From assembly GCF_949987535.1 (NCBI RefSeq), contig NW_026645841.1, positions 1 to 64,000 on the forward strand: a stretch of 64,000 nt of DNA. Reading direction: 5' to 3'. Position numbers and translations under genes: made by a program. Shown in pieces: positions 1 through 64,000 of the stretch. The notes beneath the pieces are model-generated. The model did no database searches and was not told the origin of the DNA. It saw only the letters and a program-made list of their open reading frames with translations. The stretch is from Balaenoptera acutorostrata (taxonomy: Eukaryota; Chordata; Mammalia; Artiodactyla; Balaenopteridae). Numbering within the stretch: position 1 is the first letter of the stretch; every line of letters starts with the position of its first letter.

Positions 1-3000
1 AACCTGTTCCTTAAAACACTAGTGCTTAGGAAATCTATTGGAGGCAGAAGCAGTCAAGGGTAGCTTAGGGTTAGGGTTAGGGTTAGGGTGAGGGTTAGGG
101 TACGGCTTAGGGTACGGGTTCGGGGAGGTGTTCGGGTAGGGCATAGGGTATGGGTTAGGGTTAGGGTTAGGGCTAGTGTTAGGTTTAGGGCACGGTTTAG
201 GGTACGGGTTAGGATTAGGGTACGCGTTAGGGTTAGGTTAGGGGGTTAGGGTTAGTGTACGCGTTAGGGTGAGGGTAGTTATTAAACCTATCCCACTCTC
301 TAGATACCCCTTAGCACGTAAAGGGATATTATTGGGGGTCCAGCCATGGAGAAGAGTTTAGACACGAGGAGAAGATAAGGAACACACCCATTATCAAGAA
401 ATCACATTAGGATTCTCTTTTTAACCTGTTCCTTAAAACACTAGTGCTTAGGAAATCTATTGGAGGCAGAAGCAGTAAAGGGTAGCTTAGGGTTAGGGTT
501 AGGGTTAGGGTGAGGGTTAGGGTACGGCTTAGGGTACGGGTTCGGGGACGGGTTCGGGTAGGGCGTAGGGTACGGGTTAGGGTTAGGGTTAGGGCTAGTG
601 TTAGGTTTACGGCACGGTTTAGGGTACGGGTTAGGATTAGGGTACGCGTTAGGGTTAGGGTAGGGGTTAGGGTTAGGGTACGCGTTAGGGTGGGGGTAGT
701 TATTAAACCTATCACACTCTCTAGATACCCCTTAGCACGTAAAGGAATATTATTTGGGGGTCCAGCCATGGAGAAGAGTTTAGACACTAGGAGAAGATAA
801 GGAACACACCCATTATCACGAAATCACATTAGGATTCTCTTTTTAACCTGTTCCTTAAAACACTAGTGCTTAGGAAATCTATTGGAGGCAGAAGCCGTCA
901 AGGGTAGCTTAGGGTTAGGGTTAGGGTTAGGGTGAGGGTTAGGGTACGGCTTAGGGTACGGGTTTGGGGAGGGGTTCGGGTAGGGCGTAGGGTATGGGTT
1001 AGGGTTAGGGTTAGGGCTAGTGTTAGGGTTAGGGCTCGGTTTAGGGTACGGGTTAGGATTAGGGTATGCGTTACGGTTAGGGTAGGGGTTAGGGTTAGGA
1101 TACGCGTTAGGGTGAGGGAAGTTATTAAACCTATCCCACTCTCTAGATACCCCTTAGCACGAAAAGGAATATTATTTGGGGGTCCAGCCATGGAGAAGAG
1201 TTTAGACACGAGAAGATAAGGAACACACCCATTATCAAGAAATCACATTAGGATTCTCTTTTTAACCTGTTCCTTAAATCACTAGTGCTTAGGAAATCTA
1301 TTGGAGGCAGAAGCCGTCAAGGGTAGCTTAGGGTTAGGGTTAGGGTTAGGGTGAGGGTTAAGGTACTTCTTAGGGTACGGGTTCGGGGAGGGGTTCTGGT
1401 AGGGCGTAGGGTATGGGTTAGGGTTAGGGTTAGGGCTAGTGTTAGGGTTAGGGCTCGGTTTAGGCTACAGGTTAGGATTAGGGTACGCGTTAGGGTCAGG
1501 GTAGGGGTTAGGGTTAGTGTACGCGTTAGGTTGAGGGTAGTTATTAAACCTATCCCACTCTCTAGATACCCCTTAGCACGTGCAGGAATATTATTGGGGG
1601 TCCAGCCATGAAGAAGAGTTTAGACACTAGGAGAAGATAAGGAACACACCCATTATCACGAAATCACATTAGGATTCTCTTTTTAACCTGTTCCTTAAAA
1701 CACTAGTGCTTAGGAAATCTATTGGAGGCAGAAGCAGTCAAGGGTAGCTTAGGGTTAGGGTTAGGGTTAGGTTGAGGGTTAGGTTATGGCTTAGGGTACG
1801 GGTTCGGGGAGGTGTTCGGGTAGGGCGTTGGGTATGGGTTAGGGTTAGGGTTAGGGTTAGTGTTAGGGTTAGGGCTCGGTTTAGGGTACGGGTTAGGATT
1901 AGGGTACGCGTTAGGGTTAGGGTAGGGGTTAGGGTTAGGGTACGCGTTAGGGTGGGGCTAGTTATTAAACCTATCACACTCTCTAGATACCCCTTAGCAC
2001 GTAAAGTAATATTATTTGGGGGTCCAGACATGGAGAAGAGTTTAGACACTAGGAGAAGATAAGGAACACACCCATTATCACGAAATCACATTAGGATTCT
2101 CTTTTTAACCTGTTCCTTAAAACACTAGTGCTTAGGAAATCTATTGGAGGCAGAAGCAGTCAAGGGTAGCTTAGGGTTAGGGTTAGGGTTAGGGTGCGGG
2201 TTAGGTACGGCTTAGGGTACGGGTTCGGGGAGGGGTTCGGGAAGGGCGTAGGGTATGGGTTAGGGTTAGGGTTAGGGCTAGTGTTAGGGTTAGGGCTCGG
2301 TTTAGGGTACGGGTTAGGATTAGGGTACGCGTTAGGGTTCGGGTAGGGGTTAGGGTTAGGGTACGCGTTAGTGTGAGGGTAGTTATTAAACCTATCCCAC
2401 TCTCTAGATACCCCTTAGCACGTAAAGGAATATTATTTGGGAGTCCAGCCATGGAGAAGAGTTTAGACACGAGGAGAAGATAAGGAACACACCCATTATC
2501 AAGAAATCACATTAGGATTCTCTTTTTAACCTGTTCCTTAAAACACTAGTGCTTAGGAAATCTATTGGAGGCAGAAGCAGTCAAGGGTAGCTTAGGGTTA
2601 GGGTTAGGGTTAGGGTGAGGGTTAGGGTACGGTTTAGGGTACGGGTTCAGGGAGGGGTTCGGGTAGGGCGTAGGGTATGGGTTAGGGTTAGGGTTAGAGT
2701 TAGTGTTAGGGTTAGGGCTCGGTTTAGGGTACGGGTTAGGATTAGGGTACGCGCTAGGGTTAGGGTAGGGGTTATGGTTAGGGTACGCGTTAGGTTGAGG
2801 GTAGTTATTAAACCTATCCCACTCTCTAGATACCCCTTAGCACGTGCAGGAATATTATTGGGTGTCCAGCCATGGAGAAGAGTTTAGACACTAGGAGAAG
2901 ATAAGGAACACACACATTATCACGAAATCACATTAGGATTCTCTTTTTAACCTATTCCTTAAAACACTAGTGCTTAGGAAATCTATTGGAGGCAGAAGCA

Positions 3001-3370
3001 GTCAAGGGTAGCTTAGGGTTAGGGTTAGGGTTAGGTTGAGGGTTAGGGTATGGCTTAGGGTACGGGTTCGGGGAGGGGTTCGGGTAGGGCGTTGGGTATG
3101 GGTTAGGGTTAGGGTTAGGGTTAGTGTTAGGGTTAGGGCTCGGTTTAGGGTACGGGTTAGGATTAGGGTACGCGTTAGGGTTAGGGTAGGGGTTAGGGTT
3201 AGGGTACGCGTTAGGGTGGGGGTAGTTATTAAACCTATCACACTCTCTAGATACCCCTTAGCACGTAAAGGAATATTATTTGGGGGTCCAGACATGGACA
3301 AGAGTTTAGACACTAGGAGAAGATAAGGAACACACCCATTATCACGAAATCACATTAGGATTCTCTTTTT

Positions 3371-3792
3371 AACCTGTTCCTTAAAACACTAGTGCTTAGG
3401 AAATCTATTGGAGGCAGAAGCAGTCAAGGGTAGCTTAGGGTTAGGGTTAGGGTTAGGGTGAGGGTTAGGGTACGGCTTAGGGTACGGGTTCGGGGAGGGG
3501 TTCGGGTAGGGCGTAGGGTATGGGTTAGGGTTAGGGTTAGGGCTAGTGTTAGGGTTAGGGCTCGGTTTAGGGTACGGGTTAGGATTAGGGTACGCGTTAG
3601 GGTTCGGGTAGGGGTTAGGGTTAGGGTACGCGTTAGTGTGAGGGTAGTTATTACACCTATCCCACTCTCTAGATACCCCTTAGCACGTAAAGGAATATTA
3701 TTTGGGAGTCCAGCCATGGAGAAGAGTTTAGACACGAGGAGAAGATAAGGAACACACCCATTATCAAGAAATCACATTAGGATTCTCTTTTT
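3371..3792 (+). repeat. Reference monomer (422 bp)
   Basis: This copy has the consensus length and serves as the coordinate reference. Positions 3371-3434 are the unique head, with the ACTAGT, TTAGGAAATC and GAGGCAGAAG landmarks. Positions 3435-3644 are the 35-hexamer block. Positions 3645-3792 are the unique tail, with TTATTAAACCT or a variant, TCTAGA, CCATGG and TCTCTTTTT. Nearly every copy keeps TCTAGA and CCATGG once, so cutting at either should reduce the array to a ladder based on 422 bp. Confidence 0.95.
3435..3644 (+). repeat. Telomere-like hexamer block of the reference monomer
   Basis: The 210 bp parse without a break into 35 hexamers. The block opens with four perfect TTAGGG, and the consensus block has about half its hexamers perfect. 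The rest differ by one to three bases and recur at fixed places in almost all monomers: TGAGGG at 5, TACGGC at 7, GAGGGG at 11, CTCGGT at 22, TACGCG at 27 and 33, TAGGGG at 30. They were therefore already degenerate before the array was amplified. The four opening TTAGGG and the GGGG-rich hexamers 10-13 contain four or more closely spaced G-runs, so G-quadruplex formation on the + strand is expected from sequence alone. TAGGGTTA cores of the kind bound by telomeric Myb-domain proteins occur several times per block. Binding in vivo is inference. Confidence 0.95.
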
Positions 3793-3856
3793 AACCTGTT
3801 CCTTAAAACACTAGTGCTTAGGAAATCTATTGGAGACAGAAGCCGTCAAGGGTAGC
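3645..3856 (+). repeat. Unique 212-bp block of the monomer (tail plus next head)
   Basis: This is the part of the repeat that is not telomere-like, running from TAGTTATT to the GGGTAGC before the next TTAGGG. It is AT-richer than the hexamer block and has no internal tandem structure. I see no polymerase III A/B boxes, tRNA-like fold, transposon terminus or coding potential. It holds the most useful diagnostic variants: CCCAC or CACAC after ACCTAT; CACGTAAAGG or CACGTACAGG; ATTATTTGGGGG or ATTATTGGGGG; CACGAGG, CACTAGG or CACGAGAAG; and TCAAGAAATC or TCACGAAATC. Its origin is unknown to me. Confidence 0.9.
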
Positions 3857-5878
3857 TTAGGGTTAGGGTTAGGGTTAGCGTGAGGGTTAGGGTACGGTTT
3901 AGGGTACGGGTTCAGGGAGGGGTTCGGGTAGGGCGTAGGGTATGGGTTAGGGTTAGGGTTAGAGTTAGTGTTAGGGTTAGGGCTCGGTTTAGGGTACGGG
4001 TTAGGATTAGGGTACGCGCTAGGGTTAGGGTAGGGGTTATGGTTAGGGTACGCGTTAGGGTGAGGGTAGTTATTAAACCTATCACACTCTCTAGATACCC
4101 CTTAGCACATAAAGGAATATTATTTGGGGGTCCAGCCATGGAGAAGAGTTTAGACACGAGGAGAAGACAAGGAACACACCCATTATCAAGAAATCATATT
4201 AGGATTCTCTTTTTAACATGTTCCTTAAAACACTAGTGCTTAGGAAATCTATTGGAGGCAGAAGCCGTCAAGGGTAGCTTAGGGTTAGGGTTAGGGTTAG
4301 GATGAGGGTTAGGGTACGGCTTAGGGTACGGGTTCGGGGAGGTGTTCGGGTAGGGCATAGGGTATGGGTTAGGGTTAGGGTTAGGGCTAGTGTTAGGTTT
4401 AGGGCTCGGTTTAGGGTACGGGTTAGGATTAGGGTACGCGTTAGGGTTAGGTTAGGGGTTAGGGTTAGTGTACGCGTTAGGGTGAGGGTAGTTATTAAAC
4501 CTATCCCACTCTCTAGATACCCCTTAGCACGTAAAGGAATATTATTGGGGGTCCAGCCATGGAGAAGAGTTTAGACACGAGGAGAAGATAAGGAACACAC
4601 CCATTATCAAGAAATCACATTAGGATTCTCTTTTTAACCTGTTCCTTAAATCACTAGTGCTTAGGAAATCTATTGGAGGCAGAAGCAGTAAAGGGTAGCT
4701 TAGGGTTAGGGTTAGGGTTAGGGTGAGGGTTAGGGTACGGCTTAGGGTACGGGTTCGGGGACGGGTTCGGGTAGGGCGTAGGGTACGGGTTAGGGTTAGG
4801 GTTAGGGCTAGTGTTAGGTTTACGGCACGGTTTAGGGTACGGGTTAGGATTAGGGTACGCGTTAGGGTTAGGGTAGGGGTTAGGGTTAGGGTACGCGTTA
4901 GGGTGGGGGTAGTTATTAAACCTATCACACTCTCTAGATACCCCTTAGCACGTAAAGGAATATTATTTGGGGGTCCAGCCATGGAGAAGAGTTTAGACAC
5001 TAGGAGAAGATAAGGAACACACCCATTATCACGAAATCACATTAGGATTCTCTTTTTAACCTGTTCCTTAAAACACTAGTGCTTAGGAAATCTATTGGAG
5101 GCAGAAGCCGTCAAGGGTAGCTTAGGGTTAGGGTTAGGGTTAGGGTGAGGGTTAGGGTACGGCTTAGGGTACGGGTTTGGGGAGGGGTTCGGGTAGGGCG
5201 TAGGGTATGGGTTAGGGTTAGGGTTAGGGTTAGTGTTAGGGTTAGGGCTCGGTTTAGGGTACGGGTTAGGATTAGGGTACGCGTTAGTGTTAGGGTAGGT
5301 GTTAGGGTTAGGGTACGCGATAGGGTGAGGTTAGTTATTAAACCTATCCCACTCTCTAGATACCCCTTAGTATGTAAAGGAATATTATTTGGGGGTCCAG
5401 CCATGGAGAAGAGTTTAGACACTAGGAGAAGATAAGGAACACACCCATTATCAAGAAATCACATTAGGATTCTCTTTTTAACCTGTTCCTTAAAACACTA
5501 GTGCTTAGGAAATCTATTGGAGGCAGAAGCCGTCAAGGGTAGCTTAGGGTTAGGGTTAGGGTTAGGGTGAGGGTTAGGGTATGGCTTAGGGTACGGGTTC
5601 GGGGAGGGGTTCCGGTAGGGCGTAGGGTATGGGTTAGGGTTAGGGTTAGGGTTAGTGTTAGGGTTAGGGCTCGGTTTAGGGTACGGGTTAGGATTAGGGT
5701 ACGCGTTAGGGTTAGGGTAGGGGTTAGGGTTAGGGTACGCGTTAGGGTGGGGGTAGTTATTAAACCTATCACACTCTCTAGATACCCCTTAGCCCGTAAA
5801 GGACTATTATTTGGGGGTCCAGCCATGGAGAAGAGTTTAGACACGAGGAGAAGATAAGGAACACACCCATTATCAAGA

Positions 5879-5893
5879 AATCACAATGTGATT
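5879..5893. repeat. Perfect 15-bp palindromic variant AATCACAATGTGATT
   Basis: A 7-bp inverted repeat with a one-base centre replaces the usual AATCACATTAGGATT. It is followed by TTTTTAAGCTG instead of TTTTTAACCTG. Confidence 0.9.
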
Positions 5894-7563
5894 CTCTTTT
5901 TAAGCTGTTCCTTAAAACACTAGTGCTTAGGAAATCTATTGGAGGCAGAAGCAGTAAAGGGTAGCTTAGGGTTAGGGTTAGGGTTAGGGTGAGGGTTAGG
6001 GTACGGCTTAGGGTACGGGTTCGGGGACGGGTTCGGGTAGGGCGTAGGGTACGGGTTAGGGTTAGGGTTAGGGCTAGTGTTAGGGTTAGGGCACGGTTTA
6101 GGGTACGGGTTAGGATTAGGGTACGCGTTAGGGTTAGGGTAGGGGTTAGGGTTAGGGTACGCGTTAGGGTGGGGGTAGTTATTAAACCTATCACATTCTC
6201 TAGATACCCCTTAGCACGTAAAGGAATATTATTTGGGGGTCCAGCCATGGAGAAGAGTTTAGACACTAGGAGAAGATAAGGAACACACCCATTATCACGA
6301 AATCACATTAGGATTCTCTTTTTAACCTGTTCCTTAAAACACTAGTGCTTAGGAAATCTATTGGAGGCAGAAGCCGTCAAGGGTAGCTTAGGGTTAGGGT
6401 TAGGGTTAGGGTGAGGGTTAGGGTACGGCTTAGGGTACGGGTTTGGGGAGGGGTTCGGGTAGGGCGTAGGGTATGGGTTAGGGTTAGGTTTAGGGTTAGT
6501 GTTAGGGTTAGGGCTCGGTTTAGGGTACGGGTTAGGATTAGGGTACGCGTTAGTGTTAGGGTAGGTGTTAGGGTTAGGGTACGCGATAGGGTGAGGTTAG
6601 TTATTAAACCTATCCCACTCTCTAGATACCCCTTAGTATGTAAAGGAATATTATTTGGGGGTCCAGCCATGGAGAAGAGTTTAGACACGAGAAGATAAGG
6701 AACACACCCATTATCACGAAATTACATTAGGATTCTCTTTTTAACATGTTCCGTAAAACACTAGTGCTTAGGAAATCTATTGGAGGCAGAAGCAGTCAAG
6801 GGTAGCTTAGGGTTAGGGTTAGGGTTAGGGTGAGGGTTAGGGTACGGCTTAGGGTACGGGTTCGGGGAGGGGTTCGGGTAGGGCGTAGGGTATGGTTTAG
6901 GGTTAGGGTTAGGGCTAGTGTTAGGGTTAGGGCTCGGTTTAGGGTACGGGTTAGGATTAGGGTACGCGTTAGGGTTCGGGTAGGGGTCAGGGTTAGGGTA
7001 CGCGTTAGTGTGAGGGTAGTTATTAAACCTATCCCACTCTCTAGATACCCCTTAGCACGTAAAGGAATATTATTTGGGAGTCCAGCCTTGGAGAAGAGTT
7101 TAGACACGAGGAGAAGATAAGGAACACACCCATTATCAAGAAATCACATTAGGATTCTCTTTTTAACCTGTTCCTTAAAACACTAGTGCTTAGGAAATCT
7201 ATTGGAGGCAGAAGCCGTCAAGGGTAGCTTAGGGTTAGGGTTAGGGTTAGGGTGAGGGTTAGGGTACGGTTTAGGGTACGGGTTCAGGGAGGGTTTCGTG
7301 TAGGGCGTAGGGTATGGGTTAGGGTTAGGGTTAGAATTAGTGTTAGGGTTAGGGCTGGGTTTAGGGTACGGGTTAGGATTAGGGTACGCGCTAGGGTTAG
7401 GGTAGGGGTTATGGTTAGGGTACGCGTTAGGGTGGGGGTAGTTATTAAACCTATCCCACTCTCTAGATAGCCCTTAGCACGTAAAGGACTATTATTTGGG
7501 GGTCCAGCCATGGAGAAGAGTTTAGACACGAGGAGAAGATAAGGAACACACCCGTTATCAAGA

Positions 7564-7578
7564 AATCACAATGTGATT
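7564..7578. repeat. Perfect 15-bp palindromic variant
   Basis: Same AATCACAATGTGATT with the linked TTTTTAAGCTG. The unit also has GACTATTATTT, shared with the other early palindrome units. Confidence 0.9.
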
Positions 7579-9696
7579 CTCTTTTTAAGCTGTTCCTTAA
7601 AACACTAGTGCTTAGGAAATCTATTGGAGGCAGAAGCAGTCAAGGGTAGCTTAGGGTTAGGGTTAGGGTTAGGGTGAGGGTTAGGGTACCGCTTAGGGTA
7701 CGGGTTCGGGGAGGGGTTCGGGTAGGGCCTAGGGTATGGGTTAGGGTTAGGGTTAGGGCTAGTGTTAGGTTTAGGGCTCGGTTTAGGGTACGGGTTAGGA
7801 TTAGGGTATGCGTTAGGGTTAGGGTAGGGGTTAGGGTTAGGATACGCGTTAGGGTGAGGGAAGTTATTAAACCTATCCCACTCTCTAGATACCCCTTAGC
7901 ACGAAAAGGAATATTATTTGGGGGTCCAGCCATGGAGAAGAGTTTAGACACTAGGAGAAGATAAGGAACACACCCATTATCACGAAATCACATTAGGATT
8001 CTCTTTTTCACCTGTTCCTTAAAACACTAGTGCTTAGGAAATCTATTGGAGGCAGAAGCAGTCAAGGGTAGCTTAGGGTTAGGGTTAGGGTTAGGGTGAG
8101 GGTTAGGGTACGGCTTAGGGTACGGGTTCGGGGAGGGGTTCGGGTAGGGCGTAGGGTATGGGTTAGGGTTAGGGTTAGGGCTAGTGTTAGGGTTAGGGCT
8201 CGGTTTAGGGTACGGGTTAGGATTAGGGTACGCGTTAGGGTTCGGGTAGGGGTTAGGGTTAGGGTACGCGTTAGTGTGAGGGTAGTTATTAAACCTATCC
8301 CACTCTCTAGATACCCCTTAGCACGTAAAGGAATATTATTTGGGAGTCCAGCCATGGAGAAGAGTTTAGACACGAGGAGAAGATAAGGAACACACCCATT
8401 ATCAAGAAATCACATTAGGATTCTCTTTTTAACCTGTTCCTTAAAACACTAGTGCTTAGGAAATCTATTGGAGGCAGAAGCCGTCAAGGGTAGCTTAGGG
8501 TTAGGGTTAGGGTTAGGGTGAGGGTTAGGGTACGGTTTAGGGTACGGGTTCAGGGAGGGGTTCGGGTAGGGCGTATGTTATGGGTTAGGGTTAGGGTTAG
8601 AGTTAGTGTTAGGGTTAGGGCTCGGTTTAGGGTACGGGTTAGGATTAGGGTACGCGTTAGTGTTAGGGTAGGGGTTAGGGTTAGGGTACGCTTTAGGGTG
8701 AGGGTAGTTATTAAACCCATCCCACTCTCTAGATTCCCCTTAGCACGTAAAGGAATATTATTTGGGGGTCCAGTCATGGAGAAGGGTTTAGACACTAGGA
8801 GAAGATAAGGAACACACCCATTATCAAGAAATCACATTAGGATTCTCTTTTTAACCTGTTCCTTAAAACACTAGTGCTTAGGAAATCTATTGGAGGCAGA
8901 AGCAGTCAAGGGTAGCTTAGGGTTAGGGTTAGGTTTAGGGTGAGGGTTAGGGTATGGCTTAGGGTACGGGTTCGGGGAGGGGTTCGGGTAGGGCGTAGGC
9001 TATGGGTTAGGGTTAGGGTTAGGGTTAATGTTAGGGTTAGGGCTCGGTTTAGGGTACGGGTTAGGATTAGTGTATGCGTTAGGGTTAGGGTAGGGGTTAG
9101 GGTTAGGGTACGCGTTAGGGTGAGGGTAGTTATTAAACCTATCCCACTCTCTAGATACCCCTTAGCACGTAAAGGAATATTATTTGGGGGTCCAGCCATG
9201 GAGAAGAGTTTAGACACAAGGAGAAGATAAGGAACACACCCATTATCAAGAAATCACATTAGGATTCTCTTTTTAACATGTTCCTTAAAACACTAGTGCT
9301 TAGGAAATCTATTGGAGGCAGAAGCCATCAAGGGTAGCTTAGGGTTAGGGTTAGGGTTAGGGTGACGGTTAGGGTACGGTTTAGGGTACGGGTTCGGGGA
9401 GGGGTTCGGGTAGGGCGTAGGGTATGGGTTAGGGTTAGGGTTAGGGTTAGTGTTAGGGTTAGGGCTCGGTTTAGGGTACGGGTTAGGATTAGGGTACGCG
9501 TTAGGGTTAGGGTAGGGGTTAGGGTTAGGGTACGCGTTAGGGTGGGGGTAGTTATTAAACCTATCACACTCTCTAGATACCCCTTAGCACGTAAAGGAAT
9601 ATTATTTGGGGGTCCAGACATGGAGAAGAGTTTAGACACTAGGAGAAGATAAGGAACACACCCATTATCACGAAATCACATTAGGATTCTCTTTTT

Positions 9697-10124
9697 AACC
9701 TGTTCCTTAAAACACTAGTGCTTAGGAAATCTATTGGAGGCAGAAGCAGTCAAGGGTAGCTTAGGGTTAGGGTTAGGGTTAGGGTTAGGGTGAGGGTTAG
9801 GGTACGTCTTAGGGTATGGGTTCGGGGAGGGGTTCGGGTAGGGCGTAGGGTACGGGTTAGGGTTAGGGTTAGGGCTAGTGTTAGGGTTAGGGCACGGTTT
9901 AGGGTACGGGTTAGGATTAGGGTACGCGTTAGGGTTAGGGTAGGGGTTAGGGTTAGGGTACGCGTTAGGGTGGGGGTAGTTATTAAACCTATCACACTCT
10001 CTAGATACCCCTTAGCACGTAAAGGAATATTATTTGGGGGTCCAGCCATGGAGAAGAGTTTAGACACTAGGAGAAGATAAGGAACACACCCATTATCACA
10101 AAATCACATTACGATTCTCTTTTT
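9697..10124 (+). repeat. 428-bp unit with one extra TTAGGG
   Basis: Five rather than four TTAGGG open the hexamer block. The same gain, with TACGTCTTAGGG and TATGGG, recurs in the unit at 12231, so the two share ancestry at offset 2534. Confidence 0.9.
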
Positions 10125-10945
10125 AACCTGTTCCTTAAAACACTAGTGCTTAGGAAATCTATTGGAGGCAGAAGCCGTCAAGGGTAGCTTAGGGTTAGGG
10201 TTAGGGTTAGGGTGAGGGTTAGGGTACGGCTTAGGGTATGGGTTTGGGGAGGGGTTCGGGTAGGGCGTAGGGTATGGGTTAGGGTTAGGGTTAGGGTTAG
10301 TGTTAGGGTTAGGGCTCGGTTTAGGGTACGGGTTAGGATTAGGGTACGCGTTAGTGTTAGGGTAGGTGTTAGGGTTAGGGTACGTGATAGGGTGAGGTTA
10401 GTTATTAAACCTAACCCACTCTCTAGATACACCTTAGTATGTAAATGAATATTATTTGGGGGTCCAGCCATGGAGAAGAGTTTAGACACTAGGAGAAGAT
10501 AAGGAACACACCCATTATCACAAAATCACATTACGATTCTCTTTTTAACCTGTTCCTTAAAACACTAGTGCTTAGGAAATCTATTGGAGGCAGAAGCCGT
10601 CAAGGGTAGCTTAGGGTTAGGGATAGGGTTAGGGTGAGGGTTAGGGTATGGCTTAGGGTACGGGTTCGGGGAGGGGTTCGGGTAGGGCGTAGGGTATGGG
10701 TTAGGGTTAGGGTTAGGGTTAGTGTTAGGGTTAGGGCTCGGTTTAGGGTACGGGTTAGGATTAGGGTACGCGTTAGGGTTAGGGTAGGGGTTAGGGTTAG
10801 GGTACGCGTTAGGGTGGGGGTAGTTATTAAACCTATCACACTCTCTAGATACCCCTTAGCACGTAAAGGACTATTATTTGGGGGTCCAGCCATGGAGAAG
10901 AGTTTAGACACGCGGAGAAGATAAGGAACACACCCATTATCAAGA

Positions 10946-10960
10946 AATCACAATGTGATT
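10946..10960. repeat. Perfect 15-bp palindromic variant
   Basis: Same palindrome and linked GACTATTATTT and TTTTTAAGCTG as the copies near 5.9 and 7.6 kb. Confidence 0.9.
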
Positions 10961-12230
10961 CTCTTTTTAAGCTGTTCCTTAAAACACTACTGCTTAGGAA
11001 ATCTATTGGAGGCAGAAGCAGTCAAGGGTAGCTTAGGGTTAGGGTTAGGGTTAGGGTGAGGGTTAGGGTACCGCTTAGGGTACGGGTTCGGGGAGGGGTT
11101 CGGGTAGGGCGTAGGGTATGGGTTAGGGTTAGGGTTAGGGCTAGTGTTAGGGTTAGGGCTCGGTTTAGGGTACGGGTTAGGATTAGGGTATGCGTTAGGG
11201 TTAGGGTAGGGGTTAGGGTTAGGGTACGCGTTAGGGTGGGGGTAGTTATTAAACCTATCCCACTCTCTAGATACCCCTTAGCACGAAAAGGAATATTATT
11301 TGGGGGTCCAGCCATGGAGAAGAGTTTAGACACGAGAAGATAAGGAACACACCCATTATCAAGAAATCACATTAGGATTCTCTTTTTAACCTGTTCCTTA
11401 AATCACTAGTGCTTAGGAAATCTATTGGAGGCAGAAGCCGTCAAGGGTAGCTTAGGGTTAGGGTTAGGGTTAGGGTGAGGGTTAGGGTACGGCTTAGGGT
11501 ACGGGTTCGGGGAGGGGTTCGGGTAGGGCGTAGGGTATGGGTTAGAGTTAGGGTTAGGGTTAGTGTTAGGGTTAGAGCTCGGTTTAGGGTACGGGTTAGG
11601 ATTAGGGTATGCGTTAGGGTTAGGGTAGGGGTTAGGGTTGGATACGCGTTAGGGTGGGGGTAGTTATTAAACCTATCCCACTCTCTAGATACCCCTTAGC
11701 ACGTAAAGGAATATTATTTGGGGGTCCAGCCATGGAGAAGAGTTTAGACACAAGGAGAAGATAAGGAACACACCCATTATCAAGAAATCACATTAGGATT
11801 CTCTTTTTAACATGTTCCTTAAAACACTAGTGCTTAGGAAATCTATTGGAGGCAGAAGCCATCAAGGGTAGCTTAGGGTTAGGGTTAGGGTTAGGGTGAG
11901 GGTTAGGGTACGGTTTAGGGTACGGGTTCGGGGAGGGGTTCGGGTAGGGCGTAGGGTATGGGTTAGGGTTAGGGTTAGGGTTAGTGTTAGGGTTAGGGCT
12001 CGGTTTAGGGTACGGGTTAGGATTAGGGTACGCGTTAGGGTTAGGGTAGGGGTTAGGGTTAGGGTACGCGTTAGGGTGGGGGTAGTTATTAAACCTATCA
12101 CACTCTCTAGATACCCCTTAGCACGTAAAGGAATATTATTTGGGGGTCCAGACATGGAGAAGAGTTTAGACACTAGGAGAAGATAAGGAACACACCCATT
12201 ATCACGAAATCACATTAGGATTCTCTTTTT

Positions 12231-12658
12231 AACCTGTTGCTTAAAACACTAGTGCTTAGGAAATCTATTGGAGGCAGAAGCAGTCAAGGGTAGCTTAGGG
12301 TTAGGGTTAGGGTTAGGGTTAGGGTGAGGGTTAGGGTACGTCTTAGGGTATGGGTTCGGGGAGGGGTTCGGGTAGGGCGTAGGGTATGGGTTAGGGTTAG
12401 GTTTAGGGCTAGTGTTAGGGTTAGGGCTCGGTTTAGGGTACGGGTTAGGATTAGGGTACGCGTTAGGGTTCGGGTAGGGGTTAGGGTTAGGGTACGCGTT
12501 AGGGTGAGGGTAGTTATTAAACCTATCCCACTCTCTAGATACCCCTTAGCACGTAAAGGAATATTATTTGGGGGTCCAGCCATGGAGAAGAGTTTAGACA
12601 CGAGGAGAAGATAAGGAACACACCCATTATCAAGAAATCACATTAGGATTCTCTTTTT
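12231..12658 (+). repeat. 428-bp unit with one extra TTAGGG
   Basis: Second copy of the five-TTAGGG unit. The preceding units 9275 and 11809 also match each other, so at least two units were duplicated together. Confidence 0.9.
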
Positions 12659-12976
12659 AACCTGTTCCTTAAAACACTAGTGCTTAGGAAATCTATTGGA
12701 GGCAGAAGCCGTCAAGGGTAGCTTAGGGTTAGGGTTAGGGTTAGGGTGAGGGTTAGGGTACGGTTTAGGGTACGGGTTCGGGGAGGGGTTCGGGTAGGGC
12801 GTAGGGTATGGGTTAGGGTTAGGGTTAGGGCTAGTGTTAGGGTTAGGGCTCGGTTTAGGGTACGAGTTAGGATTAGGGTATGCGTTAGGGTTAGGGTAGG
12901 GGTTAGGGTTAGGGTACGCGTTAGGGTGGGGGTAGTTATTAAACCTATCCCACTCTCTAGATACCCCTTAGCACGA

Positions 12977-14237
12977 AAAGGAATATTATTTGGGGGTCCA
13001 GCCATGGAGAAGAGTTTAGACACGAGAAGATAAGGAACACACCCATTATCAAGAAATCACATTAGGATTCTCTTTTTAACCTGTTCCTTAAATCACTAGT
13101 GCTTAGGAAATCTATTGGAGGCAGAAGCCGTCAAGGGTAGCTTAGGGTTAGGGTTAGGGTTAGGGTGAGGGTTAGGGTACGGCTTAGGGTACGGGTTCGG
13201 GGAGGGGTTCGGGTAGGGCGTAGGGTATGGGTTAGAGTTAGGGTTAGGGTTAGTGTTAGGGTTAGAGCTCGGTTTAGGGTACGGGTTAGGATTAGGGTAC
13301 GCGTTAGTGTTAGGGTAGGGGTTAGGGTTAGGGTACGCTTTAGGGTGAGGGTAGTTATTAAACCTATCCCACTCTCTAGATACCCCTTAGCACGTAAAGG
13401 AATATTATTTGGGGGTCCAGTCATGGAGAAGGGTTTAGACACTAGGAGAAGATAAGGAACACACCCATTATCAAGAAATCACATTAGGATTCTCTTTTTA
13501 ACCTGTTCCTTAAAACACTAGTGCTTAGGAAATCTATTGGAGGCAGAAGCAGTCAAGGGTAGCTTAGGGTTAGGGTTAGGTTTAGGGTGAGGGTTAGGGT
13601 ATGACTTAGGGTACGGGTTCGGGGAGGTGTTCGGGTAGGGCGTAGGGTATGGGTTAGGGTTAGGGTTAGGGCTAGTGTTAGGGTTAGGGCTCGGTTTAGG
13701 GTACGGTTTAGGATTAGGGTATGCGTTAGGGTTAGGGTAGGGGTTAGGGTTAGTGTACGCGTTAGGCTGAGGGTAGTTATTAAACCTATCCCACTCTCTG
13801 GATACCCCTTAGCACGTACAGGAATATTATTGGGGTCCAGCCATGGAGAAGAGTTTAGACACTAGGAGAAGATAAGGAACACACCCATTATCACGAAATC
13901 ACATTAGGATTCTCTTTTTAACCTGTTCCTTAAAACACTAGTGCTTAGGAAATCTATTGGAGGCAGAAGCAGTCAAGGGTAGCTTAGGGTTAGGGTTAGG
14001 GTTAGGGTGAGGGTTAGGGTATGGCTTAGGGTACGGGTTCGGGGAGGGGTTCGGGTAGGGCGTAGGGTATGGGTTAGGGTTAGGGTTAGTGTTAGTGTTA
14101 GGGTTAGGGCTCGGTTTAGGGTACGGGTTAGGATTAGGGTACGCGTTAGGGTTAGGGCAGGGGTTAGGGTTAGGGTATGCGTTAGGGTGGGGGTAGTTAT
14201 TAAACCTATCACACTCTCTAGATACCCCTTAGCACGT
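12977..14237 (+). repeat. Three-unit tandem duplication, copy 1 (1261 bp)
   Basis: Successive variant positions match those 1261 bp downstream. The left edge is set by GCACGAAAAGG before it versus GCACGTAAAGG in the partner. The two copies differ at very few places, for example TTAGGTTTAGGG near 13578 versus TTAGGGTTAGGG near 14839. Confidence 0.85.
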
Positions 14238-15498
14238 AAAGGAATATTATTTGGGGGTCCAGCCATGGAGAAGAGTTTAGACACGAGAAGATAAGGAACA
14301 CACCCATTATCAAGAAATCACATTAGGATTCTCTTTTTAACCTGTTCCTTAAATCACTAGTGCTTAGGAAATCTATTGGAGGCAGAAGCCGTCAAGGGTA
14401 GCTTAGGGTTAGGGTTAGGGTTAGGGTGAGGGTTAGGGTACGGCTTAGGGTACGGGTTCGGGGAGGGGTTCGGGTAGGGCGTAGGGTATGGGTTAGAGTT
14501 AGGGTTAGGGTTAGTGTTAGGGTTAGAGCTCGGTTTAGGGTACGGGTTAGGATTAGGGTACGCGTTAGTGTTAGGGTAGGGGTTAGGGTTAGGGTACGCT
14601 TTAGGGTGAGGGTAGTTATTAAACCTATCCCACTCTCTAGATACCCCTTAGCACGTAAAGGAATATTATTTGGGGGTCCAGTCATGGAGAAGGGTTTAGA
14701 CACTAGGAGAAGATAAGGAACACACCCATTATCAAGAAATCACATTAGGATTCTCTTTTTAACCTGTTCCTTAAAACACTAGTGCTTAGGAAATCTATTG
14801 GAGGCAGAAGCAGTCAAGGGTAGCTTAGGGTTAGGGTTAGGGTTAGGGTGAGGGTTAGGGTATGACTTAGGGTACGGGTTCGGGGAGGTGTTCGGGTAGG
14901 GCGTAGGGTATGGGTTAGGGTTAGGGTTAGGGCTAGTGTTAGGGTTAGGGCTCGGTTTAGGGTACGGTTTAGGATTAGGGTATGCGTTAGGGTTAGGGTA
15001 GGGGTTAGGGTTAGTGTACGCGTTAGGCTGAGGGTAGTTATTAAACCTATCCCACTCTCTGGATACCCCTTAGCACGTACAGGAATATTATTGGGGTCCA
15101 GCCATGGAGAAGAGTTTAGACACTAGGAGAAGATAAGGAACACACCCATTATCACGAAATCACATTAGGATTCTCTTTTTAACCTGTTCCTTAAAACACT
15201 AGTGCTTAGGAAATCTATTGGAGGCAGAAGCAGTCAAGGGTAGCTTAGGGTTAGGGTTAGGGTTAGGGTGAGGGTTAGGGTATGGCTTAGGGTACGGGTT
15301 CGGGGAGGGGTTCGGGTAGGGCGTAGGGTATGGGTTAGGGTTAGGGTTAGTGTTAGTGTTAGGGTTAGGGCTCGGTTTAGGGTACGGGTTAGGATTAGGG
15401 TACGCGTTAGGGTTAGGGCAGGGGTTAGGGTTAGGGTATGCGTTAGGGTGGGGGTAGTTATTAAACCTATCACACTCTCTAGATACCCCTTAGCACGT
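14238..15498 (+). repeat. Three-unit tandem duplication, copy 2 (1261 bp)
   Basis: Downstream partner of the copy ending at 14237. The match ends soon after this copy, where CACGAGGAGAAG at about 15542 replaces the CACGAGAAG of copy 1. Confidence 0.85.
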
Positions 15499-18133
15499 AA
15501 AGGAATATTATTTGGGGGTCCAGCCATGGAGAAGAGTTTAGACACGAGGAGAAGATAAGGAACACACCCATTATCAAGAAATCACATTAGGATTCTCTTT
15601 TTAACCTGTTCCTTAAAACACTAGTGCTTAGGAAATCTATTGGAGGCAGAAGCAGTCAAGGGTAGCTTAGGGTTAGGGTTAGGGTTAGGGTGAGGGTTAG
15701 GGTACGGCTTAGGGTACGGGTTCGGGGAGGGTTTCGGGTAGGGCGTAGGGTATGGGTTAGGGTTAGTGTTAGGGTTAGTGTTAGGGTTAGGGCTCGGTTT
15801 AGGGTACGGGTTAGGATTAGGGTACGCGTTAGGGTTAGGGTAGGGGTTAGGGTTAGGGTATGCGATAGGGTGAGGTTAGTTATTAAACCTATCCCACTCT
15901 CTAGATACCCATTAGCACGTAAAGGAATATTATTTGGGGGTCCAGCCATGGAGAAGAGTTTAGACACGAGGAGAAGATAAGGAACACACCCATTATCAAG
16001 AAATCACATTAGGATTCTCTTTTTAACCTGTTCCTTAAAACACTACTGCTTAGGAAATCTATTGGAGGCAGTAGCCGTCAAGGGTAGCTTAGGGTTAGGG
16101 TTAGGGTTAGGGTGAGGGTTAGGGTACGGCTCACGATACGGGTTCGGGGAGGGGTTCGGGTAGGGCGTAGGGTATGGGTTAGGGTTAGGGTTAGGGCTAG
16201 TGTTAGGGTTAGGGCTCGGTTTAGGGTACGGGTTAGGATTAGGGTACGCGCTAGGGTTAGGGTAGGGGTTAGGGTTAGGGTACGCGGTAGGGTGAGGGTA
16301 GTTATTAAACCTATCCCACTCTCTAGATACCCCTTAGAATGTAAAGGAATATTATTTGGGGGTCCAGCCATGGAGAAGAGTTTAGACACGAGGAGAAGAC
16401 AAGGAACACACCCATTATCAAGAAATCACATTAGGATTCTATTTTTAACATGTTCCTTAAAACACTAGTGCTTAGGAAATCTATTGGAGGCAGAAGCCGT
16501 CAAGGGTAGCTTAGGGTTAGGGTTAGGGTTAGGGTGAGGGTTAGGGTACGGCTTAGGGTACGGGTTCGGGGAGGTGTTCGGGTAGGGCGTAGGGTATGGG
16601 TTAGGGTTAGGGTTAGGGCTAGTGTTAGGGTTAGGGCTCGGTTTAGGGTACGGGTTAGGATTAGGGTATGCGTTAGGGTTAGGGTAGGGGTTAGGGTTAG
16701 TGTACGCGTTAGGCTGAGGGTAGTTATTAAACCTATCCCACTCTCTAGATACCCCTTAGCACGTACAGGAATATTATTGGGGGTCCAGCCATGGAGAAGA
16801 GTTTAGACACTAGGAGAAGATAAGGAACACACCCATTATCACGAAATCACATTAGGATTCTCTTTTTAACCTGTTCCTTAAAACACTAGTGCTTAGGAAA
16901 TCTATTGGAGGCAGAAGCAGTCAAGGGTAGCTTAGGGTTAGGGTTAGGGTTAGGGTGAGAGTTAGGGTATGGCTTAGGGTACGGGTTCGGGGAGGGGTTC
17001 GGGTAGGGCGTAGGGTATGGGTTAGGGTTAGGGTTAGGGTTAGTGTTAGGGTTAGGGCTCGGTTTAGGGTACGGGTTAGGATTAGGGTACGCGTTAGGGT
17101 TAGGGCAGGGGTTAGGGTTAGGGTACGCGTTAGGGTGGGGGTAGTTATTAAACCTATCACACTCTCTAGATACCCCTTAGCACGTAAAGGAATATTATTT
17201 GGGGGTCCAGCCATGGAGAAGAGTTTAGACACGAGGAGAAGATAAGGAACACACCCATTATCAAGAAATCACATTAGGATTCTCTTTTTAACCTGTTCCT
17301 TAAAACACTAGTGCTTAGGAAATCTATTGGAGGCAGAAGCAGTCAAGGGTAGCTTAGGGTTAGGGTTAGGGTTAGGGTGAGGGTTAGGGTACGGCTTAGG
17401 GTACGGGTTCGGGGAGGGGTTCGGGTAGGTCGTAGGGTATGGGTTAGGGTTAGTGTTAGGGTTAGTGTTAGGGTTAGGGCTCGGTTTAGGGTACGGGTTA
17501 GGATTAGGGTACGCGTTAGGGTTAGGGTAGGGGTTAGGGTTAGGGTATGCGATAGGGTGAGGTTAGTTATTAAACCTATCCCACTCTCTAGATACCCCTT
17601 AGCACGTAAAGGAATATTATTTGGAGGTCCAGCCATGGAGAAGAGTTTAGACACTAGGAGAAGATAAGGAACACACCCATTATCAAGAAATCACATTAGG
17701 ATTCTCTTTTTAACCTGTTCCTTAAAACACTACTGCTTAGGAAATCTATTGGAGGCAGTAGCCGTCAAGGGTAGCTTAGGGTTAGGGTTAGGGTTAGGGT
17801 GAGGGTTAGGGTACGGCTTACGATACGGGTTCGGGGAGGGGTTCGGGTAGGGCGTAGGGTATGGGTTAGGGTTAGGGTTAGGGCTAGTGTTAGGGTTAGG
17901 GCTCGGTTTAGGGTACGGGTTAGGATTAGGGTATGCGTTAGGGTTAGGGTAGGGGTTAGGGTTAGGATACGCTTTAGGGTGAGGGTAGTTATTAAACCTA
18001 TCCCACTCTCTAGATACCCCTTAGCACGTAAAGGAATATTATTTGGGGGTCCAGCCATGGAGAAGGGTTTAGACACTAGGAGAAGATAAGGAACACACCC
18101 ATTATCAAGAAATCACAATATGATTCTCTTTTT

Positions 18134-18536
18134 AACCTGTTCCTTAAAACACTAGTGCTTAGGAAATCTATTGGAGGCAGAAGCCGTCAAGGGTAGCTTA
18201 GGGTTAGGGTTAGGGTTAGGGTGAGGGTTAGGGTACGGCTTAGGGTACGGGTTCGGGGAGGGGTTCGTGTAGGGCGTAGGGTATGGGTTAGGGTTAGGGT
18301 TAGGGCTCGGTTTAGGGTACAGGTTAGGATTAGGGTACGCGTTAGGGTTAGTGTAGGGGTTAGGGTTAGTGTACGCGTTCGGGTGAGGGTAGTTATTAAA
18401 CCTATCCCACTCTCTAGATACCCCTTAGCACGTACAGGAATATTATTGGGGGTCCAGCCATGGAGAAGTGTTTAGACACTAGGAGAAGATAAGGAACACA
18501 CCCATTGTCAAGAAATCACATTAGGATTCTCTTTTT
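18134..18536 (+). repeat. 403-bp short-type unit lacking three hexamers
   Basis: Hexamers 19-21 (CTAGTG, TTAGGG, TTAGGG) are missing, so GGGCTCGG follows directly on three TTAGGG. In addition the unit carries the single-base loss in ATTATTGGGGG. Confidence 0.9.
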
Positions 18537-21500
18537 AACCTGTTCCTTAAAACACTAGTGCTTAGGAAATCTATTGGAGGCAGAAGCAGTCAAGGGTAGC
18601 TTAGGGTTAGGGTTAGGGTTAGGGTGAGGGTTAGGGTATGGCTTAGGGTACGGGTTCGGGGAGGGGTTCGGGTAGGGCGTAGGCTATGGGTTAGGGTTAG
18701 GGTTAGGGTTAGTGTTAGGGTTAGGGCTCGGTATAGGGTACGGGTTAGGATTAGTGTATGCGTTAGGGTTAGGGTAGGGGTTAGGGTTAGGGTACGCGTT
18801 AGGGTGAGGGTAGTTAATAAACCTATCCCACTCTCTAGATACCCTTTAGCACGTAAAGGAATATTATTTGGGGGTCCAGCCATGGAGAAGAGTTTAGACA
18901 CAAGGAGAAGATAAGGAACACACCCATTATCAAGAAATCACATTAGGATTCTCTTTTTAACATGTTCCTTAAAACACTAGTGCTTAGGAAATCTATTGGA
19001 GGCAGAAGCCGTCAAGGGTAGCTTAGGGTTAGGGTTAGGGTTAGGGTGAGGGTTAGGGTACGGCTTAGGGTATGGGTTCGGTGAGGGGTTCGGGTAGGGC
19101 GTAGGGTATGGGTTAGTGTTAGGGTTAGGGCTAGTGTTAGGGTTAGGGCTCGGTTTAGGGTACAGGTTAGGATTAGGGTACGCGTTAGGGTTAGGGTAGG
19201 GGTTAGGGTTAGTGTACGCGATAGGGTGAGGGTAGTTATTAAACCTATCCCACTCTCTAGATACCCCTTAGCACGTACAGGAATATTATTGGGGGTCCAG
19301 CCATGGAGAAGAGTTTAGACACTAGGAGAAGATAAGGAACACACCCATTATCAAGAAATCACATTAGGATTCTCTTTTTAACCTGTTCCTTAAAACACTA
19401 GTGCTTAGGAAATCTATTGGAGGCAGAAGCAGTCAAGGGTAGCTTAGGGTTAGGGTTAGGGTTAGGGTGAGGGTTAGGGTATGGCTTAGGGTACGGGTTC
19501 GGGGAGGGGTTCGGGTAGGGCGTAGGGTATGTGTTAGGGTTAGGGTTAGGGTTAGTGTTAGGGTTAGGGCTCGGTTTAGGGTACGGGTTAGGATTAGGGT
19601 ACGCGTTAGGGTTAGGGTAGGGGTTAGGGTTAGGGTACGCGTTAGGGTGGGGGTAGTTATTAAACCTATCACACTCTCTAGATACCCCTTAGCACGTAAA
19701 GGAATATTATTTGGGGGTTCAGACATGGAGAAGAGTTTAGACACTAGGAGAAGATAAGGAACACACCCATTATCACGAAATCACATTAGGATTCTCTTTT
19801 TAACCTGTTCCTTAAAACACTAGTGCTTAGGAAATCTATTGGAGGCAGAAGCAGTCAAGGGTAGCTTAGGGTTAGGGTTAGGGTTAGGGTGAGGGTTAGG
19901 GTACGGCTTAGGGTATGGGTTCGGGGAGGGTTTCGTGTAGGGCGTAGGGTATGGGTTAGGGTTAGGGTTAGGGCTAGTGTTAGGGTTAGGGCTCGGTTTA
20001 GGGTACGGTTTAGGATTAGTGTACGCGTTAGGGTTCGGGTAGGGGTTAGGGTTAGGGTACGCGTTAGGGTGAGGGTAGTTATTAAACCTATCCCACTCTC
20101 TAGATACCCCTTAGCACGTAAAGGAATATTATTTGGGGGTCCAGCCATGGAGAAGAGTTTAGACACGAGGAGAAGATAAGGAACACACCCATTATCAAGA
20201 AATCACATTAGGATTCTCTTTTTAACCTGTTCCTTAAAACACTAGTGCTTAGGAAATCTATTGGAGGCAGAAGGCCTCAAGGGTAGCTTAGGGTTAGGGT
20301 TAGGGTTAGGGTGAGGGTTAGGGTACGGTTTAGGGTACGGGTTCAGGGAGGGGTTCGGGTAGCGCATAGGGTATGGGTTAGGGTTAGGGTTAGAGTTAGT
20401 GTTAGGGTTAGGGCTCGGTTAAGGTATGGGTTAGGATTAGGGTACGCGGTAGGGTTAGGGTAGGGGTTAGGGTTAGGGTACGCGTTAGGGTGAGGGTAGT
20501 TATTAAACCTATCACACTCTCCAGATACCCCTTAGCACATAAAGGAATATTATTTGGGGGTCCAGCCATGGAGAAGAGTTTAGACACGAGGAGAAGACAA
20601 GGAACACACCCATTATCAAGAAATCACATTAGGATTCTATTTTTAACATGTTCCTTAAAACACTAGTGCTTAGGAAATCTATTGGAGGCAGAAGCCGTCA
20701 AGGGTAGCTTAGGGTTAGGGTTAGGGTTAGGGTGAGGCTTAGGGTACGGCTTAGGGTACGGGTTCGGGGAGGTGTTCGGGTAGGGCGTAGGGTATGGGTT
20801 AGGGTTAGGGTTAGGGCTAGTGTTAGGGTTAGGGCTCGGTTTAGGGTACGGGTTAGGATTAGGGTACGCGTTAGGGTTAGGGTAGGGGTTAGGGTTAGGG
20901 TATGCGATAGGGTGAGGTTAGTTATTAAACCTATCCCACTCTCTAGATACCCATTAGCACGTAAAGGAATATTATTTGGGGGTCCAGCCATGGAGAAGAG
21001 TTTAGACACGAGGAGAAGATAAGGAACACACCCATTATCAAGAAATCACATTAGGATTCTCTTTTTAACCTGTTCCTTAAAACACTACTGCTTAGGAAAT
21101 CTATTGGAGGCAGTAGCCGTCAAGGGTAGCTTAGGGTTAGGGTTAGGGTTAGGGTGAGGGTTAGGGTACGGCTTACGATACGGGTTCGGGGAGGGGTTCG
21201 GGTAGGGCGTAGGGTATGGGTTAGGGTTAGGGTTAGGGCTAGTGTTAGGGTTAGGGCTCGGTTTAGGGTACGGGTTAGGATTAGGGTATGCGTTAGGGTT
21301 AGGGTAGGGGTTAGGGTTAGGATACGCTTTAGGGTGAGGGTAGTTATTAAACCTATCCCACTCTCTAGATACCCCTTAGCACGTAAAGGAATATTATTTG
21401 GGGGTCCAGCCATGGAGAAGATTTTAGACACGAGGAGAAGATAAGGAACACACCCATTATCAAGAAATCACATTAGGATTCTCTTTTTAACCTGTTCCTT

Positions 21501-24500
21501 AAAACACTAGTGCTTAGGAAATCTATTGGAGGCAGAAGCAGTCAAGGGTAGCTTAGGGTTAGGGTTAGGGTTAGGGTGAGGGTTAGGGTACGGCTTAGGG
21601 TACGGGTTCGGGGAGGAGTTCGGGTAGGTCGTAGGGTATGGGTTAGGGTTAGTGTTAGGGTTAGTGTTAGGGTTAGGGCTCGGTTTAGGGTACGGGTTAG
21701 GATTAGGGTACGCGTTAGGGTTAGGGTAGGGGTTAGGGTTAGGGTATGCGATAGGGTGAGGTTAGTTATTAAACCTATCCCACTCTCTAGATACCCCTTA
21801 GCACGTAAAGGAATATTATTTGGAGGTCCAGCCATGGAGAAGAGTTTAGACACTAGGAGAAGATAAGGAACACACCCATTATCAAGAAATCACATTAGGA
21901 TTCTCTTTTTAACCTGTTCCTTAAAACACTACTGCTTAGGAAATCTATTGGAGGCAGTAGCCGTCAAGGGTAGCTTAGGGTTAGGGTTAGGGTTAGGGTG
22001 AGGGTTAGGGTACGGCTTACGATACGGGTTCGGGGAGGGGTTCGGGTAGGGCGTAGGGTATGGGTTAGGGTTAGGGTTAGGGCTAGTGTTAGGGTTAGGG
22101 CTCGGTTTAGGGTACGGGTTAGGATTAGGGTACGCGTTAGGGTTAGGGTAGGGGTTAGGGTTAGGGTACGCTTTAGGGTGAGGGTAGTTATTAAACCTAT
22201 CCCACTCTCTAGATACCCCTTAGCACGTAAAAGAATATTATTTGGGGGTCCAGCCATGGAGAAGAGTTTAGACACGAGGAGAAGATAAGGAACACACCCA
22301 TTATCAAGAAATCACATTAGGATTCTCTTTTTAACCTGTTCCTTAAAACACTAGTGCTTAGGAAATCTATTGGAGGCAGAAGGCCTCAAGGGTAGCTTAG
22401 GGTTAGGGTTAGGGTTAGGGTGAGGGGTAGGGTACGGTTTAGGGTACGGGTTCAGGGAGGGGTTCGGGTAGCGCATAGGGTATGGGTTAGGGTTAGGGTT
22501 AGAGTTAGTGTTAGGGTTAGGGCTCGGTTAAGGTATGGGTTAGGATTAGGGTACGCGGTAGGGTTAGGGTAGGGGTTAGGGTTAGGGTACGCGTTAGGGT
22601 GAGGGTAGTTATTAAACCTATCACACTCTCCAGATACCCCTTAGCACATAAAGGAATATTATTTGGGGGTCCAGCCATGGAGAAGAGTTTAGACACGAGG
22701 AGAAGACAAGGAACACACCCATTATCAAGAAATCACATTAGGATTCTATTTTTAACATGTTCCTTAAAACACTAGTGCTTAGGAAATCTATTGGAGGCAG
22801 AAGCCGTCAAGGGTAGCTTAGGGTTAGGGTTAGGGTTAGGGTGAGGCTTAGGGTACGGCTCAGGGTACGGGTTCGGGGAGGTGTTCGGGTAGGGCGTAGG
22901 GTATGGGTTAGGGTTAGGGTTAGGGCTAGTGTTAGGGTTAGGGCTCGGTTTAGGGTACGGGTTAGGATTAGGGTATGCGTTAGGGTTAGGGTAGGGGTTA
23001 GGGTTAGTGTACGCGTTAGGGTGAGGGTAGTTATTAAACCTATCCCACTCTCTAGATACCCCTTAGCACGTACAGGAATATTATTGGGGGTCCAGCCATG
23101 GAGAAGAGTTTAGACACTAGGAGAAGATAAGGAACACACCCATTATCACGAAATCACATTAGGATTCTCTTTTTAACCTGTTCCTTATAACACTAGTGCT
23201 TAGGAAATCTATTGGAGGCAGAAGCAGTCAAGGGTAGCTTAGGGTTAGGGTTAGGGTTAGGGTGAGGGTTAGGGTATGGCTTAGGGTACGGGTTCGGGGA
23301 GGGGTTCGGGTAGGGCGTAGGGTATGGGTTAGGGTTAGGGTTAAGGTTAGTGTTAGGGTTAGGGCTCGGTTTAGGGTACGGGTTAGGATTAGGGTACGCG
23401 TTAGGGTTAGGGCAGGGGTTAGGGTTAGGGTACGCGTTAGGGTGGGGGTAGTTATTAAACCTATCACGCTCTCTAGATACCCCTTAGCACGTAAAGGAAT
23501 ATTATTTGGGGGTCCAGCCATGGAGAAGAGTTTAGACACGAGGAGAAGATAAGGAACACACCCATTATCAAGAAATCACATTAGGATTCTCTTTTTAACC
23601 TGTTCCTTAAAATACTAGTGCTTAGGAAATCTATTGGAGGCAGAAGCAGTCAAGGGTAGCTTAGGGTTAGGGTTAGGGTTAGGGTGAGGGTTAGGGTACG
23701 GCTTAGGGTACGGGTTCGGGGAGGGGTTCGGGTAGGCCGTAGGGTATGGGTTAGGGTTAGGGTTAGGGTTAGTGTTAGGGTTAGGGCTCGGTTTAGGGTA
23801 CGGGTTAGGATTAGGGTACGCGTTAGTGTTAGGGTAGTGGTTAGAGTTAGGGTACGCTTTAGGGTGAGGGTAGTTATTAAACCTATCCCACTCTCTAGAT
23901 ACCCCTTAGCACGTAAAGGAATATTATTTGGGGGTCCAGCCATGGAGAAGAGTTTAGACACTAGGAGAAGAGAAGGAACACACCCATTATCAAGAAATCA
24001 CCATATGATTCTCTTTTTAAACTGTTCCTTAAAACACTAGTGCTTAGGAAATCTATTGGAGGCAGAAGCAGTCAAGGGTAGCTTAGGGTTAGGGTTAGGG
24101 TTAGGGTGAGGGTTAGGGTACGGCTTAGGGTATGGGTTCGGGGAGGGGTTCGGATAGGGCGTAGGCTATGGGTTAGGGTTAGTGTTAGGGTTAGTGTTAG
24201 GGTTAGGGCTCGGTTTAGGTTACGGGTTAGGATTAGGGTACGCGTTAGGGTTAGGGTAGGGGTTAGGGTTAGGGTATGCGATAGGGTGAGGTTAGTTATT
24301 AAACCTATCCCACTCTCTAGATACCCCTTAGCACGTAAAGGAATATTATTTGGGGGTCCAGCCATGGAGAAGAGTTTAGACACTAGGAGAAGATAAGGAA
24401 CACACCCATTATCAAGAAATCACATTAGGATTCTCTTTTTAACCTGTTCCTTAAAACACTAGTGCTTAGGAAATCTATTGGAGGCAGAAGCCGTCAAGGG

Positions 24501-25705
24501 TAGCTCAGGGTTAGGGTTAGGTTTAGGGTGAGGGTTAGGGTACGGCTTACGATACGGGTTCGGGGAGGGGTTCGGGTAGGGCGTAGGGTATGGGTTAGGG
24601 TTAGGGTTAGGGCTAGTGTTAGGGTTAGGGCTCGGTTTAGGGTTCGGGTTAGGATTAGGGTACGCGTTAGGGTTAGGGTAGGGGTTAGGGTTAGTGTACG
24701 CGTTAGGCTGAGGGTAGTTATTAAACCTATCCCACTCTCTAGATACCCCTTAGCACGTACAGGAATATTATTGGGGGTCCAGCCATGGAGAAGAGTTTAG
24801 ACACTAGGAGAAGATAAGGAACACACCCATTATCAAGAAATCACATTAGGATTCTCTTTTTAACCTGTTCCTTAAAACACTAGTGCTTACGAAATCTATT
24901 GGAGGCAGAAGCAGTCAAGGGTAGCTTAGGGTTAGGGTTAGGGTTAGGGTGAGGGTTAGGGTATGGCTTAGGGTACGGGTTCGGGGAGGGGTTCGGGTAG
25001 GGCGTAGGGTATGGGTTAGGGTTAGGGTTAGGGTTAGTGTTAGGGTTAGGGCTCGGTTTAGGGTACGGGTTAGGATTAGGGTACGCGTTAGGGTTAGGGT
25101 AGGGGTTAGGGTTAGGGTACGCGTTAGGGTGGGGGTAGTTATTAAACCTATCACACTCTCTAGATACCCCTTAGCACGTAAAGGAATATTATTTGGGGGT
25201 CCAGACATGGAGAAGCGTTTAGACACTAGGAGAAGATAAGGAACACACCCATTATCACGAAATCACATTAGGATTCTCTTTTTAACCTGTTCCTTAAAAC
25301 ACTAGTGCTTAGGAAATCTATTGGAGGCAGAAGCAGTCAAGGGTAGCTTAGGGTTAGGGTTAGGGTTAGGGTGAGGGTTAGGGTACGGCTTAGGGTATGG
25401 GTTCGGGGAGGGGTTCGGGTAGGGCGTAGGGTATTGGTTAGGGTTAGGGTTAGAGTTAGTGTTAGGGTTAGGGCTCGGTTTAGGGTACGGGTTAGGATTA
25501 GGGTACGCGCTAGGGTTAGGGTAGGGGTTAGGGTTAGGGTACGCGTTAGGGTGAGGGTAGTTATTATACCTATCACACTCTCTAGATACCCCTTAGCACA
25601 TAAAGGAATATTATTTGGGGGTCCAGACATGGAGAAGAGTTTAGACAGGAGGAGAAGACAAGGAACACACCCATTATCAAGAAATCACATAAGGATTCTA
25701 TTTTT

Positions 25706-27391
25706 AACATGTTCCTTAAAACACTAGTGCTTAGGAAATCTATTGGAGGCAGAAGCAGTCAAGGGTAGCTTAGGGTTAGGGTTAGGGTTAGGGTGAGGGT
25801 TAGGGTACGGCTTAGGGTACGGGTTCGGGGAGGGGTTCGGGTAGGGCGTAGGGTATGGGTTAGGGTTAGGGTTAGGGCTAGTGTTAGGGTTAGGGCTCGG
25901 TTTAGGGTACGGGTTAGGATTAGGGTATGCGTTAGGGTTAGGGTAGGGGTTAGGGTTAGTGTACGCGTTAGGGTGAGGGTAGTTATTAAACCTATCCCAC
26001 TCTCTAGATAGCCCTTAGCACGTACAGGAATATTATTGGGGGTCCAGCCATGGAGAAGAGTTTAGACACTAGGAGAAGATAAGGAACACACCCATTATCA
26101 CGAAATCACATTAGGATTCTCTTTTTAACCTGTTCCTTAAAACACTAGTGCTTAGGAAATCTATTGGAGGCAGAAGCAGTCAAGGGTAGCTTAGGGTTAG
26201 GGTTAGGGTTAGGGTGAGGGTTAGGGTATGGCTTAGGGTACGGGTTCGGTGAGGGGTTCGGGTAGGGCGTAGGGTATGGGTTAGGGTTAGGGTTAGGGTT
26301 AGTGTTAGGGTTAGGGCTCGGTTTAGGGTACGGGTTAGGATTAGGGTACGCGTTAGGGTTAGGGCAGGGTTAGGGTTAGGGTACGCGTTAGGGTGGGGGT
26401 AGTTATTAAACCTATCACACTCTCTAGATACCCCTTAGCACGTAAAGGAATATTATTTGGGGGTCCAGCCATGGAGAAGAGTTTAGACACGAGGAGAAGT
26501 TAAGGAACACACCCATTATCAAGAAATCACATTAGGATTCTCTTTTTAACCTGTTCCTTAAAACACTAGTGCTTAGGATAACTATTGGAGGCAGAAGCAG
26601 TCAAGGGAAGCTTAGGGTTAGGGTTAGGGTTAGGGTGAGGGTTAGGGTACGGCTTAGGGTACGGGTTCGGGGAGGGGTTCGGGTAGGCCGTAGGGTATGG
26701 GTTAGGGTTAGGGTTAGGGTTAGTGTTAGGGTTAGGGCTCGGTTTAGGGTACGGGTTAGGATTAGGGTACGCGTTAGTGTTAGGGTAGTGGTTAGAGTTA
26801 GGGTATGCTTTAGGGTGAGGGTAGTTATTAAACCTATCCCACTCTCTAGATACCCCTTAGCACGTAAAGGAATATTATTTGGGGGTCCAGCCATGGAGAA
26901 GAGTTTAGACACGAGGAGAAGATAAGGAACACACCCATTATCAAGAAATCACATTAGGATTCTCTTTTTAACCTGTTCCTTAAAACACTAGTGCTTAGGA
27001 AATCTATTGGAGGCAGAAGCCGTCAAGGGTAGCTTAGGGTTAGGGTTAGGGTTAGGGTGAGGGTTAGGTTACGGTTTAGGGTACGGGTTCAGGGAGGGGT
27101 TCGGGTAGGGCGTAGGGTATGGGTTAGGGTTAGGGTTAGAGTTAGTGTTAGGGTTAGGGCTCGGTTTAGGGTACGGGTTAGGATTAGGGTACGCGCTAGG
27201 GTTAGGGTAGGGGTTAGGGTTCGGGTACGCGTTAGGGTGAGGGTAGTTATTAAACCTATCACACTCTCTAGATACCCCTTAGCACATAAAGGAATATTAT
27301 TTGGGGGTCCAGCCATGGAGAAGAGTTTAGACACGAGGAGAAGACAAGGAACACACCCATTATCAAGAAATCACATTAGGATTCTATTTTT
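25706..27391 (+). repeat. Four-unit block repeated at offset 2529, copy 1
   Basis: Units 25706, 26127, 26548 and 26970 match units 28235, 28656, 29077 and 29499 in type and order. The shared series is short type, TATGGCTT type with GGGCAGGG, type with GGGTAGTGGTTAGAG, and CAGGGAGG type with GTTCGGGTACGCG or a derivative. Single-base differences are frequent enough to show this duplication is older than the near-perfect ones at 33-39 kb and 53-57 kb. Confidence 0.75.
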
Positions 27392-28234
27392 AACATGTTC
27401 CTTAAAACACTAGTGCTAAGGAAATCTATTGGAGGCAGAAGCAGTCAAGGGTAGCTTAGGGTTAGGGTTAGGGTTAGGGTGAGGGTTAGGGTATGGCTTA
27501 GGGTACGGGTTCGGGGAGGGGTTCGGGTAGGGCGTAGGGTATGGGTTAGGGTTAGGGTTAGGGTTAGTGTTAGGGTTAGGGCTCGGTTTAGGGTACAGGT
27601 TAGGATTAGGGTACGCGTTAGGGTTAGGGTAGGGGTTAGGGTTAGTGTACACGTTAGGGTGAGGGTAGTTATTAAACCTATCCCACTCTCTAGATACCCC
27701 TTAGCACGTACAGGAATATTATTGGGGGTCCAGCCATGGAGAAGAGTTTAGACACTAGGAGAAGATAAGGAACACACCCATTATCAAGAAATCACATTAG
27801 GATTCTCTTTTTAACCTGTTCCTTAAAACACTAGTGCTTACGAAATCTATTGGAGGCAGAAGCAGTCAAGGGTAGCTTAGGGTTAGGGTTAGGGTTAGGG
27901 TGAGGGTTAGGGTATGGCTTAGGGTACGGGTTCGGGGAGGGGTTCGGGTAGGGCGTAGGGTATGGGTTAGGGTTAGGGTTAGGGTTAGTGTTAGGGTTAG
28001 GGCTCGGTTTAGGGTACGGGTTAGGATTAGGGTACGCGTTAGGGTTAGGGTAGGGGTTAGGGTTAGGGTACGCGTTAGGGTGAGGGTAGTTATTAAACCT
28101 ATCCCACTCTCTAGATACCCCTTAGCACGTAAAGGAATATTATTTGGGGGTCCAGACATGGAGAAAAGTTTAGACACTAGGAGAAGATAAGGAACACACC
28201 CATTATCAAGAAATCACATTAGGATTCTCTTTTT

Positions 28235-29920
28235 AACATGTTCCTTAAAACACTAGTGCTTAGGAAATCTATTGGAGGCAGAAGCAGTCAAGGGTAGCTT
28301 AGGGTTAGGGTTAGGGTTAGGGTGAGGGTTAGGATACGGCTTAGGGTACGGGTTCGGGGAGGGGTTCGGGTAGGGCGTAGGGTATGGGTTAGGGTTAGGG
28401 TTAGGGCTAGTGTTAGGGTTAGGGCTCGGTTTAGGGTACGGGTTAGGATTAGGGTATGCGTTAGGGTTACGGTAGGGGTTAGGGTTAGTGTACGCGTTAG
28501 GGTGAGGGTAGTTATTAAACCTATCCCACTCTCTAGATACCCCTTAGCACGTACAGGAATATTATTGGGGGTCCAGCCATGGAGAAGAGTTTAGACACTA
28601 GGAGAAGATAAGGAACACACCCATTATCACGAAATCACATTAGGATTCTCTTTTTAACCTGTTCCTTAAACACTAGTGCTTAGGAAATCTATTGGAGGCA
28701 GAAGCAGTCAAGGGTAGCTTAGGGTTAGGGTTAGGGTTAGGGTGAGGGTTAGGGTATGGCTTAGGGTACGGGTTCGGGGAGGGGTTCGGGTAGGGCGTAG
28801 GGTATGGGTTAGGGTTAGGGTTAGGGTTAGTGTTAGGGTTAGGGCTCGGTTTAGGGTATGGGTTAAGATTAGGGTACGCGTTAGGGTTAGGGCAGGGGTT
28901 AGGGTTAGGGTACGCGTTAGGGTGGGGGTAGTTATTAAACCTATCACACTCTCTAGATACCCCTTAGCACGTAAAGGAATATTATTTGGGGGTCCAGCCA
29001 TGGAGAAGAGTTTAGACACGAGGAGAAGATAAGGAACACACCCATTATCAAGAAATCACATTAGGATTCTCTTTTTAACCTGTTCCTTAAAACACTACTG
29101 CTTAGGAAATCTATTGGAGGCAGAAGCAGTCAAGGGTAGCTTAGGGTTAGGGTTAGGGTTAGGGTGAGGGTTAGGGTACGGCTTAGGGTACGGGTTCGGG
29201 GAGGGGTTCGTGTAGGCCGTAGGGTATGGGTTAGGGTTAGGGTTAGGGTTAGTGTTAGGGTTAGGGCTCGGTTTAGGGTACGGGTTAGGATTAGGGTACG
29301 CGTTAGTGTTAGGGTAGTGGTTAGAGTTAGGGTACGCTTTAGGGTGAGGGTAGTTATTAAACCTACCCCACTCTCTAGATACCCCTTAGCACGTAAAGGA
29401 ATATTATTTGGGGGTCCAGCCATGGAGAAGAGTTTAGAGACGAGGAGAAGATAAGGAACACACCCATTATCAAGAAATCACATTAGGATTCTCTTTTTAA
29501 CCTGTTCCTTAAATCACTAGTGCTTAGGAAATCTATTGGAGGCAGAAGCCGTCAAGGGTAGCTTAGGGTTAGGGTTAGGGTTAGGGTGAGGGTTAGGGTA
29601 CGGTTTAGGGTACGGGTTCAGGGAGGGGTTCGGGTAGGGCGTAGGGTATGGGTTAGGGTTAGGGTTAGAGTTAGTGTTAGGGTTAGGGCTCGGTTTAGGG
29701 TACGGGTTAGCATTAGGGTACGCGCTAGGGTTAGGGTAGGGGTTAGGTTTCGGGTACGCGTTAGGGTGAGGGTAGTTATTAAACCTATCACACTCTCTAG
29801 ATACCCCTTAGCACATAAAGGAATATTATTTGGGGGTCCAGCCATGGAGAAGAGTTTAGACACGAGGAGAAGACAAGGAACACACCCATTATCAAGAAAT
29901 CACATTAGGATTCTCTTTTT
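28235..29920 (+). repeat. Four-unit block repeated at offset 2529, copy 2
   Basis: Partner of 25706-27391. It carries private changes such as a lost A in CTTAAACACTAG near 28670, GGTTAAGATTAGG near 28861, and AGAGACGAGG near 29436. Confidence 0.75.
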
Positions 29921-30761
29921 AAACTGTTCCTTAAAACACTAGTGCTTAGGAAATCTATTGGAGGCAGAAGCAGTCAAGGGTAGCTTAGGGTTAGGGTTAG
30001 GGTTAGGGTGAGGGTTGGGGTACGGCTTAGGGTACGGGTTCGGGGAGGGGTTCGGGTAGGGCGTAGGCTATGGGTTAGGGTTAGTGTTAGGGTTAGTGTT
30101 AGGGTTAGGGCTCGGTTTAGGGTACGGGTTAGGATTAGGGTACGCGTTAGGGTTAGGGTAGGGGTTAGGGTTAGGGTATGCGATAGGGTGAGGTTAGTTA
30201 TTAAACCTATCCCACTCTCTAGATACCCCTTAGCACGTAAAGGAATATTATTTGGGGGTCCAGCCATGGAGAAGAGTTTAGACTCTAGGAGAAGATAAGG
30301 AACACACCCATTATCAAGAAATCACATTAGGATTCTCTTTTTAACCTGTTCCTTAAAACACTACTGCTTAGGAAATCTATTGGAGGCAGAAGCCGTCAAG
30401 GGTAGCTTAGGTTTAGGGTTAGGTTTAGGGTGAGGGTTAGGGTACGGCTTACGATACGGGTTCGGGGAGGGGTTCGGGTAGGGCGTAGGGTATGGGTTAG
30501 GGTTAGGGTTAGGGCTAGTGTTAGGGTTAGGGCTCGGTTTAGGGTACGGGTTAGGATTAGGGTATGCGTTAGGGTTAGGGTAGGGGTTAGGGTTAGGATA
30601 CGCGTTAGGGTGAGGGAAGTTATTAAACCTATCCCACTCTCTAGATACCCCTTAGCACGTAAAGGAATATTATTTGGGGGTCCAGCCATGGAGAAGAGTT
30701 TAGACACGAGAAGATAAGGAACACACCCATTATCAAGAAATCACATTAGGATTCTCTTTTT

Positions 30762-31164
30762 AACCTGTTCCTTAAATCACTAGTGCTTAGGAAATCTATT
30801 GGAGGCAGAAGCCGTCAAGGGTAGCTTAGGGTTAGGGTTAGGGTTAGGGTGAGGGTTAGGGTACGGCTTAGGGTACGGGTTCGGGGAGGGGTTCGGGTAG
30901 GGCGTAGGGTATGGGTTAGGGTTAGGGTTAGGGCTCGGTTTAGGTTACAGGTTAGGATTAGGGTACGCGTTAGTGTTAGGGTAGGGGTTAGGGTTAGTGT
31001 ACGCGTTCGGGTGAGGGTAGTTATTAAACCTATCCCACTCTCTAGATACCCCTTAGCACGTACAGGAATATTATTGGGGGTCCAGCCATGGAGAAGAGTT
31101 TAGACACTAGGAGAAGATAAGGAACACTCCCATTATCACGAAATCACATTAGGATTCTCTATTT
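30762..31164 (+). repeat. 403-bp short-type unit lacking three hexamers
   Basis: It has the same 18-bp and 1-bp losses as the unit at 18134, plus GCGTTCGGGTGAGGG shared with it, so they are related. It is copied at 39166. Confidence 0.9.
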
Positions 31165-32849
31165 AACCTGTTCCTTAAAACACTAGTGCTTAGGAAATCT
31201 ATTGGAGGCAGAAGCAGTCAAGGGTAGCTTAGGGTTAGGGTTAGGGTTAGGGTGAGGGTTAGGGTATGGCTTAGGGTACGGGTTCGGGGAGGGGTTCGGG
31301 TAGGGCGTAGGGTATGGGTTAGGGTTAGGGTTAGGGTTAGTGTTAGGGTTAGGGCTCGGTTTAGGGTACGGGTTAGGATTAGTGTACGCGTTAGTGTTAG
31401 GGTAGGTGTTAGGGTTAGGGTACGCGATAGGGTGAGGTTAGTTATTAAACCTATCCCACTCTCTAGATACCCCTTAGTACGTAAAGGAATATTATTTGGG
31501 GGTCCAGCCATGGAGAAGAGTTTAGACACTAGGAGAAGATAAGGAACACACCCATTATCAAGAAATCACATTAGGATTCTCTTTTTAACCTGTTCCTTAA
31601 AACACTAGTGCTTAGGAAATCTATTGGAGGCAGAAGCAGTCAAGGGTAGCTTAGGGTTAGGGTTTGGGTTAGGGTGAGGGTTAGGGTATGGCTTAGGGTA
31701 CGGGTTCGGGGAGGGGTTCGGGTAGGGCGTAGGGTATGGGTTAGGGTTAGGGTTAGGGTTAGTGTTAGGGTTAGGGCTCGGTTTAGGGTACGGGTTAGGA
31801 TTAGGGTACGCGTTAGGGTTAGGGTAGGGGTTAGGGTTAGGGTACGCGTTAGGGTGGGGGTAGTTATTAAACCTATCACACTCTCTAGATACCCCTTAGC
31901 ACGTAAAGGACTATTATTTGGGGGTACAGCCATGGAGAAGAGGTTAGACACGAGGAGAAGATAAGGAACACACCCATTATCAAGAAATGACAATGTGATT
32001 CTCTTTTTAAACTGTTCCTTAAAACACTAGTGCTTAGGGAATCTATTGGAGGCTGAAGCAGTCAAGGGTAGCTTAGGGTTAGGGTTAGGGTTAGGGTGAG
32101 GGTTGGGGTACGGCTTAGGGTACGGGTTCGGGGAGGGGTTCGGGTAGGGCGTAGGGTATGGGTTAGGGTTAGGGTTAGGGCTAGTGTTAGGGTTAGGGCT
32201 CGGTTTAGGGTACGGGTTAGGATTAGGGTATGCGTTAGGGTTAGGGTAGGGGTTAGGGTTAGGATACGCGTTAGGGTGAGGGAAATTATTAAACCTATCC
32301 CACTCTCTAGATACCCCTTAGCACATAAAGGAATATTATTTGGGGGTCCAGCCATGGAGAAGAATTTAGACAGGAGAAGATAAGGAACACAGCCATTATC
32401 AAGAAATCACATTAGGATTCTCTTTTTAACCTGTTCCTTAAAACACTAGTGCTTAGGAAATCTATTGGAGGCAGAAGCCGTCAAGGGTAGCTTAGGGTTA
32501 GGGTTAGGGTTAGGGTGAGGGTTAGGGTACGGCTTAGGGTACGGGTTCGGGGAGGGGTTCGGGTAGGGCGTAGGGTATGGGTTAGGGTTAGGGTTAGGGC
32601 TAGTGTTAGGGTTAGGGCTCGGTTTAGGGTATGGGTTAGGATTAGGTTACGCGTTAGGGTTAGGGTAGGGGTTAGGGTTAGGGTACGCGTTAGGGTGAGG
32701 GTAGTTATTAAACCTATACCACTCTCTAGATACCCCTTAGCACGTAAAGGAATATTATTTGGGGGTCCAGCCATGGAGAAGAGTTTAGACACGAGGAGAA
32801 GATAAGGAACACACCCATTATCAAGAAATCACATTAGGATTCTCTTTTT

Positions 32850-33289
32850 AACCTGTTCCTTAAAACACTAGTGCTTAGGAAATCTATTGGAGGCAGAAGC
32901 CATCAAGGGTAGCTTAGGGTTAGGGTTAGGGTTAGGGTGAGGGTTAGGGTACGGTTTAGGGTACGGGTTCAGGGAGGGGTTCGGGTAGGGCGTAGGGTAT
33001 GGGTTAGGGTTAGGATTAGAGTTAGTGTTAGGGTTAGAGTTAGTGTTAGGGTTAGGGCTCGGTTTAGGGTATGGGTTAGGATTAGGGTACGCGCTAGGGT
33101 TAGGGTAGCGGTTAGGGTTAGGGTTCGCGTTAGGGTGAGGGTAGTTATTAAACCTATCCCACTCTCTAGATACCCCTTAGCACGTATAGGAATATTATTT
33201 GGGGGTCCAGCCATGGAGAAGAGTTAAGACACTAGGAGAAGATAAGGAACACACCCATTATCACGGAATCACATTAGGATTCTCTTTTT
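32850..33289 (+). repeat. 440-bp unit with an internal 18-bp duplication
   Basis: The block contains TTAGAGTTAGTGTTAGGG twice in succession (near 33015-33050), a gain of three hexamers in phase. It recurs at 41254, and with further changes at 45892 and 50952. Confidence 0.9.
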
Positions 33290-33392
33290 AACCTGTTCCT
33301 TAAAACACTAGTGCTTAGGAAATCTATTGGAGCCAGAAGCAGTCAAGGGTAGCTTAGGGTTAGGGTTAGGGTTAGGGTGAGGGCTAGGGTAT

Positions 33393-36330
33393 GGCTTAGG
33401 GTACGGGTTCGGGGAGGGGTTCGGGTAGGGCGTAGGGTATGGGTTAGGGTTAGGGTTAGGGTTAGTGTTATGGTTAGGGCTCTGTTTAGGGTACGGGTTA
33501 GGATTAGGGTACGCGTTAGGGTTAGGGTAGGGGTTAGGGTTAGGGTACGCGTTAGGGTGGGGGTAGTTATTAAACCTATCACACTCTCTAGATACCCCTT
33601 AGCACATAAAGGAATATTATTTGGGGGTCCAGCCATGGAGAAGAGTTTAGACACGAGGAGAAGACAAGGAACACACCCATTATCAAGAAATCACATTAGG
33701 ATTCTATTTTTAACATGTTCCTTAAAACACTAGTGCTTAGGAAATCTATTGGAGGCAGAAGCAGTCAAGGGTAGCTTAGGGTTAGGGTTAGGGTTAGGGT
33801 GAGGGTTAGGGTACGGCTTAGGGTACGGGTTCGGGGAGGGGTTCGGGTAGGCCGTAGGGTATGGGTTAGGGTTAGGGTTAGGGTTAGTGTTAGGGTTAGG
33901 GCTCGGTTTAGGGTACGGGTTAGGATTAGGGTACGCATTAGTGTTAGGGTAGTGGTTAGAGTTAGGGTACGCTTTAGGGTGAGGGTAGTTATTAAACCTG
34001 TCCCACTCTCTAGATACCCCTTAGCACGTAAAGGAATATTATTTGGGGGTCCAGCCATGGAGAAGAGTTTAGACACTAGGAGAAGATAAGGAACACACCC
34101 ATTATCAAGAAATCACATTAGGATTCTCTTTTTAACCTGTTCCTTAAAACACTAGTGCTTAGCAAATCTATTGGAGGCAGAAGCCGTCAAGGGTAGCTTA
34201 GGGTTAGGGTGAGGGTTAGGGTACGGCTTAGGGTACGGGTTCGGGGAGGGGTTCGGGTAGGGCGTAGGGTATGGATTAGTGTTAGGGTTAGGGCTAGAGT
34301 TAGGGTTAGGGCTCGGTTTAGGGTACAGGTTAGGATTAGGGTACGCGTTAGGGTTAGGGTAGGGGTTAGGGTTAGTGTACACGTTAGGGTGAGGGTAGTT
34401 ATTAAACCTATCCCACTCTCTAGATACCCCTTAGCACGTACAGGAATATTATTGGGGGTCCAGCCATGGAGAAGAGTTTAGACACTAGGAGAAGATAAGG
34501 AACACACCCATTATCAAGAAATCACATTAGGATTCTCTTTTTAACCTGTTCCTTAAAACACTAGTGCTTACGAAATCTATTGGAGGCAGAAGCAGTCAAG
34601 GGTAGCTTAGGGTTAGGGTTAGGGTTAGGGTGAGGGTTAGGGTATGGCTTAGGGTACGGGTTCGGGGAGGGGTTCGGGTAGGGCGTAGGGTACGGGTTAG
34701 GGTTAGGGTTAGGGTTAGTGTTAGGGTTAGGGCTCGGTTTAGGGTACGGGTTAGGATTAGGGTACGCGTTAGGGTTAGGGTAGGGGTTAGGGTTAGGGTA
34801 CGCGTTAGGGTGAGGGTAGTTATTAAACCTATCCCACTCTCTAGATACCCCTTAGCACGTAAAGGAATATTATTTGGGGGTCCAGACATGGAGAAAAGTT
34901 TAGACACTAGGAGAAGATAAGGAACACACCCATTATCAAGAAATCACATTAGGATTCTCTTTTTAACATGTTCCTTAAAACACTAGTGCTTAGGAAATCT
35001 ATTGGAGGCAGAAGCAGTCAAGGGTAGCTTAGGGTTAGGGTTAGGGTTAGGGTGAGGGTTAGGATACGGCTTAGGGTACGGGTTCGGGGAGGGGTTCGGG
35101 TAGGGCGTAGGGTATGGGTTAGGGTTAGGGTTAGGGCTAGTGTTAGGGTTAGGGCTCGGTTTAGGGTACGGGTTAGGATTAGGGTATGCGTTAGGGTTAC
35201 GGTAGGGGTTAGGGTTAGTGTACGCGTTAGGGTGAGGGTAGTTATTAAACCTACCCCACTCTCTAGATACCCCTTAGCACGTAAAGGAATATTATTTGGG
35301 GGTCCAGCCATGGAGAAGAGTTTAGAGACGAGGAGAAGATAAGGAACACACCCATTATCAAGAAATCACATTAGGATTCTCTTTTTAACCTGTTCCTTAA
35401 AACACTAGTGCTTAGGAAATCTATTGGAGGCAGAAGCCGTCAAGGGTAGCTTAGGGTTAGGGTTAGGGTTAGGGTGAGGGTTAGGGTACGGTTTAGGGTA
35501 CGGGTTCAGGGAGGGGTTCGGGTAGGGCGTAGGGTATGGGTTAGGGTTAGGGTTAGAGTTAGTGTTAGGGTTAGGGCTCGGTTTAGGGTACGGGTTAGGA
35601 TTAGGGTACGCGCTAGGGTTAGGGTAGGGGTTAGGGTTCGGGTACGCGTTAGGGTGAGGGTAGTTATTAAACCTATCACACTCTCTAGATACCCCTTAGC
35701 ACATAAAGGAATATTATTTGGGGGTCCAGCCATGGAGAAGAGTTTAGACACGAGGAGAAGACAAGGAACACACCCATTATCAAGAAATCACATTAGGATT
35801 CTCTTTTTAACCTGTTCCTTAAAACACTACTGCTTAGGAAATCTATTGGAGGCAGAAGCCGTCAAGGGTAGCTTAGGTTTAGGGTTAGGTTTAGGGTGAG
35901 GGTTAGGGTACGGCTTACGATACGGGTTCGGGGAGGGGTTCGGGTAGGGCGTAGGGTATGGGTTAGGGTTAGGGTTAGGGCTAGTGTTAGGGTTAGGGCT
36001 CGGTTTAGGGTACGGGTTAGGATTAGGGTATGCGTTAGGGTTAGGGTAGGGGTTAGGGTTAGGATACGCGTTAGGGTGAGGGAAGTTATTAAACCTATCC
36101 CACTCTCTAGATACCCCTTAGCACGTAAAGGAATATTATTTGGGGGTCCAGCCATGGAGAAGAGTTTAGACACGAGAAGATAAGGAACACACCCATTATC
36201 AAGAAATCACATTAGGATTCTCTTTTTAACCTGTTCCTTAAATCACTAGTGCTTAGGAAATCTATTGGAGGCAGAAGCCGTCAAGGGTAGCTTAGGGTTA
36301 GGGTTAGGGTTAGGGTGAGGGTTAGGGTAC
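33393..36330 (+). repeat. Seven-unit tandem duplication, copy 1 (2938 bp)
   Basis: This stretch is followed directly by a second copy 2938 bp later. I found no difference between the two in the stretches compared, including all variant positions that alter the conceptual reading on either strand. The exact left edge is ambiguous by about 70 bp because the exchange lies in shared hexamers. Confidence 0.88.
34134..34542 (+). repeat. 409-bp short-type unit lacking two leading TTAGGG
   Basis: Only two TTAGGG precede TGAGGG, against four in the consensus. It also has GGATTAGTG and GGGCTAGAG in mid-block. It is duplicated at 37072. Confidence 0.9.
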
Positions 36331-39268
36331 GGCTTAGGGTACGGGTTCGGGGAGGGGTTCGGGTAGGGCGTAGGGTATGGGTTAGGGTTAGGGTTAGGGT
36401 TAGTGTTATGGTTAGGGCTCTGTTTAGGGTACGGGTTAGGATTAGGGTACGCGTTAGGGTTAGGGTAGGGGTTAGGGTTAGGGTACGCGTTAGGGTGGGG
36501 GTAGTTATTAAACCTATCACACTCTCTAGATACCCCTTAGCACATAAAGGAATATTATTTGGGGGTCCAGCCATGGAGAAGAGTTTAGACACGAGGAGAA
36601 GACAAGGAACACACCCATTATCAAGAAATCACATTAGGATTCTATTTTTAACATGTTCCTTAAAACACTAGTGCTTAGGAAATCTATTGGAGGCAGAAGC
36701 AGTCAAGGGTAGCTTAGGGTTAGGGTTAGGGTTAGGGTGAGGGTTAGGGTACGGCTTAGGGTACGGGTTCGGGGAGGGGTTCGGGTAGGCCGTAGGGTAT
36801 GGGTTAGGGTTAGGGTTAGGGTTAGTGTTAGGGTTAGGGCTCGGTTTAGGGTACGGGTTAGGATTAGGGTACGCATTAGTGTTAGGGTAGTGGTTAGAGT
36901 TAGGGTACGCTTTAGGGTGAGGGTAGTTATTAAACCTGTCCCACTCTCTAGATACCCCTTAGCACGTAAAGGAATATTATTTGGGGGTCCAGCCATGGAG
37001 AAGAGTTTAGACACTAGGAGAAGATAAGGAACACACCCATTATCAAGAAATCACATTAGGATTCTCTTTTTAACCTGTTCCTTAAAACACTAGTGCTTAG
37101 CAAATCTATTGGAGGCAGAAGCCGTCAAGGGTAGCTTAGGGTTAGGGTGAGGGTTAGGGTACGGCTTAGGGTACGGGTTCGGGGAGGGGTTCGGGTAGGG
37201 CGTAGGGTATGGATTAGTGTTAGGGTTAGGGCTAGAGTTAGGGTTAGGGCTCGGTTTAGGGTACAGGTTAGGATTAGGGTACGCGTTAGGGTTAGGGTAG
37301 GGGTTAGGGTTAGTGTACACGTTAGGGTGAGGGTAGTTATTAAACCTATCCCACTCTCTAGATACCCCTTAGCACGTACAGGAATATTATTGGGGGTCCA
37401 GCCATGGAGAAGAGTTTAGACACTAGGAGAAGATAAGGAACACACCCATTATCAAGAAATCACATTAGGATTCTCTTTTTAACCTGTTCCTTAAAACACT
37501 AGTGCTTACGAAATCTATTGGAGGCAGAAGCAGTCAAGGGTAGCTTAGGGTTAGGGTTAGGGTTAGGGTGAGGGTTAGGGTATGGCTTAGGGTACGGGTT
37601 CGGGGAGGGGTTCGGGTAGGGCGTAGGGTACGGGTTAGGGTTAGGGTTAGGGTTAGTGTTAGGGTTAGGGCTCGGTTTAGGGTACGGGTTAGGATTAGGG
37701 TACGCGTTAGGGTTAGGGTAGGGGTTAGGGTTAGGGTACGCGTTAGGGTGAGGGTAGTTATTAAACCTATCCCACTCTCTAGATACCCCTTAGCACGTAA
37801 AGGAATATTATTTGGGGGTCCAGACATGGAGAAAAGTTTAGACACTAGGAGAAGATAAGGAACACACCCATTATCAAGAAATCACATTAGGATTCTCTTT
37901 TTAACATGTTCCTTAAAACACTAGTGCTTAGGAAATCTATTGGAGGCAGAAGCAGTCAAGGGTAGCTTAGGGTTAGGGTTAGGGTTAGGGTGAGGGTTAG
38001 GATACGGCTTAGGGTACGGGTTCGGGGAGGGGTTCGGGTAGGGCGTAGGGTATGGGTTAGGGTTAGGGTTAGGGCTAGTGTTAGGGTTAGGGCTCGGTTT
38101 AGGGTACGGGTTAGGATTAGGGTATGCGTTAGGGTTACGGTAGGGGTTAGGGTTAGTGTACGCGTTAGGGTGAGGGTAGTTATTAAACCTACCCCACTCT
38201 CTAGATACCCCTTAGCACGTAAAGGAATATTATTTGGGGGTCCAGCCATGGAGAAGAGTTTAGAGACGAGGAGAAGATAAGGAACACACCCATTATCAAG
38301 AAATCACATTAGGATTCTCTTTTTAACCTGTTCCTTAAAACACTAGTGCTTAGGAAATCTATTGGAGGCAGAAGCCGTCAAGGGTAGCTTAGGGTTAGGG
38401 TTAGGGTTAGGGTGAGGGTTAGGGTACGGTTTAGGGTACGGGTTCAGGGAGGGGTTCGGGTAGGGCGTAGGGTATGGGTTAGGGTTAGGGTTAGAGTTAG
38501 TGTTAGGGTTAGGGCTCGGTTTAGGGTACGGGTTAGGATTAGGGTACGCGCTAGGGTTAGGGTAGGGGTTAGGGTTCGGGTACGCGTTAGGGTGAGGGTA
38601 GTTATTAAACCTATCACACTCTCTAGATACCCCTTAGCACATAAAGGAATATTATTTGGGGGTCCAGCCATGGAGAAGAGTTTAGACACGAGGAGAAGAC
38701 AAGGAACACACCCATTATCAAGAAATCACATTAGGATTCTCTTTTTAACCTGTTCCTTAAAACACTACTGCTTAGGAAATCTATTGGAGGCAGAAGCCGT
38801 CAAGGGTAGCTTAGGTTTAGGGTTAGGTTTAGGGTGAGGGTTAGGGTACGGCTTACGATACGGGTTCGGGGAGGGGTTCGGGTAGGGCGTAGGGTATGGG
38901 TTAGGGTTAGGGTTAGGGCTAGTGTTAGGGTTAGGGCTCGGTTTAGGGTACGGGTTAGGATTAGGGTATGCGTTAGGGTTAGGGTAGGGGTTAGGGTTAG
39001 GATACGCGTTAGGGTGAGGGAAGTTATTAAACCTATCCCACTCTCTAGATACCCCTTAGCACGTAAAGGAATATTATTTGGGGGTCCAGCCATGGAGAAG
39101 AGTTTAGACACGAGAAGATAAGGAACACACCCATTATCAAGAAATCACATTAGGATTCTCTTTTTAACCTGTTCCTTAAATCACTAGTGCTTAGGAAATC
39201 TATTGGAGGCAGAAGCCGTCAAGGGTAGCTTAGGGTTAGGGTTAGGGTTAGGGTGAGGGTTAGGGTAC
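36331..39268 (+). repeat. Seven-unit tandem duplication, copy 2 (2938 bp)
   Basis: Near-identical to 33393-36330. The junction unit 36228-36649 is a visible hybrid. Its head (TTAAATCACTAG, GCCGTC, TACGGCTT) is of the 30762 type and its tail (TTAGTGTTATGG, GGGCTCTGTTT) is of the 33290 type. That places the exchange between about 36331 and 36398, inside the telomere-like block. Confidence 0.88.
37072..37480 (+). repeat. 409-bp short-type unit lacking two leading TTAGGG
   Basis: Second copy of the 34134 unit within the 2938-bp tandem duplication. I see no difference from it. Confidence 0.9.
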
Positions 39269-39568
39269 GGCTTAGGGTACGGGTTCGGGGAGGGGTTCGG
39301 GTAGGGCGTAGGGTATGGGTTAGGGTTAGGGTTAGGGCTCGGTTTAGGTTACAGGTTAGGATTAGGGTACGCGTTAGTGTTAGGGTAGGGGTTAGGGTTA
39401 GTGTACGCGTTCGGGTGAGGGTAGTTATTAAACCTATCCCACTCTCTAGATACCCCTTAGCACGTACAGGAATATTATTGGGGGTCCAGCCATGGAGAAG
39501 AGTTTAGACACTAGGAGAAGATAAGGAACACTCCCATTATCACGAAATCACATTAGGATTCTCTATTT
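39166..39568 (+). repeat. 403-bp short-type unit lacking three hexamers
   Basis: Copy of the unit at 30762 at offset 8404, sharing the private AACACTCCCATT and TCTCTATTTAACC changes. It is the last short-type unit in the window. Confidence 0.9.
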
Positions 39569-41253
39569 AACCTGTTCCTTAAAACACTAGTGCTTAGGAA
39601 ATCTATTGGAGGCAGAAGCAGTCAAGGGTAGCTTAGGGTTAGGGTTAGGGTTAGGGTGAGGGTTAGGGTATGGCTTAGGGTACGGGTTCGGGGAGGGGTT
39701 CGGGTAGGGCGTAGGGTATGGGTTAGGGTTAGGGTTAGGGTTAGTGTTAGGGTTAGGGCTCGGTTTAGGGTACGGGTTAGGATTAGTGTACGCGTTAGTG
39801 TTAGGGTAGGTGTTAGGGTTAGGGTACGCGATAGGGTGAGGTTAGTTATTAAACCTATCCCACTCTCTAGATACCCCTTAGTACGTAAAGGAATATTATT
39901 TGGGGGTCCAGCCATGGAGAAGAGTTTAGACACTAGGAGAAGATAAGGAACACACCCATTATCAAGAAATCACATTAGGATTCTCTTTTTAACCTGTTCC
40001 TTAAAACACTAGTGCTTAGGAAATCTATTGGAGGCAGAAGCAGTCAAGGGTAGCTTAGGGTTAGGGTTTGGGTTAGGGTGAGGGTTAGGGTATGGCTTAG
40101 GGTACGGGTTCGGGGAGGGGTTCGGGTAGGGCGTAGGGTATGGGTTAGGGTTAGGGTTAGGGTTAGTGTTAGGGTTAGGGCTCGGTTTAGGGTACGGGTT
40201 AGGATTAGGGTACGCGTTAGGGTTAGGGTAGGGGTTAGGGTTAGGGTACGCGTTAGGGTGGGGGTAGTTATTAAACCTATCACACTCTCTAGATACCCCT
40301 TAGCACGTAAAGGACTATTATTTGGGGGTACAGCCATGGAGAAGAGGTTAGACACGAGGAGAAGATAAGGAACACACCCATTATCAAGAAATGACAATGT
40401 GATTCTCTTTTTAAACTGTTCCTTAAAACACTAGTGCTCAGGAAATCTATTGGAGGCTGAAGCAGTCAAGGGTAGCTTAGGGTTAGGGTTAGGGTTAGGG
40501 TGAGGGTTGGGGTACGGCTTAGGGTACGGGTTCGGGGAGGGGTTCGGGTAGGGCGTAGGGTATGGGTTAGGGTTAGGGTTAGGGCTAGTGTTAGGGTTAG
40601 GGCTCGGTTTAGGGTACGGGTTAGGATTAGGGTATGCGTTAGGGTTAGGGTAGGGGTTAGGGTTAGGATACGCGTTAGGGTGAGGGAAATTATTAAACCT
40701 ATCCCACTCTCTAGATACCCCTTAGCACATAAAGGAATATTATTTGGGGGTCCAGCCATGGAGAAGAATTTAGACAGGAGAAGATAAGGAACACAGCCAT
40801 TAACAAGAAATCACATTAGGATTCTCTTTTTAACCTGTTCCTTAAAACACTAGTGCTTAGGAAATCTATTGGAGGCAGAAGCAGTCAAGGGTAGCTTAGG
40901 GTTAGGGTTAGGGTTAGGGTGAGGGTTAGGGTACGGCTTAGGGTACGGGTTCGGGGAGGGGTTCGGGTAGGGCGTAGGGTATGGGTTAGGGTTAGGGTTA
41001 GGGCTAGTGTTAGGGTTAGGGCTCGGTTTAGGGTACGGGTTAGGATTAGGTTACGCGTTAGGGTTAGGGTAGGGGTTAGGGTTAGGGTACGCGTTAGGGT
41101 GAGGGTAGTTATTAAACCTATACCACTCTCTAGATACCCCTTAGCACGTAAAGGAATATTATTTGGGGGTCCAGCCATGGAGAAGAGTTTAGACACGAGG
41201 AGAAGATAAGGAACACACCCATTATCAAGAAATCACATTAGGATTCTCTTTTT

Positions 41254-41693
41254 AACCTGTTCCTTAAAACACTAGTGCTTAGGAAATCTATTGGAGGCAG
41301 AAGCCATCAAGGGTAGCTTAGGGTTAGGGTTAGGGTTAGGGTGAGGGTTAGGGTACGGTTTAGGGTACGGGTTCAGGGAGGGGTTCGGGTAGGGCGTAGG
41401 GTATGGGTTAGGGTTAGGATTAGAGTTAGTGTTAGGGTTAGAGTTAGTGTTAGGGTTAGGGCTCGGTTTAGGGTATGGGTTAGGATTAGGGTACGCGCTA
41501 GGGTTAGGGTAGCGGTTAGGGTTAGGGTTCGCGTTAGGGTGAGGGTAGTTATTAAACCTATCCCACTCTCTAGATACCCCTTAGCACGTATAGGAATATT
41601 ATTTGGGGGTCCAGCCATGGAGAAGAGTTAAGACACTAGGAGAAGATAAGGAACACACCCATTATCACGGAATCACATTAGGATTCTCTTTTT
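41254..41693 (+). repeat. 440-bp unit with an internal 18-bp duplication
   Basis: Copy of the 32850 unit at offset 8404, sharing GTTCGCGTTAGGG and GAGTTAAGACAC. Confidence 0.9.
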
Positions 41694-42537
41694 AACCTGT
41701 TCCTTAAAACACTAGTGCTTAGGAAATCTATTGGAGCCAGAAGCAGTCAAGGGTAGCTTAGGGTTAGGGTTAGGGTTAGGGTGAGGGCTAGGGTATGGCT
41801 TAGGGTACGGGTTCGGGGAGGGGTTCGGGTAGGGCGTAGGGTATGGGTTAGGGTTAGGGTTAGGGTTAGTGTTATGGTTAGGGCTCTGTTTAGGGTACGG
41901 GTTAGGATTAGGGAACGCGTTAGGGTTAGGGTAGGGGTTAGGGTTAGGGTACGTGTTAGGGTGAGGGTAGTTATTAAACCTATCACACTCTCTAGATACC
42001 CCTTAGCACATAAAGGAATATTATTTGGGGTTCCAGCCATGGAGAAGAGTTTAGACACGAGGAGAAGATAAGGAACACACCCATTATCAAGAAATCACAT
42101 TAGGATTCTCTTTTTAACCTGTTCCTTAAAACACTAGTGCTTAGGAAATCTATTGGAGGCAGAAGCAGTCAAGGGTAGCTTAGGGTTAGGGTTATGGTTA
42201 GGGTGTGGGTTAGGGTATGGCTTAGGGTACGGGTTCGGGGAGGGGTTCGGGTAGGGCGTAGGGTATGGGTTAGGGTTAGGGTTAGGGTTAGTGTTAGGGT
42301 TAGGGCTCGGTTTAGGGTACGGGTTAGGATTAGGGTACGCGTTAGGGTTAGGGTAGGGGTTAGGGTTAGGGTACGCGTTAGGGTGGGGGTAGTTATTAAA
42401 CCTATCACACTCTCTAGATACCCCTTAGCACATAAAGGAATATTATTTGGGGGTCCAGCCATGGAGAAGAGTTTAGACACTAGGAGAAGATAAGGAACAC
42501 ACCCATTATCACGAAATCACATTAGGATTCTCTTTTT

Positions 42538-42941
42538 AAACTGTTCCTTAAAACACTAGTGCTTAGGAAATCTATTGGAGGCAGAAGCCGTCAAGGGTAG
42601 CTTAGGGTTAGGGTTAGGGTTAGGGTGAGGGTTAGGGTACGGCTTAGGGTACGGGTTCGGGGAGGCGTTCGGGTAAGGCGTAGGGTATGGGTTAGGGTTA
42701 GGGTTAGGGCTCGGTTTAGGGTACGGGTTAGGATTAGGGTATGCGTTAGGGTTAGGGTAGGGGTTAGGGTTAGGATACGCGTTAGGGTGAGGGTAGTTAT
42801 TAAACCTATCCCACTCTCTAGATACCCCTTAGCACGTAAAGGAATATTATTTGGGGGTCCAGCCATGGAGAAGAGTTTAGACACGAGGAGAAGATAAGGA
42901 ACACACCCATTATCAAGAAATCACATTAGGATTCTCTTTTT
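42538..42941 (+). repeat. 404-bp unit lacking three hexamers, long-type background
   Basis: It lacks hexamers 19-21 like the 403-bp units, but carries the full ATTATTTGGGGG and the GGAGGCGTTCGGG variant. It recurs at 47176 and 52236. Confidence 0.9.
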
Positions 42942-43523
42942 AACCTGTTCCTTAAATCACTAGTGCTTAGGAAATCTATTGGAGGCAGAAGCCGTCAAGG
43001 GTAGCTTAGGGTTAGGGTTAGGGTTAGGGTGAGGGTTAGGGTAAGGCTTAGGGTACGGGTTCGGGGAGGGGTTCGTGTAGGGCGTAGGGTATGGGTTAGA
43101 GTTAGGGTTAGGGTTAGTGTTAGTGTTAGGGCTCGGTTTAGGGTACGGGTTAGGATTAGGGTACGCGTTAGTGTTAGGGTAGTGGTTAGGGTTAGGGTAC
43201 GCTTTAGGGTGAGGGTAGTTATTAAAAATATCCCACTCTCTAGATACCCCTTAGCACGTAAAGGAATATTATTTGGGCGTCCAGCCATGGAGAATGGTTT
43301 AGACACTTGGAGAAGATAAGGAACACACCCATTATCAAGAAATCACAATATGATTCTCTTTTTAAACTGTTCCTTAAAACACTAGTGGTTAGGAAATCTA
43401 TTGGAGGCAGAAGCAGTCAAGGGTAGCTTAGGGTTAGGGTTACGGTTAGGGTGAGATTAGGGTACGGCTTAGGGTAAGGGTTCGGGGAGGGGTTCGGGGA
43501 GGGCGTAGGGTATGGGTTAGGGT
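42680..43523 (+). repeat. Two-unit tandem duplication, copy 1 (844 bp)
   Basis: This copy covers the tail of the unit at 42538, all of the unit at 42942, and the head of the unit at 43364. It matches 43524-44367 with several differences, including the private AAAAATATCCC near 43224 and AGAATGG near 43291. Confidence 0.8.
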
Positions 43524-44367
43524 GTAGGGTATGGGTTAGGGTTAGGGTTAGGGCTCGGTTTAGGGTACGGGTTAGGATTAGGGTATGCGTTAGGGTTAGG
43601 GTAGGGGTTAGGGTTAGGATACGCGTTAGGGTGAGGGTAGTTATTAAACCTATCCCACTCTCTAGATACCCCTTAGCACGTAAAGGAATATTATTTGGGG
43701 GTCCAGCCATGGAGAAGAGTTTAGACACGAGGAGAAGATAAGGAACACACCCATTATCAAGAAATCACATTAGGATTCTCTTTTTAACCTGTTCCTTAAA
43801 TCACTAGTGCTTAGGAAATCTATTGGAGGCAGAAGCCGTCAAGGGTAGCTTAGGGTTAGGGTTAGGGTTAGGGTGAGGGTTAGGGTAAGGCTTAGGGTAC
43901 GGGTTCGGGGAGGGGTTCGTGTAGGGCGTAGGGTATGGGTTAGAGTTAGGGTTAGGGTTAGTGTTAGAGTTAGGGCTCGGTTTAGGGTACGGGTTAGGAT
44001 TAGGGTACGCGTTAGTGTTAGGGTAGGGGTTAGGGTTAGGGTACGCTTTAGGGTGAGGGTAGTTATTAAACCTATCCCACTCTCTAGATACCCCTTAGCA
44101 CGTAAAGGAATATTATTTGGGCGTCCAGCCATGGAGAAGGGTTTAGACACTAGGAGAAGATAAGGAACACACCCATTATCAAGAAATCACAATATGATTC
44201 TCTTTTTAAACTGTTCCTTAAAACACTAGTGGTTAGGAAATCTATTGGAGGCAGAAGCAGTCAAGGGTAGCTTAGGGTTAGGGTTAGGGTTAGGGTGAGA
44301 TTAGGGTACGGCTTAGGGTAAGGGTTCGGGGAGGGGTTCGGGGAGGGCGTAGGGTATGGGTTAGGGT
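43524..44367 (+). repeat. Two-unit tandem duplication, copy 2 (844 bp)
   Basis: Partner of 42680-43523. Its left junction joins TTAGGGT to GTAGGGTATGGG, leaving an 18-bp sequence twice (43505-43522 and 43524-43541) and shifting the hexamer phase by one base. Confidence 0.8.
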
Positions 44368-45449
44368 TAGATTTAGGGTTAGTGTTAGGGTTAGGGCTCG
44401 GTTTAGGGTACGGGTTAGGATTAGGGTACTCGTTAGGTTTAGGGTAGCGGTTAGGGTTAGGGTACGCATTAGGGTGAGGGTAGTTATTAAACCTATCACA
44501 CTCTCTAGATACCCCTTAGCACGTAAAGGAATATTATTTGGGGGACCAGCCATGGAGAAGAGTTTAGACACGAGGAGAAGATAAGGAACACACCCATTAT
44601 CACGAAATCACATTAGGATTCTCTTTTTAACCTGTTCCTTAAAACACTAGTGCTTAGGAAATCTATTGGAGGCAGAAGCAGTCAAGGGTAGCTTAGGGTT
44701 AGGGTTAGGGTTAGGGTGAGGGTTAGGGTACGGCTTAGGGTACGGGTTCGGGGAGGGGTTCGGGTAGGGCGTAGGGTATGGGTTAGGGTTAGGGTTAGGG
44801 CTTTTGTTAGGGTTAGGGCTCGGTTTAGGGTACGGGTTAGGATTAGGGTACGCGTTAGGGTTAGGGTAGGGGTTATGGTTAGGGTACGCGTTAGGGTGAG
44901 GGTAGTTATTAAACCTATCCCACTCTCTAGATACCCCTTAGCACGTAAAGGAATATTATTTGGGGGTCCAGCCATGGAGAAGAGTTTAGACACGAGGAGA
45001 AGATAAGGAACACACTCATTATCACGAAATCACATTAGGATTCTCTTTTTAACCTGTTCCTTAAAACAAGAGTGCTTAGGAAATCTATTGGAGGCAGAAG
45101 CCGTCAAGGGTAGCTTAGGGTTAGGGTTAGGGTTAGGGTGAGGGTTAGGGTACGGTTTAGGGTACGGGTTCAGGGAGGGGTTCGGGTAGGGCGTAGGGTA
45201 TGGGTTAGGGTTAGGGTTAGAGTTAGTGTTAGGGTTAGGGCTCGGTTTAGGGTACGGGTTAGGATTAGGGTACGCGCTAGGGTTAGGGTAGCGGTTAGGG
45301 TTAGGGTACGCGTTAGGGTGAGGGTAGTTAATAAACCTATCCCACTCTCTAGATACCCCTTAACACGTATGGGAATATTATTTGGGGGTCCAGCCATGGA
45401 GAAGAGTTTAGACACGCGGAGAAGATAAGGAACACACCCATTATCAAGA

Positions 45450-45464
45450 AATCACAATGTGATT
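45450..45464. repeat. Perfect 15-bp palindromic variant, distant copy
   Basis: Same palindrome, here linked to TTTTTAAACTG and on a GTATGGG background. Copies near 31.99 and 40.39 kb have one arm altered (AATGACAATGTGATT). A related AATCACAATATGATT, imperfect by one base, occurs near 18.11, 43.35, 44.19, 47.98, 50.52, 53.04, 58.53 and 61.11 kb. Confidence 0.88.
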
Positions 45465-45891
45465 CTCTTTTTAAACTGTTCCTTAAAACACTAGTGCTTA
45501 GGAAATCTATTGGAGGCAGAAGCAGTCAAGGGTAGCTTAGGGTTAGGGTTAGGGTTAGGGTGAGGGTTGGGGTACGGCTTAGGGTACGCGTTCGGGTAGG
45601 GGTTCGGGTAGGGCGTAGGGTATGGGTTAGGGTTAGGGTTAGGGCTAGTGTTAGGGTTAGGGCTCGGTTTAGGGTACGGGTTAGGATTAGGGTATGCGTT
45701 AGGGTTAGGGTAGGGGTTAGGGTTAGGATACGCGTTAGGGTGAGGGAAATTATTAAACCTATCCCACTCTCTAGATACCCCTTAGCACGTAAAGGAATAT
45801 TATTTGGGGGTCCAGCCATGGAGAAGAGTTTAGACACGAGAAGATAAGGAACACACCCATTATCAAGAAATCACATTAGGATTCTCTTTTT

Positions 45892-46331
45892 AACCTGTTC
45901 CTTAAAACACTAGTGCTTAGGAAATCTATTGGAGGCAGAAGCCGTCAAGGTTAGCTTAGGGTTAGGGTTAGGGTTAGGGTGAGGGTTAGGGTACGGTTTA
46001 GGGTACGGGTTCAGGGAGGGGTTCGGGTAGGGCGTAGGGTACGGTTTAGGGTTAGGGTTAGAGATAGTGTTAGGGTTAGAGTTAGTGTTAGGTTTAGGGC
46101 TCGGTTTAGGGTACGGGTTAGGTTTAGGGTACGCGCTAGGGTTAGTGTAGCGGTTAGGGTTAGGGTACGCGTTAGGGTGAGGGTAGTTATTAAACCTATC
46201 CCACTCTCTAGACACCCCTTAGCACGTATAGGAATATTATTTGGGGGTCCAGCCATGGAGAAGAGTTAAGACACTAGGAGAAGATAAGGAACACACCCAT
46301 TATCACGGAATCACATTAGGATTCTCTTTTT
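45892..46331 (+). repeat. 440-bp unit with an internal 18-bp duplication, diverged
   Basis: It carries the same three-hexamer gain, with TTAGAGATAGTG in the first copy and GGTTTAGGGCTCGG after the second. It also has AAGGTTAGC in place of AAGGGTAGC. Confidence 0.88.
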
Positions 46332-47175
46332 AACCTGTTCCTTAAAACACTAGTGCTTAGGAAATCTATTGGAGCCAGAAGCAGTCAAGGGTAGCTTAGG
46401 GTTAGGGTTAGGGTTAGGGTGAGGGCTAGGGTATGGCTTAGGGTACGGGTTCGGGGAGGGGTTCGGGTAGGGCGTAGGGTATGGGTTAGGGTTAGGGTTA
46501 GGGTTAGTGTTATGGTTAGGGCTCGGTTTAGGGTACGGGTTAGGATTAGGGAACGCGTTAGGGTTAGGGTAGGGGTTAGGGTTAGGGTACGTGTTAGGGT
46601 GAGGGTAGTTATTAAACCTATCACACTCTCTAGATACCCCTTAGCACATAAAGGAATATTATTTGGGGGTCCAGCCATGGAGAAGAGTTTAGACACGAGG
46701 AGAAGATAAGGAACACACCCATTATCAAGAAATCACATTAGGATTCTCTTTTTAACCTGTTCCTTAAAACACTAGTGCTTAGGAAATCTATTGGAGGCAG
46801 AAGCAGTCAAGGGTAGCTTAGGGTTAGGGTTAGGGTTAGGGTGTGGGTTAGGGTATGGCTTAGGGTACGGGTTCGGGGAGGGGTTCGGGTAGGGCGTAGG
46901 GTATGGGTTAGGGTTAGGGTTAGGGTTAGTGTTAGGGTTAAGGCTCGGTTTAGGGTACGGGTTAGGATTAGGGTACGCGTTAGGGTTAGGATAGGGGTTA
47001 GGGTTAGGGTACGCGTTAGGGTAGGGGTAGTTATTAAACCTATCACACTCTCTAGATACCCCTTAGCACGTAAAGGAACATTATTTGGGGGTCCAGCCTT
47101 GGAGAAGAGTTTAGACACTAGGAGAAGATAAGGAACACACCCATTATCACGAAATCACATTAGGATTCTCTTTTT

Positions 47176-47579
47176 AAACTGTTCCTTAAAACACTAGTGC
47201 TTAGGAAATCTATTGGAGACAGAAGCCGTCAAGGGTAGCTTAGGGTTAGGGTTATGGTTAGGGTGAGGGTTAGGGTACGGCTTAGTGTACGGGTTCGGGG
47301 AGGCGTTCGGGTAGGGCGTAGGGTATGGGTTAGGGTTAGGGTTAGGGCTCGGTTTAGGGTACGGGTTAGGATTAGGGTATGCGTTAGGGTTAGGGTAGGG
47401 GTTAGGGTTAGGATACGCGTTAGGGTGAGGGTAGTTATTAAACCTATCACACTCTCTAGATACCCCTTAGCACGTAAAGGAATATTATTTGGGGGTCCAG
47501 CCATGGAGAAGAGTTTAGACACGAGGAGAAGATAAGGAACACACCCATTATCAAGAAATCACATTAGGATTCTCTTTTT
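47176..47579 (+). repeat. 404-bp unit lacking three hexamers, long-type background
   Basis: Copy of the 42538 type at offset 4638, with TTATGGTTAGGG near its start and GGAGACAGAAG in its head. Confidence 0.9.
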
Positions 47580-49070
47580 AACCTGTTCCTTAAATCACTA
47601 GTGCTTAGGAAATCTATTGGAGGCAGAAGCCGTCAAGGGTAGCTTAGGGTTAGGGTTAGGGTTAGGGTGAGGGTTAGGGTAAGGCTTAGGGTACGGGTTC
47701 GGGGAGGGGTTCGTGTAGGGCGTAGGGTATGGGTTAGAGTTAGGGTTAGGGTTAGTGTTAGGGTTAGGGCTCGGTTTAGGGTACGGGTTAGGATTAGGGT
47801 ACGCGTTAGTGTTAGGGTAGGGGTTAGGGTTAGGGTACGCTTTAGGGTGAGGGTAGTTATTAAACCTATCCCACTCTCTAGATACCCCTTAGCACGTAAA
47901 GGAATATTATTTGGGCGTCCAGCCATGGAGAAGGGTTTAGACACTAGGAGAAGATAAGGAAAACACCCATTATCAAGAAATCACAATATGATTCTCTTTT
48001 TAAACTGTTCCTTAAAACACTAGTGGTTAGGAAATCTATTGGAGGCAGAAGCAGTCAAGGGTAGCTTAGGGTTAGGGTTAGGGTTAAGGTGAGATTAGGG
48101 TACGGCTTAGGGTAAGGGTTCGGGGAGGGGTTCGGGGAGGGCGTAGGGTATGGGTTAGGGTTAGATTTAGGGTTAGTGTTAGGGTTAGGGCTCGGTTTAG
48201 GGTACGGGTTAGGATTAGGGTACTCGTTAGGTTTAGGGTAGCGGTTAGGGTTAGGGTACGCGTTAGGGTGAGGGTAGTTATTAAACCTATCACACTCTCT
48301 AGATACCCCTTAGCACGTAAAGGAATATTATTTGGGGGTCCAGCCATGGAGAAGAGTTTAGACACGAGGAGAAGATAAGGAACACACCCATTATCACGAA
48401 ATCACATTAGGATTCTCTTTTTAACCTGTTCCTTAAAACACTAGTGCTTAGGAAATCTATTGGAGGCAGAAGCAGTCAAGGGTAGCTTAGGGTTAGGGTT
48501 AGGGTTAGGGTGAGGGTTAGGGTACGGCTTAGGGTACGGGTTCGGGGAGGGGTTCGGGTAGGGCGTAGGGTATGGGTTAGTGTTAGGGTTAGGGCTAGTG
48601 TTAGGGTTAGGGCTCGGTTTAGGGTACGGGTTAGGATTAGGGTACGCGTTAGGGTTAGGGTAGGGGTTAGGGTTAGGGTACGTGTTAGGGTGAGGGTAGT
48701 TATTAAACCTATCCCACTCTCTAGATACCCCTTAGCACGTAAAGGAATATTATTTGGGGGTCCAGCCATGGAGAAGAGTTTAGACACGAGGAGAAGATAA
48801 GGAACACACCCATTATCACGAAATCACATTAGGATTCTCTTTTTAACCTGTTCCTTAAAACACTAGTGCTTAGGAAATCTATTGGAGGCAGAAGCCGTCA
48901 AGGGTAGCTTAGGGTTAGGGTTAGGGTTAGGGTGAGGGTTAGGGTACGGTTTAGGGTACGGGTTCAGGGAGGGGTTCGGGTAGGGCGTAGGGTATGGGTT
49001 AGGGTTAGGGTTAGAGTTAGTGTTAGGGTTAGGGCTCGGTTTAGGGTACGGGTTAGGATTAGGGTACGCG

Positions 49071-50530
49071 TTAGTGTTAGGGTAGGTGTTAGGGTTAGGG
49101 TACGCGATAGGGTGAGGTTAGTTATTAAACCTATCCCACTCTCTAGATACCCCTTAGCACGTAAAGGAATATTATTTGGGGGTCCAGCCATGGAGAAGAG
49201 TTTAGACACGAGGAGAAGATAAGGAACACACCCATTATCAAGAAATCACATTAGGATTCTCTTTTTAACCTGTTCCTTAAATCACTAGTGCATAGGAAAT
49301 CTATTGGAGGCAGAAGCCGTCAAGGGTAGCTTAGGGTTAGGGTTAAGGTTAGGGTGAGGGTTAGGGTACGGTTTAGGGTACGGGTTCAGGGAGGGGTTCG
49401 GGTAGGGCGTAGGGTATGGGTTAGGGTTAGGGTTAGAGTTAGTGTTAGGGTTAGGGCTCGGTTTAGGGTATGGGTTAGGATTAGGGTACGCGTTAGGGTT
49501 AGGGTAGGGGTTAGGGTTAGGGTACGCGTTAGGGTGAGGGTAGTTATTAAACCTATCCCAGTCTCTAGATACCCCTTAGCACGTAAAGGAATATTATTTG
49601 GGGATCCAGCCATGGAGAAGAGTTTAGACACTAGGAGAAGATAAGGAACACACCCATTATCACGAAAACACATTAGGATTCTCTTTTTAACCTGTTCCTT
49701 AAAACACTAGTGCTTAGGAAATTTATTGGAGGCAGAAGCAGTCAAGGGTAGCTTAGGGTTAGTGTTAGGGTTAGGGTGAGGGCTAGGGTGTGGCTTAGGG
49801 TACGGGTTCGGGGAGGGGTTCGGGTAGGGCGTAGGGTATGGGTTAGGGTTAGGGTTAGGGTTAGTGTTATGGTTAGGGCTCGGTTTAGGGTACGGGTTAG
49901 GATTAGGGTACGCGTTAGTGTTAGGGTAGTGGTTAGGGTTAGGGTACGCTTTAGGGTGGGGGTAGTTATTAAACCTATCACACTCTCTAGATACCCCTTA
50001 GCACGTAAAGGAATATTATTTGGGGGTCCAGCCTTGGAGAAGAGTTTAGACACGAGGAGAATATAAGGAACACACCCATTATCAAGAAATCACATTAGGA
50101 TTCTCTTTTTAACCTGTTCCTTAAAACACTAGTGCTTAGGAAATCTATTGGAGGCAGAAGCAGTCAAGGGTAGCTTAGGGTTAGGGTTAGGGTTAGGGTG
50201 AGGGTTAGGGTAAGGCTTAGGGTACGGGTTCGGGGAGGGGTTCGTGTAGGGCGTAGGGTATGGGTTACAGTTAGGGTTAGGGTTAGTGTTAGGGTTAGGG
50301 CTCGGTTTAGGGTACGGGTTAGGATTAGGGTACGCGTTAGTGTTAGGGTAGGGGTTAGGGTTAGGGTACGCTTTAGGGTGAGGGTAGTTATTAAACCTAT
50401 CCCACTCTCTAGATACCCCTTAGCACGTAAAGGAATATTATTTGGGCGTCCAGCCATGGAGAAGGGTTTAGACACTAGGAGAAGATAAGGAACACACCCA
50501 TTATCAAGAAATCACAATATGATTCTCTTT
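49071..50530 (+). repeat. Three-unit segment repeated at offset 8013, copy 1
   Basis: Units 49267, 49689 and 50111 recur as 57280, 57702 and 58124. Shared rarities are GTGCATAGG, CCCAGTCTC, GGGGATCCAG, GAAAACACATT, AAATTTATTGG and GAATATAAGG. Differences such as GTGTGGC/GTATGGC near 49789/57802 and GGGCGTAGG/GGGCATAGG are scattered. Confidence 0.8.
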
Positions 50531-50951
50531 TTAAACTGTTCCTTAAAACACTAGTGCTTAGGAAATCTATTGGAGGCAGAAGCAGTCAAGGGTAGCTTAG
50601 GGTTAGGGTTAGGGTTAGGGTGAGGGTTGGGGTACGGCTTAGGGTACGCGTTCGGGTAGGGGTTCGGGTAGGGCGTAGGGTATGGGTTAGGGTTAGGGTT
50701 AGGGCTAGTGTTAGGGTTAGGGCTCGGTTTAGGGTACGGGTTAGGATTAGGGTATGCGTTAGGGTTAGGGTAGGGGTTAGGGTTAGGATACGCGTTAGGG
50801 TGAGGGAAATTATTAAACCTATCCCACTCTCTAGATACCCCTTAGCACGTAAAGGAATATTATTTGGGGGTCCAGCCATGGAGAAGAGTTTAGACACGAG
50901 AAGATAAGGAACACACCCATTATCAAGAAATCACATTAGGATTCTCTTTTT

Positions 50952-51391
50952 AACCTGTTCCTTAAAACACTAGTGCTTAGGAAATCTATTGGAGGCAGAA
51001 GCCGTCAAGGTTAGCTTAGGGTTAGGGTTAGGGTTAGGGTGAGGGTTAGGGTACGGTTTAGGGTACGGGTTCAGGGAGGGGTTCGGGTAGGGCGTAGGGT
51101 ACGGTTTAGGGTTAGGGTTAGAGATAGTGTTAGGGTTAGAGTTAGTGTTAGGTTTAGGGCTCGGTTTAGGGTACGGGTTAGGTTTAGGGTACGCGCTAGG
51201 GTTAGTGTAGCGGTTAGGGTTAGGGTACGCGTTAGGGTGAGGGTAGTTATTAAACCTATCCCACTCTCTAGATACCCCTTAGCACGTATAGGAATATTAT
51301 TTGGGGGTCCAGCCATGGAGAAGAGTTAAGACACTAGGAGAAGATAAGGAACACACCCATTATCACGGAATCACATTAGGATTCTCTTTTT
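50952..51391 (+). repeat. 440-bp unit with an internal 18-bp duplication, diverged
   Basis: Copy of the 45892 unit at offset 5060. It keeps GATACCCC where 45892 has GACACCCC. Confidence 0.88.
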
Positions 51392-52235
51392 AACCTGTTC
51401 CTTAAAACACTAGTGCTTAGGAAATCTATTGGAGCCAGAAGCAGTCAAGGGTAGCTTAGGGTTAGGGTTAGGGTTAGGGTGAGGGCTAGGGTATGGCTTA
51501 GGGTACGGGTTCGGGGAGGGGTTCGGGTAGGGCGTAGGGTATGGGTTAGGGTTAGGGTTAGGGTTAGTGTTATGGTTAGGGCTCGGTTTAGGGTACGGGT
51601 TAGGATTAGGGAACGCGTTAGGGTTAGGGTAGGGGTTAGGGTTAGGGTACGTGTTAGGGTGAGTGTAGTTATTAAACCTATCACACTCTCTAGATACCCC
51701 TTAGCACATAAAGGAATATTATTTGGGGGTCCAGCCATGGAGAAGAGTTTAGACACGAGGAGAAGATAAGGAACACACCCATTATCAAGAAATCACATTA
51801 GGATTCTCTTTTTAACCTGTTCCTTAAAACACTAGTGCTTAGGAAATCTATTGGAGGCAGAAGCAGTCAAGGGTAGCTTAGGGTTAGGGTTAGGGTTAGG
51901 GTGTGGGTTAGGGTATGGCTTAGGGTACGGGTTCGGGGAGGGGTTCGGGTAGGGCGTAGGGTATGGGTTAGGGTTAGGGTTAGGGTTAGTGTTAGGGTTA
52001 AGGCTCGGTTTAGGGTACGGGTTAGGATTAGGGTACGCGTTAGGGTTAGGGTAGGGGTTAGGGTTAGGGTACGCGTTAGGGTAGGGGTAGTTATTAAACC
52101 TATCACACTCTCTAGATACCCCTTAGCACGTAAAGGAACATTATTTGGGGGTCCAGCCTTGGAGAAGAGTTTAGACACTAGGAGAAGATAAGGAACACAC
52201 CCATTATCACGAAATCAGATTAGGATTCTCTTTTT

Positions 52236-52639
52236 AAACTGTTCCTTAAAACACTAGTGCTTAGGAAATCTATTGGAGACAGAAGCCGTCAAGGGTAGCT
52301 TAGGGTTAGGGTTATGGTTAGGGTGAGGGTTAGGGTACGGCTTAGGGTACGGGTTCGGGGAGGCGTTCGGGTAGGGCGTAGGGTATGGGTTAGGGTTAGG
52401 GTTAGGGCTCGGTTTAGGGTACGGGTTAGGATTAGGGTATGCGTTAGGGTTAGGGTAGGGGTTAGGGTTAGGATACGCGTTAGGGTGAGGGTAGTTATTA
52501 AACCTATCGCACTCTCTAGATACCCCTTAGCACGTAAAGGAATATTATTTGGGGGTCCAGCCATGGAGAAGAGTTTAGACACGAGGAGAAGATAAGGAAC
52601 ACACCCATTATCAAGAAATCACATTAGGATTCTCTTTTT
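52236..52639 (+). repeat. 404-bp unit lacking three hexamers, long-type background
   Basis: Copy of the unit at 47176 at offset 5060, with the private changes AATCAGATTAGG just upstream and CCTATCGCAC in its tail. Confidence 0.9.
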
Positions 52640-53092
52640 AACCTGTTCCTTAAATCACTAGTGCTTAGGAAATCTATTGGAGGCAGAAGCCGTCAAGGGT
52701 AGCTTAGGGTTAGGGTTAGGGTTAGGGTGAGGGTTAGGGTAAGGCTTAGGGTACGGGTTCGGGGAGGGGTTCGTGTAGGGCGTAGGGTATGGGTTAGAGT
52801 TAGGGTTAGGGTTAGTGTTAGGGTTAGGGCTTGGTTTAGGGTACGGGTTAGGATTAGGGTACGCGTTAGTGTTAGGGCAGGGGTTAGGGTTAGGGTACGC
52901 TTTAGGGTGAGGGTAGTTATTAAACCTATCCCACTCTCTAGATACCCCTTAGCACGTAAAGGAATATTATTTGGGCGTCCAGCCATGGAGAAGGGTTTAG
53001 ACACTAGGAGAAGATAAGGAAAACACCCATTATCAAGAAATCACAATATGATTCTCTTTTTAAACTGTTCCTTAAAACACTAGTGGTTAAGA

Positions 53093-55201
53093 AATCTATT
53101 GGAGGCAGAAGCAGTCAAGGGTAGCTTAGGGTTAGGGTTAGGGTTAGGGTGAGATTAGGGTACGGCTTAGGGTAAGGGTTCGGGGAGGGGTTCGGGGAGG
53201 GCGTAGGGTATGGGTTAGGGTTAGATTTAGGGTTAGTGTTAGGGTTAGGGCTCGGTTTAGGGTACGGGTTAGGATTAGGGTACTCGTTAGGTTTAGGGTA
53301 GCGGTTAGGGTTAGGGTACGCGTTAGGGTGAGGGTAGTTATTAAACCTATCACACTCTCTAGATACCCCTTAGCACGTAAAGGAATATTATTTGGGGGTC
53401 CAGCCATGGAGAAGAGTTTAGACACGAGGAGAAGATAAGGAACACACCCATTATCACGAAATCACATTAGGATTCTCTTTTTAACCTGTTCCTTAAAACA
53501 CTAGTGCTTAGGAAATCTATTGGAGGCAGAAGCAGTCAAGGGTAGCTTAGGGTTAGGGTTAGGGTTAGGGTGAGGGTTAGGGTACGGCTTAGGGTACGGG
53601 TTCGGGGAGGGGTTCGGGTAGGGCGTAGGGTATGGGTTAGTGTTAGGGTTAGGGCTAGTGTTAGGGTTAGGGCTCGGTTTAGGGTACGGGTTAGGATTAG
53701 GGTACGCGTTAGGGTTAGGGTAGGGGTTAGGGTTAGGGTACGTGTTAGGGTGAGGGTAGTTATTAAACCTATCCCACTCTCTAGATACCCCTTAGCACGT
53801 AAAGGAATATTATTTGGGGGTCCAGCCATGGAGAAGAGTTTAGACACGAGGAGAAGATAAGGAACACACCCATTATCACGAAATCACATTAGGATTCTCT
53901 TTTTAACCTGTTCCTTAAAACACTAGTGCTTAGGAAATCTATTGGAGGCAGAAGCCGTCAAGGGTAGCTTAGGGTTAGGGTTAGGGTTAGGGTGAGGGTT
54001 AGGGTACGGTTTAGGGTACGGGTTCAGGGAGGGGTTCGGGTAGGGCGTAGGGTATGGGTTAGGGTTAGGGTTAGAGTTAGTGTTAGGGTTAGGGCTCGGT
54101 TTAGGGTACGGGTTAGGATTAGGGTACGCGCTAGGGTTAGGGTAGCGGTTAGGGTTAGGGTACGCGTTAGGGTGAGGGTAGTTAATAAACCTATCCCACT
54201 CTCTAGATACCCCTTAGCACGTATAGGAATATTATTTGGGGGTCCAGCCATGGAGAAGAGTTTAGACACTAGGAGAAGATAAGGAACACACCCATTATCA
54301 CGGAATCACATTAGGATTCTCTTTTTACCCTGTTCCTTAAAACACTAGTGCTTAGGAAATCTATTGGAGGCAGAAGCAGTCAAGGGTAGCTTAGGGTTAG
54401 GGTTAGGGTTAGGGTGAGGGCTACGGTATGGCTTAGGGTACGGGTTCGGTGAGGGGTTCGGGTAGGGCGTAGGGTATGGGTTAGGGTTAGGGTTAGGGTT
54501 AGTGTTAGGGTTAGGGCTCGGTTTAGGGTACGGGTTAGGATTAGGGAACGCGTTAGGGTTAGGGTAGGGGTTAGGGTTAGGGTACGTGTTAGGGTGAGGG
54601 TAGTTATTAAACCTATCACACTCTCTAGATACCCCTTAGCACGTAAAGGAATATTATTTGGGGGTCCAGCCATGGAGAAGAGTTTAGACACGAGCAGAAG
54701 ATAAGGAACACACCCATTATCAAGAAATCACATTAGGATTCTCTTTTTAACCTGTTCCTTAAAACACTAGTGCTTAGGCAATCTATTGGAGGCAGAAGCA
54801 GTCAAGGGTAGCTTAGGGTTAGGGTTAGGGTTAGGGTGAGGGATAGGGTACGGCTTAGGGTACGGGTTCGGGGAGGAGTTCGGGTCGGGCGTAGGGTATG
54901 GGTTAGGGTTAGGGTTAGGGTTATTGTTAGGGTTAGGGCTCGGTTTAGGGTACGGGTTAGGATTAGGGTACGCGTTAGTGTTAGGGTAGGTGTTAGGGTT
55001 AGGGTACGCGATAGGGTGAGGTTAGTTATTAAACCTATCCCACTCTCTAGATACCCCTTAGCACGTAAAGGAATATTATTTGGGGGTCCAGCCATGGAGA
55101 AGAGTTTAGACACGAGGAGAAGATAAGGAACACACCCATTATCAAGAAATCACATTAGGATTCTCTTTTTAACCTGTTCCTTAAATCACTAGTGCATAGG
55201 A
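53093..55201 (+). repeat. Five-unit tandem duplication, copy 1 (2109 bp)
   Basis: This stretch is followed directly by a copy that appears identical in the variant positions compared, including the rare GAGCAGAAG, TTTTTACCCTG, CTTAGGCAATC and GTTATTGTT. That is a sign of very recent duplication. Confidence 0.87.
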
Positions 55202-57310
55202 AATCTATTGGAGGCAGAAGCAGTCAAGGGTAGCTTAGGGTTAGGGTTAGGGTTAGGGTGAGATTAGGGTACGGCTTAGGGTAAGGGTTCGGGGAGGGGT
55301 TCGGGGAGGGCGTAGGGTATGGGTTAGGGTTAGATTTAGGGTTAGTGTTAGGGTTAGGGCTCGGTTTAGGGTACGGGTTAGGATTAGGGTACTCGTTAGG
55401 TTTAGGGTAGCGGTTAGGGTTAGGGTACGCGTTAGGGTGAGGGTAGTTATTAAACCTATCACACTCTCTAGATACCCCTTAGCACGTAAAGGAATATTAT
55501 TTGGGGGTCCAGCCATGGAGAAGAGTTTAGACACGAGGAGAAGATAAGGAACACACCCATTATCACGAAATCACATTAGGATTCTCTTTTTAACCTGTTC
55601 CTTAAAACACTAGTGCTTAGGAAATCTATTGGAGGCAGAAGCAGTCAAGGGTAGCTTAGGGTTAGGGTTAGGGTTAGGGTGAGGGTTAGGGTACGGCTTA
55701 GGGTACGGGTTCGGGGAGGGGTTCGGGTAGGGCGTAGGGTATGGGTTAGTGTTAGGGTTAGGGCTAGTGTTAGGGTTAGGGCTCGGTTTAGGGTACGGGT
55801 TAGGATTAGGGTACGCGTTAGGGTTAGGGTAGGGGTTAGGGTTAGGGTACGTGTTAGGGTGAGGGTAGTTATTAAACCTATCCCACTCTCTAGATACCCC
55901 TTAGCACGTAAAGGAATATTATTTGGGGGTCCAGCCATGGAGAAGAGTTTAGACACGAGGAGAAGATAAGGAACACACCCATTATCACGAAATCACATTA
56001 GGATTCTCTTTTTAACCTGTTCCTTAAAACACTAGTGCTTAGGAAATCTATTGGAGGCAGAAGCCGTCAAGGGTAGCTTAGGGTTAGGGTTAGGGTTAGG
56101 GTGAGGGTTAGGGTACGGTTTAGGGTACGGGTTCAGGGAGGGGTTCGGGTAGGGCGTAGGGTATGGGTTAGGGTTAGGGTTAGAGTTAGTGTTAGGGTTA
56201 GGGCTCGGTTTAGGGTACGGGTTAGGATTAGGGTACGCGCTAGGGTTAGGGTAGCGGTTAGGGTTAGGGTACGCGTTAGGGTGAGGGTAGTTAATAAACC
56301 TATCCCACTCTCTAGATACCCCTTAGCACGTATAGGAATATTATTTGGGGGTCCAGCCATGGAGAAGAGTTTAGACACTAGGAGAAGATAAGGAACACAC
56401 CCATTATCACGGAATCACATTAGGATTCTCTTTTTACCCTGTTCCTTAAAACACTAGTGCTTAGGAAATCTATTGGAGGCAGAAGCAGTCAAGGGTAGCT
56501 TAGGGTTAGGGTTAGGGTTAGGGTGAGGGCTACGGTATGGCTTAGGGTACGGGTTCGGTGAGGGGTTCGGGTAGGGCGTAGGGTATGGGTTAGGGTTAGG
56601 GTTAGGGTTAGTGTTAGGGTTAGGGCTCGGTTTAGGGTACGGGTTAGGATTAGGGAACGCGTTAGGGTTAGGGTAGGGGTTAGGGTTAGGGTACGTGTTA
56701 GGGTGAGGGTAGTTATTAAACCTATCACACTCTCTAGATACCCCTTAGCACGTAAAGGAATATTATTTGGGGGTCCAGCCATGGAGAAGAGTTTAGACAC
56801 GAGCAGAAGATAAGGAACACACCCATTATCAAGAAATCACATTAGGATTCTCTTTTTAACCTGTTCCTTAAAACACTAGTGCTTAGGCAATCTATTGGAG
56901 GCAGAAGCAGTCAAGGGTAGCTTAGGGTTAGGGTTAGGGTTAGGGTGAGGGATAGGGTACGGCTTAGGGTACGGGTTCGGGGAGGAGTTCGGGTCGGGCG
57001 TAGGGTATGGGTTAGGGTTAGGGTTAGGGTTATTGTTAGGGTTAGGGCTCGGTTTAGGGTACGGGTTAGGATTAGGGTACGCGTTAGTGTTAGGGTAGGT
57101 GTTAGGGTTAGGGTACGCGATAGGGTGAGGTTAGTTATTAAACCTATCCCACTCTCTAGATACCCCTTAGCACGTAAAGGAATATTATTTGGGGGTCCAG
57201 CCATGGAGAAGAGTTTAGACACGAGGAGAAGATAAGGAACACACCCATTATCAAGAAATCACATTAGGATTCTCTTTTTAACCTGTTCCTTAAATCACTA
57301 GTGCATAGGA
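55202..57310 (+). repeat. Five-unit tandem duplication, copy 2 (2109 bp)
   Basis: Partner of 53093-55201. The junction falls in the unique head between GTGCATAGG and GAAGCAGTC (about 55200-55218), so this exchange used the unique block rather than the hexamer block. Confidence 0.87.
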
Positions 57311-58543
57311 AATCTATTGGAGGCAGAAGCCGTCAAGGGTAGCTTAGGGTTAGGGTTAAGGTTAGGGTGAGGGTTAGGGTACGGTTTAGGGTACGGGTTC
57401 AGGGAGGGGTTCGGGTAGGGCATAGGGTATGGGTTAGGGTTAGGGTTAGAGTTAGTGTTAGGGTTAGGGCTCGGTTTAGGGTATGGGTTAGGATTAGGGT
57501 ACGCGTTAGGGTTAGGGTAGGGGTTAGGGTTAGGGTACGCGTTTGGGTGAGGGTAGTTATTAAACCTATCCCAGTCTCTAGATACCCCTTAGCACGTAAA
57601 GGAATATTATTTGGGGATCCAGCCATGGAGAAGAGTTTAGACACTAGGAGAACATAAGGAACACACCCATTATCACGAAAACACATTAGGATTCTATTTT
57701 TAACCTGTTCCTTAAAACACTAGTGCTTAGGAAATTTATTGGAGGCAGAAGCAGTCAAGGGTAGCTTAGGGTTAGGGTTAGGGTTAGGGTGAGGGCTAGG
57801 GTATGGCTTAGGGTACGGGTTCGGGGAGGGGTTCGGGTAGGGCGTAGGGTATGGGTTAGGGTTAGGGTTAGGGTTAGTGTTATGGTTAGGGCTCGGTTTA
57901 GGGTACGGGTTAGGATTAGGGTACGCGTTAGTGTTAGGGTAGTGGTTAGGGTTAGGGTACGCTTTAGGGTGGGGGTAGTTATTAAACCTATCACACTCTC
58001 TAGATACCCCTTAGCACGTAAAGGAATATTATTTGGGGGTCCAGCCTTGGAGAAGAGTTTAGACACGAGGAGAATATAAGGAACACACCCATTATCAAGA
58101 AATCACATTAGGATTCTCTTTTTAACCTGTTCCTTAAAACACTAGTGCTTAGGAAATCTATTGGAGGCAGAAGCAGTCAAGGGTAGCTTAGGGTTAGGGT
58201 TAGGGTTAGGGTGAGGGTTAGGGTAAGGCTTAGGGTACGGGTTCAGGGAGGGGTTCGTGTAGGGCGTAGGGTATGGGTTAGAGTTAGGGTTAGGGTTAGT
58301 GTTAGGGTTAGGGCTCGGTTTAGGGTACGGGTTAGGATTAGGGTACGCGTTAGTGTTAGGGTAGGGGTTAGGGTTAGGGTACGCTTTAGGGTGAGGGTAG
58401 TTATTAAACCTATCCCACTCTCTAGATACCCCTTAGCACGTAAAGGAATATTATTTGGGCGTCCAGCCATGGAGAAGGGTTTAGACACTAGGAGAAGATA
58501 AGGAACACACCCATTATCAAGAAATCACAATATGATTCTCTTT
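57084..58543 (+). repeat. Three-unit segment repeated at offset 8013, copy 2
   Basis: Partner of 49071-50530. It sits immediately downstream of the five-unit tandem duplication, so the 2109-bp repeat was made inside an older copy of this arrangement. Confidence 0.8.
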
Positions 58544-59388
58544 TTAAACTGTTCCTTAAAACACTAGTGGTTAGGAAATCTATTGGAGGCAGAAGCAGTC
58601 AAGGGTAGCTTAGGGTTAGGGTTAGGGTTAGGGTGAGATTAGGGTACGGCTTAGGGTAAGGGTACGGGGAGGGGTTCGGGGAGGGCGTAGGGTATGGGTT
58701 AGGGTTAGATTTAGGGTTAGTGTTAGGGTTAGGGCTCGGTTTAGGGTACGGGTTAGGATTAGGGTACTCGTTAGGTTTAGGGTAGCGGTTAGGGTTAGGG
58801 TACGCGTTAGGGTGAGGGTAGTTATTAAACCTATCACACTCTCTAGATACCCCTTAGCACGTACAGGAATATTATTTGGGGGTCCAGCCATGGAGAAGAG
58901 TTTAGACACGAGGAGAAGATAAGGAACACACCCATTATCACGAAATCACATTAGGATTCTCTTTTTAACCTGTTCCTTAAAACACTAGTGCTTAGGAAAT
59001 CTATTGGAGGCAGAAGCAGTCAAGGGTAGCTTAGGGTTAGGGTTAGGGTTAGGGTGAGGGCTACGGTATGGCTTAGGGTACGGGTTCGGTGAGGGGTTCG
59101 GGTAGGGCGTAGGGTATGGGTTAGGGTTAGGGTTAGGGTTAGTGTTAGGGTTAGGGCTCGGTTTAGGGTACGGGTTAGGATTAGGGAACGCGTTAGGGTT
59201 AGGGTAGGGGTTAGGGTTAGGGTACGTGTTAGGGTGAGGGTAGTTATTAAACCTATCACACTCTCTAGATACCCCTTAGCACGTAAAGGAATATTATTTG
59301 GGGGTCCAGCCATGGAGAAGAGTTTAGACACGAGCAGAAGATAAGGAACACACCCATTATCAAGAAATCACATTAGGATTCTCTTTTT

Positions 59389-60582
59389 AACCTGTTCCTT
59401 AAAATACTAGTGCTTAGGAAATCTATTGGAGGCAGAAGCAGTCAAGGGTAGCTTAGGGTTAGGGTTAGGGTTAGGGTGAGGGATAGGGTACGGCTTAGGG
59501 TACGGGTTCGGGGAGGATTTCGGGTAGGGCGTAGGGTATGGGTTAGGGTTAGGGTTAGGGTTAGTGTTAGGGTTAGGGCTCGGTTTAGGGTACGGGTTAG
59601 GATTAGGGTACGCGTTAGTGTTAGGGTAGGTGTTAGGGTTAGGGTACGCGATAGGGTGAGGTTAGTTATTAAACCTATCCCACTCTCTAGATACCCCTTA
59701 GCACGTAAAGGAATATTATTTGGGGGTCCAGCCATGGAGAAGAGTTTAGACACTAGGAGAAGATAAGGAACACACCCATTATCAAGAAATCACATTAGGA
59801 TTCTCTTTTCAACCTGTTCCTTAAAACACTAGTGCTTAGGAAATCTATTGGAGGCAGAAGCAGTCAAGGGTAGCTTAGGGTTAGCGTTAGGGTTAGGGTG
59901 AGGGTTAGGGTACGGCTTACGATACGGGTTCGGGGAGGGGTTCGTGTAGGGCGTAGGGTATGGGTTAGGGTTAGGGTTAGGGCTAGTGTTAGGGTTAGGG
60001 CTCGGTTTAGGGTACGGGTTAGGATTAGGGTATGCGTTAGGGTTAGGGTAGGGGTTAGGGTTAGGGTACGCGTTAGGGTGAGGGTAGTTATTAAACCTAT
60101 CCCACTCTCTAGATAACCATTAGCACGTAAAGGAATATTATTTGGGGGTCCAGCCATGGAGAAGAGTTTAGACACGAGGAGAAGATAAGGAACACACCCA
60201 TTATCAAGAAATCACATTAGGATTCTCTTTTTAACCTGTTCCTTAAATCACTAGTGCTTAGGAAATCTATTGGACCAGAAGCCGTCAAGGGTAGCTTAGG
60301 GTTAGGGTTAAGGTTAGGGTGAGGGTTAGGGTACGGTTTAGGGTACGGGGTTCAGGGAGGGGTTCGGGTAGGGCGTAGGGTATGGGTTAGGGTTAGGGTT
60401 AGAGTTAGTGTTAGGGTTAGGGCTCGGTTTAGGGTATGGGTTAGGATTAGGGTACGCGTTAGGGTTAGGGTAGGGGTTAGGGTTAGGGTACGCGTTAGGG
60501 TGAGGGTAGTTATTAAACCTATCCCAGTCTCTAGATACCCCTTAGCACGTAAAGGAATATTATTTGGGGATCCAGCCATGGA
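59389..60582 (+). repeat. Segment repeated at offset 3418, copy 1
   Basis: Units 59389, 59811 and 60233 match 62807, 63229 and 63651, sharing TCTTTTCAACC, TTAGCGTTAGGG and CCCAGTCTC. The 3418-bp offset equals eight standard units plus the 42-bp expansion in unit 60655, so the flanking copies were set apart by a normal eight-unit spacing. Confidence 0.8.
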
Positions 60583-60654
60583 GAAGAGTTTAGACACTAG
60601 GAGAAGATAAGGAACACACCCATTATCACGAAAACACATTAGGATTCTCTTTTT

Positions 60655-61118
60655 AACCTGTTCCTTAAAACACTAGTGCTTAGGAAATCTATTGGAGGCA
60701 GAAGCAGTCAAGGGTAGCTTAAGGTTAGGGTTAGGGTTAGGGTGAGGGCTAGGGTTAGGGTTAGGGTTAGGGTTAGGGTTAGGGTTAGGGTTAGGGTACG
60801 GCTTAGGGTACGGGTTCGGGGAGGGGTTCGGGTAGGGCGTCGGGTATGGGTTAGGGTTAGGGTTAGGGTTAGTGTTAGGGTTAGGGCTCGGTTTAGGGTA
60901 CGGGTTAGGATTAGGGAACGCGTTAGGGTTAGGGTAGGGGTTAGGGTTAGGGTACGTGTTAGGGTGAGGGTAGTTATTAAACCTATCACACTCTCTAGAT
61001 ACCCCTTAGCACGTAAAGGAATATTATTTGGGCGTCCAGCCATGGAGAAGGGTTTAGACACTAGGAGAAGATAAGGAACACACCCATTATCAAGAAATCA
61101 CAATATGATTCTCTTTTT
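60655..61118 (+). repeat. 464-bp unit with a 42-bp pure TTAGGG gain
   Basis: This is the longest unit in the window. Its hexamer block holds seven extra hexamers between GAGGGCTAGGG and TACGGCTT. The rest is a mosaic of GGGAACGCG-type and GGGCGTCCAG-type sequence. Confidence 0.93.
60755..60796 (+). repeat. (TTAGGG)7, longest perfect telomeric run seen
   Basis: Seven consecutive perfect TTAGGG hexamers lie here. Other blocks contain at most four or five in a row. The run stays in the 6-nt phase of the surrounding degenerate block. Confidence 0.95.
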
Positions 61119-62116
61119 AAACTGTTCCTTAAAACACTAGTGGTTAGGAAATCTATTGGAGGCAGAAGCAGTCAAGGGTAGCTTAGGGTTAGGGTTAGGG
61201 TTAGGGTGAGGGTTAGGGTACGGCTTAGGGTACGGGTTCGGGGAGGGGTTCGGGTAGGGCGTAGGGTATGGGTTAGGGTTAGAGTTAGGGTTAGTGTTAG
61301 GGTTAGGGCTCGGTTTAGGGTACGGGTTAGGATTAGGTTACTAGTTAGGTTTAGGGTAGCGGTTAGGGTTAGGGTACGCGTTAGGGTGAGGGTAGTTATT
61401 AAACCTATCACACTCTCTAGATACCCCTTAGCACGTAAAGGAATATTATTTGGGGGTCCAGCCATGGAGAAGAGTTTAGACACTAGGAGAATATAAGGAA
61501 CACACCCATTATCACGAAATCACATTAGGATTCTCTTTTTAACCTGTTCCTTAAAACACTAGTGCTTAGGAAATCTATTGGAGGCAGAAGCAGTCAAGGG
61601 TAGCTTAGGGTTAGGGTGAGGGTTAGGGTGAGGGTTAGGGTACGGCTTAGGGTACGGGTTCGGGGAGGGGTTCGGGTAGGGCGTAGGGTATGGGTTAGGG
61701 TTAGGTTTAGGGCTAGTGTTAGGGTTAGGGCTCGGTTTAGGGTACGGGTTAGGATTAGGGTACGCTTTAGGGTTAGGGTAGGGGTTAGTGTTAGGGTACG
61801 CGTTAGGGTGAGGGTAGTTATTAAACCTATCCCACTCTCTAGATACCCCTTAGCACGTAAAGGAATATTATTTGGGGGTCCAGCCATGGAGAAGAGTTTA
61901 GACACGAGGAGAATATAAGGAACACACCCATTATCAAGAAATCACATTACGATTCTCTTTTTAACCTGTTCCTTAAAACACTAGTGCTTAGGAAATCTAT
62001 TGGAGGCAGAAGCAGTCAAGGGTAGCTTAGGGTTAGGGTTAGGGTTAGGGTGAGGGCTAGGGTATGGCTTAGGGTACGGGTTCGGGGAGGGGTTCGGGTA
62101 GGGCATAGGGTATGGG

Positions 62117-62152
<36 letters not shown>

Positions 62153-62806
62153 CTCGGTTTAGGGTACGGGTTAGGATTAGGGAACGCGTTAGGGTTAGGG
62201 TAGGCGTTAGGGTTAGGGTACGTGTTAGGGTGAGGGTAGTTATTAAACCTATCACACTCTCTAGATACCCCTTAGCACATAAAGGAATATTATTTGGGGG
62301 TCCAGCCATGGAGAAGAGTTTAGACACGAGGAGAAGATAAGCAACACACCCATTATCAAGAAATCACATTAGGAATCTCTTTTTAACATGTTCCTTAAAA
62401 CACTAGTGCTTAGAAAATCTATTGGAGGCAGAAGCCGTCAAGGGTAGGTTAGGTTTAGGGTTAGGGTTAGGGTGAGGGTTAGGGTACGGCTTAGGGTACG
62501 GGTTCGGGGAGGGGTTCGGGTAGGGCGTAGGGTATGGGTTAGGGTTAGGGTTAGGGTTAGTGTTAGGGTTAGGGCTCGGTTTAGGGTACAGGTTAGGATT
62601 AGGGTACGCGCTAGGGTTAGGGTAGGGGTTAGGGTTAGTGTACGCGTTACGGTGAGGGTAGTTATTAAACCTATCCCAGTCTCTAGATACCCCTTAGCAC
62701 GTAAAGGAATATTATTTGGGGATCTAGCCATGGAGAAGAGTTTAGACACTAGGAGAAGATAAGGAACACACCCATTATCACGAAAACACATTAGGATTCT
62801 CTTTTT

Positions 62807-64000
62807 AACCTGTTCCTTAAAACACTAGTGCTTAGGAAATCTATTGGAGGCAGAAGCAGTCAAGGGTAGCTTAGGGTTAGGGTTAGGGTTAGGGTGAGGG
62901 ATAGGGTACGGCTTAGGGTACGGGTTCGGGGAGGAGTTCGGGTAGGGCGTAGGGTATGGGTTAGGGTTAGGGTTAGGGTTAGTGTTAGGGTTAGGGCTCG
63001 GTTTAGGGTACGGGTTAGGATTAGGGTACGCGTTAGTGTTAGGGTAGGTGTTAGGGTTAGGGTACGTGATAGGGTGAGGTTAGTTATTAAACCTATCCCA
63101 CTCTCTAGATACCCCTTAGCACGTAAAGGAATATTATTTGGGGGTCCAGCCATGGAGAAGAGTTTAGACACTAGGAGAAGATAAGGAACACACCCATTAT
63201 CAAGAAATCACATTAGGATTCTCTTTTCAACCTGTTCCTTAAAACACTAGTGCTTAGGAAATCTATTGGAGGCAGAAGCAGTCAAGGGTAGCTTAGGGTT
63301 AGCGTTAGGGTTAGGGTGAGGGTTAGGGTACGGCTTACGATACGGGTTCGGGGAGGGGTTCGTGTAGGGCGTAGGGTATGGGTTAGGGTTAGGGTTAGGG
63401 CTAGTGTTAGGGTTAGGGCTCGGTTTAGGGTACGGGTTAGGATTAGGGTATGCGTTAGGGTTAGGGTAGGGGTTAGGGTTAGGGTACGCGTTAGGGTGAG
63501 GGTAGTTATTAAACCTATCCCACTCTCTAGATAACCCTTAGCACGTAAAGGAATATTATTTGGGGGTCCAGCCATGGAGAAGAGTTTAGACACGAGGAGA
63601 AGATAAGGAACACACCCATTATCAAGAAATCACATTAGGATTCTCTTTTTAACCTGTTCCTTAAATCACTAGTGCTTAGGAAATCTATTGGAGGCAGAAG
63701 CCGTCAAGGGTAGCTTAGGGTTAGGGTTAAGGTTAGGGTGAGGGTTAGGGTACGGTTTAGGGTACGGGTTCAGGGAGGGGTTCGGGTAGGGCGTAGGGTA
63801 TGTGTTAGGGTTAGGGTTAGAGTTAGTGTTAGGGTTAGGGCTCGGTTTAGGGTATGGGTTAGGATTAGGGTACGCGTTAGGGTTAGGGTAGGGGTTAGGG
63901 TTAGGGTACGCGTTAGGGTGAGGGTAGTTATTAAACCTATCCCAGTCTCTAGATACCCCTTAGCACGTAAAGTAATATTACTTGGGGATCCAGCCATGGA
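62807..64000 (+). repeat. Segment repeated at offset 3418, copy 2
   Basis: Partner of 59389-60582, cut by the window end. The unit at 63651 lacks the TTGGACCAG change and the extra G in GTACGGGGTTCAG of its partner at 60233. Confidence 0.8.

Follow-up and report, generated by a model that had tools for sequence, protein, structure and literature searches.

Did the diverged telomere-like hexamers of a whale satellite decay inside the chromosome, or were they already part of a telomere when the satellite was founded? The question is raised by the window, by which we mean the whole stretch of 64,000 nucleotides analysed here. Tandem Repeats Finder describes it as a single array with a period of 422 bp, 151.8 copies and 94% matches, which agrees with the 422-bp unit of the initial annotation, and each unit combines a block of TTAGGG-derived hexamers with other DNA (Table 1). 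We think it quite probable that this is a terminal satellite of baleen whales, founded from the inner variant zone of a telomere and then spread among chromosome ends.

Table 1 Positions of the array and of one example unit within the window
Feature	Positions	Strand	Basis
422-bp satellite array	1..64000	+ (G-rich strand)	Tandem Repeats Finder and unit comparison
Example hexamer block: 35 TTAGGG-derived hexamers plus TA, 212 bp	3435..3646	+	Tandem Repeats Finder tracts 3435–3645 and 3435–3646
Non-telomeric part of the unit holding that block, 210 bp	3647..3856	+	

Unit structure and hexamer phase

The window contains 151 full units, 102 of which are exactly 422 bp long. Their mean pairwise identity is 94.9% and the mean column agreement 97.3%. 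The hexamer block measures 212 bp in 125 of the 151 units, and the non-telomeric part 210 bp in 120 of them. The architecture of hexamers joined to unique DNA therefore stands as first described, with the boundary 2 bp away from its proposed place (212 + 210 bp instead of 210 + 212 bp). TTAGGG occurs 2412 times in the window and CCCTAA not once, and the GC content of the array stays between 47.2 and 48.0% per 4 kb.

The hexamer phase had been taken to run unbroken through all 64 kb. This proved true within units: in 140 of the 151, a stretch close to the end of the block shares the register of its first 24 bases, the others being shifted by one base one way (10 units) or the other way (1 unit). 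From unit to unit, by contrast, the phase is lost, since 422 is no multiple of 6, and all six registers are about equally frequent (20 to 30 units each). Block length differs from 212 bp in 26 units, and in 15 of these the deviation is a multiple of 6.

We looked for higher-order repeats at lags of 1 to 40 units, among which none was outstanding (mean identity 0.947–0.954). Adjacent units are slightly less similar than average (0.9467 versus 0.9495), and multi-unit duplications exist, with runs of up to 7 units repeated at 99% identity or more. An 18-bp periodicity that Tandem Repeats Finder indicated inside the block was not significant, as the observed value was matched by a fraction of 0.090 of 2000 hexamer-order shuffles at lag 18, and of 0.0915 at lag 12. 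The window contains no exact match to the CENP-B box core, TTCGNNNNANNCGGG, and bases 1–10,000 contain no known RNA family. The lone open reading frame of at least 150 amino acids (162 amino acids) spans both halves of the repeat by its coordinates and was not taken as a gene.

Position and polarity in the genome

The contig to which the window belongs (C375; 804.6 kb) is not placed on a chromosome and starts within the array at base 1. Sampling it at intervals showed that the array exceeds the window and reaches about 239.5 kb. When the genome was searched with bases 3645–3856, the best 40 of 664 candidates lay on 17 contigs, which are separate from the large contigs whose ends were sampled. 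We used the ends of large contigs as a proxy for chromosome ends. Among 22 contigs of at least 39.9 Mb, 42 ends were sampled (one end consisting of N), and 11 of them carry the 422-bp satellite. At all 11 ends the G-rich strand faces outward, which is the telomere orientation (two-sided binomial p = 0.001). At five of these ends the satellite was present in the samples taken 20 and 100 kb in, and it was absent from all ten samples taken at 300 kb and 1 Mb, few interior places having been sampled. No passage from the satellite into a true telomere was seen at the 11 ends, where the contigs begin or end within the array. The satellite is most likely terminal heterochromatin, or tolerated as such. 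What the assembly contributes is the location and orientation of the satellite at single-base level: at many large-contig ends its G strand faces outward.

Variant hexamers and the origin of the satellite

Seventeen of the 35 consensus hexamers differ from TTAGGG, in agreement with the earlier estimate that about half have diverged. At these 17 positions TTAGGG occupies 1 of 2567 cells and the consensus variant 2067, which supports the proposal that the variants are older than the amplification. The further statement that the same diverged hexamers recur in nearly all units applies to their being diverged and less so to their being identical, as the share of units with the consensus variant ranges from 52% to 97% depending on the position.

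The initial annotation attributed these variants to decay, which we do not regard as the best reading. The consensus changes affect the TTA half of the hexamer in 26 of 33 cases, whereas the rare later changes in the array affect the GGG half in 36 of 52 (26/7 versus 16/36; Fisher p = 1.9e-5, with the TTA/GGG split picked after inspection of the data). The contrast persists when each variant type is counted once (20/6; p = 2.2e-4). T2A and A3C occur together in 5 of the 35 hexamers, a modest excess over chance (p = 0.015). If pieces of the block were duplicated, its variant hexamers may not be independent of one another.

Variants of the same kind are found in telomere-like tracts of the genome. 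A 48-base pattern of TTAGGG and TACGGG matches the genome exactly at 214 places, none of them within the window, and its reversed control at 0. Among the 100 listed of these 214 places, 87 are on contigs C3, C13, C18, C20 and C23, at most about 12 kb from a contig end and in telomere orientation. On C3, where the telomere holds 116 TTAGGG in 700 bp, the variants lie internal to about 11 kb of nearly pure TTAGGG; the variant tract of C25 lies 98 kb inside its contig. TACGGG, which is more frequent in the telomere tracts than any other variant, is also present in the satellite. So are some rare hexamers with more than one change; C18 has CACGGT near its end, C25 has CTCGGT twice and C265 has TACGGC twice. 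Hexamers with a single change that are common to both are weak evidence, since 62 hexamer types are present in at least three satellite cells. The right ends of C3 and C18 are 97.4% identical over 3.9 kb that cover subtelomere and the inner telomere; chromosome ends therefore exchange DNA, and the tracts of C3 and C18 are not independent. The tracts of C23 and C265 look similar by eye and may not be independent either. The samples at 3 and 6 kb of C20 consist of N, which hides the inward course of its variant tract.

The founder would have been a short segment from a telomere's inner variant-repeat zone, in which TTAGGG is interspersed with TACGGG and less common hexamers. Tandem duplication may have taken in this segment along with about 210 bp of DNA next to it, and the resulting satellite may have spread across chromosome ends by recombination between them, while unequal exchange would keep its units about 95% alike. 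Exchange is favoured by the block lengths that deviate by multiples of 6, by the repeated runs of up to 7 units and by the likeness of the C3 and C18 ends. Weighing against this account are the lack of a 210-bp copy beside the telomere tracts examined, the fact that no satellite-to-telomere passage was seen at the 11 ends, the changing order of the satellite and a neighbouring one of 1,759 bp, and the C25 tract far inside its contig. The intact TTAGGG runs could be binding sites of telomere proteins. We lean slightly towards the more specific reading of the satellite as a fossil of the inner variant zone, in which a 35-hexamer piece of the TACGGG type and its neighbour DNA were captured, multiplied and spread in telomere polarity. 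What is possibly new here is the idea that the diverged hexamers were inherited from TACGGG-rich telomere tracts and are not products of decay. If this is true, many hundreds of satellite copies, or more, would preserve the variant order of an ancestral whale telomere and could serve as a record of how telomeres evolved. With telomere tracts of the same genome carrying TACGGG variants of their own, the origin of a telomere-derived satellite becomes testable across whales.

Two other histories were weighed against this one. Pure TTAGGG inside a chromosome might have decayed by ordinary mutation, the block and its flank then being amplified as an interstitial heterochromatic satellite. Such a course would agree with variants that are fixed across units, and hence older than the amplification, and with the unplaced state of C375 and the other 16 contigs of the genome search. 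It is nevertheless unlikely, given that the spectrum of consensus changes is unlike that of later changes in the array, that TACGGG and some multi-change variants also occur in telomere-like tracts, and that the large contigs showed the satellite at their ends, in telomere polarity. The reverse direction, with an older satellite seeding the TACGGG-rich telomere tracts by recombination, would likewise account for TACGGG and the rarer variants common to both, and DNA is indeed exchanged among chromosome ends. In the stretches examined on C13, C3, C18, C23, C25 and C265, however, the telomere tracts stood without the 210-bp part, so that no founder copy was found beside them, and on C3 the variants are at the inner side of nearly pure telomere. 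The variant repeats of human telomeres also sit at the inner end. We regard this direction as improbable. An artefact of assembly, through a repeat collapsed or wrongly extended, could explain why C375 starts within the array at base 1, but it is very hard to reconcile with units that differ among themselves, with a satellite found on 17 contigs (among the best 40 of 664 candidates) and at 11 large-contig ends, and with the direct junction of the array with another satellite.

Relation to known satellites and telomeric repeats

The satellite of whalebone whales made known in 1993 reportedly has a unit of 422 bp, is said to be the mysticete 'heavy satellite', GC-rich in density gradients, and is reportedly recognized as a family by its presence in all extant whalebone whales. 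The 422-bp repeat appears to be this known chromosome-end satellite. The title of its description gives it a "terminal chromosome localization" (Adegoke, Arnason and Widegren 1993, Chromosoma 102:382–388), and later papers cite that work for telomeric repeats in satellite or repetitive DNA. Judged by this title and these citations, the two share the baleen-whale host, the terminal location and a TTAGGG component. The suggestion in the initial annotation that the repeat may be undescribed is thus very probably wrong. The host is a minke-like rorqual, as shown by a nuclear copy of cytochrome b that has 99% identity with Balaenoptera bonaerensis, 98% with B. acutorostrata and 97% with blue whale; the first 56 among the 120 matches listed are baleen whales.

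Large telomere-like arrays in repetitive DNA are also known among heterochromatic interstitial telomeric repeats (het-ITS), and paper titles name the internal telomeric sequences of the Chinese hamster, a telomeric satellite of Sparidae and telomere-similar arrays of potato. The whale array resembles het-ITS in being a large telomere-like array in repetitive DNA. It differs in its telomere polarity at large-contig ends and in the fixed non-telomeric half of every unit. The precedent of heterochromatic interstitial repeats drawn at first is therefore doubtful, the satellite having been seen on large contigs only at their ends, with interiors sampled at few places. Neither is it a nearly pure TTAGGG telomere, since non-telomeric DNA makes up about half of each unit and 17 of the 35 hexamers in the consensus depart from TTAGGG. 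Human telomeres, according to PMC3919612, mix canonical and variant hexamers. The whale sequences are alike in this mixture; their variant is TACGGG, and the satellite repeats one fixed piece of 35 hexamers along with other DNA.

Past the 422-bp array, C375 continues by a direct junction into a second satellite with a unit of 1,758–1,759 bp. We take 1,759 bp to be the unit size of the common cetacean satellite in baleen whales. This neighbour, like the common cetacean satellite in unit size, is a repeat distinct from the 422-bp satellite, and a kinship of the 210-bp part to it was rejected, as the matches between the two are just 9 to 20 bases long. The common cetacean satellite is the subject of Arnason et al. 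(1992), and its 1,579-bp component of the killer whale that of Widegren et al. (1985). On C375 the G strand of the 422-bp array points toward the 1,759-bp satellite, whereas in one sample of C3 the latter lies on the opposite side of the 422-bp array; the order of the two satellites is thus not fixed.

Unit structure and hexamer register of the array

The window holds a single array of the 422-bp unit (151.8 copies, 94% matches). Among the 151 full units, which were cut out and aligned, 102 were exactly 422 bp long, and the mean pairwise identity was 94.9% with a mean column agreement of 97.3%. Each unit comprises 35 hexamers and TA (212 bp), plus 210 bp without telomeric character. The G-rich strand is the plus strand throughout (2412 occurrences of TTAGGG, 0 of CCCTAA). 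The consensus has TTAGGG at 18 of its 35 hexamers, the others departing from it by one (7), two (4) or three (6) bases; at these 17 variant positions, TTAGGG was found in only 1 of 2567 cells in the window units.

The initial annotation had described an unbroken hexamer phase over 64 kb. Such a phase does exist inside units, since the block's start and a segment close to its end share one register in 140 of 151, but it is not kept between units, each of the six registers being taken by 20 to 30 of them; the statement was thus wrong as written. Twenty-six blocks are not 212 bp long: 11 differ by one base and 15 by a multiple of six (−18 six times, +18 four times, +6 and −12 twice each, and +42 once). 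Because 15 of the 26 differ by multiples of six, the pattern fits exchange in hexamer register. The whalebone-whale satellite of Adegoke et al. 1993, said to be named the heavy satellite, reportedly has a 422-bp unit in rorquals, half of it unique and half made of TTAGGG subrepeats.

Satellite and telomere-type tracts at contig ends

We surveyed 42 ends of 22 contigs of at least 39.9 Mb, a set beyond which further large contigs may exist, reading 400 to 1,200 bp per end. The 422-bp satellite occupied 11 of the 42 ends and, as it lies on the minus strand at left ends and on the plus strand at right ones, its G strand points toward the contig end in all 11 (p = 0.001). In these 400 to 1,200 bp samples, 21 ends showed neither satellite and no telomere-type tract filling the end; among them, C7 right has a telomere-like tract that is short and degenerate, and a variant tract starts about 2.9 kb into C23 left. 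On C3, C18, C26, C28 and C1, the satellite was present in samples 20 and 100 kb inward and absent from those 300 kb and 1 Mb inward; on C18 it was still present at 260 kb.

Features located on the contigs of the whale assembly
Feature	Location	Strand or loci
422-bp satellite, left ends	C3, C6, C18, C19, C26, C28	all −
422-bp satellite, right ends	C1, C17, C23, C26, C27	all +
1,759-bp satellite, five ends	C5, C16, C25 left; C15, C25 right	
Telomere-type tracts filling four ends	C3 right, C18 right, C13 left, C20 left	
End reading N	C21 left	
1,759-bp satellite, contig of the window	C375, ~239.5 kb to 804.6 kb	L014–L028, L137

Samples spread over the last 10.7 kb of the right end of C3 are almost pure TTAGGG (198 copies in one of 1,200 bp; 116, 116 and 106 in three of 700 bp), and at C18 right the terminal 600 bp are pure (99 copies). 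Mixtures of TTAGGG and TACGGG occur at the inner margin of the C3 tract and, on C18, at 5 to 6 kb from the right end; C13, C20 and C265 have them at their ends, and C23 left has one a few kb in. TACGGG is abundant in telomere-type tracts, locally as every third hexamer (L055, L070, L077, L129, L130, L132, L134). An exact 48-base TTAGGG/TACGGG pattern occurs at 214 places in the genome (reversed control, 0), and an exact search of the window did not find it. Among the 100 of these places that were listed, C3, C13, C18, C20 and C23 account for 87, all no more than about 12 kb from a contig end; C265 has 11 in its last 3 kb, and C25 has 2, which lie 98 kb in.

The variant tracts are not all independent, because the inner flanks of C3 right (L130) and C18 right (L131), spanning subtelomere and inner telomere, show 97.4% identity across 3.9 kb, and the C23 and C265 flanks are similar by eye. 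The stretch common to C3 and C18 is a trace of exchange between chromosome ends. On C25, whose left end carries the 1,759-bp satellite in both orientations, about 1.1 kb of telomere variant repeats lie 98 kb inside the contig (L133, C25:96001–100000), possibly a relic of a former chromosome end or of end-to-end exchange.

Origin of the variant hexamers and maintenance of the array

We compared the changes from TTAGGG fixed in the consensus with rare changes, meaning those that affect canonical hexamers in three units at most. The consensus changes fall in the TTA half 26 times and in the GGG half 7 times, as against 16 and 36 for the rare changes (Fisher p = 1.9e-5, for a split into halves chosen post hoc on data already seen). 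The difference from the consensus changes held for singletons only (12 and 20; p = 0.001) and for all variants among units (23 and 58; p = 9.7e-7), and also when each consensus variant type was counted once (20 and 6; p = 2.2e-4). Since their half bias differs from that of the rare changes, the fixed variants do not look like products of the process now altering the array.

TACG begins 5 of the 35 consensus hexamers. The satellite shares CACGGT, TTAGGA, TGAGGG and TTCGGG with a 120-bp tract that lies some 10 kb in from the right end of C18, CTCGGT with the C25 tract (twice there), and TACGGC with C265 (twice there). Sharing of single-change hexamers carries little weight, because 62 different hexamers occur in at least three satellite cells; the rarer shared variants point the same way as the half-bias contrast. 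We infer that the hexamer block would preserve, in frozen form, part of a telomere's variant zone. PMC5088352 cites the 1993 whalebone-whale satellite in connection with short telomeric sequences that form part of satellite DNA. None of the titles and abstract openings in a literature search offered the satellite sequence or an origin of the satellite from TACGGG repeats, a result of little weight, as subscription papers fell mostly outside the search.

The 422-bp satellite most likely represents terminal heterochromatin. Unequal exchange, together with exchange of DNA from one chromosome end to another, would keep it uniform. Multi-unit duplications are visible in the window (12 runs of at least two units at 99% identity or more, the longest of 7, 7 and 6 units), and two chromosome ends share the near-identical flank. 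Telomere proteins might bind along the array, because the units retain runs of at least three intact TTAGGG (227 across the window), together with 1149 matches to a telomere-protein-like site.

The remainder of C375 and a mitochondrial copy

C375, whose first 64 kb form the window, is 804,584 bp long, in a genome of 2.77 Gb and 1,374 contigs. It was sampled at 20 places, then at six more, and then across the array edge. The 422-bp satellite was present in every sample as far as 235.6 kb, and its array breaks off within a hexamer block near 239.5 kb, where the 1,759-bp satellite follows directly. Of the full hexamer blocks leading up to this junction, the final three match the consensus at 92–94% and the preceding six at 96–99.5%, as is usual at the edge of an array.

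All 15 samples taken from 260 kb onward were the 1,759-bp satellite, a length that we take to be that of the common cetacean satellite. One of its units, in L020, carries a perfect palindrome 60 bases long or more (positions 598–657). The three 600-bp samples from 245–256 kb (L040–L042) match neither satellite, forming an island flanked on both sides by the 1,759-bp satellite; one of them may be a LINE-1 fragment.

A nuclear copy of mitochondrial DNA lies on C1 near 85.47 Mb (L029). It is probably a recent insertion, because its cytochrome b is still fully open under the vertebrate mitochondrial code. This cytochrome b is 99% identical to that of Balaenoptera bonaerensis; B. acutorostrata follows at 98% and the blue whale at 97%. 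The genome is assigned to a minke-like rorqual and no further, since a nuclear copy can predate the species.
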